A DNA stretch of 64,000 nucleotides from Herbiconiux ginsengi (GTDB taxonomy: Bacteria; Actinomycetota; Actinomycetes; Actinomycetales; Microbacteriaceae). Shown here in pieces: positions 1 to 64,000 of this stretch (the stretch's first letter is position 1; every line of letters begins with the position of its first letter). The position numbers were made by a program, and so were the translations under genes. The notes beneath the pieces were generated by a model, which was not told the origin of the DNA, ran no database searches, and saw only the letters and a list, made by a program, of their open reading frames with translations. The stretch lies in assembly GCF_900107435.1 (NCBI RefSeq), contig NZ_FNPZ01000005.1:1-64000 (forward strand), read 5' to 3'.

Positions 1-91
1 CCACCAGGTACGACAAACTCGCCATCACATACCGCGCTGGCGTCACCCTCCGCGCCATCCTCACCTGGCAACACCTATTAGGAGACACGCC
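1..91 (+). mobile_element. Right end of an IS5-family insertion sequence (partial)
   Basis: These bases are the reverse complement of the left end of the complete IS5-family element at 10320-11292, so a second copy in inverted orientation ends here. Frame 3 encodes the transposase C-terminus from TRYDKLA to LLGDTP. The terminal repeat ends with ggagacacgcc at 81-91 and is followed by CTAG at 92-95. The in-frame stop TAG (93-95) lies in that CTAG, outside the element. The rest of this copy is beyond the window. Confidence 0.9.
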
Positions 92-99
92 CTAGCCGA

Positions 100-735
100 C
101 TATTCCTTGGGGATTACCATCTCGAGAAAGTCCGCAATTACGGCACGCATGTGCATTCTGTCTTGCTCATACAGCCATTGCACTTGAAGTCCGTCAAGCA
201 AAGCAATGAATGTGATAGCGAGAGCCTCGGGTGACATTGTGGAGTTCGATTCACCGCGCGAGGCCAGTACTTGGAATATGCCGGTATAGAACTGCCTCAG
301 TGCACGATACCGGGACTGAAAATACTCGTAGGCCGGGTGGTCAGGCGTAGTTGCTTCAGACGACAATGTCGAATGGAGGGCAATGAGACCGGGTTCCGTC
401 TCGTTCTGAACCGCCACTTCTAGCATCGCCCGCACCGCGTTGGCGGGCGTGTCCTCGATAGAAGAACTCGCTTCGAAGTAAACCTGGGTTCCTTTGCTGT
501 CTCGGTACTCGAGCACAGCCAAAAGCAAGGTCTCCTTCGTGGGGAAGTGGTGAAGCAGTCCTGTGTAGCTGATGCCTGCGCGCGCTGCGACATCCTTCAT
601 CGTTGCCCCGTAGAAGCCAGAGATACCGAAGGCGTCAACGCACGCTTCGAGAGCGCGTTGGCGCACGGCCGCACTCTTCGCGTATCGGCCGCGAGATCCG
701 GGGTTTGTCACGATCATCGACGTACCTGCCTTCAT
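100..735 (-). CDS. TetR-family transcriptional regulator of glycosidase cluster A
   Basis: A one-component repressor of about 211 residues. The N-terminal helix-turn-helix reads MKDVAARAGISYTGLLHHF, followed by the KETLL segment usual for this subgroup. The C-terminal ligand domain contains LQVQWLYEQD, matching the TetR at 48474-49082 (LQIRWLYDPS) and the scrap at 11650-11733, so the three are paralogues. The reading frame is open upstream to 861, but that part is not TetR-like. I use the ATG at 735; the ATG at 717 is an alternative. It is divergent from the MFS-GH1 genes starting at 850, which suggests it controls them, with a sugar or aglycone as inducer (inference). Confidence 0.88.
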   Translation of the reverse strand: MKAGTSMIVTNPGSRGRYAKSAAVRQRALEACVDAFGISGFYGATMKDVAARAGISYTGLLHHFPTKETLLLAVLEYRDSKGTQVYFEASSSIEDTPANAVRAMLEVAVQNETEPGLIALHSTLSSEATTPDHPAYEYFQSRYRALRQFYTGIFQVLASRGESNSTMSPEALAITFIALLDGLQVQWLYEQDRMHMRAVIADFLEMVIPKE

Positions 736-849
736 CTTTGTTGCTTCGCTCACATGCGAATGCCGTAGTTCGATTCGGTTTATGGTAGCGTCTGCGTGAA
801 GTTCGTATTGTGATTCTAGTTTCAAGCGACGTTGATCAAGGGAGATCAG

Positions 850-2162
850 ATGACAACCCATAGTTCTGCCAGCGCGCCAAGCTCACTCGAGGAGCTGGCG
901 CCGTCCGCGCCAAAACTCTTGAAGCGGGAGCTGGTCGCCCTCTTTCTGGCGCAGTCCACGCTGTACCTGGCCCTCGTCGTCCCCCCAGCTTTTCACTGGC
1001 CATCAAGATCGGGGCGATCGACCCAGTCAACAAGGACACGATCCTGGCCTTGTGCATCGGCATCGGCGGGACACTCATCCTCTTCACGAACCCCATCGCA
1101 GGAGTGCTCAGCGACCGGACTCGATCGCGTTTTGGTCGCAGGCGACCTTGGTTCCTCGGTGGGATGCTCATCGCCCTCGCCGGTTCCGCTCTCGTGGGGC
1201 TTGGAAACGACGCCGTCACCATCGTTGCTGGATGGGCAGTGGCAGTTGTTGGCTACACCCTGAGTACTTCCATGCTTCTCGCGTACCTCGGTGACAGGCT
1301 GCCGGAGGAACAACGCGGGAAGGTCATGGGCATCAACGGCGCGATTACTCAAATCGGTCCGATCGTGGGAATTGTGATTGCTGGTTCTTTCGCCTCGCAG
1401 CTTGGGCTGATGTTCCTCATTCCCGCTGCAATCGCATTTCTCGGACCAGTCTGGTTCCTGGTGTCCATGAGAGACAGCCAATACTCCGGTGCTCTCCCGC
1501 CGTTCCGTTTCAGCGACTTGACGCGAGGGTTCTACTTCAATCCCCGCCGGCACACGAATTTTGGTTGGGTCATCCTGAGCAAGCTTTTCGTGTACGCATC
1601 GCTTGCCTTCGGCGGTCTCTACGGTATCTATTTGCTGCAGGCCCGTCTGGGGCTCGACACAGGCGCGGTCGCCACGCTGATCGCTACAGTGGCGGGTCTC
1701 GGAGTCTTCACTGCGATCATTGGTGCCATTGGCGCCGGTTGGCTCTCAGACAAGTTGCGGTCGCGCAAGCCGTTCCTAATCGCCAGCGGTGTGCTACTCG
1801 TCGCGAGCCCTCTTATTGTCGGAACGACCACGAGCACGTTGCAGTTCATTGTGGGCGGACTAGTTGGGACATTCGCAATCGGAATCTACGGTTCGGTTGA
1901 TCAGGCTCTGGCTCTCGACACCCTCCCGTCCGATGAAAACGAAAACGGGCGCTACCTAGCAATCTTCGGTCTGGCCAATGGGATCCCCCAGGCGTTCGGG
2001 CCCTTCGCGGCGGCCTTTGTTCTTACCTTGGCGGGCGGTGACTACAGCTGGGTCTACTACGTCGCCGCTGCTTTCGCGGCACTCGGAGCCCTAAGCATCA
2101 TCCCGATCAGCGTCGGCAAGCGTGCATCCCTGTCCACCGTCAGCATCGACGCTGTGAGCTAG
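850..2162 (+). pseudogene. MFS/GPH-type glycoside or sugar transporter, frameshifted
   Basis: A twelve-helix major facilitator protein of about 437 residues, probably importing a glycoside. The signature GVLSDRTRSRFGRRRPW sits after TM2. Translation starts at ATG 850, five bases after GGGAG. That frame runs to ALVVPP and then fails, while the continuation (SFSLAIKIGAID) is one frame over and stays open to 2162. The switch is in a run of six C at 981-986; seven C would restore one frame. This is a single-base deletion or a sequencing error. A related but distinct porter lies at 46820-48145. It is followed 109 bp later by GH1, so it was probably the first gene of the cluster A operon. Confidence 0.85.
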
Positions 2163-2271
2163 ACCAACCGGCAAGCCGACAACGCGCGCACACCGCTCCC
2201 TCAACCAGTGACACGAAACCTATGAAGTTGCCTTATCTCAATTCCGACGAGCACACAGAAACGGAGGAACC

Positions 2272-3477
2272 ATGAAGACGTTCAAAAAGAGCTTTCTATG
2301 GGGGGCGGCGACAGCGCCGCATCAGGTCGAAGGCAACAACACCAACAGTGACTGGTGGATGCGCGAGGGCCTGATCCCTGGCATGGAACCCAGTGGCGAT
2401 GCCGTGGACAGCTACCACCGCTACGAAGAGGACATGCAACTGCTGGCCGACGCGGGACTGAACGCGTATCGCTTCGGCATCGAGTGGGCACGCATCGAGC
2501 CGCGCCCCGGGCAGTTCTCACTTGCGGAACTTGCTCACTACCGACGAATGATCGAGACCGCGATCAACTTCGGCTTGACTCCGGTCGTTACGCTTCAGCA
2601 CTTCTCTAATCCCCGGTGGTTCGCTGAGGAGGGGGGCTGGTATGGCCCGCATGCAGTGGAACGCTTTCGGTCATACGTGACCAAAGCCACGACGATCCTC
2701 GATGGCGTGGAATGGGTCGCCACCATCAACGAACCAAACATGCAGGCGATGATGGGAATGATGATGGAGGCCTTCGCATCCGGGCCCGTACCGGACTGGC
2801 AAAGCCCAACCGTCGAAGGTGAGCCGGACGTGGGAGCTCACTCACTGCCGACACCAGAGCCTCGATTCGGCGCTCCGCTGGTGGAGGCACATCACGCGGT
2901 GCGAGACATCATCCGCGAACGTGTCGGCGCAAAAGTGGGCTGGACCGTCGCGAACGGTGCGCTCACAGCAAAGCCCGGGGCTGCGGCGACGCTCATCGAC
3001 ATCCGATATAGAACTGAGGACCTTTACTTAGAAGCTGCGCGCAACGATGACTTCATCGGTGTCCAGTCTTACTCGTCGCAGGAAGTTGACGAGAACGGCC
3101 TTGTGCCCCACCCCGCCCACCCCGACAACACCATGGTCGGCACAAGCTATCGGCCCGATGCGCTCGGCATGGCAGTGCGCCACGCGTGGGAGGTCACTGG
3201 AGGTGTTCCGGTCCTCGTAACGGAAAACGGAATTGCCACAGATGACGATCGACGGCGCATCGCTTACACCTCCGGTGCGTTGACCGGGCTGCAGGCCGCC
3301 ATCGCTGATGGCGTGGACGTGCGCGGCTATCTCCACTGGAGTGCGCTGGACAACTACGAATGGGGGCATTGGGGTCCCACTTTTGGCCTCATCGCCGTCG
3401 ACCGCGCAACATTCGAGCGAACGCCCAAACCGAGCCTTGCGTGGCTAGGCAACATCGCCCTGGACGGGCACCTGTGA
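2272..3477 (+). CDS. Glycoside hydrolase family 1 beta-glucosidase
   Basis: A cytoplasmic retaining beta-glycosidase of 401 residues with no signal peptide. The N-terminus FLWGAATAPHQVEGNN is the family 1 signature. The acid/base is Glu154 in TINEPN and the nucleophile Glu318 in VTENGI. The C-terminal LDNYEWGHW completes the aglycone pocket. It is shorter than typical GH1 enzymes (about 450 residues). ATG 2272 follows GGAGG. It is a paralogue of the GH1 at 40595-41809, sharing long stretches such as LIPGMEPSGDA and VGVQSYSSQEVD. It stands where cluster B has no GH1, directly in front of an MFS remnant, so its position is recombinant. Likely substrates are beta-glucosides or beta-fucosides/galactosides; the sequence does not settle which. 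Confidence 0.93.
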   Translation: MKTFKKSFLWGAATAPHQVEGNNTNSDWWMREGLIPGMEPSGDAVDSYHRYEEDMQLLADAGLNAYRFGIEWARIEPRPGQFSLAELAHYRRMIETAINFGLTPVVTLQHFSNPRWFAEEGGWYGPHAVERFRSYVTKATTILDGVEWVATINEPNMQAMMGMMMEAFASGPVPDWQSPTVEGEPDVGAHSLPTPEPRFGAPLVEAHHAVRDIIRERVGAKVGWTVANGALTAKPGAAATLIDIRYRTEDLYLEAARNDDFIGVQSYSSQEVDENGLVPHPAHPDNTMVGTSYRPDALGMAVRHAWEVTGGVPVLVTENGIATDDDRRRIAYTSGALTGLQAAIADGVDVRGYLHWSALDNYEWGHWGPTFGLIAVDRATFERTPKPSLAWLGNIALDGHL

Positions 3478-3683
3478 TCAGCTCGGTACTGCCAGACAAG
3501 GACCGATTCGGAACAGATCTGGGCGTGCTCAACATCGCTTCCACACTGCCCGGAGTCATTGGACCGGCCATCGCCGGCGTCATCGTCATTGCCTTTGGTG
3601 GGTACCTCGCGATCTACATCGCAGTCGTCGTCATCGCTCTGCTGGGTGCCCTCGCCGTCCTGCCCATCAAGAGTGTGCGCTAA
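3474..3683 (+). pseudogene. 3' remnant of an MFS transporter
   Basis: About 69 codons match the last two transmembrane segments of the MFS porter at 46820-48145: SSVLPDKDRFGTDLGVLNIA here against SSVLPDKERFGTDLGVLNIA there, with both ending PIKSVR. It begins exactly at the GH1 stop (GTGATCAGC; the GTG overlaps the TGA). Everything 5' of this point is missing. In cluster B the intact porter lies directly upstream of GH43, and here the remnant lies directly upstream of GH43. This is therefore a recombination scar left when MFS-GH1 replaced the original porter. Confidence 0.9.
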
Positions 3684-3715
3684 GCGACGCCTCGCACGCT
3701 CAGCCAGTCTTCGCC

Positions 3716-3735
3716 GCCCCGCCCCGCCCCGCCCC
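3716..3735 (+). repeat. GCCCC microsatellite, four units
   Basis: Four perfect tandem GCCCC units lie between the MFS remnant and the GH43 ribosome-binding site. No role is known. Such tracts are prone to slippage, and the spacing upstream of GH43 could vary between isolates. Confidence 0.8.
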
Positions 3736-3779
3736 GTCACGGACACCACACAGAGTTTGTCGCACCAAAGGAGAAGCAC

Positions 3780-5240
3780 TTGACCACTCTTGCCGTCAAT
3801 CCATTCCTACCCGACTGGGAGTACGTTCCGGACGGTGAGCCACGCATCTTCGGCGATCGTCTGTACCTTTTCGGATCGCATGACAGGTTCGGCGGACTTA
3901 AGTACTGCATGAACGACTATGTGGTGTGGTCGGCGCCCTTGCACGATCTTGGGAACTGGACGTCGCACGGCGTCGTGTACCGCAAGGATCAGGATCCGGG
4001 GAACCCGAAGGGAAAGATCGCGCTTTGGGCCCCCGATGTGGTCCAAGGAGCAGACGGGCGATTCTATCTGTACTACGGGATGCAGTTCGTGCCGCGCCTG
4101 TCGGTGGCGGTGGCGGACGCCCCCGAAGGGCCGTACGAGTTTCTCGGTCACGTCACTGATCGGGACGGCGCGCCTCTCGGCTCTATCGCCGGCCAGCCAT
4201 TCCCCTTTGATCCCGGCGTGTTGGTAGACGACGACGGGCAGGTATACCTCTACTTCGGATTTGCGCCGGACAACGCGCTCACCTCGCGGGTGATGGATAA
4301 GCACAAACTCGAACACGAAGGAGCCTACGTCGCGACTCTCGAGCCCGACATGATGACGATCGCGGTCGGGCCACGGTTGATCGTGCCGATGGTGGGAAAG
4401 AGTGAAGGAAGCGGCTTCGAGGGGCACGAGTTCTTCGAAGCTGCGTCCATCCGGAAGATCGGTGACACGTACTACTTCGTGTACTCCTCGATACATGGAC
4501 ATGAGCTCTGCTACGCGACAAGCAGTCGCCCCAGCGAGGGCTTCCGATTCGGTGGGGTACTGATCAGTAACGGCGACATCGGACTCAACGGGCGCACGCC
4601 GAGGGACGCGCTGAACTACACCGCGAACAATCACGGCGGGCTCGTCGAGATCGATGGTCAGTGGTACATCTTCTATCACCGACACACCAACCGGGATCAG
4701 GTCAGCCGTCAGGCGGCTGCCGAACCCATCGCCATCGATGGCCATGGGCAGTTCACGCAAGCCGAGATGACCAGCTCTGGGCTAAACAACGGTCCATTGC
4801 CTGGAATCGGAGAGTATCCGGCGCGTATCGCCTGCGTACTGCAGTCCGCCGCTGGTGCGAAACCCGTTCCGTACCTGAGCTTTTTTCGAAGCAGGAGCTC
4901 GCATCCGTACTTCACGCAGACTGGCCGGGATCGAGAAGGTGACGGCGATCAGTACATCGCAAACCTCCGCGATGGTGCCGTCGCCGGATTCAAGTACTTC
5001 GATCTCACCGAGACGCGATCGATCGCGGTGGATTCTCGTCGTGGCGACGGCAAGATTTTCATCAGTACCGAGCTCGACGGCGCCCCCATCGCCAGCGTTC
5101 GAGTGCCCACTCATTCGGGACTCAGTCGCGCGTCCCTTCCCGAGGGCCTCGGCAAAGAAACGGCACTGTACTTCCGGTATCGCGGAACGGGCGCAACGGA
5201 CTTCCACACATTTACCCTTGGTGGCGCCAGCGATGTTTGA
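3780..5240 (+). CDS. Glycoside hydrolase family 43 (beta-xylosidase / alpha-L-arabinofuranosidase type)
   Basis: An inverting pentosidase of 486 residues with no signal peptide. The five-bladed propeller starts at VNPFLPDWEYVPDGEPRIF. Candidate catalytic residues are the base Asp18 (or Asp12), the pKa-modulating Asp144 in FPFDPGVLVDDDG and the acid Glu220 in HEFFEAASIRKIGD. A C-terminal beta-sandwich of about 150 residues follows. The start is a TTG at 3780 behind AAAGGAG; the paralogue at 46737 also starts with TTG. It is 40 bp upstream of GH3, within one operon. GH43 members remove terminal xylose or arabinose, which would make it the pentose-trimming step before GH3 and GH1 act (inference). 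Confidence 0.9.
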   Translation: MTTLAVNPFLPDWEYVPDGEPRIFGDRLYLFGSHDRFGGLKYCMNDYVVWSAPLHDLGNWTSHGVVYRKDQDPGNPKGKIALWAPDVVQGADGRFYLYYGMQFVPRLSVAVADAPEGPYEFLGHVTDRDGAPLGSIAGQPFPFDPGVLVDDDGQVYLYFGFAPDNALTSRVMDKHKLEHEGAYVATLEPDMMTIAVGPRLIVPMVGKSEGSGFEGHEFFEAASIRKIGDTYYFVYSSIHGHELCYATSSRPSEGFRFGGVLISNGDIGLNGRTPRDALNYTANNHGGLVEIDGQWYIFYHRHTNRDQVSRQAAAEPIAIDGHGQFTQAEMTSSGLNNGPLPGIGEYPARIACVLQSAAGAKPVPYLSFFRSRSSHPYFTQTGRDREGDGDQYIANLRDGAVAGFKYFDLTETRSIAVDSRRGDGKIFISTELDGAPIASVRVPTHSGLSRASLPEGLGKETALYFRYRGTGATDFHTFTLGGASDV

Positions 5241-5279
5241 GCAACGCTGCAATTCGCACGACTTTGACAGGAGATTCAG

Positions 5280-7553
5280 ATGACCGACACCTTTGAGATC
5301 GAGGCCGCTGATCTTGTAGCGAGGTTGAGCCTCGCGGAGAAAGCAACGCTAGGGGGTGGGGCATCTTTCTGGGAGTCGGCGCCAGCGCAAGGCGTGCCGA
5401 CGTTCGTTATGTCCGATGGCCCGCACGGACTTCGCAGACAGGAAGGTGACGCGGCTGATCACCTAGGTCTCGGCGCAAGTGTGCCTGCTACCTGCTTTCC
5501 TCCCGCCGTTGGGCTTGGACAGAGTTGGGATCACGATCTCGTTCGCCGTGTTGGCGGGGCACTCGCGCTGGAAGCACAAGACCAAGGCGTGAACGTACTT
5601 CTCGGTCCGGGTATCAACATCAAGAGAGATCCGAGGTGTGGACGCAACTTTGAGTACCTCAGCGAAGACCCGTATCTCACGAGCTTCCTTGCAAGCTCGT
5701 GGGTGAATGGTCTCCAGGCGGGCGGTGTGGGCGCATCACTGAAACACTTCGCCGCGAACAATGCTGAATACGACCGCATGCGGCTGAGTTCAGACGTCGC
5801 GGATCGGCCGCTCCGAGAGATCTACCTACGTGCGTTCGAACGAGTCATCCGTGACGCGCAACCTTGGACCGTGATGTGCTCGTATAACCGCATCAACGGA
5901 GTGCTCGCGTCCCAGAACAAGTGGCTGTTGACGGACGTCCTTCGTCGTGACTGGGGCTTTAAGGGTGCTGTTGTGAGCGACTGGGGTGCGGTCGAAGATC
6001 GTGTGGCCGCTGTTGCCGCGGGCCTGGACCTCCAGATGCCCGGAGGCACGGAGTTCTTCAACGGTGCGGTCGTGGACGCGGTGCTCGAGGGAGAACTGTC
6101 TGAGACCGACGTGGATCGCGCGGCAACTGCAGTGGCTCGTACTTCGCTGCTGGCTCAACATCACGGTCGAGATGTTTCCGTCGACTACGAAGCGCACCAC
6201 GCTCTGGCGCGCGAAGCGGCAGTCCGAAGCATCGTGCTCCTCAAGAATGACGGCAACCTGCTGCCCCTCGAGCCTCACGGACGCATCGCCGTGATCGGTG
6301 CGTTCGCGTCAGCGCCGCGATACCAGGGTGGCGGTAGCTCACATGTCCGAGCCACCCATCTCGACATCCCCCTTTCGGAGATCCGGACTGCGGCTCCTCG
6401 GGCGACCGTGGAGTACGCACTCGGATTCACAACTGATGGATCCGGTGACGCGGCTGCTCTGCGACTTGAGGCAGCGCAGCGGGCACACGACTCCGACATC
6501 GCAATCGTCTTCCTGGGGCTCGCTGAGGCGCACGAATCTGAAGGGTTCGATCGCGAGACGATCGACCTGCCCCCAGAACAGCTGGCTGTTCTCGAAGCGG
6601 TCGCTGCGGAGCAACCAAATACCGTCGTTGTTCTCTCAGCCGGCGGCATTGTGCACCTCGCCCCCGTGCATCAGCTCGCACCGGCCATTCTATCTGGCGG
6701 CCTCCTTGGTCAGGGCGGAGGCGCCGCGATTGCGGATGTGCTCTTTGGGGCAGTGAACCCGTCAGGACGTTTGGCGGAGACCGTGCCTCTTCGTTTGCAA
6801 GATGCGCCCAGCTACCTCCAATTTCCGGGTGAGCACTCCCGCGTCGTGTACGGTGAAGGACTGTTCGTTGGCTACAGGGGTTACGACGCCCGCGCGCAAG
6901 ACGTCCTCTACCCCTTTGGACACGGACTGTCCTACACGGACTTCTCCTTCGATGCTCTGGCGGTCGAAGGGGACCAGGACGGAATCGCTATCGCTGTCAG
7001 CGTCCAAAACCTCGGCCCGGTCGCCGGGCGGGAGATCGTCCAGATCTATGCCTCGAAGGTGGATTCGGCCGTAAGTCGAGCCCCTCGCGAGCTGGTCGGT
7101 GTTTCTGTCGTCGAGGTGGAGCCCGGAGACAGCGTCACCGTGCATATTCGGGTGGATCGACGAGACCTGGCGTACTGGGATGACCGCTTCAACCGATGGA
7201 TCGTCGAGGACGGCGTCTATCGCGTTGCCGCCGCGAAGTCCAGTCGCGACATTCAGCTTGAATCCCTCGTTGAAGTCGTCGGCGACGTCGATCGCAGCGT
7301 CTTCACGCCGAACTCGACTGTTGCTGAACTGATGTCGAACCCCGCCGCCTCGCCCATCGCGATGGCAGCGTTCGGTGGACTGATGCCCTCCGCCGACGCT
7401 GGCGCAGAACTGGGGATGGACGTGATGAAGATGGTTGCATCGATGCCATTGAATCGGCTCATCACCGGAACTCCCGAGGCAGAAGGGCAACTTGGAGCGC
7501 TCCTCGAAGCTGTCAACTCCGCTGCTACGGCTCCCAGTGCCGACAACAACTAA
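5280..7553 (+). CDS. Glycoside hydrolase family 3 beta-glucosidase/beta-xylosidase
   Basis: A retaining exo-glycosidase of 757 residues, probably cytoplasmic. The (alpha/beta)8 domain carries KHFAANNAEYDR and the nucleophile Asp234 in VVSDWGAV. A second alpha/beta sandwich contains QGGGSSHV. A fibronectin-III-like domain (about 560-680) begins after the PFGHGLSYTDF motif, and a tail of about 80 residues contains DVMKMVASMPLNRL. ATG 5280 has AGGAG upstream. It is nearly collinear with the IS-interrupted GH3 at 41887-45228, whose reconstructed length is also 757, and a third homologue lies at 50244. It is 37 bp upstream of the SDR. Confidence 0.93.
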   Translation: MTDTFEIEAADLVARLSLAEKATLGGGASFWESAPAQGVPTFVMSDGPHGLRRQEGDAADHLGLGASVPATCFPPAVGLGQSWDHDLVRRVGGALALEAQDQGVNVLLGPGINIKRDPRCGRNFEYLSEDPYLTSFLASSWVNGLQAGGVGASLKHFAANNAEYDRMRLSSDVADRPLREIYLRAFERVIRDAQPWTVMCSYNRINGVLASQNKWLLTDVLRRDWGFKGAVVSDWGAVEDRVAAVAAGLDLQMPGGTEFFNGAVVDAVLEGELSETDVDRAATAVARTSLLAQHHGRDVSVDYEAHHALAREAAVRSIVLLKNDGNLLPLEPHGRIAVIGAFASAPRYQGGGSSHVRATHLDIPLSEIRTAAPRATVEYALGFTTDGSGDAAALRLEAAQRAHDSDIAIVFLGLAEAHESEGFDRETIDLPPEQLAVLEAVAAEQPNTVVVLSAGGIVHLAPVHQLAPAILSGGLLGQGGGAAIADVLFGAVNPSGRLAETVPLRLQDAPSYLQFPGEHSRVVYGEGLFVGYRGYDARAQDVLYPFGHGLSYTDFSFDALAVEGDQDGIAIAVSVQNLGPVAGREIVQIYASKVDSAVSRAPRELVGVSVVEVEPGDSVTVHIRVDRRDLAYWDDRFNRWIVEDGVYRVAAAKSSRDIQLESLVEVVGDVDRSVFTPNSTVAELMSNPAASPIAMAAFGGLMPSADAGAELGMDVMKMVASMPLNRLITGTPEAEGQLGALLEAVNSAATAPSADNN

Positions 7554-7589
7554 GCGCTTCGCCAGACCACCTCAACGAAAGGATCGACT

Positions 7590-8492
7590 ATGACGGAACG
7601 ATTGACTGGAAAGACCGCCCTCGTCACGGGTGGAGGCAACGGCGTCGGCAAGGCTGTGGCGCTTGCACTCGCAGCTCAAGGCGCTCGGGTCGTTGTCAAC
7701 GACCTGGGCACAAGCGAACAAGCCGAGGGAGTCAGTCGTGGCGCGGCCGACATCACTGTAGAAGAGATCCATGCCGCAGGTGGCGAGGCCGTCGCGAGCT
7801 ACGATTCGGTCGCGACCGCGGAAGGCGTGCAGAACGCCGTGGCGATTGCCGAATCGGCCTTCGGTCCAGTTGACATCGTCGTGGCGTGCGCGGGCGCCAT
7901 CTTCCCGGGAGACCTGTCCGCGACCGATGAGACATGGCACCGCTTCATCGATCTGTTCCTCTCCCAGAAGTTCTTCCTCGCACGCGCAACCGTTCCCGGA
8001 ATGGCAGAGCGCGGATGGGGACGGTTCATCACAGTCACCTCTGAAGGCGCTCGCGGAACTCTGGGTAACCCGATCTTCGCCGCAGCAATGGGCGGCGTAA
8101 TCTCTCTCACGAAAGCGATCGCGAATGACTACCGCGCGCACGGTGTCACCGCCAACAGCTTCAACCCCGCAGCTGCCACTCGCCTGTACCACGCGACGAT
8201 CGCCGACTGGAAGGTCAAACACGACGCGGGAGAGATCACAGACGAGATGTGGGCAGCCATTGAGGCGGGTCCGGGTCCGGCCAGCTACGTCGCACCGATG
8301 GTCACTTGGCTGACCACGGATGCGGCGGCGAAGACGACCGGCCAGGTCTTCACCATTGGCGGTGGCTCGGTCACACGGTGGTCATCGTTCGAGCAAGTAC
8401 GGAGCATCTACAAGGGCGATCATAGATCCACGCCCGAATGGTCTTTGGACGAGCTCGACCAGACCGTTCCTACCGGCCTCTTTGAAAACTAG
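7590..8492 (+). CDS. Short-chain dehydrogenase/reductase lacking the Tyr and Lys of the active site
   Basis: A classical-fold SDR of 300 residues. The dinucleotide motif is TGGGNGVGK (residues 14-21) and VVVNDLG follows beta-2, as in the SDR domain of multifunctional beta-oxidation proteins. Ser151 (VTSEGARG) is in place, but the YxxxK positions read F163 and M167 (PIFAAAMGG). Canonical hydride-transfer chemistry is therefore doubtful. The SDR at 59426 is its closest relative in the window and has the same loss. It is 37 bp after GH3 in the glycosidase operon. It may oxidise an aglycone or a sugar with altered chemistry, or serve a non-redox role (inference). ATG 7590 follows AAAGGA. Confidence 0.85.
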   Translation: MTERLTGKTALVTGGGNGVGKAVALALAAQGARVVVNDLGTSEQAEGVSRGAADITVEEIHAAGGEAVASYDSVATAEGVQNAVAIAESAFGPVDIVVACAGAIFPGDLSATDETWHRFIDLFLSQKFFLARATVPGMAERGWGRFITVTSEGARGTLGNPIFAAAMGGVISLTKAIANDYRAHGVTANSFNPAAATRLYHATIADWKVKHDAGEITDEMWAAIEAGPGPASYVAPMVTWLTTDAAAKTTGQVFTIGGGSVTRWSSFEQVRSIYKGDHRSTPEWSLDELDQTVPTGLFEN

Positions 8493-8536
8493 CCGCCGGC
8501 CGCCGGCTCCATTGCCGCCGAACCAAGGACTCTCCG

Positions 8537-8668
8537 TTGTCGCGATTTCCTGCCAACATCCTCTGGGGTGCATCCGCGCCACCGCATCAGACCGAGGGGA
8601 ACAACGTCAACAGTGATGGGAGGGCGCGGGAAGGAGTGATTCCGGGGATGGAGCCGAGCGGCGACGGC
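8537..8668 (+). pseudogene. 5' remnant of a GH1 beta-glucosidase
   Basis: TTG 8537 opens a frame of about 44 codons matching the N-terminus of the GH1 at 40595-41809: PHQTEGNNVNSD is identical and VIPGMEPSGD nearly so. Similarity stops abruptly after SGD, and one of the two conserved Trp of DWW reads G. The following 220 bp to the next gene contain no recognisable domain. In cluster B a full GH1 follows GH3, so this is the residue of the ancestral downstream GH1. Confidence 0.85.
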
Positions 8669-8888
8669 AATCGACGAGGACGCCCTCGCGGACGTGCTCA
8701 CGTCGATTGCCGTCTCCGCTCTCTCGACGGGGTCATTCTCAGCCCCCCACGCCGCGCATTTCAGCGTCGAGCCGCTGGGGAGACCTACTCGAAGTCTTAC
8801 GACGAAGTGCACAGAGCTCTCAGCGGTGTCCCCCTCACAAATGTTGTCAACGCCCCCACGCTCGCCACGATTTGATCCCGGAGCCCTA

Positions 8889-9698
8889 ATGACTTTCATT
8901 GACTATCAGGACAAGCGCGTCGTAGTTACCGGCGCCTCGTCGGGCATCGGCGCTGCGGTTGCCACAGCGCTTGTCAAACTCGGCGCGGAAGTGCACGCAG
9001 CTGCACGACGCGAACCTGAAGCGAAGAGCGCCGAGTTCCATCCGTTGGACCTTAGCGACCCTGCATCAATCGAGGGGGCAGTGCACAGCATCGGAGGACC
9101 TGTCGACGCACTGTTCAACTGTGCCGGCGCCGTGCCCATGAGTCCGGCGCTCGACATCCTCAAAGTCAATTTTCTCGGCACGAGGCTGTTCACCGACCTG
9201 GTTGCGGCGAACATGACTGCCGGAGGCGCCATCGTCAATACCTCCTCTGACGGAGGATACGGTTGGCGACACAAGCGGACCCTGCTCCTGGACTTCGTCT
9301 CCCATGACTTCGACGACGCGCTCGAGTGGTATGTACGGAATCAGGAAGCAGCGGGACACGCGGACGCGTTCGCGAAGGAAGCACTCAACGTGTGGACGAT
9401 GCAGCAGTCCGCGGTCCTGATCCAGCGTGGCATCCGGATCAACACCGCAAGCCCTGGCGCTGTGCAAACGCCAATGCTCGAGGCGATCGAAGCCGCGTAT
9501 TCGACTGAAGCGATCGATCCTGTTCTTTACCCGAGTGGTCGTCGATCGACCGCGGAGGAGCAGGTGGGGCCCCTGCTGTTCCTCAATAGCGACAGCGCCT
9601 CCTACGTCAACGGGGCCGATCTGTCCGTGGACGGTGGGTTCTGGGCGAGCTTGTCGCTGACGGGCAGTCTCTGGAACTCCGACGGGGGCCTCAAATGA
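8889..9698 (+). CDS. SDR of the coniferyl-alcohol / 3-alpha-hydroxysteroid dehydrogenase type
   Basis: An SDR of 269 residues with VVVTGASSGIGAA at the N-terminus and FNCAG as the NAG motif. The compressed central part (PLDLSDPASI, DALFNCAG) and the C-terminal KEALNVWTM resemble coniferyl alcohol and 3-alpha-hydroxysteroid dehydrogenases. Ser119/120 and Lys163 are in place, but the Tyr position of YxxxK reads Asp159 (DAFAK). The frame is open upstream to 8694, but ATG 8889 matches where SDRs begin. Its stop overlaps the start of the MpaB-like gene, so the two were translationally coupled. A likely role is oxidation of a steroid- or phenylpropanoid-type aglycone alcohol, if active (inference). 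Confidence 0.82.
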   Translation: MTFIDYQDKRVVVTGASSGIGAAVATALVKLGAEVHAAARREPEAKSAEFHPLDLSDPASIEGAVHSIGGPVDALFNCAGAVPMSPALDILKVNFLGTRLFTDLVAANMTAGGAIVNTSSDGGYGWRHKRTLLLDFVSHDFDDALEWYVRNQEAAGHADAFAKEALNVWTMQQSAVLIQRGIRINTASPGAVQTPMLEAIEAAYSTEAIDPVLYPSGRRSTAEEQVGPLLFLNSDSASYVNGADLSVDGGFWASLSLTGSLWNSDGGLK

Positions 9699-10319
9699 GC
9701 AAGACGAGACCGCAGTGGCTCGGTAGCGGTGACCGATTCGCGCGCTTGAAGCGCATCCAGACGCTCGATCCCGAAGTCGACTACCGCGAAATCACCGAAC
9801 TGTTCTACACCGATTTCCAGTCCGTGATGGTCGTGCAAGGCGTCTCCGGCTTTCTCTTTACCTTCGCCGCTCCTCGAATGTCGCGGATCCTCAAGGCAAG
9901 CGGACAAGCTGAGCATCACACCGCTAAACGATTCGTCGACACGAGCCTCCTCACCGGAGCCGTCATGTCCCACGGCCTGGAGCCCGGGGAAGGCAGGCAC
10001 GCCGCCCGACGCGTAAACGCAATGCACAGACACTACGACATCCATCCCGACGACTTCATCGCCGTCGGGTGCGATGTTCCCATCATGTCGCTCGAACTCG
10101 CCGACAGGTTTGGATGGAGGCCGGTCACCGACACGGAACGCCGCGGCGTGTTAACCCACTACGCGAAAGAAGCCCGCGCGTTCGGCTCACACAAGCCCAT
10201 CCCTGACACGATCGAAGAGGCGCGTGCGTTCTGGGAGAACTATCTCGACACCGAACTCGCGTTCGAGCCGCAGAACAAGGAACTCGCCGACGCGCTGCTG
10301 CAATTCATGCCGACACTAG
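9695..10319 (+). pseudogene. MpaB/DUF2236-family oxygenase-like protein, truncated by an IS
   Basis: About 208 codons of a DUF2236 protein (relatives include the rubber oxygenase Lcp and fungal MpaB, histidine-ligated heme enzymes). Visible segments are GVSGFLFTFAAPRMSR, HRHYDIHPDDFIA and RRGVLTHYAKEARAFG. The frame enters the IS5-family element at CTAG 10316-10319 and stops at 10333 inside it. Without the element and one CTAG, the frame would continue from 11297 through ERWMVKPFGYAC to a TGA at 11368-11370. I cannot tell whether those 24 codons are native. It overlaps the SDR stop (ATGAG). Confidence 0.72.
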
Positions 10320-10420
10320 GGCGTGTCTCCTAATAGGTGTTGCCAGGTGAGGATGGCGCGGAGGGTGACGCCAGCGCGGTATGTGATGGCGAGTTTGTCG
10401 TACCTGGTGGCGATGCCTCG

Positions 10421-10918
10421 TCATTGTTTGGCGAGCGCGAAGAATCGCTCGACGACGTTGCGGCCCTTGTAGGCGTCGGCGTCGAGCCCGGGCGGTCTGC
10501 CGCCCTTGCTGCCGCGCCGTTTCCGCGCAGCCGCCTGGTCGCGCTTGTCGGGAATGACGGTCTTGATCCCGCGGCGGCGCAGCTCGGTGCGGATCACCCC
10601 GGTCGCGTACGCCCGGTCCGCGATCACCGCATCCGGCCGGGTGCGCGCACGGCCCTTCCCGTGCCGGGGGACGTGGATCTGGGCGAGTACCTCGGCGAGC
10701 ATCGCGCCGTCGTTGCGCTGCCCGCCGGTGACGATCATCGCCAACGGCCTGCCGCGCCCGTCGACGGCCTGATGGATCTTCGTGGTCAGACCGCCGCGGG
10801 AGCGGCCGATGCCGTGGCCCGCCGGTTCAATCTCGTGCCAGGGCAGATTCTTGTGATTCGATCCCGCCCCCTGTGTCCTGCTCGGGCCGGGTGGTGTTCG
10901 TCGCATGCTGATGCGCAC
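10421..10918 (-). CDS. IS5-family transposase, downstream frame (orfB), prematurely stopped
   Basis: This carries the second Asp (VIADRAYATGV) and the Glu (NVVERFFALAKQ) of the DDE triad. The frame ends in TGA at 10421-10423, directly after AKQ, where relatives have a Trp (KQWRGIATRYDK). The same frame continues as RGIATRYDKLA to the end of the element. A TGG-to-TGA change has therefore removed the last 34 or so residues from this copy. Confidence 0.88.
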   Translation of the reverse strand: MRISMRRTPPGPSRTQGAGSNHKNLPWHEIEPAGHGIGRSRGGLTTKIHQAVDGRGRPLAMIVTGGQRNDGAMLAEVLAQIHVPRHGKGRARTRPDAVIADRAYATGVIRTELRRRGIKTVIPDKRDQAAARKRRGSKGGRPPGLDADAYKGRNVVERFFALAKQ

Positions 10919-11246
10919 GCGCGATCGTCGCGTCCACCGACACTGCCCAGTCGATCTTTCCCGCCGCGTCCGCCTCCGCGAGAATCCGCGTCAGCACACG
11001 GTCCCAGGTGCCATCCCCGGCATAGCGGCGGTGCCGCTTCCACACCGTCTGCCACGGACCGAACTCGTCACCAGGCAGGTCACGCCACGGGATCCCCGTC
11101 CGGAACCGATACGCGATGCCCTCCACCACGCGACGGTTGTCACCGAACGGGTGACCACGCCGACCAGAATTCGACGGCAGCAGCGGCTCAATCCGCTCCC
11201 ACTGCTCGTCCGTGAACACCCGATACCGCGAACCCGTCGACCTCAC
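10827..11246 (-). CDS. IS5-family transposase, upstream frame (orfA)
   Basis: A 139-residue N-terminal transposase half: DUF4096-type start (RVFTDEQWERIEPLLP), then WRDLPGDEFGPWQTVWKRH and the first catalytic Asp in SVDATIARAHQHA. The frame overlaps orfB by 92 bp. A one-base shift within the overlap (around DTGGGIESQ / GAGSNHKNL) would give the fused DDE transposase, the arrangement usual in this group. Confidence 0.9.
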   Translation of the reverse strand: MRSTGSRYRVFTDEQWERIEPLLPSNSGRRGHPFGDNRRVVEGIAYRFRTGIPWRDLPGDEFGPWQTVWKRHRRYAGDGTWDRVLTRILAEADAAGKIDWAVSVDATIARAHQHATNTTRPEQDTGGGIESQESALARD

Positions 11247-11344
11247 CCGACCAGACTGCCGCGAGCTTCACCGAACATATGGGAGACACGCCCTAGTTGG
11301 CTCAGCCCGGATGCGATTTGAGGTGAGTTCCGAGCGTTGGATGG

Positions 11345-11644
11345 TCAAACCGTTTGGGTACGCCTGTTGACTAAGGCATCGACCGGGTCCTCTTTGGAGC
11401 CAGATGCGTTGGCTTTCGGGGCGCTCTTCCCGAGCGCCCTCATCGCTGACGGCGAAGGACGCTTGCGCAGACGGGAGGGCGAGCCAATCCCGTAGCCTTT
11501 GGGAATGCGTTGATCGAAAATCTCTTTCCGGAGCTCGTCCACCCGGTACTGGGCGGCTTGTGGGTCGCCGCTTGCACTGGCCGCAATTTCTTGCAAAGTC
11601 GCGGCGTACGAATCAGTCGGATTCGCCGACCGTTGCCAGCGCAC
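11345..11644 (-). other. Unassigned 99-codon open frame, possible gene fragment
   Basis: An open frame of 99 codons with plausible amino-acid composition in its first half (DSYAATLQEIAASASG, YRVDELRKEIFDQRIPKG). I recognise no family. It lies between the IS5 element and a TetR scrap, in a stretch otherwise made of gene pieces, so it is more likely a fragment than a working gene. Confidence 0.2.
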
Positions 11645-11649
11645 GCGGT

Positions 11650-11733
11650 GACGACTTCAAAGAACTCAAGAATGATTTCCGCCATACTGATGCTCGGGTC
11701 GTACAACCAGCGTACCTGCAGCCATCTGCTTGG
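11650..11733 (-). pseudogene. 3' remnant of an LLHHF-type TetR regulator
   Basis: SRWLQVRWLYDPSISMAEII and LEFFEVV align with the C-terminus of the TetR at 48474-49082 (LQIRWLYDPSIDMAELIGDF). The DNA-binding part is absent, and upstream sequence switches to an EamA permease scrap on the other strand. This is a third copy of the cluster regulator, reduced to its last helix. Confidence 0.75.
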
Positions 11734-11736
11734 AGT

Positions 11737-11905
11737 TCCGAGAGTCTGTCGGCCGTGGTGACGGGCATCCTGACCGCCGCCATCCCGGCGCTCGGCTACC
11801 TCTTCGCCCTGCTGCTCGGCGAACCGTTCGTGCTCGTCACCGCCCTGGGCGGGGTGATCGCCCTCGTCGGCGTCGCCGTGGCCTCGACGGCCCGTGATGC
11901 GTCTA
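11737..11905 (+). pseudogene. 3' remnant of an EamA/DMT-family permease
   Basis: The frame reads SAVVTGILTAAIPALGYLFA, then LLLGEPFVLVTALGG, then VIALVGVAVAS. These are the last two transmembrane segments of a drug/metabolite transporter, with the LGEP motif between them. There is no start and no upstream helices, and it begins abruptly at the TetR scrap. It is more GC-rich than the neighbouring glycosidase DNA. Confidence 0.65.
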
Positions 11906-12357
11906 GGCGCCGAGAACCTGCAGCGACCGTCGCGCGGCGCGGGCCTCGACGCGGCCCTTCAGCGCCTGGTTGAACGCGACGTAGCCGCCCTCGTTGTGGT
12001 TCTTCACGAACAGGCCCTCGAAGGGCTTGGTGAGCGCACCGGAGAAGGTCTCGGTATTGGTCAGCCGCGTCATCCCGTCGCTCATCGGCTCGAGGGTGAA
12101 GGTGTGCCCACCGAGGAAGAGGCCGGCGGTGAGGATGCTCGCCGACCACTGCAGCTCGCGGTGCTCGGTGACCGCGGTGACCGTCGAGGAGAACCAGAAC
12201 CCGGGCATACGCATCTTCAGTCGGGCGCCGACTCGGGGGTGCCGTCGACGCGGGAGAAGTTGCTCCACTCGCCGTAGGCGGGGAAGTCGGAGAGAACCTC
12301 CCAGACCTCGTCGGGGGTGGCGGCGATGTCGATCGTGGTGGTGAAGACGATGCTCAC
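11903..12357 (-). pseudogene. SRPBCC-family (START/polyketide-cyclase fold) protein, frameshifted
   Basis: A GTG start at 12357 gives VSIVFTTTIDIAATPDEVW, then DFPAYGEWSNFSRVDGTPE, the standard SRPBCC opening. The frame then stops. The correct continuation (VGARLKMRMPGFWFSSTVTA) is one frame over and runs to TAG at 11903. A single missing base near 12233 explains this. Intact length would be about 150 residues, a small hydrophobic-ligand-binding protein. It is divergent from the TetR at 12516 across a large inverted repeat. Confidence 0.78.
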
Positions 12358-12421
12358 GGTCGTGATCCGTTCGTTCGGTGCTGCGGCGAGTGGGTGTTAA
12401 GCTAGCTTTCATCGCCTACAC

Positions 12422-12465
12422 GCTAATGTCAATAGCTTCGGCCCAGAGAAGCTATTGACATTAGC
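12422..12465. promoter_or_regulatory. 18-bp perfect inverted repeat carrying two divergent -35 boxes
   Basis: Arms 12422-12439 (gctaatgtcaatagcttc) and 12448-12465 are perfect reverse complements around an 8-bp spacer. Each arm contains TTGACA facing outward (12455-12460 on +, the mirror copy on -). Each also contains the near-palindrome CTAnTGnCAnTAG, which suits a TetR dimer. It sits between the SRPBCC gene and the TetR at 12516, so it is probably the shared promoter-operator. Confidence 0.7.
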
Positions 12466-12515
12466 CAAATGGGGCGGCACGCTTAGCCACATGACTACTG
12501 ACGACTGCAGACCCC

Positions 12516-13151
12516 GTGCCTAGGGCCGGGCTGAACCGCAACCGGGTCGCCGAAGAAGCGGCCGTGATGTCCGACGAGGTGGGCCTCAGCCGACTCACGC
12601 TGGCGACTCTGGCCGAGCGACTCGGAGTGCGTCAGCCCTCCCTCTACAAGCACATCGACTCGATGGCCGGACTGCACCGCGACATCGCCGTGCACGCGAA
12701 ACGTGCTCTCGGCGAGGTGCTCGCCCGCGCATCCGTCGGTCGCTCGGGGCCCGACGCGATCGCGGCCATGTCGCACGCCTACCGCGACTGGGCGGTGACG
12801 CATCCGGCCCGCTACGCGGCCTCGAATCTGATGCCCGCGCCCGGCGACGTCGAAGACGAAGCGGTGTCGGTCGCGGCCATCCAAGTGATCGCCGACGTTC
12901 TGACGGCCTACCGGCTCGAGGGCGACGACGCGGTCGACGCCATCCGGGCGTTCCGCTCGACCCTGCACGGCTTCGTCTCGTACGAGACCGCCGGCGCCTT
13001 CCGCTGGAGCGCCGACGTCGACGTCGACCGCAGCTTCGACCGACTCGTCCGTGGATTCATCGCCGCGCTCGACAGCTGGGCGGAGACCTCCGGCCACACC
13101 CTGACCACCCACCTCACCACCATCGGAGAAGACCATGACGATCGCACCTGA
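12516..13151 (+). CDS. TetR-family regulator with a WHG-type C-terminal domain
   Basis: 211 residues from a GTG start. The ATG at 12491 is out of frame and closes quickly. The HTH is LTLATLAERLGVRQPSLYKH. The C-terminal part (ALVSYETAGAFRW-like segment, FRSTLHGFVSYETAGAF) is the WHG subgroup of TetR proteins. It is preceded by the 18-bp inverted repeat and overlaps the SnoaL-like gene by 17 bp, so the two form an operon. It is GC-rich compared with clusters A and B. It probably represses itself and the divergent SRPBCC gene. Confidence 0.88.
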   Translation: MPRAGLNRNRVAEEAAVMSDEVGLSRLTLATLAERLGVRQPSLYKHIDSMAGLHRDIAVHAKRALGEVLARASVGRSGPDAIAAMSHAYRDWAVTHPARYAASNLMPAPGDVEDEAVSVAAIQVIADVLTAYRLEGDDAVDAIRAFRSTLHGFVSYETAGAFRWSADVDVDRSFDRLVRGFIAALDSWAETSGHTLTTHLTTIGEDHDDRT

Positions 13152-13596
13152 CCCCGCTACCGGCCCCGACCGCGACGCCGCCACCCGGCTCGTCACGAAC
13201 TGGGTCGCCCTGTGGAACGGCGACTACGCCCTCGCCGACGAGATCATCTCACCCGACAACCGCGTGCACGCCGCGATGTTCGACGGCGGCGACGGCAGCG
13301 CCGTGGCCGGGGTCTCGGGCATGAAGGATCTCGTCGGCCAGATGAGATCGCTGATGTCCGACCTCGACTTCTCGGTCGAGGTCGGCCCGGTCGTCGACGG
13401 CGACCACGTCGTGATTCGCTGGGTCGCCACCGGACACTACGGCGGCGGCATCCCCGGTGCCGGTGCGCCGGTGGGCACCGAGGTGAGCTTCCATGGCACC
13501 GACATCCTGCGCGTCGAGAACACGCGGGTCGTCGAGTACTGGCTCAACGCCGACACCCTCGACCTGATGACGCAGCTGCAGGTCGGGGCAGGTTGA
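13135..13596 (+). CDS. SnoaL-like / ester-cyclase-fold protein
   Basis: 153 residues with the NTF2-like fold: VTNWVALWNGDYALADEII, IRWVATGHYGGGIPGAGAP, VSFHGTDILRVENTRVVEYW. SnoaL-like proteins are small cyclases, isomerases or hydratases of hydrophobic metabolites, and many have no known substrate. ATG 13135 lies inside the end of the TetR gene. Together with the SRPBCC gene across the divergent promoter it forms a small regulated unit. Confidence 0.85.
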   Translation: MTIAPDPATGPDRDAATRLVTNWVALWNGDYALADEIISPDNRVHAAMFDGGDGSAVAGVSGMKDLVGQMRSLMSDLDFSVEVGPVVDGDHVVIRWVATGHYGGGIPGAGAPVGTEVSFHGTDILRVENTRVVEYWLNADTLDLMTQLQVGAG

Positions 13597-13614
13597 CCGG
13601 CGGGCGGGCTACAG

Positions 13615-13737
13615 CTAGCGGCGGGAGGCCGCCGCGACGGCCTCGTTGTGCACGCGGGTGGGGTACGACTTCGAGATGACGGCGGCGAGGCCGACGGCGG
13701 CGAAGGGGATGACCCAGTAGCAGATGATCGAGAGCGG
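13615..13737 (-). pseudogene. C-terminal fragment of an unidentified membrane protein
   Basis: The minus frame reads SIICYWVIPFAAVGLAAVIS, then KSYPTRVHNEAVAAASRR, then a TAG at 13615-13617: one transmembrane helix and a basic tail. There is no upstream coding continuation past about 13737. I cannot name the family. Confidence 0.4.
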
Positions 13738-14086
13738 GCAACGCCGTCTTGGTGCCTGGCTTTGCTAAGCAAGCCTGACGACGGCAGGAAAGCTCATCCC
13801 CCTTACCCGGCTGCGAGTTTAATCAGCGAGGCAGCACTTAGTGCGGAGGTTACCAAGGACCGAACGCGGAGTTTGGAGGTCTTGGCCGTCTCCAGTGGGG
13901 ACGTTGTCAGCCAAGAGATCTGGTCGGAAGGGGCCCGATCGTCATGCTGACTGGTACCTAACCGTCGCCACACGCGACAACCGGACCCCGGTACTTGCGG
14001 CCATCCAGGCAGTCACTTCGGACTGGGCGAGAGTTCGAACCCGCCCGCTCCGTTGGGCACTCTGCCAATCTGCCTTGGTAGCTCGC
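13738..14086. other. Intergenic region with no recognisable gene
   Basis: About 350 bp without a convincing gene on either strand. It contains a nested imperfect hairpin at about 13743-13787 (GCCGTC...GACGGC enclosing GGCTTTGCT/AGCAAGCC), which could be a terminator or an old element end. The open frames here show no domain and no conserved motif. Confidence 0.5.
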
Positions 14087-15010
14087 CTAACGGCGGATGC
14101 CTACCTTTTCGCGCACCCATTCTGCGATCTGTTTGATCGCACGGTCGGCCTCGGGTACTCGTCCGGCGCCGACCACGTACGAGTGCTGCAGCCCGGCGAC
14201 CGGTAGCTCGCTGACATCCACGCCAGCACTCCGCAGTCGGTCGGCGAAGATCTGGTCTTCGCCGGCCAGGACCTCGTATGTGCCCCACGACACGAGGATC
14301 GGCGGCAGACCGCCGAGGTCGCTGTGGATCAGATTGATCCGCACGTCGTCGGACGCAACGTCGGTTCCGCCGATCCATGCCTCGCGGAAGAACTCGAGGA
14401 GTTCTTTGCTGAGCAGGAGGTCCTTCTCGGCATTCGTGCGCATGGTTTCGTTGTTGATCGACAGATCGGCCCACGGCGAGATCGAGACGACCGCGAGCGG
14501 AGTCGGCTTGCCCGCGTCGCGCAGCCGGATGGCGAGAGCCGCCGCGAGATAGCCGCCGACCGAGTGGCCGATCGTGACGATGCAATCAGGCGCATACCCC
14601 TGATCGACCAACCACGTGACCGCCGACTCAAAGTCATCGATCTGCGCCGGATACTTGTTCTCTGGCGCGAGCCGGAAGTCGACCACGAGAGAAGGGATCC
14701 CGATCGCGGCAGCAATGTGCCCGGCCGTCTTGCGATCCATCGCTGCCGAACCGACCACGGTTCCGCCATTGTGTCCGTGCAGCAGCACGAACCGAGTATC
14801 AGCGCCGATCGGTTCGCACCAGATCGCGGGAACGCCACCGGCATCAATGTCGCGATAGGTCACGTTCTCGGGTTCGGTCGCCATGCGGTGGTTCGCCTCG
14901 ACGAGCGCTCGGTTGACCTCGAGCTCGGTCGGCGGAACGCGGTATCGCAGGAACCACTCGGCGAACGCAGTCGCCTCGGCGCTCAGGTTGACCTCGGTGG
15001 TTTCGGACAT
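14087..15010 (-). CDS. HSL-family alpha/beta hydrolase (lactone-hydrolase-like)
   Basis: 307 residues of the hormone-sensitive-lipase branch (alpha/beta hydrolase fold-3). The oxyanion segment is LLHGHNGGTVVGS and the nucleophile Ser150 sits in TIGHSVGGYLA. DFRLAPENKYPAQIDD is the subfamily block, and the catalytic His is in GLQHSY. Monoterpene epsilon-lactone hydrolases belong to this branch, so opening of a lactone or ester of a terpenoid is plausible (inference). It is a close paralogue of 23790-24704. It is the last gene of the MFS-GMC-MDR operon, 84 bp after the MDR gene. Confidence 0.88.
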   Translation of the reverse strand: MSETTEVNLSAEATAFAEWFLRYRVPPTELEVNRALVEANHRMATEPENVTYRDIDAGGVPAIWCEPIGADTRFVLLHGHNGGTVVGSAAMDRKTAGHIAAAIGIPSLVVDFRLAPENKYPAQIDDFESAVTWLVDQGYAPDCIVTIGHSVGGYLAAALAIRLRDAGKPTPLAVVSISPWADLSINNETMRTNAEKDLLLSKELLEFFREAWIGGTDVASDDVRINLIHSDLGGLPPILVSWGTYEVLAGEDQIFADRLRSAGVDVSELPVAGLQHSYVVGAGRVPEADRAIKQIAEWVREKVGIRR

Positions 15011-15094
15011 CGCTTCTCCTTATTATCGATCGGGAAGGTGCAGGGCAGGTCTTCTTCAACTCGAAAGGCCTAGACGCCTTGGATACTCACTGAC

Positions 15095-16069
15095 TCAGAC
15101 GACGTTCACGACGGTGCGACCCCGCACTGCGCCGTGCAAGATGGCGCCGCCGTGGCCGATGACCTCCTCGAGCCCGATGGTTGTGGTCAGCCGGTCGAGA
15201 ACATCGAGATCGAGCTCGTCTGCTAGCACGGTCCAGGCCCGTCGGCGGAGCTCGAGCGACGCATCCACGGAGTTGGCACCGACCAGGGTCACAGCACGCA
15301 GGATGAAAGGAAGGACGGATGTCGGCAGGTCGATGCCTTGGGCCATGCCGTTGGCGACGACGACACCCTCGTAGCGTGACTGGGCGAGCACGTTAGCGAG
15401 CGTGTGCGATCCGATCGAGTCGATCGCTCCGCTCCACCGTTCGGGCTGTACCGGGGGGCCTCCCGGCGCCGCCAGATCGGTTCGGTCGATGACGTCGTGC
15501 GCACCCAGCGAGCGGAGGAACTCGCCTTGGTCGACGGCGCGACCGCTCGAGGCTACTACAGCATAGCCGCGGCGAGCCAGAAGACTGATGGCGATCGACC
15601 CGACTCCGCCCGCAGCGCCCGTGACCAGGATCTCTCCGTCACCTGGCTCCACTCCCTCGCGTTCCAATGCGAGCACGGCGATCGCCGCAGTAAATCCCGC
15701 GGTACCGATGGCTGCAGCTTGCGACAGTGAGATTGCCTCTGGAACGTAGATCAGGAATTCTGACGACACCCGCGCTCGTTGGGCGTACCCTCCGTTGCGC
15801 AGCTCCCCGAGACCCGAGCCGTTCAGCGTCACCCGGTCCCCTGGTGAGAATCTCGGAGAGGATGATTCGGCCACGACTCCGGTAACGTCGATGCCGAGAA
15901 TCAGCGGCCACCTCCGCACGATCCCCCTGCCTGTTAGCGCCATTCCGTCCTTGTAGTTCAGGCTGGAGTGGGTAACGTCGATGAGCACGTCTCCCCCACC
16001 GAGATCGTGCTCATCCACTTGCGTCAGTTCGGCCGGAAGATTCTTGTTCCGAGAGATGATCGCGCGCAT
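15095..16069 (-). CDS. MDR oxidoreductase of the YhdH/AcuI (acryloyl-CoA reductase) type
   Basis: 324 residues, a zinc-free medium-chain reductase. The opening has HSSLNYKDGMALTGRG and GIDVTGVV, hallmarks of the YhdH/YhfP/AcuI group, and VTGAAGGVGSIAISLLARRG is the NADPH-binding loop. Members reduce acryloyl-CoA or other alpha,beta-unsaturated thioesters and ketones. Its ATG shares one base with the stop of the GMC gene (TGATG), so translation is coupled. It could reduce an enone made by the upstream GMC oxidase (inference). Confidence 0.87.
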   Translation of the reverse strand: MRAIISRNKNLPAELTQVDEHDLGGGDVLIDVTHSSLNYKDGMALTGRGIVRRWPLILGIDVTGVVAESSSPRFSPGDRVTLNGSGLGELRNGGYAQRARVSSEFLIYVPEAISLSQAAAIGTAGFTAAIAVLALEREGVEPGDGEILVTGAAGGVGSIAISLLARRGYAVVASSGRAVDQGEFLRSLGAHDVIDRTDLAAPGGPPVQPERWSGAIDSIGSHTLANVLAQSRYEGVVVANGMAQGIDLPTSVLPFILRAVTLVGANSVDASLELRRRAWTVLADELDLDVLDRLTTTIGLEEVIGHGGAILHGAVRGRTVVNVV

Positions 16070-17733
16070 CAGGCTGCCTTCCGTCCGATGTCGACGAGGG
16101 AGGGGACGAACGACATCGCGTGCTCGGCGAGAGCGGTGATGGTAAGCGCCGGATTGACCCCAGGGTTGGCCGGCAGGGCTGCGGCATCGCAGACGATCAT
16201 GTTGCGATAGCCGAAGACCCGCAGCTCGGGGTCGATCACGCCGGAGGATGCATTCTCACCGATCACCGCACCGCCGAGCATGTGAGCGGTCTGCGGAATG
16301 TTGAAAAAGGCCTCGAAGATACTGCTCTGCGCCACGCCGCCCTTCTGCTCCGCCACCCACGAAGCGACCCGGTGCCCGATCTCGATGTAGGTCGGGGCAG
16401 GACGGGCCGGATCGATCTCGCTCACCAGCCGACACCCTCCGCCTCGCCGCTTCTTCGCACGGAATCGGATGGCATTGTCTCGGGGCTGCATCACCAGCAT
16501 TTGCAGCGTGCGGGTGCTCCACCCATTCTGCGGGCGCACGGCCCAGAGCCGGCGAGGGTGCCGAAGCGCACCGACGATCCAGCGACCGACTCTCTTCGAT
16601 CTGCTCCCGGATCCGGTCAGCACCGTGAACAGGCGTTGCTGCGTGTCTGCGTTCGGACCCAACGTGAGGAACTCGATCTGCGCATCCTGATCGAGGATGA
16701 CGCGGCTGCTGGCGGTGACGTCACGCCAGGTCTCCAGGTCTTTCGGAAAGAGCACACTGAGCACCGTCTCGCTGTTGGTGCGGACGAGGTGACCGAGTCT
16801 GTCACTGATGCGCGCGAGCGACCCGCGATGCTTGCAGTCGGCGAGCAGCTCGTTGGTGGCGATCGCGCCGCCCGCGAAGACGACGCCCTTCGCGGTGAAG
16901 TCGGACCGGACGTCGTTGTGGGCGGAGTTCCGCGACTCCACTGTGACCCGATACCCGTCGGCGCCGTCGAGGGCGCCCAGTGGCGCGACATCCACCACCT
17001 CCTGCTCGGCGATGATGCGGGCCCGGCTTTTCTCGGCGAACCAGAGGTAGTTCTTGGTGAGCCTATTCGCCGCGCCGGTGTGACATCCGACCATGCACTC
17101 GCCACAACGGCGGCAGCCGGTGCGGTCGGGCCCTTCTCCCCCGAAGTACGGGTCGGGTACCGTCTTGCCCGGCTCCCCGAAGAACACCCCGGTGGGCGAC
17201 AGGGCGAATGACTCCGGCGTACCGAAGTGAGCCGCTACCTCTCTCGATAGTGACATCGTCGTCGAATCCCAAGGGGCAGTGCGCACACCGAGCATCCGCT
17301 CGGCCGTAGCGTAGTGAGGAGCGAGCGTCGCCTCCCAAGAGCCGAGGCGCTGCCATTGCGGATCGTCGTAGAACGCCGGCTGAGCACGGAATAGCACCCC
17401 GCCGTACATCAGGCTGCCTCCCCCCACCCCCGTCTGCGCCGCGCTGACGACGTGGCGGAAGAGAGCCGGCCTCATGATTCCATAGAGGCCCTTGCGGGGA
17501 TTCCAGTCGTACCGCTCATGGTCTGAGGCGGACCGAGGCAGGTCGTCGTCCTCGTAGCGACGTCCGCGCTCAATCACGCCGACGCGATAGCCCTTCTCGG
17601 TCAGACGGAGTGCCGCGACACTGCCGCCGAATCCCGAGCCGACAACCAGCCAGTCGAAATCGAATGACGGATCGATTCTGGGAGCGCTTGCCTGCGTCTC
17701 GGTGTCGGGCACACCGGCTTTCAGGGAGGACAC
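16069..17733 (-). CDS. GMC oxidoreductase of the cholesterol-oxidase (ChoD) type
   Basis: About 554 residues. The FAD motif VGSGFGGSVAALRLTEKG lies near the N-terminus, followed by GVGGGSLMYGGVLFRAQP and CRRCGECMVGCHTGAANRL. The Cys-rich stretch is found in actinobacterial cholesterol-oxidase-like GMC proteins. The C-terminal AHMLGGAVIGENASSGVIDP and NPALTITALAEHA complete the flavin and substrate site. I choose GTG 17733 (GAGAGG upstream); ATG 17802 is also open. The probable reaction is oxidation of a steroid-like 3-hydroxyl to a ketone. It is coupled to the MDR gene and 99 bp downstream of the MFS gene. Confidence 0.88.
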   Translation of the reverse strand: MSSLKAGVPDTETQASAPRIDPSFDFDWLVVGSGFGGSVAALRLTEKGYRVGVIERGRRYEDDDLPRSASDHERYDWNPRKGLYGIMRPALFRHVVSAAQTGVGGGSLMYGGVLFRAQPAFYDDPQWQRLGSWEATLAPHYATAERMLGVRTAPWDSTTMSLSREVAAHFGTPESFALSPTGVFFGEPGKTVPDPYFGGEGPDRTGCRRCGECMVGCHTGAANRLTKNYLWFAEKSRARIIAEQEVVDVAPLGALDGADGYRVTVESRNSAHNDVRSDFTAKGVVFAGGAIATNELLADCKHRGSLARISDRLGHLVRTNSETVLSVLFPKDLETWRDVTASSRVILDQDAQIEFLTLGPNADTQQRLFTVLTGSGSRSKRVGRWIVGALRHPRRLWAVRPQNGWSTRTLQMLVMQPRDNAIRFRAKKRRGGGCRLVSEIDPARPAPTYIEIGHRVASWVAEQKGGVAQSSIFEAFFNIPQTAHMLGGAVIGENASSGVIDPELRVFGYRNMIVCDAAALPANPGVNPALTITALAEHAMSFVPSLVDIGRKAA

Positions 17734-17832
17734 GTGGCCACCTCTCCGTGACGGGCCCGTAGGGAACGGGCGGTGCTGTGACGATACGGATGCTGAGTGC
17801 ATGAAATCAACCGAAAACGGGATGCTTCCCGG

Positions 17833-19113
17833 CTAGACACCAACTTCGGATGGGGTCTTCCCGAGCGTGTTGAGGCGTGTGACCGGCGAGCCATCGAGGC
17901 TGAACGTGTAGCGCCCGAATCCCAAGAAGCAGAGGATTCCCGCTCCGACCAGCGACACCAGCACCACCATCGGAACGGTGTAGCCGCCCGTCGCCACGTA
18001 GAGCTGGCCGATCAAGAAGATCCCGATGGCTCCGCCGATCGTGAGCATAAAGAAGACCAGGCCCACCACCCGGGCATAGGCGCCGAGCGGAAAGAAGCGT
18101 CCGACGATATAAGACGCCACATCCCCTTCGGCACCGAAGGCTACTCCGACCAGGATCGCCCCGAGGAATGACATCGGCAGGGTCGTCGAGGTGAACAGCA
18201 GAACCGTTCCGACTCCGCCGAGCACGAACAGCACCACCGCGATGCCGGGCGCATAGAGGCGGTCGAGCAGGAAGCCCACAATCCCATGTACGACCAGGGA
18301 GCTCACAGCGAGAGATGACAGCAATAAGGCTGCGGTCTCCGGAGCGTAGCCATGGCTCGCCGAAATGGGAAACACCTGGCTGAGCAAACCGAACAGCGCG
18401 GTCGAAACCAAGAGGATACCGCCGAGCAAGAGCCAGAACTGACGACGACGAGCGACCAAGCGGATGCTGGATGAGGCGGCCGCATCCGTTCCCGCGCTCT
18501 GCTGCATGGTGGTTCCGGCGGGCAGCCGGGTGACGAAGGCGTAGACCGCGGGCGGGATGATCACGCAGAGCACGCCGACGGCGATGTAGACACCACGCCA
18601 CCCGTAGCCTGCCTCGATCGCCGTTGCGATGGGGGGCATAAGGATCGTACCCAAAGCCGATCCCACCGCCAAGAGTCCGAGAGCGACTCCACGTCGATCG
18701 GAGAACCAGGCGGTCACAACGGTCACATGGGCGACGGGCGTCGACGCTCCGGCCACCGCTCCGAGCAGGATGCACAAGAAGTACCAGTACCCCACGCTCT
18801 GGTTGGCCGTCCCCAACAGCACGACGGCGCCCCCGAATGCGAGCGAAATGGGCACAGTGGGAATTCGCGGCCCGAATCGTGACACCAGGATTCCGACAGC
18901 GAGAGCACTAATGCCGGCCGCCACGGTGGCGAAGGAGGCTCCGTTGGTGAAGTCGGCGAGCGTCCATCCGAACTCCTCGATCATCGGAACGGCGGCCACG
19001 TTGAACAACACATTCAGGGTGCCGGCGCCGAGGATGAGTGCCAGCATCGCGGTGATCACGAACCACCAGCGATTCGGAGAGCGTCGGACGGTGGCGGGCG
19101 GGACTGTGATCAT
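17833..19113 (-). CDS. MFS transporter of the OFA / monocarboxylate type
   Basis: 426 residues with twelve predicted helices. Diagnostic segments are VSRFGPRIPTVPISLAFGG, TAWFSDRRGVALGLLAVGSA and the A-loop basic residues. This branch carries carboxylates and other small organic acids. It is the first gene of the operon MFS-GMC-MDR-hydrolase and is divergent from the LuxR gene. The 205-bp divergent region holds the shared motif at 19243 and a palindrome at 19290. Confidence 0.88.
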   Translation of the reverse strand: MITVPPATVRRSPNRWWFVITAMLALILGAGTLNVLFNVAAVPMIEEFGWTLADFTNGASFATVAAGISALAVGILVSRFGPRIPTVPISLAFGGAVVLLGTANQSVGYWYFLCILLGAVAGASTPVAHVTVVTAWFSDRRGVALGLLAVGSALGTILMPPIATAIEAGYGWRGVYIAVGVLCVIIPPAVYAFVTRLPAGTTMQQSAGTDAAASSSIRLVARRRQFWLLLGGILLVSTALFGLLSQVFPISASHGYAPETAALLLSSLAVSSLVVHGIVGFLLDRLYAPGIAVVLFVLGGVGTVLLFTSTTLPMSFLGAILVGVAFGAEGDVASYIVGRFFPLGAYARVVGLVFFMLTIGGAIGIFLIGQLYVATGGYTVPMVVLVSLVGAGILCFLGFGRYTFSLDGSPVTRLNTLGKTPSEVGV

Positions 19114-19242
19114 GGTGGAGACCTCTCTGTCTCGGGTGGTTCTTCTGTCTCGGGTGGGTCTGTTGCGGAGCGCGGACGCGCGAGCCGGCCGTCGTCATTG
19201 ACGGCGTGATCGGGTGCCGCCCATACAACTGCCGCAGCCCGA

Positions 19243-19265
19243 AGCCGTCTACCACCGAAAGTTGG
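19243..19265. promoter_or_regulatory. Candidate regulator site, AGCCG-N3-ACCACCGAAAGTTGG
   Basis: AGCCG, three bases, then ACCACCGAAAGTTGG. The divergent region at 23605-23626 has AGCCG, two bases, then ACCACCGGAAGTTGG (14 of 15 identical). Both sit between divergent catabolic genes in the same block, so a common regulator is likely. The LuxR protein encoded next door is the obvious candidate (inference). Confidence 0.55.
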
Positions 19266-19289
19266 GATACGCCCCCGCGCGGCGTATTA

Positions 19290-19308
19290 GAGTACGCATT
19301 ATGTACTC
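19290..19308. promoter_or_regulatory. Palindrome GAGTAC-N7-GTACTC upstream of the LuxR gene
   Basis: A perfect 6-bp inverted repeat with a 7-bp spacer, 15 bp before the LuxR start codon. Its position overlaps where the LuxR promoter or leader must be, which suits autoregulation by a dimeric regulator. Confidence 0.5.
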
Positions 19309-19323
19309 AGCGACGAGGTGCAG

Positions 19324-20238
19324 ATGAAGATGAACGATGCATCTGCCGTAAATCCGGCCGACGACCGCTTGCTCCGTCAGTCCCTCGACGAGTTGATGCG
19401 CCGAACACGGTTTCCCGTTGTGTTCGGCGGCTTCGCCCACGAGCAGCGGATCTCCATTTCGCACCTCATCGGCAACGAGCGCAATTCACTCCGCGGGCTG
19501 CTCGTCTCCGAGGGCTCCGGTCTGGGTGGCCGTGTGCTCGCCGAGGCTCGACCGCGGCTCACCGCCAACTACGCGTCGTCGCGGGCGATCACGCACGACT
19601 ACGATCGCGCCGTGCTCACCGAGGGCATCACCACCCTGCTCGCGATCCCTGTCGTCGCCTCCGGTCACGTGCTGGGTGTGCTCTACGGGGGCCTCCGCTC
19701 GCACTCCACGATCGGCGGAGTGTCGATCGAGCCGGCCACCATGGTGGCGAAGGAACTCGCCATCCGACTGGAGAGACGTCGCAGAGGTGAGGCCGATACG
19801 CACCTAGATGCGAGTACCCCCCGGCGCGTCGCGCCGGCTGATTCCCCCGTTTCGGAGCCGTCGCCTACGTTCACGCCAGCACAGACCGAGGAGCTTCGAA
19901 GTATCTACGCGGAGATGCGACGAATCAGCGCTCAACTCCACGATCCGACGGTGCGCTCGGAGCTCGAGTTGGTGGAACGACGTCTGATCGGAATGGCTCA
20001 GGTCGACGATGAGCCCGAGCAGCCAGACGAGCGAGCTGTGGCCGCGCTGCTGACGGCCCGCGAGTCGGACGTGCTTAGCCAGGTTGCCCTCGGGCACACC
20101 AATGCCGCAGTGGCCATTTCGCTCGGCCTGACCGAGTCCACGGTGAAGAGCTACCTGAATCAGGCGATGCGCAAGCTCGGCGCCTCCACTCGCTTCGAGG
20201 CTCTGGCGATCGCCCGGCGCAATCACCTTCTCGTATGA
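19324..20238 (+). CDS. GAF-LuxR family transcriptional activator
   Basis: About 304 residues. The N-terminal GAF-like sensor (residues 20-150: LVSEGSGLGGRVLAEARPRL, YGGLRSHSTIGG) leads through a linker to a C-terminal LuxR HTH (LTARESDVLSQVALGHTNAAVAISLGLTESTVKSYL). ATG 19324 has GACGAGG upstream; GTG 19318 is open but less well spaced. GAF-LuxR regulators of this type control degradation operons for small aromatic or terpenoid compounds. Its stop overlaps the start of the HAD gene (ATGA). It is a good candidate regulator of 14087-25745. Confidence 0.88.
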   Translation: MKMNDASAVNPADDRLLRQSLDELMRRTRFPVVFGGFAHEQRISISHLIGNERNSLRGLLVSEGSGLGGRVLAEARPRLTANYASSRAITHDYDRAVLTEGITTLLAIPVVASGHVLGVLYGGLRSHSTIGGVSIEPATMVAKELAIRLERRRRGEADTHLDASTPRRVAPADSPVSEPSPTFTPAQTEELRSIYAEMRRISAQLHDPTVRSELELVERRLIGMAQVDDEPEQPDERAVAALLTARESDVLSQVALGHTNAAVAISLGLTESTVKSYLNQAMRKLGASTRFEALAIARRNHLLV

Positions 20239-20963
20239 CCGCCACGACCGTCCGTGCCGTGCTCTTCGACACCTTCGGTACGGTGGTCGACTGGCGCAGC
20301 GGTATCGCCTCGGCCTTCGACACGGTTGCGGCGCGCCACTCCAGCCGTCTCGACTCGGTGCATCTCGCGGATGCCTGGCGGCGTCGCTACGCACCCTCGA
20401 TGCAGCGGATCACATCGGGCGATCGGCCGTACACGGATCTCGACACCCTCCACCGCGAGAATCTCACGAGCGTGCTGGCAGAATTCGAGCTCCCGTTCGA
20501 GACATCGGAGGCAGACGTCTACGATCTCGTCCACGCGTGGCACGAGCTCGCTCCCTGGCCGGACAGCGTGCCCGGTTTGCACGCGCTCAAAGCGCAGTAC
20601 ACCATTGGTCCGCTTTCGAACGGACACACTGCTCTCCTTCTCGAGATGGCGAAGTCGGCCGGGCTGCCCTGGGATCTGATCATCGGCTCGGACCTGACGC
20701 AGGCCTACAAGCCTGACCCGGCCGCCTACCTTCGCCCCGCGGCGATTCTGGGGCTCGCTCCCGCCGAAGTCATGCTCGTGGCCGCCCACAACGACGACCT
20801 GCGCGCCGCTCGGGATTCCGGCCTCGCGACCGCCTTTGTCGCACGGCCGCTCGAGCACGGCTCCGACCAGTCGATCGACCTCGAGGCTGAGAGCGATTGG
20901 GATGTGGTGGCCGACGACATCGTGCACCTCGCCGAACTGCTCCACCCGCGACTCGCGCGGTGA
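20235..20963 (+). CDS. HAD-superfamily hydrolase, haloacid dehalogenase type II
   Basis: 242 residues. Motif I is FDTFGTVVDW with nucleophile Asp12, motif II LSNG, and motif III GSDLTQAYKPDPAAYL with the essential Lys. This spacing is that of L-2-haloacid dehalogenases. Many members in catabolic clusters act on other small substrates, so the dehalogenase reaction is not certain. It overlaps the LuxR stop by four bases and is convergent with the adenylate kinase gene. Confidence 0.85.
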   Translation: MTATTVRAVLFDTFGTVVDWRSGIASAFDTVAARHSSRLDSVHLADAWRRRYAPSMQRITSGDRPYTDLDTLHRENLTSVLAEFELPFETSEADVYDLVHAWHELAPWPDSVPGLHALKAQYTIGPLSNGHTALLLEMAKSAGLPWDLIIGSDLTQAYKPDPAAYLRPAAILGLAPAEVMLVAAHNDDLRAARDSGLATAFVARPLEHGSDQSIDLEAESDWDVVADDIVHLAELLHPRLAR

Positions 20964-20978
20964 GCTCGTCGGTCAGAA

Positions 20979-21602
20979 TCAGTCCCGGGCCCTCAACCGG
21001 GTTGAGATCATCGCGCTGAGGCGGGCGGGCTCGATGCTGCCGTCCATCTCCAGCACTCTGGTCAAGGACCTGTAATGCTCGATCAATGGGGCGGTCTCAG
21101 CCTCGTAGATGTCCAGGCGCCGGATCACGACTTCCGGGTCGTCGTCGGTTCTCGCCTCCACCCCCGCCCGGGTGCGCATCCGCTCGATCACCGTCGACCG
21201 TTCCACGTCCAAGGCGACCACCGCGGTGAGTGCGGTTCCCTGCGCGGTCAGCACGCGATCGAGGGCATCGACCTGGGCAAGAGTGCGAGGATAGCCGTCG
21301 AGGATGAATCCCTGCTCGGCATCGGCGGAGCCGAGTCGCTCCCGTACCATCGCATCGGTGATTTCATCAGGCACGAATGCTCCCGAATCGATGTAGCCGG
21401 CTACGGCGACACCCAGTTCGGTTCGCCGCCGAAGGTGGTCTCGGAACAGATCCCCCGTCGAGATCGCGGGGATACCGAGTTTCCGGCTCAACAAGCGGCC
21501 CTGAGTGCCCTTGCCCGAACCCGGCGCACCCATCAGAACGAGACGGAACCCACGGTCGACTCCGGAGGAGGGCGAACCGGTCGCCTCAGCATCCGACCTC
21601 AT
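20979..21602 (-). CDS. adk: Adenylate kinase
   Basis: 207 residues. P-loop GAPGSGKGTQGRLLSRKLG, NMP-binding STGDLFRDHLRRRTELG and DGYPRTLAQVDALD are all present. The LID is short and has no zinc-binding cysteines. It converts AMP and ATP to 2 ADP. Its ATG overlaps the stop of the AMP-forming acyl-CoA synthetase (ATGA), so both are made together and the AMP released by the ligase could be recycled at once. It lies in a catabolic block, not next to secY as housekeeping adk usually does, so it is probably an extra copy. Confidence 0.92.
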   Translation of the reverse strand: MRSDAEATGSPSSGVDRGFRLVLMGAPGSGKGTQGRLLSRKLGIPAISTGDLFRDHLRRRTELGVAVAGYIDSGAFVPDEITDAMVRERLGSADAEQGFILDGYPRTLAQVDALDRVLTAQGTALTAVVALDVERSTVIERMRTRAGVEARTDDDPEVVIRRLDIYEAETAPLIEHYRSLTRVLEMDGSIEPARLSAMISTRLRARD

Positions 21603-23521
21603 ATGATCGGCGCTCTCGCCGCTTCCGCGGCAGCCAGGATGGGATCCAGTACCGAGGTGTCCTCGATGGTCGCCGGCACCCGGTAGGGCTCACCATCGAT
21701 GATCTGCCGCAGCGTCTTGCGCAAGATCTTGCCCGACCGAGTCTTGGGCAGCCGATCGACGAACATGACATCGCGGAAGGCGGCCACCGGGCCGATCCGG
21801 GTGCGGACGAGATCGACCAGCTGTGCCCGGAGTTCGCTCTCATCGACCGAGCGACCCGACTTGAGGGAGACGAAGCCCATCGCCCGCTGCCCCTTGAGAG
21901 CATCCCTCACCCCCACGACCGCGCATTCAGCCACATCGTGGTGGAGTGCGATGACCTCCTCCAAGGCGCCGGTCGAGAGCCGATGTCCGGCGACATTGAT
22001 GACGTCGTCGGTCCTTCCCATCACGAAGAGGTAGCCGTCATTGTCGAAATAACCGGAATCGCCGGTGGCGTAGTAGCCGGGGAACACATTCAGATAGGAA
22101 TCGCGCAAGCGGTGAGGTCCACCCCAGACACCAGTGAGAGTGCCGGGCGGCAACGGCAACCGGATGGCGATGTTGCCCTCCCTGCCGGTTTCGACCTCCC
22201 GCCCCTTCGAATTCACGATCGCCACGTCGTAGCCCGCCATCGGAACCGTGCTCGACCCGGCCTTCAAGGGCAACGCGCCGAACCCGACCGGATTGGCGCT
22301 GATCGCCCAACCGGTCTCGGTCTGCCACCAATGATCGATGACCGGCACACCGAGTCCTGCGGTGATCCACTGGTAGGTCTCCGGATCGAGGCGCTCCCCG
22401 GCCAGAAAGAGCGCGCGCAGCGACGACCTGTCGTAACGGGCGAGCTGCTCGAGATCCGGATCGATCCTGTGGATCGCCCTGATCGCCGTGGGAGCCGTGA
22501 ACATGACGTTCACGCGGTGCTGCTCGACGACGCGCCAGAACGCTCCCGCATCCGGCGTCCCGACCGGCTTCCCCTCGTAGAGCACGGTCGTCGCACCGAT
22601 CAGAAGAGGAGCGTAGACGATGTAGGAATGCCCCACCACCCACCCCACGTCGCTTGCCGTCCAGAACACGTCTCCCGGACCGGCGCCGTAGATGTTCCGC
22701 ATCGACCAGTCCAACGCCACGGCGTACCCCCCGCTGTCCCGCACGATCCCCTTCGGATTGCCCGTGGTTCCGGAGGTGTAGAGGAGATAGAGCGGATCAT
22801 TCGCGGCTATCGGAACCGGTACGGCGGGGTTTGCCGACTCCGCGAGTTCCGACCAATCGAGCCACGTCGCTCCCGCGCCTGCCGGCACATCCTCGATCGA
22901 AGTCGGGAAGCCGTCGCGTTCCTTGAGGATCACCGTGTCGATGGCGCCGTCGCTCAGGCGCAGCGCCTCCCGAACCAGAGGTACGTAGTCGACGACTTTT
23001 CCGGGCTCCAACCCCCCGGATGCCATGACCAGGATCCTGGCACCGGCATCGACGATTCTCGTCGCCAATTCGTTCGCAGCGAAACCACCGAAGACGACCG
23101 AGTGAACGGCGCCGATCCGTGCGCACGCGAGCATCGCAACGACGGCCTCCGGGATCATCGGCATGTAGATGATCACTCGCTCGCCTCGGCGCACACCCTG
23201 TTCTCGTAGGACGCCGGCGAAGATGGCCGTCTCGTCCCGTAGCTGGTGGTAGGTGTAGGTGCGGGACTCCGACGTCATCGCCGAATCGAAGATCACGGCG
23301 GCCGCGTCGCCACGGCCCGCTTCGATGTGTCGATCCAGGGTGTTGTAGGACAGATTCAACTCGCCGTCTGGAAACCACGACCAGGAATCCCCCGCGTCTT
23401 CGATCGCGGTGCGCGGAGCCCGCGACCAATCGATGCGCTTCGACTGTTCCAGCCAGAAGCGGTCGCGGTCGTCAATGCTCGTCCGCCATTGTTCATGGAA
23501 TCGGTCCAGCGAGTCGGTCAT
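21599..23521 (-). CDS. AMP-forming acyl-CoA synthetase of the propionyl/acetyl-CoA synthetase type
   Basis: 640 residues. It has an ACS-type N-terminal domain (WFPDGELNLSYNTLDRH) and the AMP signature YTSGTTGNPKGIVRDSGG; the latter resembles propionate-CoA ligase PrpE more than Acs. WWQTETGWAI and the C-terminal acetylation-type Lys site PKTRSGKILRK follow. ATG 23521 gives the usual N-terminus (MTDSLDRFHEQW); the frame is open to 23554. It activates a short acid, perhaps a C3 product of the pathway, to its CoA ester. It is coupled to adenylate kinase downstream. Confidence 0.9.
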   Translation of the reverse strand: MTDSLDRFHEQWRTSIDDRDRFWLEQSKRIDWSRAPRTAIEDAGDSWSWFPDGELNLSYNTLDRHIEAGRGDAAAVIFDSAMTSESRTYTYHQLRDETAIFAGVLREQGVRRGERVIIYMPMIPEAVVAMLACARIGAVHSVVFGGFAANELATRIVDAGARILVMASGGLEPGKVVDYVPLVREALRLSDGAIDTVILKERDGFPTSIEDVPAGAGATWLDWSELAESANPAVPVPIAANDPLYLLYTSGTTGNPKGIVRDSGGYAVALDWSMRNIYGAGPGDVFWTASDVGWVVGHSYIVYAPLLIGATTVLYEGKPVGTPDAGAFWRVVEQHRVNVMFTAPTAIRAIHRIDPDLEQLARYDRSSLRALFLAGERLDPETYQWITAGLGVPVIDHWWQTETGWAISANPVGFGALPLKAGSSTVPMAGYDVAIVNSKGREVETGREGNIAIRLPLPPGTLTGVWGGPHRLRDSYLNVFPGYYATGDSGYFDNDGYLFVMGRTDDVINVAGHRLSTGALEEVIALHHDVAECAVVGVRDALKGQRAMGFVSLKSGRSVDESELRAQLVDLVRTRIGPVAAFRDVMFVDRLPKTRSGKILRKTLRQIIDGEPYRVPATIEDTSVLDPILAAAEAARAPII

Positions 23522-23604
23522 GTCTAAGCCCTTCAAGCGTTCGTGGCGCACCACTGACGGATCATCCGCGATCCGACATGACCATCACAACGGCTACCGT
23601 GCAG

Positions 23605-23626
23605 AGCCGACACCACCGGAAGTTGG
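23605..23626. promoter_or_regulatory. Second copy of the ACCACCGRAAGTTGG motif
   Basis: AGCCG-AC-ACCACCGGAAGTTGG, matching the site at 19243-19265. It lies 84 bp before the acyl-CoA synthetase start and 164 bp before the hydrolase start, in the divergent intergenic region. Confidence 0.55.
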
Positions 23627-23653
23627 TGCCCTGCTCGAATTACGCCCGGCACG

Positions 23654-23688
23654 GTTGACTTTGTAAACTCACGCGTCATACAGTCAAC
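23654..23688 (+). promoter_or_regulatory. Promoter and 7-bp inverted repeat upstream of the HSL hydrolase
   Basis: TTGACT at 23655-23660 and ATACAG at 23678-23683, 17 bp apart, fit a housekeeping promoter reading right. GTTGACT (23654-23660) and AGTCAAC (23682-23688) form an inverted repeat that places matching half-sites on the two promoter boxes, an arrangement that would allow repression. Confidence 0.45.
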
Positions 23689-23789
23689 GCCAGCAGTCGG
23701 ACCGGCTGTCGAGAATTCGCTCTTCGAACCCTCTGGCACTGAGTTCCGGGGGTCGGCGAGGGCGAAATATGTCACATGGAGGTGACCAC

Positions 23790-24704
23790 GTGTCCAAGAG
23801 CGATGTCGTCGAACTGAGCCCGGAGGCAATTGCCTTTGAGAACCTGCTGCAGTCCGGAGGAGCGCCCACGGAGCTGGATATCCGGCGGAATGCCACCGAG
23901 AACCTGCACCGGGCCGCATCCGAACCCGAGGGAGTCACCTATCGGGAGGTCGACGCGAACGGAGTGTTTGGAATCTGGGCCGAGCCCGTGGGTGCGAATA
24001 CTGATTTCGTGCTCCTACACTCCCACGCCGGAGGATCAGTCGTCACCTCCGCATTCGTCGATCGCAAGCTGGCCGGCCATATCGCCAAGGCCGTCGGCAT
24101 CCCGGTGCTGGTGGTCGACTTCCGGCGGGCGCCGGAGAATAAGTACCCGGCCCAGCTCGACGACGTCGAGACCGCCTTCGAGTGGCTGCTCGAACAGGGC
24201 TATCCGTCCGAGAACATCGTCACCATCGGACACTCGATCGGCGGCTTTCTCTCTCTCGCGGTAGCGCTCCGTCGCCGTGACGCCGGCAAGTCGCTCCCCG
24301 GAGCAATCGTGTCGATCTCCCCCTGGGCGGACCTCGGGATCGCCAACGACACCATCGAGTCGAACGCCGAAACCGATAAGGTGTTGAGCCGCGGTCTGCT
24401 CGAGTTCTTCCGAGAGGCGTGGATTGGTGGCACCGAGACAGCGGCAGACGATCCCAAGGTCAACCTGAACGCGTCGGATCTGTCGAACCTTCCGCCGACG
24501 TTGGTGTCGTGGGGAACCTACGAGGTGCTCGCCGGAGAAGACGAAGAACTCGCTGGCCGTTTGAAGGCCGCCGGGAACCACGTCCAGTCCTTGCCGGTCG
24601 CCGGCGCTCAGCACTCCTACGTGTGGGCCGCGGGGCGAGTTCCCGAGACTGACAAGGCTATCCAGGAGATCGCAACCTGGGTTCGCACCTCCCTCGCTTT
24701 CTGA
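23790..24704 (+). CDS. HSL-family alpha/beta hydrolase (lactone-hydrolase-like)
   Basis: 304 residues, paralogous to 14087-15010. The oxyanion segment is LLHSHAGGSVVTS, the nucleophile Ser149 lies in TIGHSIGGFLS, DFRRAPENKYPAQLDD is shared, and the His is in GAQHSYVW. I choose GTG 23790 because GGAGG at 23778-23782 is well placed; ATG 23769 lies upstream of that site. It is followed 39 bp later by the Zn alcohol dehydrogenase. Two homologous hydrolases in one block suggest two related esters or lactones. Confidence 0.88.
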   Translation: MSKSDVVELSPEAIAFENLLQSGGAPTELDIRRNATENLHRAASEPEGVTYREVDANGVFGIWAEPVGANTDFVLLHSHAGGSVVTSAFVDRKLAGHIAKAVGIPVLVVDFRRAPENKYPAQLDDVETAFEWLLEQGYPSENIVTIGHSIGGFLSLAVALRRRDAGKSLPGAIVSISPWADLGIANDTIESNAETDKVLSRGLLEFFREAWIGGTETAADDPKVNLNASDLSNLPPTLVSWGTYEVLAGEDEELAGRLKAAGNHVQSLPVAGAQHSYVWAAGRVPETDKAIQEIATWVRTSLAF

Positions 24705-24743
24705 CCCGCCGAACAGACCTTCTTCACGAAAGAGAAACGACCA

Positions 24744-25745
24744 ATGCTTGCTGCAAGACTGAACCTGGAGACAGGCGAATTCGGCGTGAAAGACGTCCCC
24801 ATCCCAGATCCCCAAGCCGGTTGGGTACGCGTCAAGGTTAAAGCGTGCGGCGTCTGCCTCACCGACCTCCACATCATCGGCGGCCATCTCCGTGGACCTC
24901 ACCGGCAGACCGGCGAGATCACCCTCGGGCACGAGATCTCCGGCGAGGTGGATGTGGTCGGCAGCGATGTCGAGGGCTGGACCCAAGGAGATCGCGTTGC
25001 GATCTCCTTGCTCCACAATCAGGCTGACGGCGAGCACACCGTCGGGGTCGATTTCGACGGCGGGTGGGCCGAGTACGTCGTCGCGCCTGCATCAACGCTC
25101 GTACGAATCCCCGACACCCTCCCGTTCGACGTGGCCTCCATCGTCCCCGATGCCGTGTCGACCCCCTGGGCGGCAATCACCCAGACTGCCGACGTGAGGG
25201 CCGGCGAGTCGGTGGCGGTCTGGGGCGTCGGAGGCGTCGGAACCCACGCCATCCAGATCCTGCGATTCGTCGGAGCCGCACCGATCATCGCCGTCGACCC
25301 CCTGCCTGAGGCACGGGAACGTGCGCTCCGGCTCGGCGCCGACTATGCGATCGATCCGAACGCCGAAGACGCGGTCGCGACCATCAAGGGCCTCACCAAG
25401 GGCACGGGGGTGAACGTCGCCTTCGACTTCGTCGGCATATCGGCTGTCGAGGCACAACTGCTTCAGGCAGCCGCACCATTCGGCCGCACTATCTGGGTCG
25501 GCGCCAACTCCCAGCCATTCACCCTCGAGACACCGGGCTTACTGCTGTTCCTCCGCCAGCAGATCCGGGGGCACTATGCCAGCGGCCCTGAGGCGGTCCC
25601 CGAACTCCTCGACCTGCTCGCGCTCAACCGCTTGGACTTCTCGGAGTCGATCTCGGGCCACTACCCCCTCAGCGACGTGGCCGAGGCGATCGAGCAGCTC
25701 CAAAGCAAGAAGGGCAATCCCGTCCGCCTGGTGATCGTGCCGTAG
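24744..25745 (+). CDS. Zinc-type alcohol dehydrogenase (MDR family) without a structural zinc site
   Basis: 333 residues. Catalytic zinc ligands are Cys38 (ACGVCLTDLH) and His63-Glu64 (LGHE), and VWGVGGVGTHAIQILRF is the NAD(P) loop. The lobe that normally carries four Cys for structural zinc reads NQADGEHTVGVDFDGG and has none. It probably oxidises an alcohol released by the hydrolase just upstream. It is convergent with HxlR, with a strong hairpin between and within the gene ends. Confidence 0.87.
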   Translation: MLAARLNLETGEFGVKDVPIPDPQAGWVRVKVKACGVCLTDLHIIGGHLRGPHRQTGEITLGHEISGEVDVVGSDVEGWTQGDRVAISLLHNQADGEHTVGVDFDGGWAEYVVAPASTLVRIPDTLPFDVASIVPDAVSTPWAAITQTADVRAGESVAVWGVGGVGTHAIQILRFVGAAPIIAVDPLPEARERALRLGADYAIDPNAEDAVATIKGLTKGTGVNVAFDFVGISAVEAQLLQAAAPFGRTIWVGANSQPFTLETPGLLLFLRQQIRGHYASGPEAVPELLDLLALNRLDFSESISGHYPLSDVAEAIEQLQSKKGNPVRLVIVP

Positions 25746-25753
25746 CCGAGCGC

Positions 25754-26239
25754 CTATCCGGACAATGCTGACACTCCCGGAACAGACGAGCCGGTCCATT
25801 GCGGGAGTGTCAGCGCGTCAACGTCGTCGACCACGTGGCCGTCCTCGCAGATCATCACGGCGTGGACACGGCCCCCACAACGGCATTTGGCTGGCGCGAG
25901 CTGATTCATGTCCGCCAGCCGGTTCTTCTGCCCCCAATCGAAAAGGGCTACCAGTGTCGGCGCCAACTCACGACCCGCATCCGTCAATTCGTAGCGCACC
26001 CTCGAGCGCTCTCCCGAAACCTCGTACAGTTCGGTGCGCATGATGCCATGGTCGCAGAGCATACGCAGACGCGTCGCGAGCAGGTTTCTGGGGCAGCCGA
26101 GTACCGCTCCGAAATCCGAGAAGCGCTGCACTCCGTTGAAGGCCTCACGGATGATGAGGAGGGTCCACTTCTGTCCCAGGACTTCGAGGGACAGCCCGAT
26201 AGGACAGGTCGAGAGGTCAAGAGTCGCACGCTCATGCAT
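25754..26239 (-). CDS. HxlR-family transcriptional regulator
   Basis: 161 residues. The winged-helix HxlR domain is LDLSTCPIGLSLEVLGQKWT, then LIIREAFNGVQRFSDF with the conserved Cys and KWT. A C-terminal Cys-containing extension (KCRCGGRVHAVMICEDGH) could bind metal or sense redox. It is divergent from the enoyl-CoA hydratase gene, 91 bp apart, and is its likely regulator. Its last codons contain one arm pair of the 13-bp hairpin. Confidence 0.88.
   Translation of the reverse strand: MHERATLDLSTCPIGLSLEVLGQKWTLLIIREAFNGVQRFSDFGAVLGCPRNLLATRLRMLCDHGIMRTELYEVSGERSRVRYELTDAGRELAPTLVALFDWGQKNRLADMNQLAPAKCRCGGRVHAVMICEDGHVVDDVDALTLPQWTGSSVPGVSALSG
25767..25814. terminator. 13-bp perfect hairpin at a convergent gene junction
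   Basis: Arms gctgacactcccg (25767-25779) and its exact complement (25802-25814) enclose a 22-bp loop. It lies 21 bp after the alcohol dehydrogenase stop and inside the last 21 codons of HxlR. There is no T-run on either side, so termination would not be of the classic intrinsic type; a Rho-assisted or RNA-stabilising role is possible. Confidence 0.5.
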
Positions 26240-26330
26240 CTGCAGATCGTACGGGGACCGAAGGACTATTGCCAGCTTCAGCGCTGGCCAGCCGGCATGT
26301 GTTCCTCACAGAGACCACAGGAAATGACTC

Positions 26331-27119
26331 GTGGCTGCCGTCGACCAAGTGGCATCGCCGGGCGGGACGATCAACGTCGCCGTGAGCGGTCGCATCGCGA
26401 CCATCACCCTCACTGATCCAAGCCGCCGTAACGCTCTGAACCGCGAGATGCTAGAGGTCCTCTCTCGTGAATTCGCCCGTTTGTCGGCTGACGTGTCTGT
26501 GGCAGCAGTTGTGATTACTGGTGCCGGCGACCAATTCTCGGCCGGCCTGGACATTCGGACACTGGACGAAACGCTTGGGTCGCCATTCACGGACGCGATC
26601 GCCTCTGTGGCTCGCTTTCCAGGCGTGACCATCGCCTCCATCCGCGGCATGTGTATAGGCGGTGGCGTCGGGCTCGCCGCGGCCTGCGACCTGAGAATCG
26701 CGTCACAGGACGCCGTGTTCGGCGTCACCCCCGCGCAACTCGGCGTGCTCTACCCCGCGCAGGCGACCCAGGCGCTCGTCGCGCTAATCGGCGTAGGTGC
26801 GACGAAACGGCTTCTTCTCACAGGAGAGCTTGTCGACTCGCTCACGGCCTCAAACCTAGGACTGACCACCGAAGTTGTTCCCGACCACTCTCTGGAACAG
26901 CGGGTCGCGCAACTCGGCGAGACCATCGCTTCGCGATCGGACTACTCCGTCGCCGGTTCGAAGAAAATGATCGATGCAATCGTTTGGGGTGCCGACCCGG
27001 AAGAGGTGGAGCGGCAGTGGAGGCAGCAACCTGCCGCCCCAGTCGACGGCGACATCGGCCGACAAGCCTTTGCAGCGAAGACGAGACCGTCATTCCGCTG
27101 GAGACGCACAGTCAGGTGA
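26331..27119 (+). CDS. Enoyl-CoA hydratase/isomerase (crotonase) family protein
   Basis: 262 residues from GTG 26331 behind CAGGAAA. The crotonase core includes RRNALNREML, the oxyanion residues in QFSAGLDIR and RGMCIGGGVGLAAACDLRIA. Where classic hydratases have the two catalytic Glu, the segment AVFGVTPAQLGVLYP has none, so isomerase, hydrolase or C-C lyase activity is also possible. It is a single gene divergent from HxlR. Confidence 0.86.
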   Translation: MAAVDQVASPGGTINVAVSGRIATITLTDPSRRNALNREMLEVLSREFARLSADVSVAAVVITGAGDQFSAGLDIRTLDETLGSPFTDAIASVARFPGVTIASIRGMCIGGGVGLAAACDLRIASQDAVFGVTPAQLGVLYPAQATQALVALIGVGATKRLLLTGELVDSLTASNLGLTTEVVPDHSLEQRVAQLGETIASRSDYSVAGSKKMIDAIVWGADPEEVERQWRQQPAAPVDGDIGRQAFAAKTRPSFRWRRTVR

Positions 27120-27324
27120 CCTTATGACCGTCGCCGCCGACAGGCAGGAGCGGCCGCGAACGGACGGACACCTGATTCGGGGAATCGTCCGGCCGAATGT
27201 CGGATCGACTCGCGTGCCCCCTTCAGGGTGAAAGAGCCAGATCAAAGGCATGAGTCCACGCGTGCGGATCGCGGATGAACCGCTCTAAAGGCCCCGTCAA
27301 ACGATCCAGCCCTGATGATGAACC

Positions 27325-27525
27325 GTCCTTGACGCGGCCGTCGGCCACCGTTCGGCTGCGATCGTACGCCGCTCCGTAATCGAAGGTGACCTCGCCGCTG
27401 ATGCCGAAGAGCTCGGCGTCGCGATGGAAGGTGTGAGCCAATTCGGCGTTGCGCAGCAGCGCTTTGGAGGGGATGCAGCCGACGTTGAGGCACACGCCTC
27501 CCCAGTATTGCTTTTCGATCGCCGC
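27325..27525 (-). pseudogene. Fragment of dihydrolipoyl dehydrogenase
   Basis: [20 protein letters not shown] and [20 protein letters not shown] give the redox-disulfide region of E3, continuing to [13 protein letters not shown]. The FAD-binding start (GAGPGG) and everything after about 65 residues are absent. The fragment is joined to an unrelated sequence that continues from the truncated TetR gene. Confidence 0.85.
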
Positions 27526-27541
27526 GATCTGCTGCTTGATG

Positions 27542-28012
27542 TCACCGAGGACGTCTTCGAGGCTGCGCTCCAGGTGGAGGGTTGCGGTCGTACTGCCCTG
27601 GCCACCGTCGCCGCACAGGATACCCCAGGTACGGATCTCGAGCAAGAAGCCGGCCGGTTCCTTGCTCGAGACGCACTGAGAGATCCCGTTCCATGGGATC
27701 ACCGAAGAGGAGTTCGTGCAGATAGGCGCGACCATTCTCGACGTGCTCTCGGATGCACGCGACGACCGGTCGCAGCAGCGCGAGGACGGTCGCGAGGACG
27801 TCTTCGCCATCATTCTCGGCGGTGGCTGCCGCCGCGAGTCCCTTCTCGATCGCCGCCTCGAACTTCCCGTTCTGAACCATAATCATCAATTCGGCGTTGG
27901 TCGAGGCATAGAGAAAAAGCGTTCCGACCGCGACATCGGCCCGGTCGGCGACCTGCTGGGTCGTGACGCCGCCGACGCCGTGGGCGGTGAACAGCTCCCG
28001 GGCGGCGATCAT
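27542..28012 (-). pseudogene. TetR-family regulator, truncated
   Basis: MIAARELFTAHGVGGVTTQQ and VADRADVAVGTLFLYAS are a TetR HTH closely related to that of 31390-31995. The basic residues before it (TRQEDKRQRI) are in frame, but I see no start codon ahead of them. Similarity to the intact paralogue ends after [10 protein letters not shown], near 27690. The remaining frame is low-complexity and runs toward the lpd scrap. It is divergent from the decayed alpha/beta hydrolase gene. Confidence 0.75.
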
Positions 28013-28088
28013 GATGCGCTGTCGCTTGTCTTCTTGGCGCGTTTCCGACGCCCCTGTAGCCCTTGCTCTTCTCGCATGGGGACGTCTG

Positions 28089-28117
28089 TTGACAAACTTA
28101 CTGAGTTACCTCACAAT
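28089..28117 (+). promoter_or_regulatory. Promoter of the decayed alpha/beta hydrolase gene
   Basis: TTGACA at 28089-28094 and CACAAT at 28112-28117 with a 17-bp spacer. It stands about 50 bp before the ATG at 28168, in the region shared with the divergent TetR fragment. Confidence 0.5.
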
Positions 28118-28167
28118 TGAGTGTACTCGGAATAGCGACGAAGGAAGGAGAAGAAGAAGAATTGACA

Positions 28168-29011
28168 ATGGAGGGCTCGGCGCCACACGGGAGTGCCCAA
28201 CGGACGCGCACGCGAACGGTGCCTGTTGGAGGTATCGACTTCGCTTACCGCGAGACCGGTGACGGGCAAGGCATTCCGCTGGTGGCGTTGACCCACCTCG
28301 GCGCAAACGTCGACAGCTGGGATCCGGCTGTCGTCGACCTCCTCGCTTTCGATCGAGGACTCGTGCTCATCGGCTATCGCGGAGTCGCTCCTCTCACGGT
28401 CGGATCCGGGACTCGATCGAAGCCATGGCCGCCGACGCGGTCGCTGTGATTCGCACCCTCGGACTCGAGCGGGTCGACCTCTTCGGACTGTCGATGGGGG
28501 GCATGGTCGCCCAGTCGATCCTCGGCCACGCGCCGAACCTCGTGGATCGGATGATCCTGGCCGGATCCGGGCCCGAGGGCGGACCGAGTTTGACGACGAT
28601 GACCGGTGTCACCATCCGCGCAACCGCCCGCGCCATCGCGACAGGGACCGATCCCAAGAGGCTGTTGTTCTTCACCCGTTCCCCCCTCGGCAGATCGGCC
28701 GCGACCTCATATCTGCGGCTCCTCAAAGAACGCACCGCCGAACGGGATGCTGCCGTCACACCGGCAGTCTTCCGAGCTCTGCTCGGCGCCGTGGAGCACT
28801 GGGGCCACCAGACGGCCTCCCCGACGTCATTTGCCGGGTCCTGATCGTGCACGGCGACAGCGACACGATGGCGCCCCTCAGCAATGTCGATGCCCTGGCA
28901 CGTCGATTCCCGCAAGCGACCGTGCAGGTCTTCCCTGATTCCGGTCACGGAGTCGTCTTCCAGAACTCCGAGGCACTTACTGAGATCGCGCGTAACTTCC
29001 TGCGCCGCTGA
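28168..29011 (+). pseudogene. Alpha/beta hydrolase, two frameshifts
   Basis: Three consecutive frames together make one hydrolase of about 280 residues paralogous to 30136-30996. The first reads VGGIDFAYRETGDGQGIPLV up to IGYRGVA. The second begins about 28400 with RDSIEAMAADAV and carries the nucleophile in FGLSMGGMVAQ. The third begins about 28810 with PDVICRVLIVHGDSD and ends FPDSGHGVVF...FLRR. Ser, Asp and His are all still present, so the damage is recent or reflects sequencing errors. Confidence 0.8.
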
Positions 29012-29088
29012 CCACATCGGCATCAACTCATCCGTCCATCCATCCCCGAACAAACTCGACCTGATCGATTCAAGGAGAATCACCCGCG

Positions 29089-30087
29089 ATGAGAGCATTT
29101 GTTTTCGACAAGTACAAGCAGCCACTCCACGAGGTGGACTCACCGGAACCCACCATCGGAGACCGAGACGTGCTCGTGCGGGTTGCTGCCGCCGGGCTGA
29201 ATCAGCTGGATGAGAAGATCCGCACCGGCGAGTTCAAGCGGATCCTCCCTTACGCCCTCCCCCACGCATTGGGTCACGACGTTGCGGGCACGGTCATCCG
29301 CACAGGGGCGAAAGTGCGCACCTTTAAGCCTGGTGATCAGGTCTACTCGCGCGTCGGAATGGCCCAGGTCGGCACCTTCGCCGAGCGGGTCGCAGTCGAC
29401 GAGGCCGACCTGGCACTCGCTCCTACCACCATCAGCACCGTCGAGGCCGCCTCGCTCCCCTTGGTCGCGCTGACCGCGTGGCAGGCACTCTTCGTCAAGG
29501 GCGAGGTCGCGGCCGGGCAGAAGGTGCTCATCCACGCCGGTGCCGGCGGGGTGGGGTCGATCGCGATCCAGCTCGCCAAGCACCTTGGAGCGACCGTGGC
29601 AACAACGGCCAGCGGCTCCAACGCCGACTTCGTGCGCGAACTCGGGGCGGACATCGTGATCGACTACCGCACGCAGGACTTCGAGCAGCAGCTCTCCGGC
29701 TACGACCTCGTGCTTGACAGTCTCGGCGGGGAGAACCTCCAGAAGTCTTTGCGAGTGCTCAGGCGCGGCGGCAAGGCGATCGGGATCGCCGGCCCGCCCG
29801 ACCCCGCGTTTGCTCGAGCGGCTAGCCTGAACCCGGTGCTCCGCCTGGCGATCACCGCTCTGACCCGCACGATCCGCTCGCAGGCCACCAGGCTCGGCGT
29901 CTCCTATGAGTTCCTCTTCATGGCCTCAAGCGGCACACAGCTCCGCGAGATCGCCGGCCTCATCGACAGCGGCGCACTGCGCCCTGTCGTGGGGAGGACC
30001 GTTCCGTTCGAAGAGATCCCGGCCGCCCTCGCAGCCCTCGAGGGGGGCGGAATCAGGGGCAAAGCCGTCGCCATCGTCGGCCTCTGA
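29089..30087 (+). CDS. NADP-dependent MDR oxidoreductase (quinone-oxidoreductase type)
   Basis: 332 residues without zinc ligands. LPHALGHDVAGTVIRTG, then IHAGAGGVGSIAIQLAKHLG for NADPH, and a tail AALAALEGGGIRGKAVAIV typical of the QOR/enoyl-reductase group. A likely reaction is reduction of a C=C bond conjugated to a ketone. It is 48 bp before the intact alpha/beta hydrolase, suggesting an operon, with the decayed hydrolase copy upstream. Confidence 0.88.
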   Translation: MRAFVFDKYKQPLHEVDSPEPTIGDRDVLVRVAAAGLNQLDEKIRTGEFKRILPYALPHALGHDVAGTVIRTGAKVRTFKPGDQVYSRVGMAQVGTFAERVAVDEADLALAPTTISTVEAASLPLVALTAWQALFVKGEVAAGQKVLIHAGAGGVGSIAIQLAKHLGATVATTASGSNADFVRELGADIVIDYRTQDFEQQLSGYDLVLDSLGGENLQKSLRVLRRGGKAIGIAGPPDPAFARAASLNPVLRLAITALTRTIRSQATRLGVSYEFLFMASSGTQLREIAGLIDSGALRPVVGRTVPFEEIPAALAALEGGGIRGKAVAIVGL

Positions 30088-30135
30088 CCGACACCGCCCC
30101 CCACCCACCCACGACGTCCCAAGAAAGGACCCCTC

Positions 30136-30996
30136 ATGAGTACGACCAACAACGAGCCCATCATCTCTTCGTACGCGAAAGCGCCCACGAAGACCATCAA
30201 GATAGGGGGCACCACCTACGCCTACCGGGAACTGGGCCCGAAGGGAGGCATCCCGGTGCTCTTCTTCGTGCATCTCGCCGCAACCCTGGACAACTGGGAT
30301 CCGCGCATCATCGACCCCATCGCCCAGAACCGGCACGTGATCACGTTCGACCAGCCCGGCGTCGGCGGGTCCAGCGGAACCTTCCCTGGGACCCTGGAAG
30401 AGGCCGCCGACCAGGCGTACAACTTCGTCAACGCGCTCGGTTTCGATCTGATCGACATCTTCTCCTTCTCGATGGGCGGGATGATCGCCCAGGACGTCGT
30501 CGTGAAGCATCCTGAGCTCGTCCGCAGACTAGTGCTCACCGGCACCGGGCCACGAGGTGGCAAGGACATGGACAAGGTGGTCGGTGCCACCTACTACGAC
30601 ATGGTCCGCGCCGCCCTCACCCGCTCCGACCCGAAAGAGTTCCTCTTCTTCAACCGTGACGTCGCCGGCAAGCGTGCCGGCAAGGAGTTCATCGAACGCC
30701 TCAATGAGCGCACCGTCGACCACGACACGCCCATCACGATCAAGGCGTTCCAGACGCAGTTGAAGGCGATCCAGCGATTCGGCCGCTCCGTTCCTTCGGA
30801 TCTGTCGATCATCACCCAGCCGACGCTGATCGCCAACGGCGACAACGACCGCATGGTGCCCTCGGCGCTCTCAGTCGATCTGCATCGGCGCATCGCGAAC
30901 AGCGAACTGATCATCTACCCCAACTCCGGCCACGGTGGTGTTTTTCAGTTCCACGAAGAGTTCGCGCTTGTCGCTGTGGAATTCCTCACGCCATGA
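30136..30996 (+). CDS. Alpha/beta hydrolase (haloperoxidase/esterase type)
   Basis: 286 residues. TFDQPGVGGSSG, then the nucleophile elbow SFSMGGMIAQ, the acid in ANGDNDRMVP and the His in YPNSGHGGVF. The lid region has the DPKEFLFFNRD block. ATG 30136 follows AAGGA. It is the intact counterpart of 28168-29011, in an apparent operon with the MDR gene and followed by a TetR gene in the same direction. Its substrate is unknown. Confidence 0.87.
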   Translation: MSTTNNEPIISSYAKAPTKTIKIGGTTYAYRELGPKGGIPVLFFVHLAATLDNWDPRIIDPIAQNRHVITFDQPGVGGSSGTFPGTLEEAADQAYNFVNALGFDLIDIFSFSMGGMIAQDVVVKHPELVRRLVLTGTGPRGGKDMDKVVGATYYDMVRAALTRSDPKEFLFFNRDVAGKRAGKEFIERLNERTVDHDTPITIKAFQTQLKAIQRFGRSVPSDLSIITQPTLIANGDNDRMVPSALSVDLHRRIANSELIIYPNSGHGGVFQFHEEFALVAVEFLTP

Positions 30997-31389
30997 GCTG
31001 ATTCTCAGGCGGCGACGGAGACTCCCTATAAATGTCAGCAGTTTTTCGCGCCTCGAGGATAGACGACAGGTGTGGACAGGTAACCGTGGTGCTGCCCCGA
31101 AGGTTGGGTTACATGGGTTACGTAGGTTTGTTCGACAAGCACTGACCGTATCATTCCGCCTCGAGGTTTCCGAGAGCGCGCTCCCGTTTTGCCCGTCTGA
31201 AGGCCATCGGTTACATCGCGAGCGGAAACGCGTGGTAATCGTTCTTGAACGTAGGGCATTTCAAATGCCTTGGACTCCGACCTGCGCGCCTCTCCATTGA
31301 GAGAATGACTACCAATTCGTCCGAGCCACGCTGCTAGTGACTCGCCTCGGAACCGAAGAGAACTACGTTTGTACACGAGAAGGAGCACG
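30997..31389. other. Intergenic region before the TetR gene
   Basis: About 390 bp with no supported gene. Open frames on both strands here lack motifs and start signals. It probably contains the TetR promoter, but I see no clear operator. Confidence 0.5.
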
Positions 31390-31995
31390 ATGTCTGCAAA
31401 CAACGCATCTCCGAGCCGTCGCGAGCGAAACAAGCAGGCCAAACTCGAGCGGATCATCGCGGCCGCGAGCGAGCTGTTTGCCCTTCACGGCGTAGACGAG
31501 GTGACCACGCAACAGATTGCCGATCGCGCGGACATCGGCACCGGAACCTTATTCCTGTACGCAAAGACAAAAGGAGAATTGCTGCTCCTGGTGCAGAACG
31601 CCCGCTACGAGGCCGCACTTAAAATGGGACAAGCTGAAGCGCAGACGATCCCCAACACTTTGGATGCTGTGATGGCGATCGTGCGGTCTATCGTCGAATG
31701 CAATCGCACCCAGGTCGACAATGGACGCACGTACCTACGCGAAGTGGTCTTCGGCGATGCCCAGGAAATCCACCACGTCGAGGCCCTCGCTATCGTCGCA
31801 CGCACAGAAGAGGCAGTGGCCACTATTGCCCGTCGTGGCGGCGTCTCGGCTTCCGATTCGGCGATCATGTCCAGAATTACATCAGCAATTATGTTCCTCA
31901 GTATGGCCGCGGGGCTTAACGCAGCGTTGGACGTCGACTCAGTCGTCGAGGACATACGTCAGCAGGTTTATCTTCTACTCGGCCCCGTCCGATGA
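31390..31995 (+). CDS. TetR-family transcriptional regulator
   Basis: 201 residues. A basic lead (PSRRERNKQAKLERI) precedes the HTH VTTQQIADRADIGTGTLFLY. The central FGDAQEIHH region matches the truncated copy at 27542-28012. ATG 31390 has AAGGAG seven bases upstream; the frame is open to 31369. It probably regulates the MDR-hydrolase pair upstream. Confidence 0.88.
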   Translation: MSANNASPSRRERNKQAKLERIIAAASELFALHGVDEVTTQQIADRADIGTGTLFLYAKTKGELLLLVQNARYEAALKMGQAEAQTIPNTLDAVMAIVRSIVECNRTQVDNGRTYLREVVFGDAQEIHHVEALAIVARTEEAVATIARRGGVSASDSAIMSRITSAIMFLSMAAGLNAALDVDSVVEDIRQQVYLLLGPVR

Positions 31996-32357
31996 ATTGT
32001 CTTCAAGCAGCCCCGTCGAAATCAGCTCAGAGTTGGTATGGCTTGCTTGGCTGGCTCACCCGGTTGGCCTTCGATTTCGATTTCGATAAGTCAGCAACAT
32101 GACGACGTTCGAATCGGGACGACTTTCCGCCACCGCAGCACGGCAGCGCTGCCGGCCCCTCTTCAGCGGCCAGCCCGCTTGATATGGTTGTTCGCTTAGG
32201 CGGGCGCGGTTCACAGCCCAACTGAAAACGCTCGTAGCGGCATCTGCTTCCTCGCGCTAAAGGCGAGAGCAGGACAAGAGTGCGCCCGGTGCCGTACCCA
32301 GGCATTTGTGGTCGCTGGCTAGTGGCAAATCACTGCAATGTGCGCTGCGCAATCACT
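31996..32357. other. Intergenic region with no gene
   Basis: About 360 bp between the TetR gene and the thiolase stop. I see no coding sequence. A self-complementary ggcagcgctgcc at 32148-32159 is the only notable structure. Confidence 0.5.
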
Positions 32358-33529
<1,172 letters not shown>

Positions 33530-33533
<4 letters not shown>

Positions 33534-34198
33534 CGTTCTCCTCCAGAAGATGGTGTTGTGATGAAATCCGCTATTGGCAGCCCCACAAGGTCGCGCAGGC
33601 CGTCGATAGTGGTGTCGCCGAACAGCTCGCGCACGGCGAAGCCATCGTCGGTGACATCGAATACCGCGTAGTCGGTGTACACCCGTGACACGCATCCCAG
33701 ACCGGTGAGCGGGTACGAGCAGGAGGCGACCAGCTTGGACTCACCCTTCTTGGTGAGCAGGTCGGTCATCACGTAGAGCTGCTTCGCCCCGATAGCGAGA
33801 TCCATGGCGCCACCGACTGCAGGGATGGCGCCGGGAGCGCCGGTCGACCAGTTCGCCAGATCACCGTTCGCGGCCACTTGGAAGGCGCCGAGCACGCAGA
33901 TATCGAGGTGCCCTCCGCGCATCATGCCGAAGGAGTCGGCGTGATGGAAGTACGCGGCCCCGGCGACAGCCGTGACCGCCTGCTTGCCGGCGTTGATGAG
34001 GTCGGGATCCACCTGACCGGGCTCCGGCGCCGGGCCCGTGCCGAGCATCCCGTTCTCGGTGTGCAGCACGACCTCCCGGTCTTCCGTCAGGTAGTTGGCC
34101 ACGAGAGTCGGGGCCCCGATCCCGAGATTCACGTACGAGCCCGAGGGGATGTCGTCGGCGATCCGCTGTGCCAGCTCTTGGCGACTGATGGCGCTCAT
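33530..34198 (-). CDS. pcaJ: 3-oxoacid CoA-transferase, subunit B
   Basis: 222 residues. PSGSYVNLGIGAPTLVANYL, then the catalytic Glu in TENGMLGTGPAP, and GGHLDICVLGAFQVAANGDL. This is the beta subunit of the succinyl-CoA:3-oxoacid transferase family (PcaJ/ScoB). Its ATG overlaps the alpha-subunit stop (ATGA). Whether the acid is 3-oxoadipate or acetoacetate cannot be settled from sequence alone. Confidence 0.85.
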
Positions 34199-34956
34199 GA
34201 CGCCTCCTCCGTGTCGCCCGATCCTGCGGGGGCCAGTGGGCGCCCTTCCAGGTCCACTCCGCCGATGAAGACGCCGTCCTGCAGCCAGGAGCGCTCCCCC
34301 ACCTCCACGACTCGATCGACGAACAGTCCCGGCGTGACGACGGTCTCAGGGTCGAGGCTGCCGAGCGGCACCACCTCGTCGATCTGGACGGCAGTGGTGG
34401 TGGCAGCGGCGGCCATGATGGGCCCGAAGTTGCGTGCCGTCTCGCGGTAGACCAGATTGCCCCAGCGGTCTCCCGCCCGGGCGCTGATGAGCGCGAAGTC
34501 GGCGCGGATGGGATATTCGAGCGCGTACAGCCGGCCCTCGATCTCCCGGGTCTCCTTGCCCTCGGCGAGTTCCGTACCCACACCGGTGGGGCTGTAGAAC
34601 GCACCGATGCCGGCACCGGCCGCCCGGATGCGTTCCGCCAGGTTGCCTTGGGGCACCAGCTCGAGCTCGATGGCGCCCTCCCGGTAGAGACCGTCGAAGA
34701 CCCACGAATCGGCCTGCCTCGGGAAGGAGCAGATCACCTTGCGAACCCTCCGGGCCGCCATGAGCGCGGCGAGGCCCGTGTCACCGTCCCCGGCATTGTT
34801 GCTCACGATGGTGAGGTCGCCGGCACCCTGCGCGATCAGCGCATCGATGAGCTCCACCGGCTGGCCGGCGCGGCCGAAGCCGCCGACCATCACGGTGGCG
34901 CCATCCGGGATGCCGGCCACGGCCTCGTGCGCCGAGGCCACGGTCTTGTCGATCAT
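34195..34956 (-). CDS. pcaI: 3-oxoacid CoA-transferase, subunit A
   Basis: 253 residues. IPDGATVMVGGFGRAGQPVE, NNAGDGDTGLAALM and AFYSPTGVGTELAEGKE are the alpha-subunit signature; RADFALISARAGDRWGNLVY forms the CoA site. GFGRAG and the DTGL segment resemble PcaI more than ScoA. It is 28 bp downstream of bioY and in one operon with pcaJ and pcaF. Confidence 0.85.
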   Translation of the reverse strand: MIDKTVASAHEAVAGIPDGATVMVGGFGRAGQPVELIDALIAQGAGDLTIVSNNAGDGDTGLAALMAARRVRKVICSFPRQADSWVFDGLYREGAIELELVPQGNLAERIRAAGAGIGAFYSPTGVGTELAEGKETREIEGRLYALEYPIRADFALISARAGDRWGNLVYRETARNFGPIMAAAATTTAVQIDEVVPLGSLDPETVVTPGLFVDRVVEVGERSWLQDGVFIGGVDLEGRPLAPAGSGDTEEAS

Positions 34957-34984
34957 GCTGTCCGCTCCTTCGTCACGAGAAACC

Positions 34985-35617
34985 TCAGTGCTTCTTCGTG
35001 CGATCCGCGGCGCGCGCCACCAGCCAGGCGCCGGGAACGATGAGTGCAGCCGCAGCCGCCTTGATCAGTCCCGGGACGATGAACGGCCACACGCCGGCCT
35101 CGAGCACTCCGGCCACGGTGACGGGCTGACCCATCACAGCAGCCAGGATGAGGGCCATGTACGGCACCCCGATGAGGAACGGGATGATCGAGGCGCCGAC
35201 GAACCCGACGAAGGCCAGCACGGGCTTCCGATCCCAGGCCCGCTCCGCGACCCACCCGGCCAGGAACGCGGCGGGGATGAAGCCCAGCACGAAACCGAAC
35301 GACGGCATCAGAACGTAGGCGGGGCCGGCGAGGGCTCCGGCGAACACCGGGGCCCCGGCCAGACCGAGGAGCATGTAGGTCGTCATCGCGACCGCTCCGC
35401 GCCGGGCGCCGAGGGCCGCGCCGACCACGATGACTCCCAGGGTCTGGCCGGTGATCGGGATGGGGCCGATGAAGAACGAGACCTTCGCCAGCAGAGCGAC
35501 GAGGGCGACGCCGGCGAGCACGAGGCCCGCGTCGACAGCGAGAGCGCGGGCTCGAGTCGACGGCCGGCCGACCAGGTCGGCGAGGACGGGACGTCGGATG
35601 GGTGCTGCAATAGACAT
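34985..35617 (-). CDS. bioY: BioY biotin transporter (S component)
   Basis: 210 residues with six hydrophobic segments. FFIGPIPITGQTLGVIVVGA is the BioY signature, followed by LGLAGAPVFAGALAGPAYVL and GFVLGFIPAAFLAGW. ATG 35617 is chosen over the long upstream frame because GGAG precedes it. It is an ECF-type biotin uptake protein placed between biotin-dependent carboxylase genes and the CoA-transferase. It probably supplies the cofactor on which the operon depends. Confidence 0.9.
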   Translation of the reverse strand: MSIAAPIRRPVLADLVGRPSTRARALAVDAGLVLAGVALVALLAKVSFFIGPIPITGQTLGVIVVGAALGARRGAVAMTTYMLLGLAGAPVFAGALAGPAYVLMPSFGFVLGFIPAAFLAGWVAERAWDRKPVLAFVGFVGASIIPFLIGVPYMALILAAVMGQPVTVAGVLEAGVWPFIVPGLIKAAAAALIVPGAWLVARAADRTKKH

Positions 35618-35639
35618 GATCGATCTCCTTGTGAAGCAG

Positions 35640-37070
35640 TCAGGGGGTGGTGCTGAGGTACTCGGCGACGAACGCCGTGTTGAAGTCGCCGCTGCGGAAG
35701 CGCTCCGTCTCGAGGACCTTCTTGTGGAAGGGCGCGGTGGTGATGATGCCATCCACGACCATCTCGTCGAGCGCTCGGATCGTGCGGGCGATCGCCTCGT
35801 CGCGGGTCTGACCCCAGCAGATCAGCTTGCCGATCATGGAGTCGTAGAACGGCGGGATGGTGTACCCCGTATCGATGTGGGTGTCCATCCGGATGCCGAA
35901 GCCGCCGGGGGCGCGGAACGACGAGATGGTGCCGGGGCCCGGTGCGAAACCGCGATCCGGGTCTTCGGCGTTGATGCGGCACTCGATCGCGTGGCCGTCG
36001 ATCCGCACGTCGTCCTGCGTGATGGCGATCGGGATGCCGCCGGCGATCTGCAGCTGCAGCTTGATCAGGTCGATGCCCGACACCATCTCCGACACCGGGT
36101 GCTCCACCTGGATGCGGGTGTTCATCTCGATGAAGTAGTACTCGCGCGAGATGTTGTCGAACACGAACTCCACCGTGCCGGCGTTCTTGTAGCCCACCTC
36201 GTGGCAGAGCGACACCGCGGCCTCGGCGAGACCGGCGCGCAGCTCCTCGTCGAGCACCGGCGAGGGCGACTCCTCGATCAGCTTCTGATTGCGGCGCTGC
36301 GTTGTGCAGTCGCGCTCCCCGAGGTGCAGCACGGTCGTTCCGTCGGAGATGACCTGGATCTCGATGTGCCGGATGTCGGTGAGGTACCGCTCGATGTAGA
36401 CGCTCGGGTCACCGAAGGCCACCTCGGCCTCGGACATGATCTCCTGCAGATCCTTCTCGAGGGTCTCGGCCGCCTGCACGACGCGCATGCCGCGACCGCC
36501 ACCGCCGGCCGCCGCCTTGATCAGCAACGGGTAGCCCACGTCGCTGGCCACGGCCAGTGCTTCGGCGTACTCGGCGATCGCGCCGACGGAGCCGGGCACC
36601 GTGGGCACACCGGCGCGGCGGGCGATGATCTTCGCCTCGATCTTGTCGCCCATCCGCTTGATGACGTCGGAGGCGGGCCCGATGAAGGTCACCCCCTCCT
36701 GCTCGCACATCGCGGCGAAGTCGGCGTTCTCGGAGAGGAACCCGTAACCGGGGTGGATGGCGTCGACCCGGTACGCGAGTGCGGCACCCACCACGGCGTG
36801 CGCGTTGCGGTAGCTCGAATTCGCGCGGGCCGGGCCGATGCACACGGCCTGGTCGGCGAGCTTCACCGGCAGCGAGTCCGCATCGGCCTCGGAGTAGGCC
36901 AGCACGCTCTTGATTCCGAGCTCCTTGCAGGCGCGGATGACGCGCAGCGCGATCTCGCCGCGGTTCGCGATCAGCACGCTCTTCACAGTCGACGCGGGCG
37001 GGTTGGGGCCGACCGGCGTGGAGCCGGCCGAGGTCGTCGAGACGGCTACGGATGCTGCGTGCTCAGCCAT
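35640..37070 (-). CDS. Biotin carboxylase subunit
   Basis: 476 residues. ANRGEIALRVIRACKELG, the ATP-grasp loop AAAGGGGRGMRVV, the HLGERDCTTQRRNQKLIEE block and EMNTRIQVEHPVSE are all present. The first 29 residues are a Ser/Pro-rich extension, and the true start could be closer to VKSVLIANRG. It carboxylates the biotin of the separate BCCP encoded just upstream (8-bp overlap). With the 5S-type carboxyltransferase it would make pyruvate to oxaloacetate, or run a related carboxylation. Confidence 0.9.
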   Translation of the reverse strand: MAEHAASVAVSTTSAGSTPVGPNPPASTVKSVLIANRGEIALRVIRACKELGIKSVLAYSEADADSLPVKLADQAVCIGPARANSSYRNAHAVVGAALAYRVDAIHPGYGFLSENADFAAMCEQEGVTFIGPASDVIKRMGDKIEAKIIARRAGVPTVPGSVGAIAEYAEALAVASDVGYPLLIKAAAGGGGRGMRVVQAAETLEKDLQEIMSEAEVAFGDPSVYIERYLTDIRHIEIQVISDGTTVLHLGERDCTTQRRNQKLIEESPSPVLDEELRAGLAEAAVSLCHEVGYKNAGTVEFVFDNISREYYFIEMNTRIQVEHPVSEMVSGIDLIKLQLQIAGGIPIAITQDDVRIDGHAIECRINAEDPDRGFAPGPGTISSFRAPGGFGIRMDTHIDTGYTIPPFYDSMIGKLICWGQTRDEAIARTIRALDEMVVDGIITTAPFHKKVLETERFRSGDFNTAFVAEYLSTTP

Positions 37071-37620
37071 TGCGCTTGATCACCAGCAGGGTCTGACCGT
37101 ACTCGACCGCCTGCTCGTTCTCGACCAGGATCTGCGTGACGGTGCCGTCGAACTCCGCCTCGATGTTGCTCATCAACTTCATCACCTCGACGATGGCGAG
37201 CACCGAGCCCTTGCTGACGGTGTCGCCGACCGAGACGAACGCGGGAGCGCCGGGCTTGGGCGAGGAGTAGTAGGTGCCCACCATGGGCGCCTTGACGGCC
37301 ACTTCGTCTGCGGCGAGGCCGCCGGAGGCGGCGGGAGCAGCTGCGGCCGGCGCCGCGGCAGGGGCCGGGGCTGGCGCAGCGGCCGGCACCGGCGCGGCAG
37401 CGGCGACAGACGCGGGTGCCACAGTGGCGACGGGAGCCGGCGCGGGAGCGGCGGCGGGTGCCGGGGCAACGGCAGCCGGAGCCCCCGGAGCCTGGCGGTC
37501 GCGGGAGATGAACAGCTCGACGTCGCCGAACTTGATCGAGAGCTCACGCACGTCGTCGGTCAGGTTGACCCAGTCGACGAGGGCGCGCAGTTCCTTGTTA
37601 TCGGGCTGGTCAAGCGGCAT
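37063..37620 (-). CDS. accB: Biotin carboxyl carrier protein
   Basis: 185 residues: a short N-terminal helix region, an Ala/Pro-rich flexible linker (about residues 44-100) and a biotinyl domain APMVGTYYSSPKPGAPAF...EVMKLMSNIE with the biotin-accepting Lys148. The motif is EVMKL, not EAMKM. Its start overlaps the end of the carboxyltransferase gene, and its end overlaps the biotin carboxylase start. All three subunits are therefore translationally linked. Confidence 0.92.
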   Translation of the reverse strand: MPLDQPDNKELRALVDWVNLTDDVRELSIKFGDVELFISRDRQAPGAPAAVAPAPAAAPAPAPVATVAPASVAAAAPVPAAAPAPAPAAAPAAAAPAASGGLAADEVAVKAPMVGTYYSSPKPGAPAFVSVGDTVSKGSVLAIVEVMKLMSNIEAEFDGTVTQILVENEQAVEYGQTLLVIKRNG

Positions 37621-39148
37621 TTTCGGTCTCTCCTTTGTTGATGCGGATCTGCAGGTCTCCGACGGTCAGCGATTGCGTACCGGTCGAGCTCTTGGCGTAC
37701 AGCGACTTCACGAGGCCGAGGATGGGGCCGTAGACCTCATCCGGATTGCCGCCGGCCTTCACGGTGCGGATCATCTCGTCGACCTGCGTGCCTGCGAACA
37801 TCGCGCGCAGGAGCAGCAGGTCGATGCCCTCATCGGGGTAGCGCTCCCGTAGGCCGGGCAGCATGGGGGCGATCGGCGAGGGCTCCAGCGCGATGGTGGA
37901 GGACCCGTTGGAGATGATCTTCTCCAGCACGTCGGGGTCGATTGGCCCGAGCAGCTCGCCGTAGTAGCCGAGTGCATACTTCTTGATCTCGTTCGGCACG
38001 ATCTTGTATCGCTCGCCCGAGATGACGTTCATCACCGCCTGGGTGCCCACGAACTGCGCGAACGGCGTGATCATGATCGGGAATGCAAGCTCTTCGCGCA
38101 CCCGCGCCACCTCGTAGAGCAGTTCGGTGAAGCGGTGCGAGAGCCCGGCCGTGGCCAGCTGGGAGTGGAAGTTCGAGAGCATGCCGCCGGGCAGCTGGTG
38201 CATGAAGTGCAGACCGTTGTAGGCGACCGGGTGACCGACGGGCTTGCCCTCGGCCTCGGCGATGGCGATCAGCTGCTGCGAGATCGTCTCGATGCGCTCG
38301 TCGTCGACGTTCACGACGTAGCCCAGGGCGCGCAGGTCGCTCACGATGTCCTGGGTCGAGGGCTGCGCGGCGCCGTTGGCCATCGGGGCGATCGAGGTGT
38401 GCAGGGCATCGGCGCCGAGCTCGACGGCCTCGAGGTACACCAGCGGGGCGAGCCCGGTAAGGCAGTGGCTGTGGATCTCGAGCGAGCGATCGCCGATCAC
38501 CGCCTTGAGGGCCGGCACCAGAGTCCGGATGCGATCGGGCGTCAACAGTCCCGCCGCGTCTTTCAGCATGATGGCGTCGACGTCGGCCTTCTCGATGAGC
38601 TCGATGGCCTTCGACACGAAGAGCTCGTCGGTGTGGACCGGGCTCTCCGAGAACGACACCGCTCCGAAGGTCGAGGCGCCGAGCTCCTTGGCGCGGATGA
38701 GACCGGGAGCGATGTTGTCGACATCGTTGAGACCGTCGAACGAGCCGATCACCCGGAAGCCGTTCTTGTACAGGCTCTCCACCCAAGCCTCGATCACGTC
38801 GTCGGCGAGAAAGTCGAACGCCGCGATGTTCTTCGAGCGGATGAGAGCACGGAACGTGGAGTTCGGCGCGTACTGATGGGCCAGCCGCACCCGCTCCCAC
38901 GGATCCTCCTTCAGGTAGCGCACGGCCACGTCGAACTGGATCGGCGCGACGAGGTCGACCTGCTCGAATCCGACCTTGTCGAAGTCGGGAGCCATCTGCA
39001 CGATGTGCTCGGTGCGCATCCGCGTGGCCCACAGGCTCTGGTGCGCATCGCGCAGAGTGGTGTCGATGATCTTGATCTCGCGGCAGCTTCCCGGGGGTCG
39101 CCCTCCGTTGGCCATCACCGTGGTGATCGATTCGCGTTCGCCCGTCAT
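37610..39148 (-). CDS. Carboxyltransferase of the transcarboxylase-5S / pyruvate carboxylase B type
   Basis: 512 residues. IIDTTLRDAHQSLWATRMRT supplies a metal ligand, KDAAGLLTPDRI carries the carbamylated-type Lys, and EIHSHCLTGLAP gives the HxH metal ligands. There is no fused biotinyl domain; BCCP is the next gene. ATG 39148 lies 11 bases after GGAG; the frame is open to 39328. Known relatives transfer CO2 between biotin and pyruvate/oxaloacetate. It is the first gene of the operon, divergent from IclR. Confidence 0.88.
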   Translation of the reverse strand: MTGERESITTVMANGGRPPGSCREIKIIDTTLRDAHQSLWATRMRTEHIVQMAPDFDKVGFEQVDLVAPIQFDVAVRYLKEDPWERVRLAHQYAPNSTFRALIRSKNIAAFDFLADDVIEAWVESLYKNGFRVIGSFDGLNDVDNIAPGLIRAKELGASTFGAVSFSESPVHTDELFVSKAIELIEKADVDAIMLKDAAGLLTPDRIRTLVPALKAVIGDRSLEIHSHCLTGLAPLVYLEAVELGADALHTSIAPMANGAAQPSTQDIVSDLRALGYVVNVDDERIETISQQLIAIAEAEGKPVGHPVAYNGLHFMHQLPGGMLSNFHSQLATAGLSHRFTELLYEVARVREELAFPIMITPFAQFVGTQAVMNVISGERYKIVPNEIKKYALGYYGELLGPIDPDVLEKIISNGSSTIALEPSPIAPMLPGLRERYPDEGIDLLLLRAMFAGTQVDEMIRTVKAGGNPDEVYGPILGLVKSLYAKSSTGTQSLTVGDLQIRINKGETENAA

Positions 39149-39181
39149 CTCTGACCCAACTCCTTTGTTGATTGCATCCAT

Positions 39182-39196
39182 TTTCATATAATGAAA
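39182..39196. promoter_or_regulatory. Palindrome TTTCAT-ATA-ATGAAA, probable IclR operator
   Basis: A perfect 6-bp inverted repeat with a 3-bp centre, in the 118-bp region between the divergent carboxyltransferase and IclR genes. Its size and AT-richness are typical of IclR-family operators, and it is close to where both promoters must lie. Confidence 0.6.
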
Positions 39197-39266
39197 GTCG
39201 CTTCTGCTATCTGCCGAAATAATAGAATGTCTGGGCGATGTGTCAAGGTCGAAGTCAGGAGGATCT

Positions 39267-39992
39267 ATGGTGACGACAATCCAGTCCGTCGAGCGCGCAG
39301 CCCGAATACTGCTCTTCGTCGCGGACAACGGCGGCGTGCAAGCGGCAGAGATCGCGGCGCGATTCGACCTGACGACGCCGACGGCCCATCACCTGCTGAC
39401 CACGCTCGTGCAGGAGGGCCTGCTGCGGAAGGACAGCGCTCGACGCTACGAACTCGGCAATGCCAGCGAGCGGATCAGCGAGGGTGTCGCGCGGCAACTG
39501 CGACCACCGGCCGAGTTACGGCACGCGCTCTCCGAGCTGGCCCGGCGAACGGGAGAGTCCTGCTACCTCACCGCATGGAGGGGTGACCGCATCCGCGTCA
39601 TCGCCGTGGTCGAGGGCGACCACGCCGTGCGCGTCTCGGGCCTCGTCGTGGGCTATTCGGAGGACATCCACGCTCGCGTCGGTGCCCGGGTGATGCTCAC
39701 CCACGCCGACACAGACCTCCGCGACTGGGTGCTGTCCGGCTACGACTACACGCCGCTCACCCCGAACACGCCGCGCAACCGATTCGAGCTCGACGTCGAA
39801 CTCGAACGGATCGCGGCCACCGGGATCGCGCACGACCGCGAGGAACTGCGCCCTGGGGTCTGCTCGATCAGCGCACCGGTGTGGCTCGACGGCCGCGTGC
39901 GGGCCGCCCTCTCGCTGACGGCACCCGCCGAGCGTTTCCGCTCGAACGAGGACGCCTACATCACAGCTCTGCTCGACTGCGCAGCGCTCTGA
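39267..39992 (+). CDS. IclR-family transcriptional regulator
   Basis: 241 residues. The winged helix (QSVERAARILLFVADNGGVQ, LTTPTAHHLLTTLVQEGLL) is followed by the IclR effector domain (LARRTGESCYLTAWRGDRI, GARVMLTHAD, GVCSISAPVWLDGRVRAAL). ATG 39267 has AGGAGG upstream. IclR proteins such as PcaR/PcaU sense beta-ketoadipate pathway compounds, in keeping with the divergent operon that ends in pcaIJF-type genes. Confidence 0.9.
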   Translation: MVTTIQSVERAARILLFVADNGGVQAAEIAARFDLTTPTAHHLLTTLVQEGLLRKDSARRYELGNASERISEGVARQLRPPAELRHALSELARRTGESCYLTAWRGDRIRVIAVVEGDHAVRVSGLVVGYSEDIHARVGARVMLTHADTDLRDWVLSGYDYTPLTPNTPRNRFELDVELERIAATGIAHDREELRPGVCSISAPVWLDGRVRAALSLTAPAERFRSNEDAYITALLDCAAL

Positions 39993-40184
39993 TAGCCGGG
40001 AGGAACACCCGAGTGAACAGGAGGAACGCCCGAGTGGAAAAACACCCAGCGAGATACTCCTCGCGCCGCAACGTTGTAAAGCACGAGACCTCCCAGTTCT
40101 TGAGCGCCCGATCGCATAACCGCGTAGCTTGCCTTGAGGTAGCGACATGTCGTGTCGATCTCCATGCATGGGTTGCTATCGATT

Positions 40185-40480
40185 GCATCGACGCCCGCCG
40201 GGCCGGGCGAACGCTGGTCGAACAGGAGAGGCTCCGACGTTACGGACTAATGATCGTCTCTGTACTCAGGCTTGCCACATTCGAACAAGACGCCGCGAAC
40301 CTGTTCTCCGACTCGTGTCGTTCCGTTACGAACACGCCTCGCCCACCCTTGCCTCGACCGGCTATTCAGCGGAATGGGCGAAGGACTCGACGACCCGCTT
40401 CCACGATCGACCGCATCGTCCACCTCGCCGAAGTCTTCGCACTGAAACGCGACAGCTACCGACTCCGCGGCCGAGCAGCC
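40185..40480 (+). pseudogene. Degenerate istB (IS21-family ATP-binding protein) fragment
   Basis: Across several frames one can read RLRRYGLMIV, TFEQDAANLF, VSFRYEHASPTLAST and STIDRIVHLAEVFALKRDSY, then RLRGR. These correspond in order to the IstB segments LIVDEVG, EAANLFFQLVSSRYEHAS and DRLVHHAEVISLKGDSYRL. No intact frame remains and istA is absent. It is the relic of an IS21 element between the IclR operon and cluster B; the rest of 39993-40594 holds no gene. Confidence 0.7.
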
Positions 40481-40594
40481 GAAAGCCTCCCGGTCATCAG
40501 CACTCAACATTTGGCAGACTACAAAACAACCCGGTGGCCTATGCGCCCGTCGCATTGGGTTGCTTCTTGAACGTTGCCGACACTTATGCCCAAA

Positions 40595-41809
40595 CTATCG
40601 GTCCAATGTGTTTTCCGTCGCGATACGTCCAAGCCACTTCAAGCTAGGTTTTGGGGTTCGTTTGAACGTTCGTCGGTCCACCGCGATGAGCCCAAATGTG
40701 GGTCCCCAGTGCCCCCACTCATAGTTGTCGAGCAGACTCCAATGAAGGTAGCCGCGAACGTCTACCCCATCATTGATCGCCGCCGACAAGTGTCCGAGCG
40801 CCTCACGTGTGTACTCGATGCGCCGCTCGTCAGCGTCGGTCGCGATGCCGTTCTCGGTAACGAGAATCGGGAGGCCTGTGCGCGCCCACGTATGTCGAAC
40901 GGCCATTCCGAGAGCATCGGGTCGATAGGCGGAACCTACAAGTGTGTTGTCCGGGTGTGGCGGGTGTGGAACTAATCCGTCTGCGTCAACTTCTTGCGAG
41001 GAGTAGGACTGTACTCCGACGAAGTCATCCCCCGCTGTCGCGTTTAGGTAATAGTCTTCCCATTCGTGGCGAACTACCTCTAGTCGGGCTTCTCCGCCCG
41101 GAGCCGCGGTGAAGGCTTGATTGGCCACGGTCCAGCCGACCTTCGCGTCAGTCCTCTGGCGGAGGACATCGCGAGCGGCATGGTGGGCATCAACGAGAGG
41201 CACTGCGTAACGGATGTCTGGAGTAAGAAGCGCAACGACACCCTCTTGATTAACGGAGTCGCCTTCGACGGTCGGGCTCTGCCATTCTGTTTTCTGACCT
41301 TTCGCGTACGCGGCTTCCATGGTGATCATCATCGCGAGCATGTTCGGTTCGTTGATGGTGGCCACCCACTCAACGTCGTCTAGGATCGGCGCGGCTGCGG
41401 CTGTGAAGGCTGCAAACCGTGCGGGAGCATCGGCGGACGTCCACCCTCCGCGTTCGGCGAACCAGCGAGGGCTGCTGAAGTGGTGCAGCGTCACCACTGG
41501 AGTAATGCCGAGCTCTCGCGCCGTTTCGATCATCCGTCGGTAGTGCGCAAGCTCAGCCAGAGAGATGTGACCTGGGCGGGGTTCGATTCGGGCCCATTCG
41601 ATCCCGAAACGATAGCTGGTCAGTCCAGCTTCTGCCAGAAGTCTCATGTCCTCACTGAAGCGGTGGTAGCTGTCGTCGGCGTCGCCACTTGGCTCCATGC
41701 CGGGAATCAAGCCTTCGCGAGCCCACCAGTCGCTGTTGACATTGTTGCCCTCGGTCTGGTGTGGAGACGTTGACGCTCCCCAGAGAAAGCCGGATGGAAA
41801 GTGTGACAT
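40595..41809 (-). CDS. Glycoside hydrolase family 1 beta-glucosidase (cluster B)
   Basis: 404 residues, cytoplasmic. FLWGASTSPHQTEGNN at the N-terminus, acid/base Glu154 in TINEPN, nucleophile Glu319 in LVTENGI. It is a diverged paralogue of 2272-3477, and its start matches the GH1 scrap at 8537. It is the last gene of the MFS-GH43-GH3-GH1 operon of cluster B, 77 bp after the GH3 stop. It is intact, but the IS481 insertion and frameshift upstream may reduce its transcription. Confidence 0.93.
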   Translation of the reverse strand: MSHFPSGFLWGASTSPHQTEGNNVNSDWWAREGLIPGMEPSGDADDSYHRFSEDMRLLAEAGLTSYRFGIEWARIEPRPGHISLAELAHYRRMIETARELGITPVVTLHHFSSPRWFAERGGWTSADAPARFAAFTAAAAPILDDVEWVATINEPNMLAMMITMEAAYAKGQKTEWQSPTVEGDSVNQEGVVALLTPDIRYAVPLVDAHHAARDVLRQRTDAKVGWTVANQAFTAAPGGEARLEVVRHEWEDYYLNATAGDDFVGVQSYSSQEVDADGLVPHPPHPDNTLVGSAYRPDALGMAVRHTWARTGLPILVTENGIATDADERRIEYTREALGHLSAAINDGVDVRGYLHWSLLDNYEWGHWGPTFGLIAVDRRTFKRTPKPSLKWLGRIATENTLDR

Positions 41810-42348
41810 GGGAATCCTTCGTTTAGTTGGAGGAGGGCGGGGGGCCGCCCTTAGGTCCTCAAGGGACGGACCGACATTCTTGGGTACTAGGCGACCTCGA
41901 CTTCTTGAGCAGCGACGGCTGAGTTGACGGCTAGGAGGAGAGCGTCGATTTGAAGAGTTGCTTCAGGTCCGCCAGCGATTAAACGGTTTAGAGGCATCGA
42001 AGCGACCATCTTCATCACGTCCATTCCTAGTTCTGCTCCAGCGTCCGCAGAGGGCATTAGCCCTTCGAAAGCTGCAGTTGCGATTAATGCCGCTGAAGGG
42101 TGCGACATCAACTCGGCGACGGTGGAATCTGGCGTGAAATCCGCGACGAGGGCGTCTCCGCTGATCTGCACCTCACATTCGAGCTCGAGTTCTCGGCTGG
42201 ACTTCGCTGCATAGAGGCGGTACTTGCCGCCCTCCACGACCCAGCGGTCAAGTCGATCGTCCCAGTAGGCCAGATCTCGTCGATGCACACTGACGGTGAC
42301 GGTGGACGTCGCGCCTGGTTCTAGATCGACAATTCCCACACCGACTAG

Positions 42349-43412
42349 TTGTAGTTCCTCGGGACGTTGTGGTCGGGTGAGTTAGCGAAGACCTCCGGGC
42401 AGGATGTGGGTTACCACACTCGCATCATGCAACCGGAGGTCTTCGTGACTCACGCTAATGCTCCTTTGACGCCCGAAGGGCGTCGTCGTCTCGCTGTTCT
42501 GATCGTCGATGACGGCTGGTCCGTCCGTCGCGCGGCGGAACGATTCCAGGTCTCGCCCGCGACCGCCGCGAAATGGGCCGCCCGATACCTGGTGGCAGAA
42601 CCGATGACCGATCGCAGCTCCCGCCCGAGGACATCCCCGACCCGGTCATCGGACCAGCTGGAACGCCGGATCCTGGCACTGCGATTCACCCGCCGATGGG
42701 GGCCTCACCGAATCGGATACCACCTCGGTGTTCCCCGCTCCACGGTCGGGCGGATCCTGGCCCGTCACGGGATGCCACTCCTGCACCATCTCGATCGAGC
42801 CACCGGGCTACCGGTCCGCCGCCCAGCTCCGGTGCGCTACGAGAAAACCCAGCCGGGCGAGTTGATCCACATGGACATCAAGAAACTCGGCCGCATCCCC
42901 GATGGCGGTGGGCACCGCATGCTCGGCCGGCAGGCCGGCGCCCGAAACAACGATGGTCACGGCCGGAACGGCCGCGGCTACGCGTTCCTGCATCACGCGA
43001 TCGATGATCACTCCCGGCTGGCCTACTCCGAAATCCACACCGATGAGCGCAAGGAAACCGTGATCGGTTTCTGGCAGCGAGCAAGCGTGTTCTTCGCCGA
43101 CGCCGGCATCCGCGTTCAAGCCGTGATGACCGACAACGGGTCCGCCTATCGGTCACGAGATCTTGCGGCGGCGCTCGGCCCGGTCCGCCACCAATTCACC
43201 CGCCCCTACCGACCACAGACCAACGGGAAAGTCGAACGCTTCAACCGCACCCTCGCCACCGAATGGGCCTACGCCGCGACCTACACCAGCGACGAAGCCA
43301 GAGCCGCCACCTACGACACCTGGCTTCATCACTACAATCACCACCGACCCCACACCGGCATCGGCGGCCAAACCCCATCAGCCCGCGTTCACAACCTCAC
43401 AGGGAACTACAA
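42349..43412 (+). mobile_element. IS481-family insertion sequence, 1064 bp
   Basis: The terminal inverted repeat is TTGTAGTTCC at 42349-42358, with its complement GGAACTACAA ending at 43412. It is flanked by CTAG duplications (42345-42348 and 43413-43416). It encodes one transposase, transcribed opposite to the interrupted GH3 gene. Confidence 0.93.
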
Positions 43413-43416
43413 CTAG
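42445..43416 (+). CDS. IS481-family transposase
   Basis: 323 residues from GTG 42445 (GGAGG six bases upstream; ATG 42427 is also open). The N-terminal HTH is THANAPLTPEGRRRLAVLI and VRRAAERFQVSPATAAKW. The DDE core is HMDIKKLGRI, AVMTDNGSAYRS and NGKVERFNRTLATEWAY. The stop TAG (43414-43416) lies in the flanking CTAG, not in the element. It appears intact. Confidence 0.93.
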   Translation: MTHANAPLTPEGRRRLAVLIVDDGWSVRRAAERFQVSPATAAKWAARYLVAEPMTDRSSRPRTSPTRSSDQLERRILALRFTRRWGPHRIGYHLGVPRSTVGRILARHGMPLLHHLDRATGLPVRRPAPVRYEKTQPGELIHMDIKKLGRIPDGGGHRMLGRQAGARNNDGHGRNGRGYAFLHHAIDDHSRLAYSEIHTDERKETVIGFWQRASVFFADAGIRVQAVMTDNGSAYRSRDLAAALGPVRHQFTRPYRPQTNGKVERFNRTLATEWAYAATYTSDEARAATYDTWLHHYNHHRPHTGIGGQTPSARVHNLTGNYN

Positions 43417-45290
43417 TTCGCGGGGTGCACGGGATACAGCTGAATCGACTTTTGATGCATAGATTTGGACGATCTCTCGTCCTGCGGTGCTTCCGGTGTT
43501 GCGAATCGACACCTTGACAGCCAACCCGTCGTTGCCGGGCTCGACTGCGAGATCTTCAAAGGCAAACGTTGTGTAGGAGAGCCCATATCCGAAGGGGTAG
43601 AGCACCTCCTGCTCCCGAGCGTCGTATCCTCGGTAGCCGACAAATGTGCCTTCTCCGTACACCGCCCGCGAGTGTTCACCCGGAAAATTTAGGTAGCTGG
43701 GAGCATCTTGCACACGGAGCGGGATGGTCTCGGTGAGACGTCCCGATGGATTTACCGCGCCGAACAGCACGTTGGCGATAGCAGCTCCGCAGCCATGCCC
43801 GAGGAGACCGCCGGAGAGGATCGCGGGCACGAGAGCATGCACGGGTGCAAGATGTAGGACGCCGCCGGCCGAAAGGACAACGACTGTATTTGGTTGTACC
43901 GCGACAACGGCTTCGAGAACGGCCAGCTGTTCCACTGGCAGATCGATGGTGTCGCGATCGAACCCTTCGGACTCGTTAGATTCTGCCAGTCCAAGGAAAA
44001 CTACCGCGACATCGGAGTTCCTTGCTCGCTCCACTGCCTCGGAGCACAGAGCGTCGGAGCCACCTGATCCGTCGGTAGTGAAGCCAACTGCATGTTCGAC
44101 AGTCGCCTGAGGAGCGGCAGCTCGAATCTCGGTCAGCGGAATGTCAAGGTCAGTGACTCGGACGTGCGAGCTACCGCCGCCTTGATACCGAGGCTCAACA
44201 GCGAAAGCGCCGATGACAGCGATGCGTCCACTGCGGTCGAGCGGTAGAAGCGCTCCATCGTTCTTCAGGAGTGCGATGCTGCGGGTCGCAGCTTCACGCG
44301 CGAGTGCGTGATGAACTGTGTAGTCGACCGAAACGTCTCGCCGGTGGTACCGCGCGAGTAAAGCAGTTCGGGCAACTGCGGTCGCCGCGCGATCGACGTC
44401 CCTTTCGTCGAGTGTGCCGTTCAAAACTGCATCTACCACGCTCGCGTTGAAGAATCCGGTGTCGCCTGGCATTTGAAGGTCGAGGCCAGCTGCGACCGCG
44501 GCTACACGATCGCCGACGGCACCCCAATCGCTTATGACGGCGCCTTGGAATCCCCAGTCTCGGCGGAGAACATCTGTAAGCAGGAACTTGTTCTGCGAGG
44601 CTAGGACTCCGTTGATGCGGTTGTATGAGCACATCACCGTCCACGGGTGCGCGTCTCGGATAACTCGTTCGAACGCGCGCAGATAAATCTCGCGGAGGGG
44701 ACGATCTGCGACGTCTGAACTCAGACGCATACGGTCGAATTCAGCGTTGTTAGCAGCGAAGTGCTTCAGGGATGCGCCGACACCGCCCCCTTGGAGCCCG
44801 TTGACCCATGGGGTTGCCAGATGACTGGTCAGGAATGGGTCTTCACTGAGGTACTCGAAGTTGCGGCCGCAACGAGGGTCCCTCTTAATGTTGATTCCGG
44901 GACCGAGAAGCACGTCCACTCCCTGGTCTTGCGATTCCCGAGCTAGTGCCGCTCCGACGCGCTCCATCAGCTCACCGTCCCAGCTTTGCCCCAAGCCGAC
45001 AGCCGGAGGGAAACATGTCGCCGGGGAGCTAGCACCTAGGCCCAAATGATCTGCTGCCGAACCCTCTTGTCTACGGAGCCCGTGTGGCCCGTCAGACATG
45101 ACAAACGAAGGTACTCCACGCGCCGCGCTTGACTCCCAGAAAGATGACCCACCTCCAAGCGATGCCTTTTCTGAAAGAGCAAGTTGCGCGACGGCGGCGG
45201 ACGCTTCTACCTCGATTGTGCTGGGCATCTGAGTCTCCTGTTCCAGCTTGTTATCTCGACTTGTTCGGATCCACTGTTCGGGGTGACACT

Positions 45291-46737
45291 TCAGCCAAGG
45301 GTGAACGCATGAAAGTCCACTGCTCCCTTTCCGCGGTATCGGAAGTACAAGGCAGACGACTCGCTGAGTCCCGGCGGGAGCTCTGCGAGGCTTCGTCCTG
45401 ACGAGTCGGAAACCCGGACGCTGGCGAGGGGGACGCCGTTGAGCTCGGTGCTGATCTGTAGGTCACCAGAACCGCCTCGAGTGTCGATCTCGATAGAACG
45501 GGTGTCTTTGAGGTCGAAGTACTTGAACCCCGCCACGGCGCCGTCGCGCAGGTTGGCGATGTACTGATCACCATTGCCTTCGCGATCCCGTCCGGTTTGG
45601 GTGAAGTAGGGATGTGCACTGTGGCTTCGGAACAAGCTCAGGTAGGGAACTGGCTTTGCGCCGGCCGCGGACTGCAGTACGCACGCGATCCGTGCTGCGT
45701 ATTTTCCGACTCCCGGCAGTGGTCCGTTGTGAAGCCCCGAACTGGTCATCTCCGCCTGGGTGAAGCGACCGTTCTCGTCGATGTCGATTGGTTCTGCGGC
45801 TGCCTGGCGGCTGACCTGGTCACGATGCGTGTGCCTGTGATAGAAGATGTACCACTGGCCGGCGATCTCGACTAAACCACCGTGATTATTTGAGGTGTAG
45901 TTCAGAGCGTCCTTCGGAGCGCGACCGTCAAGGCCGATATCGCCGTTACTGATCAGCACGCCTGCAAACCGGTACCCCTCTGCGGGGTGGCTGCTGGTCG
46001 CATAGCACAGTTCGTGACCGTGGATAGATGAATAGACGAAGTAATACGTGTCGCCGATCTTACGAATCGATGAGGCTTCGAAGAACTCGTGCCCCTCGAA
46101 TCCGGTCCCCTCGCTCGTACCTGCCATAGGGACTATGAGCCTCGGCCCCGCCGAGATCGTTGTCATGTCGTCTTCTAGAGCGACAACGTAAGCGCCCTTG
46201 TGTTCGAGTTTGTGCTTATCCGCGACCCGCGAGGTAATGGGATTATTTGGCGCGAACCCAAAGTAGAGGTATACCTGGTCCATCATCATCTACAAGCACC
46301 CCAGGATCGAAGGGGAACGGCTGCCCGGCGATCGATCCGAGTGGTGATCCACTCTGGTCGGAGACATGCCCCAGGAACTGGTATGGCCCTTGGGGAGCAT
46401 CCGCGACGGCGACGGAGATGCGTGGCACGAACTGCATCCCGTAGTAGAGGTAGAAGCGGCCGTCGCCGCCCTGGACCACGTCGGGTGCCCAGAGGGCGAT
46501 CTTGCCTTTGGGGTTCCCCGGATCTTGGTCTTTTCGGTATGCCACCCCATGCGACGTCCAATTGCCGAGATCCGTGAGCGGAGCCGACCAGACAACATAG
46601 TCGTTCATACAGTACTTACGTCCCCCGAACCGGTCGTGAGACCCGAAGAGGTAGACGCGGTCGTTAAAAATTCGAGGTTCTCCGTCGGGTATGTATTCCC
46701 AGTCGGGGAGGAACGGATTGACGGCGAGGTGGGTCAA
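45291..46737 (-). pseudogene. Glycoside hydrolase family 43 gene, frameshifted (cluster B)
   Basis: A paralogue of 3780-5240 with the same TTG start (46737) and PFLPDWEYIPDGEPRIF. The first frame runs to FDPGVLVDDDGPGIPLL. The correct continuation, QVYLYFGFAPNNPITSRVAD, is one frame over and ends at 45291. An extra C in GGACCAGG near 46276-46281 (GGACAGG in the paralogue) explains it. The acid Glu in HEFFEASSIRKIGD is downstream of the shift, so the product is inactive unless the extra base is a sequencing error. Confidence 0.9.
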
Positions 46738-46819
46738 GATCGCGGCTCCTTATTCGCGGTGACGCACGGGAAGATGAGGGTGCGCAGCTCAGCGACGTGG
46801 ATGTCAATTGGATTGGGCT

Positions 46820-48145
46820 CTAGCGCACGCTCTTGATCGGCATGACTGCTAGGGCTCCGAGCAGGGCGATGACAACCACAGCGACGTAAATCGCGAGATA
46901 CCCACCGAACACAAGCACGATGACTCCAGCGACTGCTGGACCGATGACTCCGGGCAGGGTCGACGCGATGTTGAGCACTCCGAGGTCTGTTCCGAATCTC
47001 TCCTTGTCCGGCAACACCGAGCTGATTAGGGCTTGGTCGACCGCGATGAACGTTCCAAATCCAAGTCCGACGAACACAGCGGAGACGATCATCCCCGGCA
47101 CGGATGGCATCAAGATCGGCACTAGCGCGGCGAGGGCGATGACAAGGCCGCCTGCGAGCACGAGTGGCTTTCGACGTCCGATTCGGTCTGAGAGCGGACC
47201 AGAAATGGCCGTGGAGATCAGGATCGTAGGCAGTGTAGCGAGCCCGAGGAGAGGAGCCAGTTGCAACGACTCTTCGACCGGGACGCCGATGTAGTCCTGA
47301 AGTATGTAGAGGGAGTAGGTGTTGAGGAGGCTGAATCCGCCAAACAGAAGGAACCTTCCCAGAAACCCCCAGAAGAAGTCGGGATGTTTGATCGGGCTGA
47401 CCCAGAAGGCTTTGAGGAACGCGAGCACGTTAAAGGGCTGCCGGTGTTCTCCACGATTGTCTCGGTCCTTGACCGCGACGACGAACCAGATGGTGAGCAG
47501 AAGTACGGCACCCGCTATAGACGTATATCCAAGGGGGATGTTCTTCACGAAGAAGGATCCGATGATTCCTCCGAGGACGCCTGCAAGCAAAGTCCCCAGT
47601 CCGACGAGAGTCGAGTAGCGACCCCTGAACCTAACGGGCACCCGGTCAGGGAGAATTGCCGTGAAGGGCGCGCCCATGGCGTTGAATCCGAACTGTACAA
47701 AAACTACTGCAATGGTGAGCGCCGCGATCGAGGGAGCTAGACCGGCTGTAATCATGGCCACCGAGCCAATGACAGCACCCACCAGAATCCAGGGCCTGCG
47801 AGCGCCGAATCGAGTTCGAGTCCGGTCAGTTAGAACGCCGGCGAGGGGCATCGCAAGCATTGCAGCAAAGGCGGAAATGGCGCTAATTGTCGCGAGCGCG
47901 CCTACCTTTCCGGCGTCGTCGATCTGCTGCGCCTGAACTGCCGCGAAGTAGTTCGTCGCGCTGAATGCCAGAAATGGAACCGCGGCAACGAAGGGGGCAA
48001 AGCGGAACAGAGGGCGAAGCTCTCTTGGAAGTTTCTCTTTGGTCTGTTGGCCCATCTTCATCGCCTCTCCAGGCCCGGCCGGAATGGAAGAGGTCAACGG
48101 GGTGATGGGTTCAGATGACCTGTTCGGTCGTTGGGTGGGCTCCAT
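46820..48145 (-). CDS. MFS/GPH-type sugar or glycoside transporter (cluster B)
   Basis: About 441 residues with twelve predicted helices and a long cytoplasmic N-terminus. GVLTDRTRTRFGARRPWILV is the loop 2-3 signature, and SGPLSDRIGRRKPLVLAGG lies in the second half. The last 69 residues match the remnant at 3474-3683. ATG 48145 follows GAGAAAGAAG; GTG 48184 is open but has no ribosome site. First gene of the cluster B operon. An upstream inverted pair AAACCGAC (48185) / GTCGGTTT (48231) may be regulatory. Confidence 0.88.
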   Translation of the reverse strand: MEPTQRPNRSSEPITPLTSSIPAGPGEAMKMGQQTKEKLPRELRPLFRFAPFVAAVPFLAFSATNYFAAVQAQQIDDAGKVGALATISAISAFAAMLAMPLAGVLTDRTRTRFGARRPWILVGAVIGSVAMITAGLAPSIAALTIAVVFVQFGFNAMGAPFTAILPDRVPVRFRGRYSTLVGLGTLLAGVLGGIIGSFFVKNIPLGYTSIAGAVLLLTIWFVVAVKDRDNRGEHRQPFNVLAFLKAFWVSPIKHPDFFWGFLGRFLLFGGFSLLNTYSLYILQDYIGVPVEESLQLAPLLGLATLPTILISTAISGPLSDRIGRRKPLVLAGGLVIALAALVPILMPSVPGMIVSAVFVGLGFGTFIAVDQALISSVLPDKERFGTDLGVLNIASTLPGVIGPAVAGVIVLVFGGYLAIYVAVVVIALLGALAVMPIKSVR

Positions 48146-48473
48146 TGCCGCTTCTTTCTCGAGTAGTGCGGGATGAGATGACACAAACCGACGCAGTGGC
48201 GGTTTCCGCTTGGTGAGAAACCATACTTGAGTCGGTTTCTTGGCGCAAGTGGCATTTGTTCAGAGATCGAGTTGCTCGTTCGTCACGCGGAGCGGACGCA
48301 CACGTTCACCGATTGGTGACCGTAGGACGCTCGCGCATCGCCGAAGTGTTGGCGAAGAGCAGCCGCCCGGCCACACTCAAGGACAGGCGCCATCGCCGAG
48401 TTGCGACTCGTCTGGTACGGGGAGGACCGAGTATTGTGATCGCCACGGTCGCGCATCAGCCTTCAGTGTCGAG

Positions 48474-49082
48474 TCAGTCCCGTCCGCCTTGGTTCGGCTG
48501 AATAGCAATAGCCTCAAAGAAGTCACCGATCAGTTCAGCCATATCTATACTCGGGTCATACAGCCAGCGGATCTGCAAACCATCTTGCAATGCGGCGAGA
48601 ATAACCGCGAATTTATCAGGATCTAAGGTCGCGGCGAGTCGCCCGCTTGATTGCATGTCTGCGAGCAGGGCAGATGAAGCAGCCTTGTTCTGCTGATACC
48701 TGTCCGCGAAAAACTCGTGTGCGGGGTTAGCTGGGTCGGTCGCCTCCGCCGAGAGCCGAGCAAAGAGCTGCACCAGCCCTGGAACCTTTGCGTTCTCGCG
48801 AATAAGGTTCGCGATAAACTCCGCGGGGTCAACCGATGGCGACTCTCGCTGTTGAACCCATGCATCCGTGACGAGGTCGTCGCGCCTCCGAAGAACCTCA
48901 GCGAAGAGCTCTTCCTTCTTGTGAAAGTGATGCAGCAACCCAGCCCTACTGAGGTTTGCTGCTTCAGCGACCTCGCCGATCGTCGCGCCGTTGTACCCGT
49001 GCTCCGCTACCACCTGCAACGCAACATCAACCAACTCGGCCTGTTTGGCGACACCCTTGGGGTACTTGCTATTCGGACGCAT
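48474..49082 (-). CDS. TetR-family regulator of glycosidase cluster B
   Basis: 202 residues. The HTH is GATIGEVAEAANLSRAGLLHHFHKK, with LQIRWLYDPSIDMAELIGDF near the C-terminus. It is a paralogue of the cluster A regulator at 100-735 and of the scrap at 11650. It is divergent from the Gfo/Idh-GH3-GH2 operon and upstream of the MFS-GH43-GH3-GH1 operon, so it could repress both. About 290 bp between it and the MFS start contain no gene. Confidence 0.9.
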   Translation of the reverse strand: MRPNSKYPKGVAKQAELVDVALQVVAEHGYNGATIGEVAEAANLSRAGLLHHFHKKEELFAEVLRRRDDLVTDAWVQQRESPSVDPAEFIANLIRENAKVPGLVQLFARLSAEATDPANPAHEFFADRYQQNKAASSALLADMQSSGRLAATLDPDKFAVILAALQDGLQIRWLYDPSIDMAELIGDFFEAIAIQPNQGGRD

Positions 49083-49110
49083 GGCTAGATGATATCTGTC
49101 TTGCCAAGAG

Positions 49111-49170
49111 ATACCGATCGAGGTATGGTTTCAGCACCCGTTCAAAACAAACTGTGTGCTGGTTTGTTTT
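49111..49170. promoter_or_regulatory. Two inverted repeats between TetR and the Gfo/Idh gene
   Basis: ATACC-N6-GGTAT (49111-49126) resembles a TetR operator. AAAACAAAC-N9-GTTTGTTTT (49144-49152 and 49162-49170) is a second, perfect 9-bp repeat, 22 bp before the start of the Gfo/Idh gene, and ends in a T-run. Either could be the operator, and the second could also form an attenuator hairpin. Confidence 0.5.
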
Positions 49171-49191
49171 TTTAACACAGGAGTTCCGGCG

Positions 49192-50241
49192 ATGGTGCCA
49201 CGAAACGATGTCGGCGCGACCAACGAGGATCCCACCGTACAATCACTACGAATTGGCATACTCGGGGCGGCGCGAATCACGAAGATCGCGCTCATTGACC
49301 CCGCACTCTCGACGCCGGCTGTCGAGATATCCGCTATTGCGGCGCGAAACCGGGACCGTGCATCCCGTTTTGCGCGAGATCACAACATCGGTCGCGTCCA
49401 CGACAACTACTCCGCCCTCCTGAGGGACCCTGACATTGATGCCGTTTACATTCCCCTCCCGGCCTCCGCGCATGCCGAGTGGACGCTCGCCGCGATCGCA
49501 GCAGGGAAGCATGTGCTATGCGAAAAGCCGTTCACTGCTAACGCAGTCCAAGCCGAAAAAGTCGCATCAATCGCCGCCAAGAGCGAATTCGTAGTGATGG
49601 AGGCCTACCACACGGGCCATCACCCCATGATGGGACAACTTCGGCAATACCTGTCCGCCGGCACCCTCGGCGAGGTAGTGAGTGCACATGCGAACTTCGC
49701 GGTTGCCATCCCACCCGGAACAGATATCCGCTGGAATGCCGATCTCGGAGGCGGCGGACTGCTCGACGTCGGTTACTACCCAGTCAGGCTCTTACGCGAC
49801 TTGTTTGGCGAGGCAAAGGTGGCCCAGGCACGCGCGCGCGACCGGCAGGGCATAGATTCCTCTCTCACCGCACGCCTGGAGTTCGCCGGCGGCGTGCGCG
49901 GCCAGGTCGCCTGTTCGCTGTGGCCCCCAAGGCCTGCGTTCCCTTCGCTGACCATCACCGGCTCGCTGGGAACGTTGCGTGTTCGTATGCCCTACCACCC
50001 GCAAACTGCGGGCCTCATCAAGTTCACATCCAAAAGTCACCGGTGGTCGGTCCGTCCAGCCCGCACGTCTACTTACGTCGCACAGTTGACGGCTTTCCGC
50101 GACGCAGCGCTCCGCGGCGGGCCAAATATCACTGATGCACCCGCCGCCGTGCGTCAAATGCGAACGATCGACGAAATCTACCAAGCGGCCGGCATGAATC
50201 CGCGTTGCTACTCCACCCCACCAGTCTCTCGAGAGGACTAA
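49192..50241 (+). CDS. Gfo/Idh/MocA-family NAD(P)-dependent oxidoreductase
   Basis: 349 residues. Rossmann start RIGILGAARITKIALIDPAL, then the catalytic Lys in HVLCEKPFTANAVQAEKV and MEAYHTGHHPMM. DLGGGGLLDVGYYPVRLLRD is the (beta)-sheet domain block. Relatives include xylose and dihydrodiol dehydrogenases. It may oxidise a released sugar, or the C3 position of a glycosyl residue. ATG 49192 follows CAGGAG. It is two bases ahead of GH3, in one operon with GH3 and GH2. Confidence 0.88.
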   Translation: MVPRNDVGATNEDPTVQSLRIGILGAARITKIALIDPALSTPAVEISAIAARNRDRASRFARDHNIGRVHDNYSALLRDPDIDAVYIPLPASAHAEWTLAAIAAGKHVLCEKPFTANAVQAEKVASIAAKSEFVVMEAYHTGHHPMMGQLRQYLSAGTLGEVVSAHANFAVAIPPGTDIRWNADLGGGGLLDVGYYPVRLLRDLFGEAKVAQARARDRQGIDSSLTARLEFAGGVRGQVACSLWPPRPAFPSLTITGSLGTLRVRMPYHPQTAGLIKFTSKSHRWSVRPARTSTYVAQLTAFRDAALRGGPNITDAPAAVRQMRTIDEIYQAAGMNPRCYSTPPVSRED

Positions 50242-50243
50242 CA

Positions 50244-52466
50244 ATGACAACCACACCCTCACTCACACTCGCGGAGAAGGCCAGCCTCGGCAGTGGCGCA
50301 GACTTCTGGTCCACCAAAGCCCTCCGGGGCATCCCTTCCGTCTACCTCACCGATGGCCCGCACGGAGTTCGCAAACAGGGGGACGCTGTCGATCATCTCG
50401 GAGTCTCCATGAGCGTCCCCGCAACCTGCTTCCCCCCTGCCGCGGGACTGAGTCAATGTTGGAACAGCGATCTGGTCAGGCAGGTCGGCGCAGCGCTCGG
50501 GCGAGAAGCACGAGCGCTCGGCGTCCATGTCCTGCTCGGCCCAGGTATCAACATCAAGCGACACCCACTAGGCGGACGCAACTTTGAGTACTTCTCGGAG
50601 GACCCAATCCTTACTGGAGTGCTTGGTAGCGCTTGGGTTGACGGGATCCAGAGCGAGGGTGTTGGGGCATCCCTCAAGCACTTCGCAGCGAATAATCAGG
50701 AGAGCGATCGGCACCGAATAAGCTCCGACATCGACCCCCGCACTCTGCGGGAGGTTTACCTGCGCGCATTCCAGCGAGTGGTTGAGGTTTCAAAGCCCTG
50801 GACCGTCATGTGCTCATACAACCGAGTCAACAACATTCCCGCGTCTGAGAGCGCATTCCTGCTCACACGGGTACTTCGAGATGACTGGAAGTTCGACGGC
50901 GTGGTCGTCAGCGATTGGGGCGCGGTCTCTGATCGGGTCGCGGCCGCTCGCGCCGGACTCGACCTAGAAATGCCCGCCGCCGAGGGTAGCGACGACAAGC
51001 TACTAGACGCCGCGATGGACGGTTCGCTCAGTTCGGCAGTCCTGGACAGAATCGCGGAACGGGTCACAGCCCTTGCTCGGAAGGCGCGACTCAATGTGGG
51101 TCGCGAGAACGCAGTCGACTTCGACGCGAATCACGCGCTCGCGCGTGACGCGGCGACGCAGAGCATCGTGTTGCTGCGAAACAACAACGGTCTCCTCCCC
51201 CTAACTCCGGGCCAGTCGATTGCCGTAATCGGTGAAGCTGCGAGAACACCTCGTTTCCAGGGCGGCGGCAGTTCCTTCGTCAATGCCAAGCGCGTCGATA
51301 GCCCGCTGGACGAGATCCGACGAATCGGTGGTATTGATTCAATCGTTTTCGCTGAGGGCTACGCCAGCGGGGACAGCATCTCGAGCGGCGAGTTGATTGA
51401 GGAAGCAGTCGAGGCAGCGCGCGAGGCCGAGGTAGCAGTGCTATTCCTCGCCGCACCGCTGGAATCCGAAGGGATCGATCGCAAAGACCTCGAACTCCCC
51501 GCAGATCAGATTGCGCTAGCCCGGGCCGTACTTGACGCCAACAGCAACACAATCGTTGTTCTCGCCCGGGGTGGGGCAGTCCGAGTTGGAACGTTGGGCC
51601 CGATCCCGGCGATCCTCGATGGTGCGCTACTAGGTCAAGGAATCGGCAGAGCAATCGCAGATGTCATCTTTGGGATCACGAGTCCGTCTGGACGGCTGTC
51701 GGAAACTGTTCCCCTGCGGCTCGAAGACACGCCAGCATTCGGCGCCTTTCCTGGCGAGCATGGGCACGCCCTATACGGAGAGGGCCTTCTGGTTGGGTAC
51801 CGTTGGTACGACACACGAAAAATGGATGTCGAGTACCCATTCGGCCACGGATTGTCCTATACAACCTTCGCTTACTCCGAACTCCAACTCGCGGTCACCG
51901 ATGAAGGCATAACCGCCACGGTGGTAGTCACCAACACAGGTGACCAGGCAGGGCGTGAGGTCCCCCAGTTCTACGTATCCGTCTCGGATTCCGAAGTTAC
52001 GCGTCCCGCCCAAGAACTCAAAGCGTTTGACAATGTGTTCCTCGAAGTAGGCGAATCCAAAGCCGTACAGGTGCTTCTTCGCCGCGGGGATCTCGCTTAT
52101 TGGGACGTGCGAGGCGATAGGTGGACGCTAGAGAGCGGCGAATATATCGTCTCCGTCGGAGCGTCCAGCCGCGATATCCGAGCCCAATCAACGGTCCTCG
52201 TCGAAGGCGACTTTGTATTCGTCGAGCTGACTATGCACTCGACAATTGGCGAACTGCTAGCGAACCCGGTGACCAAGAGTGCTATCGCTAACGCACTCAC
52301 CACAGCTTTCGGACCTACCGACAACCCGGCCGTGGGTGGAAATGTGGTGCAGATGATCTCGCCAAGCCCACTCCACTCCGTTATTGGATTGCTGGGTGAG
52401 GCACTTGACGTAGACAAGTTCCAAGTCCTCCTCGCAACCGCGAACTCACAAGAGGTCGAGGGCTAA
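50244..52466 (+). CDS. Glycoside hydrolase family 3 enzyme (third copy)
   Basis: 740 residues. KHFAANNQESDRHRIS, nucleophile Asp224 in VVSDWGAV, QGGGSSFVNAKR in the second domain and YPFGHGLSYTTF before the fibronectin-III-like domain. The tail of about 75 residues (STIGELLANP) corresponds to those of the other two GH3s but is more diverged. ATG 50244 is two bases after the Gfo/Idh stop. Differences near the substrate pocket (GGRNFEYFSED, GHRIS region) suggest a different glycosidic linkage from 5280-7553. Confidence 0.92.
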   Translation: MTTTPSLTLAEKASLGSGADFWSTKALRGIPSVYLTDGPHGVRKQGDAVDHLGVSMSVPATCFPPAAGLSQCWNSDLVRQVGAALGREARALGVHVLLGPGINIKRHPLGGRNFEYFSEDPILTGVLGSAWVDGIQSEGVGASLKHFAANNQESDRHRISSDIDPRTLREVYLRAFQRVVEVSKPWTVMCSYNRVNNIPASESAFLLTRVLRDDWKFDGVVVSDWGAVSDRVAAARAGLDLEMPAAEGSDDKLLDAAMDGSLSSAVLDRIAERVTALARKARLNVGRENAVDFDANHALARDAATQSIVLLRNNNGLLPLTPGQSIAVIGEAARTPRFQGGGSSFVNAKRVDSPLDEIRRIGGIDSIVFAEGYASGDSISSGELIEEAVEAAREAEVAVLFLAAPLESEGIDRKDLELPADQIALARAVLDANSNTIVVLARGGAVRVGTLGPIPAILDGALLGQGIGRAIADVIFGITSPSGRLSETVPLRLEDTPAFGAFPGEHGHALYGEGLLVGYRWYDTRKMDVEYPFGHGLSYTTFAYSELQLAVTDEGITATVVVTNTGDQAGREVPQFYVSVSDSEVTRPAQELKAFDNVFLEVGESKAVQVLLRRGDLAYWDVRGDRWTLESGEYIVSVGASSRDIRAQSTVLVEGDFVFVELTMHSTIGELLANPVTKSAIANALTTAFGPTDNPAVGGNVVQMISPSPLHSVIGLLGEALDVDKFQVLLATANSQEVEG

Positions 52467-52471
52467 ATATT

Positions 52472-54898
52472 ATGCGATCTGTATCCTTGAACACGCATTG
52501 GTTCGTTTCCCCGAAGCGGGGATTGTTCGATGGGATGAACCCAACCATCGCACCGCCGGTCGGGGTGACCCTGCCACATGATGCGATGGTGTCCCTCCCC
52601 CGAAGCGCTCAAGCCGCGTCAGCTGAACACAGCGGCTATTTTCCAGGCGGCGCGGTCGAGTACACGCGAGAGCTTAATCTCGACACGGAAGAAGCGGCAA
52701 ATGTTCACTATTTAGTCCTCGATGGGGTCTACCGCGACGCCATGGTTTACGTCAATGACCATTTCGCAGCACAGCGCCCTGCCGGCTACTCACGGTTCGT
52801 AGTGAACCTCGACCCATTTCTGCGACTCGGGGACTCGAATGAACTTCGAATCGAGGCACGAGCCCACCGGGATTCGAGATGGTACTCGGGACTCGGAGTC
52901 CACAGAAGCGTTCACTTACTCACAGGACCACGGATCCACATAGCGGTCGATGGAGTGCGGGTATGCACCCCTGATATTGATGACGCTGGCACCCTCGTGG
53001 AAGTGGCAACCACGATCGTCAACGAGTCGTCACACACTCAAACCACAACCTGCCATGTCGCGATCCGTAATCCTCGCGGCGAAATCATCGCAACCGACCA
53101 GGTGCCAATCACGTTGATCGCCGGTGAGTCGGGAGTTGCGAGGAAGCGAATTTGGATCGCAGCACCAGAACGCTGGAGCATTGATAGCCCCGCCCTCTAT
53201 CGAGCTGAAGTCTCGATAGGCGAAGGTCCCGAGAATGACTCCGTCTCCACCACGTTCGGTGTCAGAACTCTTCAGCTCGATTCGCGGCACGGTCTTCGAA
53301 TCAACGGCGACACGGTGAAACTGCGCGGCGCCTGCATCCATCACGACAACGGTGTCCTGGGAGCGCGCTCCATCGCACGTGCCGAAGAACGACGCATTGA
53401 GATCCTCAAATCCGCTGGCTTCAATGCCATTCGCAGCGCGCACAATCCATTGAGTCCAGACCTTCTCGACGCCTGCGACAGATTAGGCATGGTGGTACTG
53501 GACGAGGCGTTCGATATGTGGGCAGAAGCAAAATCCGCGTTCGACTACTCACTCGCCTTTCCAGAGTGGTGGGAGCGCGACATCGAATCGATGGTTGCAA
53601 AGGATTTCAACCACCCCTCCGTAGTGTTTTATTCGATCGGTAACGAGATTCCTGAAACCGGACGCACACATGGCGCTCGGCAAGGCCGACTCTTGGCGGA
53701 CAAAGTGCGGTCTCTCGATCCGTCACGCTTTACGACCAACGGCATCAACCCTCTCGTCTCAGTCGTAAAAGAGCTACCCGCACTCGCCGGCCACGGCGAC
53801 GCCAACCGTGACGTAAACGAAACGATGGCCGAAATGGGGTCCTTGATGGACGCGCTGGTCACCTCCGACTTGGTCACGGCGCGTACTGAGGAGAGCTTCG
53901 GGGCAGTTGACGCTGCTGGCTTGAATTATGGCGATAGCCGGTATGTTTCTGATGGCAGCACATTTCCACACCGCGTCATCATCGGCACCGAGACTTTCTC
54001 GACGCGCGTCCAGGATGCTTGGCCCACGATCCTGGCCAACGATCACATCGTCGGCGAGTTCACATGGACTGGATGGGACTACCTGGGCGAAGCAGGAATC
54101 GGCCGGGTCGAGTACACAAAAGAAGGTGGAGCACTGGCAGGCACGTCAGGAGCATTCCCCTGGCAACTGGCATGGTGCGGAGACATTGACATCACCGGTC
54201 ACCGGCGCCCATCGTCTTATTTCAGGGAGATCGTGTTTGGCCTGCGAGCCCAGCCATACATCGCGGTGCTGCGGCCGCGAGCCGACGGACTTCTACCCTC
54301 CGCTGGACCGTGGTCTTGGACTGACAGCATCTCTTCATGGACTTGGTCGTGCGATCCAGGAACGATAGTGTCCGTCGACGTCTATAGCGACGCCGAGACT
54401 GTGGAACTGTTTTTGAACGGAACGTCTCTAGGATCTGTTCCAGCGGGATTGGCTCACGGATTTGTTGCCAGGTTCGACGTTCCTTATGGGGTCGGAGAGC
54501 TCCGCGCCGTCGCATCTTCCGGAGGCATCGAGACGGGACGATCAATCCTGCGGTCCGCCGTCGGGGAGGTTGCCCTCGCGGTCGAAGCCGAACGGGCCGA
54601 AATCCGAGCAACTCCGGACGATCTGGCCTACGTAAATATCATCCTGGTGGATGGCAACGGCGTGCCCTGGCCCGAATCGGATCGGAAGGTTGAGGTGGTC
54701 GTGGATGGACCAGGAGAACTCATTGCCTTGGGTAGCGCCAACCCGAAGACAATCGAGTCCTACCTTGACTCATCACACACCACATTTGACGGCCGCTCTC
54801 AAGCCGTCGTGCGCCCCACAGGCGCAGGCACGATCGTCATCACTGTGAGCGCCGAAGGGCTAGCGTCGCGCAGTATCACGGTGACGTCTCATGAGTGA
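52472..54898 (+). CDS. Glycoside hydrolase family 2 beta-galactosidase-type enzyme
   Basis: 808 residues. The N-terminal sugar-binding jelly roll contains WYSGLGVHRSVHL, followed by an immunoglobulin-like domain. The TIM barrel has RSAHNPLSPDLLDACDRLGM, the acid/base Glu in SIGNEIPETGR and the nucleophile in IIGTETFSTR. C-terminal Ig-like domains (VELFLNGTSLG, DGNGVPWPESDRKV) are as in DUF4982-type members. Likely a beta-galactosidase; beta-glucuronidase is the alternative. It starts five bases after the GH3 stop and ends the operon. Confidence 0.9.
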   Translation: MRSVSLNTHWFVSPKRGLFDGMNPTIAPPVGVTLPHDAMVSLPRSAQAASAEHSGYFPGGAVEYTRELNLDTEEAANVHYLVLDGVYRDAMVYVNDHFAAQRPAGYSRFVVNLDPFLRLGDSNELRIEARAHRDSRWYSGLGVHRSVHLLTGPRIHIAVDGVRVCTPDIDDAGTLVEVATTIVNESSHTQTTTCHVAIRNPRGEIIATDQVPITLIAGESGVARKRIWIAAPERWSIDSPALYRAEVSIGEGPENDSVSTTFGVRTLQLDSRHGLRINGDTVKLRGACIHHDNGVLGARSIARAEERRIEILKSAGFNAIRSAHNPLSPDLLDACDRLGMVVLDEAFDMWAEAKSAFDYSLAFPEWWERDIESMVAKDFNHPSVVFYSIGNEIPETGRTHGARQGRLLADKVRSLDPSRFTTNGINPLVSVVKELPALAGHGDANRDVNETMAEMGSLMDALVTSDLVTARTEESFGAVDAAGLNYGDSRYVSDGSTFPHRVIIGTETFSTRVQDAWPTILANDHIVGEFTWTGWDYLGEAGIGRVEYTKEGGALAGTSGAFPWQLAWCGDIDITGHRRPSSYFREIVFGLRAQPYIAVLRPRADGLLPSAGPWSWTDSISSWTWSCDPGTIVSVDVYSDAETVELFLNGTSLGSVPAGLAHGFVARFDVPYGVGELRAVASSGGIETGRSILRSAVGEVALAVEAERAEIRATPDDLAYVNIILVDGNGVPWPESDRKVEVVVDGPGELIALGSANPKTIESYLDSSHTTFDGRSQAVVRPTGAGTIVITVSAEGLASRSITVTSHE

Positions 54899-55478
54899 TC
54901 GCGACCTCTCCATAAGCGAGTTGAACTCCACATCGGCAGTTTTGCACGGCATCCGACCCCCATGGTTCCGCAGAGTTGCATGATACTGGGTGCGGGCAGG
55001 GCCGCCTTGAGGTCTGCCGGACTGTGAAGGGATGGAGTTTCACGCGAGTCTGAAAATGGGCATCTGGAGAAAGTCTCGGAGACGCATCACGTCGAGAGCC
55101 GGCTGGGTGTCGGGCGGAGCCGAGCTGGCATGCTCCCAACAGAAACGAACCTCCCGGATCTTGAGTCGACTAGTTTGAGCAGACCGATCCCCCGGCCGAC
55201 TCAGCACCGTCACCGTCTACCGGCATCTGACGCGACCATCTCTCTCCAACTGCTCGCGAGACCAAGATTCGGCGAAGGCCAAATAATCAGGATTGCCTGA
55301 ACGGTGGTCGCGCAGAACCAGGTTTCGTTGCCCCCTGTGTAACTACCATTACTCGCGCTAGCCGCCAAAACACGACGCGGCCTGGCTACTTGTCGAGGTC
55401 GACCGGATAGTCATGAGAGGAACCTCGAGTGTCCTGGCCGAAGACCACAAACACCCAACTCAAAGGTGAGCCGCGACG
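54899..55478. other. Intergenic region with no recognisable gene
   Basis: About 580 bp downstream of GH2. No open frame here has a recognisable domain, and I see neither IS ends nor a clear terminator. Confidence 0.5.
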
Positions 55479-56216
55479 TCAGCCGAGAGCCGTCTCCCCG
55501 ATGCCCCGAGGCGCTCCTGACAGGCTCCTACCGGAGCGTCGTCCGCGAATGGTGGCGACACCCACACAAATTACCCAGAGCAACCACGGGAAAACGGCAA
55601 GCATGGCGTTGCCGAATCCGCCCGACGCGAAAAAGCTGTCCGGAGATGTTCCAGTGAATCCCATCGGCGCCCAGGCCAGGTTAGACAGCGACGTGAGGAC
55701 AGCGAGCGTTCCCGTCCAGCGCGGAACGACGCCGGATGCAAATGTGAGCAACGCCCCGGTACCGGACACCAGAGCGAGCAGCACCGCGCCCGCAGATCCG
55801 AACAATATCGCATGGCCCTCGATCAATGCACGAATGGCAGACGGATCGGGTTCGAGGCCGATTACGTCCAGCGCGGCCCCACCATCCATCGCATCTCCGA
55901 CGAGAGTTACCGAGACGAACGCGATGCCAGCGCCAAAGAAGATGTCGGCGATCCACTGCAACTCCGGCCGCGCCGTAGTGACCAGCTGACGGAAGCACGC
56001 CAAGAAAACAATGAGGGAGGCCATCAGGAATGTGTCCGCGAAGATGACGAGAAAGATCGGCCCGCTGGTCTCCTGTACATGGGAGACCAGCGCCTCCGAA
56101 TCGTCAAGGTCCGGGCGGCGTCCGGTCGTGAGCTTTGCAGCCACCTCGATGGTCAAGAATAGCGCGACCGCGAGCGCCGACAAACCCATCCAGCGCCGTA
56201 CGCCTGGAGTTCTCAT
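55479..56216 (-). CDS. Six-helix membrane protein of unknown function
   Basis: 245 residues with about six to seven hydrophobic segments (LSALAVALFLTIEVAAKL, FLVIFADTFLMASLIVFLAC, GSAGAVLLALVSGTGALL). It has features of DUF4386-like integral membrane proteins, but I am not certain of the family. It is 16 bp downstream of the flavin monooxygenase, in one operon with it. Confidence 0.6.
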   Translation of the reverse strand: MRTPGVRRWMGLSALAVALFLTIEVAAKLTTGRRPDLDDSEALVSHVQETSGPIFLVIFADTFLMASLIVFLACFRQLVTTARPELQWIADIFFGAGIAFVSVTLVGDAMDGGAALDVIGLEPDPSAIRALIEGHAILFGSAGAVLLALVSGTGALLTFASGVVPRWTGTLAVLTSLSNLAWAPMGFTGTSPDSFFASGGFGNAMLAVFPWLLWVICVGVATIRGRRSGRSLSGAPRGIGETALG

Positions 56217-56231
56217 GCTGCCCTGCTCAGT

Positions 56232-57407
56232 TCAGGCTGCAGGAGCCATCGTCGAATCTTCGAGTTCGATACGTCGCTTCTTCCCCTGCTTTCGCATTAC
56301 CGAGCGACGAACCCGCGCCAGTGCGACGTTCGAGGGTACGAACACCTGGCTCTTAATTTGAGCCGCGAATTGGTGCTTCTTTATGAAGGGGCGCAGCCCC
56401 TCCTCCCATTCGGTCAACGCAGCATTAATCGATTCCGGATGCTTTTCGAGAGCAGCACCGAGCGCGTCGGCTCCCAGGAGTCCAGCGGTCGCACCCATAC
56501 CGGAGTACAGCGTGAGGCACCACGCCGAATCGCCCACAAGCACGACCCGGTTGTCGTGCCAGGTGTCCATCTTCACCTGATGAACGGAGTCGAACAGAAA
56601 GTCCGGTGCGTTCTCGAGTTCCTCGAGAACATGACCGATCGCACCGTCGCCGTCCACCCCGGCGTACCGCTCGCGGAGGGTCTCGATTGGAGGGCGGTCG
56701 AACTCCGCGTTCTCGTTCTTCGTGCGGTAGGTCAGCAGTGCAGTCGGTGGCCGGTCGCCGAACGGGAACACCCACAGCGAACGCCCCGGTTCAGCCAGCA
56801 CGATACCGTCGCGGTCGGCAAGATTCGGCACCTGCTCGTTCAGAGCGAATGCACAGACGATGGCGTTGAACGGTCTCATGTATTTCTCGTTTGGCCCGAA
56901 TGCTTGCTCCCTGACCGAGGAACGCAGACCGTCTGCACCGATGACGAGGTCGAACGATTCCTCTCTTACCTCGCCTGTCGCCAAGTCTCGTAGCGCGACC
57001 CGCGCATAGTCTGGGAGCGAGTTAATCGCCTCCGGTGAGGTTGCGAAGCGAACCGCGATTACATCCCGCACCCGATCCCACAAAGCTGCCTCGATGTCTC
57101 CTCGCAGTACTCCACGCGGCTCTCCAGGCTGGTCGAGGAACCCGACGCTGCGCATCCGGCCGCCGTCGGAGCCAACCTCCCAGGTTCGGCTCCCGACGGG
57201 GTTCTCACGCGTGATCGAGTCGAGCACTCCGAGCCGTTCCGCCGCTTCCCGACCCTCAGCGAAGAGTCCGATGAAGTAGCCTCCTGCGCGACGCGCCGGT
57301 GCCCGCTCGACGATCAGCGGCTCCCAGCCGATGCCGTGCAACCGGACGGCCGCGGCCATGCCAGCGATGCCGAGACCGACCACGAGAACCTTCTTTTTCG
57401 CACTCAT
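56232..57407 (-). CDS. FAD-dependent aromatic-type monooxygenase
   Basis: 391 residues of the PHBH/TetX class A fold. GxGxxG in VVGLGIAGMAAAVRLHGIGW, the DG motif in VIGADGLRSSVREQ, and the GD motif in VVLVGDSAWCLTLYSGMGA. It would hydroxylate an aromatic or enone substrate, or inactivate an antibiotic. It is divergent from the TetR at 57509, a pairing common for inducible detoxification. The substrate is not evident. Confidence 0.88.
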   Translation of the reverse strand: MSAKKKVLVVGLGIAGMAAAVRLHGIGWEPLIVERAPARRAGGYFIGLFAEGREAAERLGVLDSITRENPVGSRTWEVGSDGGRMRSVGFLDQPGEPRGVLRGDIEAALWDRVRDVIAVRFATSPEAINSLPDYARVALRDLATGEVREESFDLVIGADGLRSSVREQAFGPNEKYMRPFNAIVCAFALNEQVPNLADRDGIVLAEPGRSLWVFPFGDRPPTALLTYRTKNENAEFDRPPIETLRERYAGVDGDGAIGHVLEELENAPDFLFDSVHQVKMDTWHDNRVVLVGDSAWCLTLYSGMGATAGLLGADALGAALEKHPESINAALTEWEEGLRPFIKKHQFAAQIKSQVFVPSNVALARVRRSVMRKQGKKRRIELEDSTMAPAA

Positions 57408-57426
57408 CCAGTTTCCCCTTCTCTGT

Positions 57427-57456
57427 TTACGACGTCTTGTCGCAAAGATTACGACG
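57427..57456. promoter_or_regulatory. Direct repeats TTACGACG 22 bp apart, probable TetR operators
   Basis: TTACGACG occurs at 57427-57434 and 57449-57456, each followed by a TCG-containing half (TCTTGTCG, GGTCGT) that makes it partly palindromic. The 22-bp spacing puts both on the same DNA face. They lie in the 101-bp divergent region between the monooxygenase and TetR genes. Confidence 0.55.
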
Positions 57457-57508
57457 GGTCGTCCTATAAAAGATGGGAGATTGCTGGAAGCTGGTGAATA
57501 CTGGGGGC

Positions 57509-58114
57509 ATGCCGAAAATTATGGCTGGGAATCTTGCCGACCACCGCCAGCTGGTGCGGGGCTCGCTGCTCGATGCGTTAGACGAACTGTTGGATGAGCG
57601 GGAGTACGACCGCATCACCCTTACTGATGTGGCCGCACGAGCCGGCGTGGCCCGCAATACTATCTACAACTACGCGCCCGACAAGGCGTCCCTCTTGTTA
57701 GCCGCGGTTCGACGCTCGACCGACCAGATTGAGCAGCAAGTTGAAGCCCTCGCCCAGGCTTGTCATCTTTCCGCAGCGGAACGACTCACCAATGTGATCG
57801 CCTTTCTGCTCACCTCGTTCACCAAAGGCACGCACCGAGTGTTCGTGCTGCAGGCACAGGTGGGGTCCCTCGAGGTCAAAGATCAGGCAATCGCGGTCGA
57901 CTCGATCAACGCAGTACAGTCGCACATCACGCTCGTGCTCGAGCAGGGCGTTCGTACCGGAGAATTCCGCGCCAGCTCGAGCGCCAGCCTCGAGCTGGCA
58001 TTCATCAGCGGGGTGATGGCCGCTGCGGTGCGGCAGATGGCACTGGACCCCGCCCGCACGGCTCAGGCCGTCTCGGAGGCGACTGCCTTCATTCTCCGAG
58101 CGGTACAGACCTGA
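57509..58114 (+). CDS. TetR-family transcriptional regulator
   Basis: 201 residues. HTH is ITLTDVAARAGVARNTIYNY. ATG 57509 is behind a GGGGG stretch; the frame is open to 57473. It is divergent from the monooxygenase-membrane protein operon and probably represses it through the TTACGACG repeats. Confidence 0.88.
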   Translation: MPKIMAGNLADHRQLVRGSLLDALDELLDEREYDRITLTDVAARAGVARNTIYNYAPDKASLLLAAVRRSTDQIEQQVEALAQACHLSAAERLTNVIAFLLTSFTKGTHRVFVLQAQVGSLEVKDQAIAVDSINAVQSHITLVLEQGVRTGEFRASSSASLELAFISGVMAAAVRQMALDPARTAQAVSEATAFILRAVQT

Positions 58115-59425
58115 TTACCCATCCCGAGGCCGCCCAGCAGAAAACCACTACGGATTCAATTGGCCACGGAATCGATCGCAGCGCGGGCTCACCGCTCACG
58201 TCCGCCGAGAACCGCACTTTGAGCGGTTCGATGTATTCAGGTGTGCGATAGTACGGAAGATTGTGACAGCAAGGGCCTCGGCGTGCGGGACCCACGGCGT
58301 GTCCAATCGCCAAAGGTGTCGCGACGCTGTCCGCAGCGACGATCGAGGCAAGACCCAAACACGGAGACCGTCAGTGTCGCGCACAGAGACGCCCTGCGTG
58401 TGGCGCTGCTCGATTCAGCGTCGACAACCCTAGACAGTCCGCTCGGGTGTCGAATGACTCGACTTGGCTTACATGTCACTTCGACTCCCAATCGAACTGG
58501 CTGGATCAGTAACTCGAATGCAACGACGATGAGGTTTGCACGGGATCCACGGGTCCGCCGGCATTTGACATTCACCCCATCCCGAAGATCCGCCCACAGG
58601 TCTCGCGATGTCGAGCATGCAGAAGCCGTCCGCGGCCTCGCCGAGCTTGGGGGAACCCAAGTTGTGCCGCCTAGGCAGTCAACCTGGCGGGCCTGTGCAG
58701 GTGTCTCCGACTAGCCCGCACATAAGGTCGCCAACGGTTCGGCGGCTAGAGAATGTGTGCAGAGCAGTCGCAGCGTCGACTGTAAGCCCACCGGACGCGC
58801 CGTGGCATTCTCCAAAATCTTCCGACAAGGACCTGTTGTTGCAACCGCGTCTACCCGACCGTGCAGGGTTCACCCGGTCGCATCACCGGTGTCGGTCTAG
58901 TGACAACTTTCCGAGTGGAGGAAGAGTCCACCCGCTCAGTCAAATCTATTGGGTTGCCGTCGGGCGGTGCTTGTTGTTTCGAACCACAAAAGGTAAGAGA
59001 TCTCCGCGACGACCGTGGGCATCAAGACCACCAGCGGGAGCACGTATTCCGCCGACGCCATGCACGGCTGGCCCACGAAGAGGATGCCTAGCGCGCCACT
59101 TTCAGTGAGCACGAAAATGCCAAGCCCACGGCAATCCTGAACAACGGGGCGAGAAGGTGCACGCCGGGGAGTTCAACATGATTCTTCGACAGAAAGTCTC
59201 CCTCATCCTGCTTGGGCACGGTGTTGCGGGCACCGTCGTCAAGGTCGGTGCTGCCCTTGGTCGTCTCTATCGAGAAGATTAGCGAGACAAGCAGTCTCGC
59301 TAATGACATAATTGAAGTGCGGGCCCACCCATCGCTGCCGACGAGACATCGGCCTGCATCGAGGAGTGTGTCCGAAATCCAATTTCCACGGGCCGCTTCA
59401 GCGGCTCTCCAGTTAGGAGCTGACA
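58115..59425. other. 1.3-kb stretch without an intact gene
   Basis: Several open frames are present but none has a recognisable domain. The only coding-like signal is on the minus strand at 58936-59140, given separately. No IS ends, tRNA or repeats were seen. The stretch separates the TetR-monooxygenase unit from the SDR unit. Confidence 0.5.
58936..59140 (-). pseudogene. C-terminal scrap of a membrane protein
   Basis: GIFVLTESGALGILFVGQPC and MASAEYVLPLVVLMPTVVAE followed by ISYLLWFETTS looks like the last two transmembrane segments of a DUF4386-like protein. It ends at the TGA at 58936-58938. Upstream the frame is broken. Family assignment is tentative. Confidence 0.35.
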
Positions 59426-60325
59426 ATGAGTGATCGTCTGACGGGCAGAGTTGCCCTCGTAACAGGCAGCGGCAACGGAATCGGGAAGCAACTCGCCCTG
59501 AGCTTGGCAGCGCAAGGCGCAAGTGTCGTGGTCAACGACCTTGGTACCGATGTCGGAGGCCAGGGCCGCAGCTCCGCGGCTGCCGACCTCACTGTCGCCG
59601 AAATCGTCGCAGCGGGAGGATCGGCCGTTGCGAACTATGATTCGGTCGCCGAATCCGAGGGTTGCGACAGCGCGGTCTCAACCGCTGTCGCGGAGTTCGG
59701 CTCCTGCGACATCGTCGTCGCCAACGCCGGTGCGCTACTGCAAAACACCCTGGCCGGCCTGCAGGCCACAGATGATGCCTGGCTACAACTGCTCAAGCTC
59801 TACGTCGGCCAGAAATTCTTCCTGGCCCGTGCTGCCGTGCCCGCGATGGCCGAACGAGGCTGGGGGCGGATGCTGTTCGCGACTTCCGAGATCGCTCGCG
59901 GAACGCAAGCGAACCCCCTCGGCGCGATCGCAATGAGCGGTGGCATCGGCCTCTGTCATGACCTGGCGAATCAGTACAAGGGTTCCGGTCTGACCTTCAA
60001 CTGCTACGCGCCTGCAGCAGGCACACGCACGTTCGACGCGTACAAGAGTCACATGGATGACGCCCTTCGCGCCCAGGGCGTTCCTGAGGACCAGTTCAGC
60101 GCGTTCTACCTGCCGCCGGCTGAGTTCATCGCCCCTATGCTCACTTGGCTGTGCACTGACGCCGCCTCCGACGTCACCGGCCAAGTATTCAGCGTTAAAG
60201 GTTCCGAGGTCACGCGCTGGACTGGCACAGAGGACGGGCCAAGCATTACCAAGAACGGCGACCTTCGCTCCCTGTGGACTCTGGACGAGCTCGATGCCAA
60301 GGTTCCGTCACACCTCCTCGCCTAG
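59426..60325 (+). CDS. Short-chain dehydrogenase/reductase lacking the Tyr and Lys of the active site
   Basis: 299 residues. TGSGNGIGK binds the dinucleotide, VVVNDLG and ANAGAL follow, and Ser154 (ATSEIARG) is in place. The Tyr and Lys positions read G166 and M170 (PLGAIAMSGG). It is the paralogue of 7590-8492 (RLTG...ALVTG, SLAAQGA), and both lost the same two residues. ATG 59426 has AGGAG upstream. A TetR gene follows after a pair of hairpins. Confidence 0.85.
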   Translation: MSDRLTGRVALVTGSGNGIGKQLALSLAAQGASVVVNDLGTDVGGQGRSSAAADLTVAEIVAAGGSAVANYDSVAESEGCDSAVSTAVAEFGSCDIVVANAGALLQNTLAGLQATDDAWLQLLKLYVGQKFFLARAAVPAMAERGWGRMLFATSEIARGTQANPLGAIAMSGGIGLCHDLANQYKGSGLTFNCYAPAAGTRTFDAYKSHMDDALRAQGVPEDQFSAFYLPPAEFIAPMLTWLCTDAASDVTGQVFSVKGSEVTRWTGTEDGPSITKNGDLRSLWTLDELDAKVPSHLLA

Positions 60326-60378
60326 CCCGGCGCACCTTCGGCACGCCGGGCGGGAGGCGGGTTCACTCGCGTCCCGCC
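60326..60378 (+). terminator. Two adjoining GC-rich hairpins after the SDR stop
   Basis: CCCGGCG/CGCCGGG (60326-60332 and 60344-60350) begins at the base after the SDR stop. GGCGGGA/TCCCGCC (60349-60355 and 60372-60378) overlaps it by two bases, so only one can be fully formed at a time. No T-run follows. Confidence 0.45.
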
Positions 60379-60425
60379 GGTGGCCGCCCGCGCCGTGAGG
60401 GCCGAAACTGCGAGATGATGGACCG

Positions 60426-61019
60426 GTGTCTGCACGAGGTCCTGGAGCCCAGCGCTCCGAACGCGCGCGGAACGCGATCATGAAGGCCACGCGCGGCGAA
60501 CTCGCTGCGGAAGGCTACGACCGCCTCTCGATCGACCGCATCGCCGCGGCTGCCGGAGTCGGAAAACAGACCATCTACCGCTGGTACTCGTCGAAGAGCG
60601 CGCTAATAGCGGAGTGCATCCTGCGCGGGGACGTCCTCCCACTGGGATTCGTCGTACCTCAGACGCAGGATTGCCGTGCGGATATCGCGCAGTGGATCGA
60701 CGAATTTGCCACGGAGAGCCGATCGCCCCTGTCCGCCGCCTTGACTAGGGCCGGCGTCGCAGCCGCCGCCGAACATCCCGAGGTCGCGGCCCGCTATGCG
60801 GACGTGACCCGCGCGACTGAGTCAGCCCTGATCGCGCGGCTGGATTTGGGGGTCGCCGCCGGCCAAATCTCCGACGCGATGTCGACCGCGACCATGACCG
60901 AAATGATCCTCGGCGCCTTGCTGTACCGCGTACTCAACCGGCAGGAGATCACCGAACAGTACTCAGAGCAGTTGCTGGAACCGTTCTTCATAACTGCTGT
61001 ACGAGTGTCGCGCGACTAG
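60426..61019 (+). CDS. TetR-family transcriptional regulator
   Basis: 197 residues from GTG 60426. HTH is LSIDRIAAAAGVGKQTIYRWYSSK, with a C-terminal TetR_C_11-like region. It lies 100 bp after the SDR and is convergent with the P450-associated alcohol dehydrogenase. It may regulate the SDR or the P450 set. Confidence 0.88.
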   Translation: MSARGPGAQRSERARNAIMKATRGELAAEGYDRLSIDRIAAAAGVGKQTIYRWYSSKSALIAECILRGDVLPLGFVVPQTQDCRADIAQWIDEFATESRSPLSAALTRAGVAAAAEHPEVAARYADVTRATESALIARLDLGVAAGQISDAMSTATMTEMILGALLYRVLNRQEITEQYSEQLLEPFFITAVRVSRD

Positions 61020-61050
61020 CAACTCACCCGCAGGCGTTGTCGCTGAGCGC

Positions 61051-62094
61051 TCAGCTCTCAAGGCTGGGGTCGATTAGGATCTTCACCGCCCCGCCGGAAG
61101 CGAGCTGGGCCAACGCATCCTGAAGTCCGCCCAGTCCTACGGTCTTGTCGATGAGGGGCGCCGTCTGCAATCGACCGCTGATCATCAGCTCGATAGTGAC
61201 GTAGAATTCCGGGTTGAGGTGCGCCAACGATGCCATGAGGCTGACCTCGCGCCCCAGCCAGATCCCGGGATTGATGGTCACGGGTTTGAGTGGAGTGCTA
61301 ACTAGCACCACAGTGCCGCCCGAGCGGGAGAGTAGAGGTCCAGCCTCGAGGGTGGCTGCCAATCCAGCACAGTCCACGACTAGGTCCGCGCCGAGACCGT
61401 TCGAGAACGCTCCCACCGCCGACTCCGCGTCATCCGGATGCACCGAGCCGTCAGCGCCAAGCGCGTCTCCTAAGGCTCGACGGCTGTCCACCGGCTCGAC
61501 GAGCAATACCTTCGCGCCGCTGAGCTTCAGAAACTGCACGGCGAACAGCCCGACCGGTCCGCCACCGAGTACCACGGCGACGTCTCCGAGGCCGACGGGC
61601 TTCCTTCGCACACCATGAAGTGCTACCGTGGCCGGTTCTACCATCGCAGCCTGTTCATCGGTGAGTTCGTCCGGGATCCGCATGACCTTCTCGGCCGGGA
61701 TCTGAATCCTCTTGGCGTAAGCGCCGTGCGGAGGTTGATGCGGGTGCGTACCCATTGAGAGCAGGTGAGCGCGCTCACATCGTCCTCCGTGGCCCGCGAC
61801 GCAGGTGTCGCATTCCTGGCACGCCTTTGGGGTGCAGTTCAGAACCCGGTCCCCCGCCTTCAACAACGTAACGTTTTTGCCCACCGAGATGATCCTGCCT
61901 GCCCACTCGTGACCCGAGAGATACGGCGTGTAAGGCTTACCGTCCTTAAACGCGGCCACGTCGGAGCCGCAGACTCCCACGCGAGAGATCTCGACGACCA
62001 CAGTGCCCTCGTCGGCCTGCTCGGGAAACGGCGCATCGATCACCTGGTAGCGAGCATCGCCACCGACGAGCACTGCTTTTTGCGAATATGTCAT
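61051..62094 (-). CDS. Zinc-dependent alcohol dehydrogenase (butanediol/threonine dehydrogenase type)
   Basis: 347 residues. Catalytic zinc ligands are Cys42 (VGVCGSD) and His62-Glu63 (SGHEWAG). The structural zinc site is complete (Cys92, 95, 98, 106 in CQECDTCVAGHGGRC). VVLGGGPVGLFAVQFLKLSG binds NAD(P). I choose ATG 62094; ATG 62109 overlaps the ferredoxin end. As the last gene after P450, reductase and ferredoxin, it would oxidise the alcohol the P450 makes (inference). Confidence 0.88.
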   Translation of the reverse strand: MTYSQKAVLVGGDARYQVIDAPFPEQADEGTVVVEISRVGVCGSDVAAFKDGKPYTPYLSGHEWAGRIISVGKNVTLLKAGDRVLNCTPKACQECDTCVAGHGGRCERAHLLSMGTHPHQPPHGAYAKRIQIPAEKVMRIPDELTDEQAAMVEPATVALHGVRRKPVGLGDVAVVLGGGPVGLFAVQFLKLSGAKVLLVEPVDSRRALGDALGADGSVHPDDAESAVGAFSNGLGADLVVDCAGLAATLEAGPLLSRSGGTVVLVSTPLKPVTINPGIWLGREVSLMASLAHLNPEFYVTIELMISGRLQTAPLIDKTVGLGGLQDALAQLASGGAVKILIDPSLES

Positions 62095-62098
62095 GGCT

Positions 62099-62305
62099 TT
62101 AGCTTTCATCGTTGATGATGGTGATGACCCGAGCCGGGCACACCGCGGCACCCTCCCGGGCTTGCCGGCGCGATTCGACGCCTTGTGGATCATGGTCAAG
62201 GACGACCACCACACCATCCTCGTCCCGCTGGTCGTAGACGTCGGGGCCGGCCATGACGCAGCTCCCCGCTGAAATACATCTACTTTCGTCGATCTGTATC
62301 TGCAT
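62099..62305 (-). CDS. [3Fe-4S] ferredoxin
   Basis: 68 residues. Cys10 and Cys16 (CISAGSC) plus Cys56-Pro (VCPARV) give three ligands, the pattern of P450-partner 3Fe-4S ferredoxins. The acidic middle (DQRDEDG) suits docking to P450. It is 4 bp after the reductase gene and just before the alcohol dehydrogenase gene. Confidence 0.92.
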   Translation of the reverse strand: MQIQIDESRCISAGSCVMAGPDVYDQRDEDGVVVVLDHDPQGVESRRQAREGAAVCPARVITIINDES

Positions 62306-62309
62306 GTTC

Positions 62310-63515
62310 CTACGCCTCTCCGGACACGACGGTCCGCTCTATTGCATCTGCCAGCTCGCGACGATGCTGCGCGAGCTGGGGGCCGAACCCACTGGTCAAG
62401 AACCCGGTGATCTCACCGTTGTGACGACCGACGAGTCCCCACTTGCGCGAATCAAGCTCGCCCCAAGCCAGGTCGTACTCGTCTCCGGGCCCGATCATGC
62501 CGAATGACTGCAGCTTGAAACCAAACTGATCGGTCCAGAAGAACGGGACCGGCACGTAGGCAGAACGCGTGCCGCTGAGGGTGAGCGCCAGATGTGCCGC
62601 GCCCTCGGTCGCGTTCGCCCGGGTCTCGAAGCGCATGTGCCGCCGGTAGCCGGGGTGGAAGCCGTTTGCGACATCACCGACCGCGAACACGTCCTCGCAG
62701 GCCTGCTGATATTCGTCGACGACCACACCGTTGGTGATCTCCACACCGCTCCCCTCCAGCCACTCGACATTGGGACTCGCTCCAATGGAAATCAACACCA
62801 CGTCGACCGGCACTCGCGACCCATCGGAGACCACCAGTTCCGTGATCTCCCTGCCATCGGCGACGATCTCGGTGCACGATGCGCCGAGCACCAGATTGAC
62901 CTCGTTGCTGCGATGCTGCTCGAGTAACCACGCCGACAGCTCCGGTGTGATCCGATTGGCGAGGGGCTGCTCCGTCGGCTCGATGACCGTGACGGTCACA
63001 CCGAGGTTCACTGCGCTCGCTGCGACTTCAAGGCCGATCAGGCCACCGCCGACGATTCCCAGACGCGATCCCGGCGTGAGTCGCCTGCGCAGCTCGGCGG
63101 CATCACTCAGAGTCCTCAAGACGAACGCGTTGCCGTAGCCGTCGAACTGCGGCAAACGCCTGGGCGAGGCGCCCGTAGCGATGACCAACGTGCCGTAGTC
63201 GATGTCCTCCCCATCGCTCAAGTGCACCGTCTTTTGGGCGAGATCGAGGGCGGTCGCGGCCACTCCCAACCGGCAGACGATCCCCTTTTCAGCGAGCTCC
63301 TCATGGCTTGTCAGAGCGATGTCCTCGAATTCCTGCGTGCCGCTCAGCACTCCTTTGGACAATGGGGGACGGTCGTAGGGGAGGTGGCTTTCCGCTCCGA
63401 TCAGGGTGATGCGGCCGGCGTGACCGTGTGCACGCAGGTCGAGTGCGGTTCCGACACCGGCCCCGGAGGCCCCGACGATGACGACGTGATCGGCCGCGGG
63501 CATAACCGACCCCAT
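62310..63515 (-). CDS. FAD-dependent ferredoxin reductase
   Basis: 401 residues of the putidaredoxin-reductase family. FAD motif VIVGASGAGVGTALDLRAHG, NAD motif LGIVGGGLIGLEVAASAVNLG, then DVFAVGDVANGFHPG and FWTDQFGFKLQSFG. ATG 63515 shares a base with the P450 stop (TGATG), showing coupling. It passes electrons from NAD(P)H to the ferredoxin encoded next. Confidence 0.92.
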   Translation of the reverse strand: MGSVMPAADHVVIVGASGAGVGTALDLRAHGHAGRITLIGAESHLPYDRPPLSKGVLSGTQEFEDIALTSHEELAEKGIVCRLGVAATALDLAQKTVHLSDGEDIDYGTLVIATGASPRRLPQFDGYGNAFVLRTLSDAAELRRRLTPGSRLGIVGGGLIGLEVAASAVNLGVTVTVIEPTEQPLANRITPELSAWLLEQHRSNEVNLVLGASCTEIVADGREITELVVSDGSRVPVDVVLISIGASPNVEWLEGSGVEITNGVVVDEYQQACEDVFAVGDVANGFHPGYRRHMRFETRANATEGAAHLALTLSGTRSAYVPVPFFWTDQFGFKLQSFGMIGPGDEYDLAWGELDSRKWGLVGRHNGEITGFLTSGFGPQLAQHRRELADAIERTVVSGEA

Positions 63516-64000
63516 CAGCTGCGTCCCCACTCGACGACGACCTCGGCCGAACCCTTGCAGAGGGCCCGCTCCCGCCACCCCTCCGACGGAAGCACGTTCT
63601 CGAATCGGCTGTACCGTTTCACGATCTCTTGGAGTGCGAGCGTGATCTCCATCCGGGCCAGCTGAGCTCCGGGGCACGCGTGCGGCCCCAGCCCGAAGGT
63701 GACGTGCCGAGCCGGGTCGACACGGTCCATGTCGAAGGTCAGCGGATTGGGGAAAGCGGCCGGGTCGGTGTTCGCGGCTAGGAGACTGCCGCCGACGCTC
63801 TCGCCTCGCTTGATGGTCGTGTTGCCGAGGATCGCGTCCTCTTTTGCCATGCGGGCGCGGGGGAAGCTGATGCCCACCGTCAGGAGGCGCAGCATCTCTT
63901 CGAACGCTCGCGGGAGCGCCTCGGGCTCCCGCTTCAGCCGCTCGAAGGTGGCGACGTCATATGAGAGCCATTCGATGCAACTGTTTAGCATCACGCCGGT
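63515..64000 (-). CDS. Cytochrome P450, C-terminal part
   Basis: About 161 C-terminal residues; the gene continues beyond the window. The ExxR motif is in EEMLRLL, and the heme-binding loop is FGLGPHACPGAQLARME with the Cys ligand. LTFDMDRVDPARHVTFG is the usual bacterial meander. It forms a class I system with the ferredoxin reductase and ferredoxin. The substrate-recognising N-terminal half is not visible. Confidence 0.93.
   Translation of the reverse strand, partial: TGVMLNSCIEWLSYDVATFERLKREPEALPRAFEEMLRLLTVGISFPRARMAKEDAILGNTTIKRGESVGGSLLAANTDPAAFPNPLTFDMDRVDPARHVTFGLGPHACPGAQLARMEITLALQEIVKRYSRFENVLPSEGWRERALCKGSAEVVVEWGRS

What the first reader, a model, noticed from the sequence alone, without database searches (positions are those of the whole stretch)
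850..54898. Two paralogous glycosidase clusters, each partly inactivated, with an intact set only when combined
Cluster B reads MFS-GH43-GH3-GH1 beside a TetR gene. Cluster A reads TetR / MFS-GH1-[MFS scrap]-GH43-GH3-SDR-[GH1 scrap]-SDR. The two scraps sit exactly where cluster B has the intact MFS and GH1. In B, GH3 is split by an IS and GH43 is frameshifted; in A, the first MFS is frameshifted. Functional GH43 and GH3 thus come from A, and the functional porter comes from B.
Basis: seen in the sequence. Interest (0 to 1): 0.7.

Follow-up and report, generated by a model that had tools for sequence, protein, structure and literature searches.

The report
Two decaying copies of sugar-cleaving operon
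A probable soil-bacterium plasmid carries two old, damaged copies of an operon for importing and cutting up plant-type sugar compounds, one of them fused to a different operon, and between them they still hold a full set of unbroken genes; a relative has its copies of these genes spread over two places in a similar way, so this looks like ordinary purging of spare parts, neatly caught in the act.

Summary
Clusters A (~100-9700) and B (40595-49082) share an anciently diverged block MFS-GH43-GH3-GH1 (~73% DNA identity). The "scraps" are the last 68 codons of the B-type MFS and the first ~43 codons of the B-type GH1. B's GH43 is frameshifted and its GH3 cut by an IS with a 4-bp target duplication; A's first MFS is frameshifted.

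The interpretation needs changing. A looks like a fusion of two cluster types: a TetR/MFS1-GH1 unit (TetR and MFS1 orthologues in a same-genus genome) joined to a truncated MFS2-GH43-GH3-SDR-GH1 unit. A lost the two genes (MFS2, GH1-II) for which its other half has equivalents, and has no TetR_B operator. A keeps intact GH1, GH43, GH3 and SDR frames, so only a porter must come from elsewhere.

Microbacterium rhizomatis, the only other genome found with a GH43 over 60% identical, keeps an intact MFS2 at one locus and its GH43/GH3 at another beside a differently broken MFS2 remnant. So the porter beside GH43 was lost at least twice.

The contig appears to be a ~219-kb circular plasmid; A lies between inverted IS5-family copies. 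Expression, transport and substrate are untested. A clear evolutionary snapshot of known gene families, not a new system.

The parts
1..95 (-). End of an IS5-family element (copy 2); rest lies beyond the contig start
   Evidence: Exact reverse complement of 10316-10410
100..861 (-). TetR_A regulator (true start probably further in, ~720)
   Evidence: Pfam TetR_N 4.4e-10 from residue 71; 53% to the TetR in same-genus L117
850..2162 (+). MFS1, frameshifted at a C run 981-986
   Evidence: 62% to the L117 MFS; clade with L117, G418 and M. rhizomatis MFS1, 100/99
2272..3477 (+). GH1 (type I partner), intact frame; stop codon formed at the joint
   Evidence: Pfam GH1 2.7e-55; NEP at 153 and TENG at 317
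3478..3683 (+). MFS2 remnant: residues 387-454 of the MFS_B type
   Evidence: dN/dS 0.045 against MFS_B over 68 codons
3780..5240 (+). GH43, intact frame
   Evidence: Pfam GH43 1.5e-26; closest solved chain TerARA arabinofuranosidase/xylosidase 9no3, 2.1e-121
5280..7553 (+). GH3, intact frame
   Evidence: Pfam GH3 N and C domains; closest solved chain 8j9f beta-glucosidase, 5.4e-204
7590..8492 (+). SDR1, intact frame; absent between GH3 and GH1 of B, present in M. rhizomatis (84%)
8521..8668 (+). GH1-II remnant, first ~43 codons
   Evidence: 33 of 43 residues as in GH1_B, 32 of 43 as in M. rhizomatis GH1, 27 of 43 as in GH1_A
8656..8714 (.). Quasi-palindrome at break point 2 (perfect 14-nt arms 8663-8676 / 8701-8714)
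   Evidence: Self-match 82% over 61 columns; arms; fold -52.5 kcal/mol for 8640-8730
8886..9698 (+). SDR2; no sign that it belongs to either ancestral cluster
   Evidence: Pfam SDR; at E<=1e-40 only 2 of 119 genomes match, the own and one at 51%
9695..10333 (+). MpaB/Lcp-type oxygenase, 3' end cut by the IS5 element
   Evidence: Pfam 2.6e-15; longer 77% paralogue at C6:74766-75368
10316..11296 (+). IS5-family element, copy 1
   Evidence: 85% over full length to the IS5 element of a Microbacterium sediminis plasmid; DDE_Tnp_1
40595..41809 (-). GH1-II of B, intact frame
   Evidence: Pfam GH1 5.8e-57; NEP/TENG; clade with M. rhizomatis GH1 100/99
41887..45228 (-). GH3 of B, interrupted
   Evidence: dN/dS 0.048 and 0.129 against A for the two parts
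42349..43412 (+). IS481-type element inside GH3, CTAG at 42345-42348 and 43413-43416
   Evidence: no near-identical copy elsewhere in the assembly, next best 67%
45291..46737 (-). GH43 of B, frameshifted at ~46277-46278
   Evidence: both halves constrained
46820..48184 (-). MFS2, intact porter frame (MFS/sugar-symporter type)
   Evidence: Pfam MFS_1 4.9e-35, MFS_2 1.1e-14; 83% to M. rhizomatis C4:36689-38029
48185..48239 (-). Two palindromic operator-like boxes (48185-48206, 48217-48239) upstream of MFS2
   Evidence: counterparts at both M. rhizomatis loci
48474..49082 (-). TetR_B regulator
   Evidence: Pfam TetR_N 1.5e-13; 74% to the M. rhizomatis locus 2 TetR
49110..49132 (+). Third operator-like box (4 mismatches) between TetR_B and GFO_B
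49156..54898 (+). GFO/IDH/MocA oxidoreductase, GH3b and GH2, intact frames; divergent partner operon of B
   Evidence: 63%, 71% and 70% to M. rhizomatis locus 2

Best explanation
This is a glycoside-uptake and deglycosylation regulon in two partly redundant copies on a probable ~219-kb plasmid, caught while redundancy is being purged. Ancestral unit II was probably TetR_B / operator-MFS2-GH43-GH3-(SDR1)-GH1, with a divergent GFO-GH3b-GH2 operon. MFS2 would import an oligoglycoside; GH43 (arabinofuranosidase/xylosidase-like), GH3 and GH1 (beta-glucosidase-like), which show no evident signal peptide by eye, would trim it inside the cell, and SDRs would act on the freed part. Copy B kept this layout. 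Copy A is a fusion: non-homologous joining placed a truncated unit II behind the GH1 of a different unit, TetR_A/MFS1-GH1, so GH43-GH3-SDR1 lost the TetR_B operator and probably came under the MFS1 promoter. The genes A lost (MFS2, GH1-II) are those its other half duplicates. B has since lost GH43 (frameshift) and GH3 (IS), and MFS1 of A was frameshifted. As it stands, MFS2 is intact only in B, and GH43 and GH3-II only in A. Shown: homology, joints, lesions in this assembly, intact frames, operator-like boxes, a similar layout in M. rhizomatis. Inferred: order of events, promoter takeover, transport and substrate, and that the two loci cooperate.
For: A/B homology and joints. Both remnants carry few amino-acid changes for their silent divergence (dN/dS 0.045 over 68 codons; 0.074 over 42), so they were probably genes for most of the time since A and B parted. 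TetR/MFS1 orthologues with their own GH3-SDR-GH1 in same-genus G003. GH1_A outside the GH1-II clade, 100/99; the GH1 remnant is nearer GH1_B (33 of 43) than GH1_A (27 of 43); MFS1 and MFS2 in separate clades. M. rhizomatis: locus 1 = operator boxes, MFS2 remnant (residues 1-46 and 407-454), GH43-GH3-SDR1-GH1; locus 2 = TetR-MFS2-MFS1-GFO-GH3b-GFO-GH2; one GH43 match there at E<=1e-20. The A remnant (387-454) keeps residues that the M. rhizomatis deletion lacks, so the losses are independent. Operator box: 3 mismatches at the intact M. rhizomatis MFS2 and 4 at TetR_B/GFO_B, besides the two sites it was derived from; best in bases 1-12500 is 7; no hit at <=4 mismatches in 30 simulated 218-kb sequences.
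Against: GH1_A is not shown to be the orthologue of the GH1 in G003 (that fork is unresolved), so unit I is tied to G003 by TetR and MFS1 only, and G003 has GH3-SDR between MFS and GH1. GH1_A's nearest place in the tree is next to the GH1-II clade (83/88), so it could be an early duplicate of GH1-II. In M. rhizomatis locus 2 no GH43 or GH1 remnant was found, so there only MFS2 may have been copied, and the parallel is then weaker than two decaying whole operons. Pairwise dN/dS averages both lineages over few codons and near-saturated silent sites; the GH1 remnant already differs at two residues that its four aligned relatives share (WW). The MFS1 lesion lies in a homopolymer run and could be a sequencing fault; then A would be self-sufficient. 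The operator motif was derived from the B site and the M. rhizomatis remnant site, so only one of the two hits in C6 is independent. Cooperation and activity are not shown; other MFS genes exist (17833-19113).
Confidence: 0.66

Rival explanations
1. A is self-sufficient: the MFS1 frameshift is a sequencing or assembly fault, and B is simply a dying spare copy with no complementation between loci.
For: The lesion is in a run of C; the remaining frame is open and matches its relatives, with dN/dS 0.245 against G003.
Against: Both contig ends overlap an internal repeat by 95 bases, which points to a k-mer short-read assembly, where such homopolymer faults are rare (inference). Two separate lesions in B argue that decay is real there.
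Confidence: 0.2
2. A descends from a tandem duplication of unit II followed by deletion (a circular permutation GH1 | MFS2 tail-GH43-GH3-SDR1-GH1 head), not from a fusion with a foreign unit.
For: GH1_A falls next to the GH1-II clade with modest support (83/88), and the order GH1 | MFS2-GH43-GH3-GH1 is what such a permutation would leave.
Against: The GH1 remnant is nearer to GH1_B and M. rhizomatis GH1 (33 and 32 of 43) than to GH1_A (27 of 43), GH1_A is outside that clade (100/99), and TetR_A/MFS1 upstream have orthologues in G003. A recent tandem duplication would leave near-identical GH1 copies.
Confidence: 0.15
3. The two clusters serve different substrates; the resemblance of the losses is coincidence and neither needs the other.
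For: Separate regulators (34% identical) and no TetR_B-type box in A (best 7 mismatches).
Against: M. rhizomatis keeps the same gene set with intact MFS2, GH43 and GH3.
Confidence: 0.25

Closest known systems
Microbacterium rhizomatis JCM 30598, contig NZ_VYSA01000004 (about 15859-23316 and 35770-46957 of the contig)
   Same: Same gene families; 69-84% protein identity for locus 1 genes and 63-83% for most of locus 2; operator-like boxes; MFS2 remnant before GH43, intact MFS2 at another locus
   Different: GH43, GH3, SDR1 and GH1 stand together with open frames; MFS1 is only 57% to MFS_A and sits behind MFS2; no fusion with a TetR_A; MFS2 deletion has other end points
Type I cluster of same-genus genome G003 (L117: TetR / MFS-GH3-SDR-GH1)
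   Same: TetR (53%) and MFS1 (62%) match A; GH1 70%
   Different: Has its own GH3 and SDR; no GH43 or MFS2 remnant seen in the stretch fetched
Glycoalkaloid trisaccharide clusters of Arthrobacter sp. S41 and Glutamicibacter halophytocola S2 (PMC9597252 and PMC10653915, passages read)
   Same: Actinobacterial clusters of several glycosidases that strip a plant glycoside
   Different: GH2, GH3 and GH78 there; here GH43, GH3 and GH1. Substrate here unknown
Streptomyces griseus SGR_2426 (GH1 beta-glucosidase for beta-1,2-linked glucose, PMC12369401, passages read) and BGL167 of Microbacterium sp. Gsoil167 (4R27)
   Same: Among the best three distinct matches of GH1_A in the sequence search of solved structures (SGR_2426 first, 4r27 third)
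   Different: SGR_2426 sits in an ABC-transporter/GH193 cluster; specificity of GH1_A untested

Membership tests
Glycoside-utilisation cluster (MFS porter + glycosidases + TetR) | Porter, glycosidases and regulator adjacent, porter and glycosidases co-oriented | tested here: met
Glycoside-utilisation cluster (MFS porter + glycosidases + TetR) | All members intact in one cluster | tested here: not met
   MFS1 broken in A; GH43 and GH3 broken in B
Glycoside-utilisation cluster (MFS porter + glycosidases + TetR) | Activity on, and induction by, one glycoside | not testable with these tools
   No expression or enzyme data
Complementary degeneration of duplicated operons | Homologous copies each lacking functions that the other keeps | tested here: met
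   MFS2 intact only in B; GH43 and GH3-II intact only in A
Complementary degeneration of duplicated operons | Both copies now needed | not testable with these tools
   Needs deletions and growth tests
Composite transposon | Same IS on both sides of the passenger genes | tested here: inconclusive
   Copy at 10316-11296; of the second, inverted copy only 95 bases are seen at the contig start and 95 at the contig end
Composite transposon | Target duplication at the outer ends or movement as a unit | tested here: inconclusive
   Both IS ends read CTAG, so a duplication cannot be told from the IS end
Plasmid | Partition genes | tested here: met
   ParA at C6:88573-89103 and a ParB_N protein at C6:93213-94643; ParA 67.8% to that of a 214,750-base Cnuibacter plasmid
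Plasmid | Circular molecule apart from the chromosome | tested here: inconclusive
   Contig ends join through the IS; circularity is inferred, not seen in reads

The most novel reading that the evidence does not exclude
Splitting of one glycoside regulon into a 'porter locus' and a 'hydrolase locus' is a repeatable outcome in this group: two lineages independently destroyed the porter copy beside GH43-GH3 and kept the porter elsewhere. In the window's genome the hydrolase half was also moved to a new regulator by operon fusion, so that porter and hydrolases now answer to different signals.
Probability: 0.38. Interest if true: 0.5.

Novelty: new member of a known kind. Interest (0 to 1): 0.36.

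Why it matters
It is a readable case of how bacterial operons are rebuilt. The remnants show which genes were cut, protein-level constraint suggests it happened late, the operator-like boxes show which regulator was probably lost, and a second genome shows a like outcome by another deletion. It would make a testable small model of redundancy purging and regulatory rewiring on plasmids. The enzymes themselves are ordinary members of GH1, GH3, GH43 and GH2.

Tried and rejected
Rejected: the view that A and B are duplicates of a single order (different TetR and MFS kinds, GH1_A outside the GH1-II clade). Rejected: a shared ancestral loss of MFS2 in A and M. rhizomatis (the remnants have incompatible end points). 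Not accepted: break point 2 as a clean deletion into the next gene of the M. rhizomatis cluster; a 31-base match at 87% (E 0.07) to the start of that gene is suggestive only. No source was found for the 8661-8890 stretch beyond itself and short weak matches, among the loci then held and contig C6. Plasmid records: best GH43 relative 50.5% (54 records matched); the 12.5-kb A stretch matched 5 records, all in the IS only. Seven paper searches (species name; saponin/plasmid clusters; operon fusion; ginsenoside; glycoalkaloid; complementary loss; Microbacterium GH1) listed nothing on this locus; I saw listings and abstract starts (up to the number of rows asked for), and passages of PMC9597252, PMC10653915 and PMC12369401 only. 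No structure prediction, fold search, Rfam, PADLOC, PHROGs or NCBIfam search was run, and viral and metagenome contigs were not scanned.

Counts and dropped rows: tree rows with matches under 370 (GH1) or 300 (MFS) columns and repeated sequences were left out; gap and stop marks were deleted from the tblastn rows used. The dS values between A and B are high or saturated, so dN/dS is rough. An earlier count gave the MFS1 frameshift as ~956-961; the right place is 981-986. On re-checking, the statement that the GH1 remnant is of the B type was tested, the identity limits for GH43 in other genomes were corrected, the absence of GH43/GH1 remnants in M. rhizomatis locus 2 was added, and two odds were lowered slightly for that.
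Full report
What was checked. The window is bases 1-64000 of contig C6 (218,015 bases) of a genome of 4,853,715 bases in 12 contigs. Clusters A and B share kilobases of homologous DNA in opposite orientation. GH43 and GH3 are collinear at about 73% DNA identity. A's MFS scrap is residues 387-454 of the B porter, and A's GH1 scrap is the first ~43 codons of GH1.

The joints. At 3477/3478 the end of GH1 runs straight into the MFS interior; the GH1 stop codon is formed there, and the protein ends slightly short of GH1_B. At ~8666-8668 the GH1 remnant ends in a quasi-palindrome with perfect 14-nt arms at 8663-8676 and 8701-8714. The two sides of joint 1 are not homologous to each other, and no clear partner was found for the far side of joint 2, so illegitimate joining is the simplest reading (inference).

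Not one order, but two. MFS1 (A) and MFS2 (B) are 31% identical, TetR_A and TetR_B 34%. In same-genus genome G003 a TetR (53% to TetR_A) stands divergent from an MFS (62% to MFS1), followed by GH3, SDR and a GH1 (70%). MFS1 falls in a clade of 6 rows (four genomes: own, G003, G418, M. rhizomatis; 100/99), apart from MFS2 (32 rows, 30 different). GH1_B and the M. rhizomatis GH1 form a clade (100/99) that excludes GH1_A; GH1_A's own place next to it is weak (83/88) and G003's GH1 is unresolved (30 rows, 29 different). The short GH1 remnant agrees with GH1_B at 33 of 43 residues, with M. rhizomatis GH1 at 32 of 43 and with GH1_A at 27 of 43. So A reads as a TetR_A/MFS1-GH1 unit plus a truncated MFS2-GH43-GH3-SDR1-GH1-II unit.

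The ancestral form of unit II. A pattern-based scan of the collection of 84,980 species genomes with GH43_A gave 39 loci; M. rhizomatis (73%) was first and the next was 58%. Among 199 relatives, 39 had some match at E<=1e-3, the best outside the own genome being 55% over residues 5-412. Among 398 genomes of the family, 6 had a match at E<=1e-20: the own, and five whose longest matches were 48% or less and whose short ones (up to 132 residues) reached 55%. Among 295 genomes of the genus of M. rhizomatis, 6 had a match at E<=1e-20; M. rhizomatis at 73%, the others at 55% or less. In M. rhizomatis, locus 1 reads operator boxes, MFS2 remnant, GH43, GH3, SDR1, GH1, SDR. The remnant keeps residues 1-46 and 407-454, not in one frame. 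About 12 kb away, locus 2 reads TetR (74%), MFS2 (83% to MFS_B), MFS1 (57% to MFS_A), GFO (63%), GH3b (71%), GFO, GH2 (70%). One GH43 match was found in that genome at E<=1e-20. So M. rhizomatis too has its intact MFS2 at one locus and GH43-GH3 at the other. Against a full parallel: no GH43 or GH1 remnant was found in locus 2 at E<=0.01, so there MFS2 alone may have been copied. The A remnant contains residues 387-406, which the M. rhizomatis deletion lacks, so the porter loss beside GH43 happened separately in each.

Timing. Over the 68 codons of the MFS remnant dN/dS against MFS_B is 0.045; over 42 codons of the GH1 remnant 0.074; the parts of B's broken GH43 and GH3 give 0.061, 0.048 and 0.129 against A, and the GH43 5' part has saturated dS and pN/pS 0.082. 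For comparison, intact GH1_A against GH1_B gives 0.096 and MFS1 against G003 0.245. The genes were therefore probably under selection for most of the time since A and B parted, and the damage is recent by comparison. Pairwise values average both lineages and silent sites are near saturation, so no date is given. The GH1 remnant has lost a WW pair that its four aligned relatives share, a sign of decay.

Regulation. A palindromic box (GAAACCGACTnAAGTATGGTTTC) was derived from the site upstream of MFS2 in B (48217-48239) and the site upstream of the M. rhizomatis remnant. It recurs with 3 mismatches upstream of the intact M. rhizomatis MFS2 and with 4 between TetR_B and GFO_B at 49110-49132. In contig C6 there are 2 hits at <=4 mismatches, one of them the founding site, against none in 30 simulated sequences of the same length and dinucleotide make-up. 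The best match in bases 1-12500 has 7 mismatches and lies at 11657, outside the cluster. It is most likely the TetR_B operator (inference), which A lacks.

Replicon. C6 begins with 95 bases and ends with 95 bases that are exact copies of the two ends of the IS5-family element at 10316-11296, in the order and orientation that would close the contig into a circle through a second, inverted copy; the other matches in the assembly are short or 69-89%. C6 has ParA and ParB-type genes, the ParA being 67.8% identical to one on a 214,750-base Cnuibacter plasmid. A plasmid of about 218.8 kb is inferred. Cluster A, with SDR2 and a truncated MpaB-type gene, thus probably sits between inverted IS5 copies and could have moved or inverted as a unit; outer target duplications cannot be judged, because the IS ends themselves read CTAG.

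Function. GH43_A is closest among solved chains to TerARA, an arabinofuranosidase/xylosidase; GH3_A to beta-glucosidases; GH1_A to SGR_2426, with BGL167 (4R27) next but one in the list, SGR_2426 being reported as specific for beta-1,2-linked glucose (PMC12369401, passages read). GH1_A and GH1_B keep the NEP and TENG motifs (motif roles recalled). The N-termini show no evident signal peptide by eye (no predictor run), which fits hydrolysis inside the cell after import (inference). Of the other window ORFs scanned, several are catabolic: GMC oxidoreductase, alpha/beta-hydrolase, CoA transferase, thiolase, carboxylase, a P450 piece and a probable ferredoxin reductase, so a glycosylated terpenoid or steroid is a fair guess at the substrate; this is untested. 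That M. rhizomatis comes from ginseng is recalled, not read.

Verdict. A alone lacks only a working porter. The like layout in M. rhizomatis is the most interesting part. All gene families and processes involved are known.

Noticed in passing
window 1-95 and 10316-11296; C6:217921-218015: IS5-family element whose ends coincide with both ends of the contig; the contig would close to a circle, and the 10.2-kb A segment may lie in either orientation.
   Followed up: yes
window 8656-8714: Strong quasi-palindrome at the GH1 break point; origin unexplained.
   Followed up: partly
window 9695-10333 and C6:74766-75368: Two MpaB/Lcp-type oxygenase genes, 77% identical; the first is cut at its 3' end by the IS5 element.
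   Followed up: partly
window 1-10000 and 40001-56000 against 10001-40000: Both cluster regions are lower in G+C (0.57-0.63) than most of the DNA between them (0.60-0.69), as if acquired from elsewhere.
   Followed up: no
window 14087-39328: Catabolic genes between the clusters (10 ORFs scanned): alpha/beta-hydrolase, GMC oxidoreductase, MFS, acyl-CoA synthetase type, zinc alcohol dehydrogenases, thiolase, CoA transferase, biotin carboxylase, PYC/OADA-type protein.
   Followed up: no
window 56232-57407, 62310-63677, 63515-64000: FAD-binding monooxygenase type, probable ferredoxin reductase, and the end of a P450 (runs past the window end).
   Followed up: no
L163 10124-12203 (M. rhizomatis contig 7): A third MFS2-type porter (60-62%) divergent from a TetR_B-type regulator (67%).
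   Followed up: no
G000 contigs C8 and C10: Each has its own ParA-type gene, so further plasmids are possible; C8:24550 and C6:102248 both lie in 448-aa frames matched over the same profile stretch.
   Followed up: no
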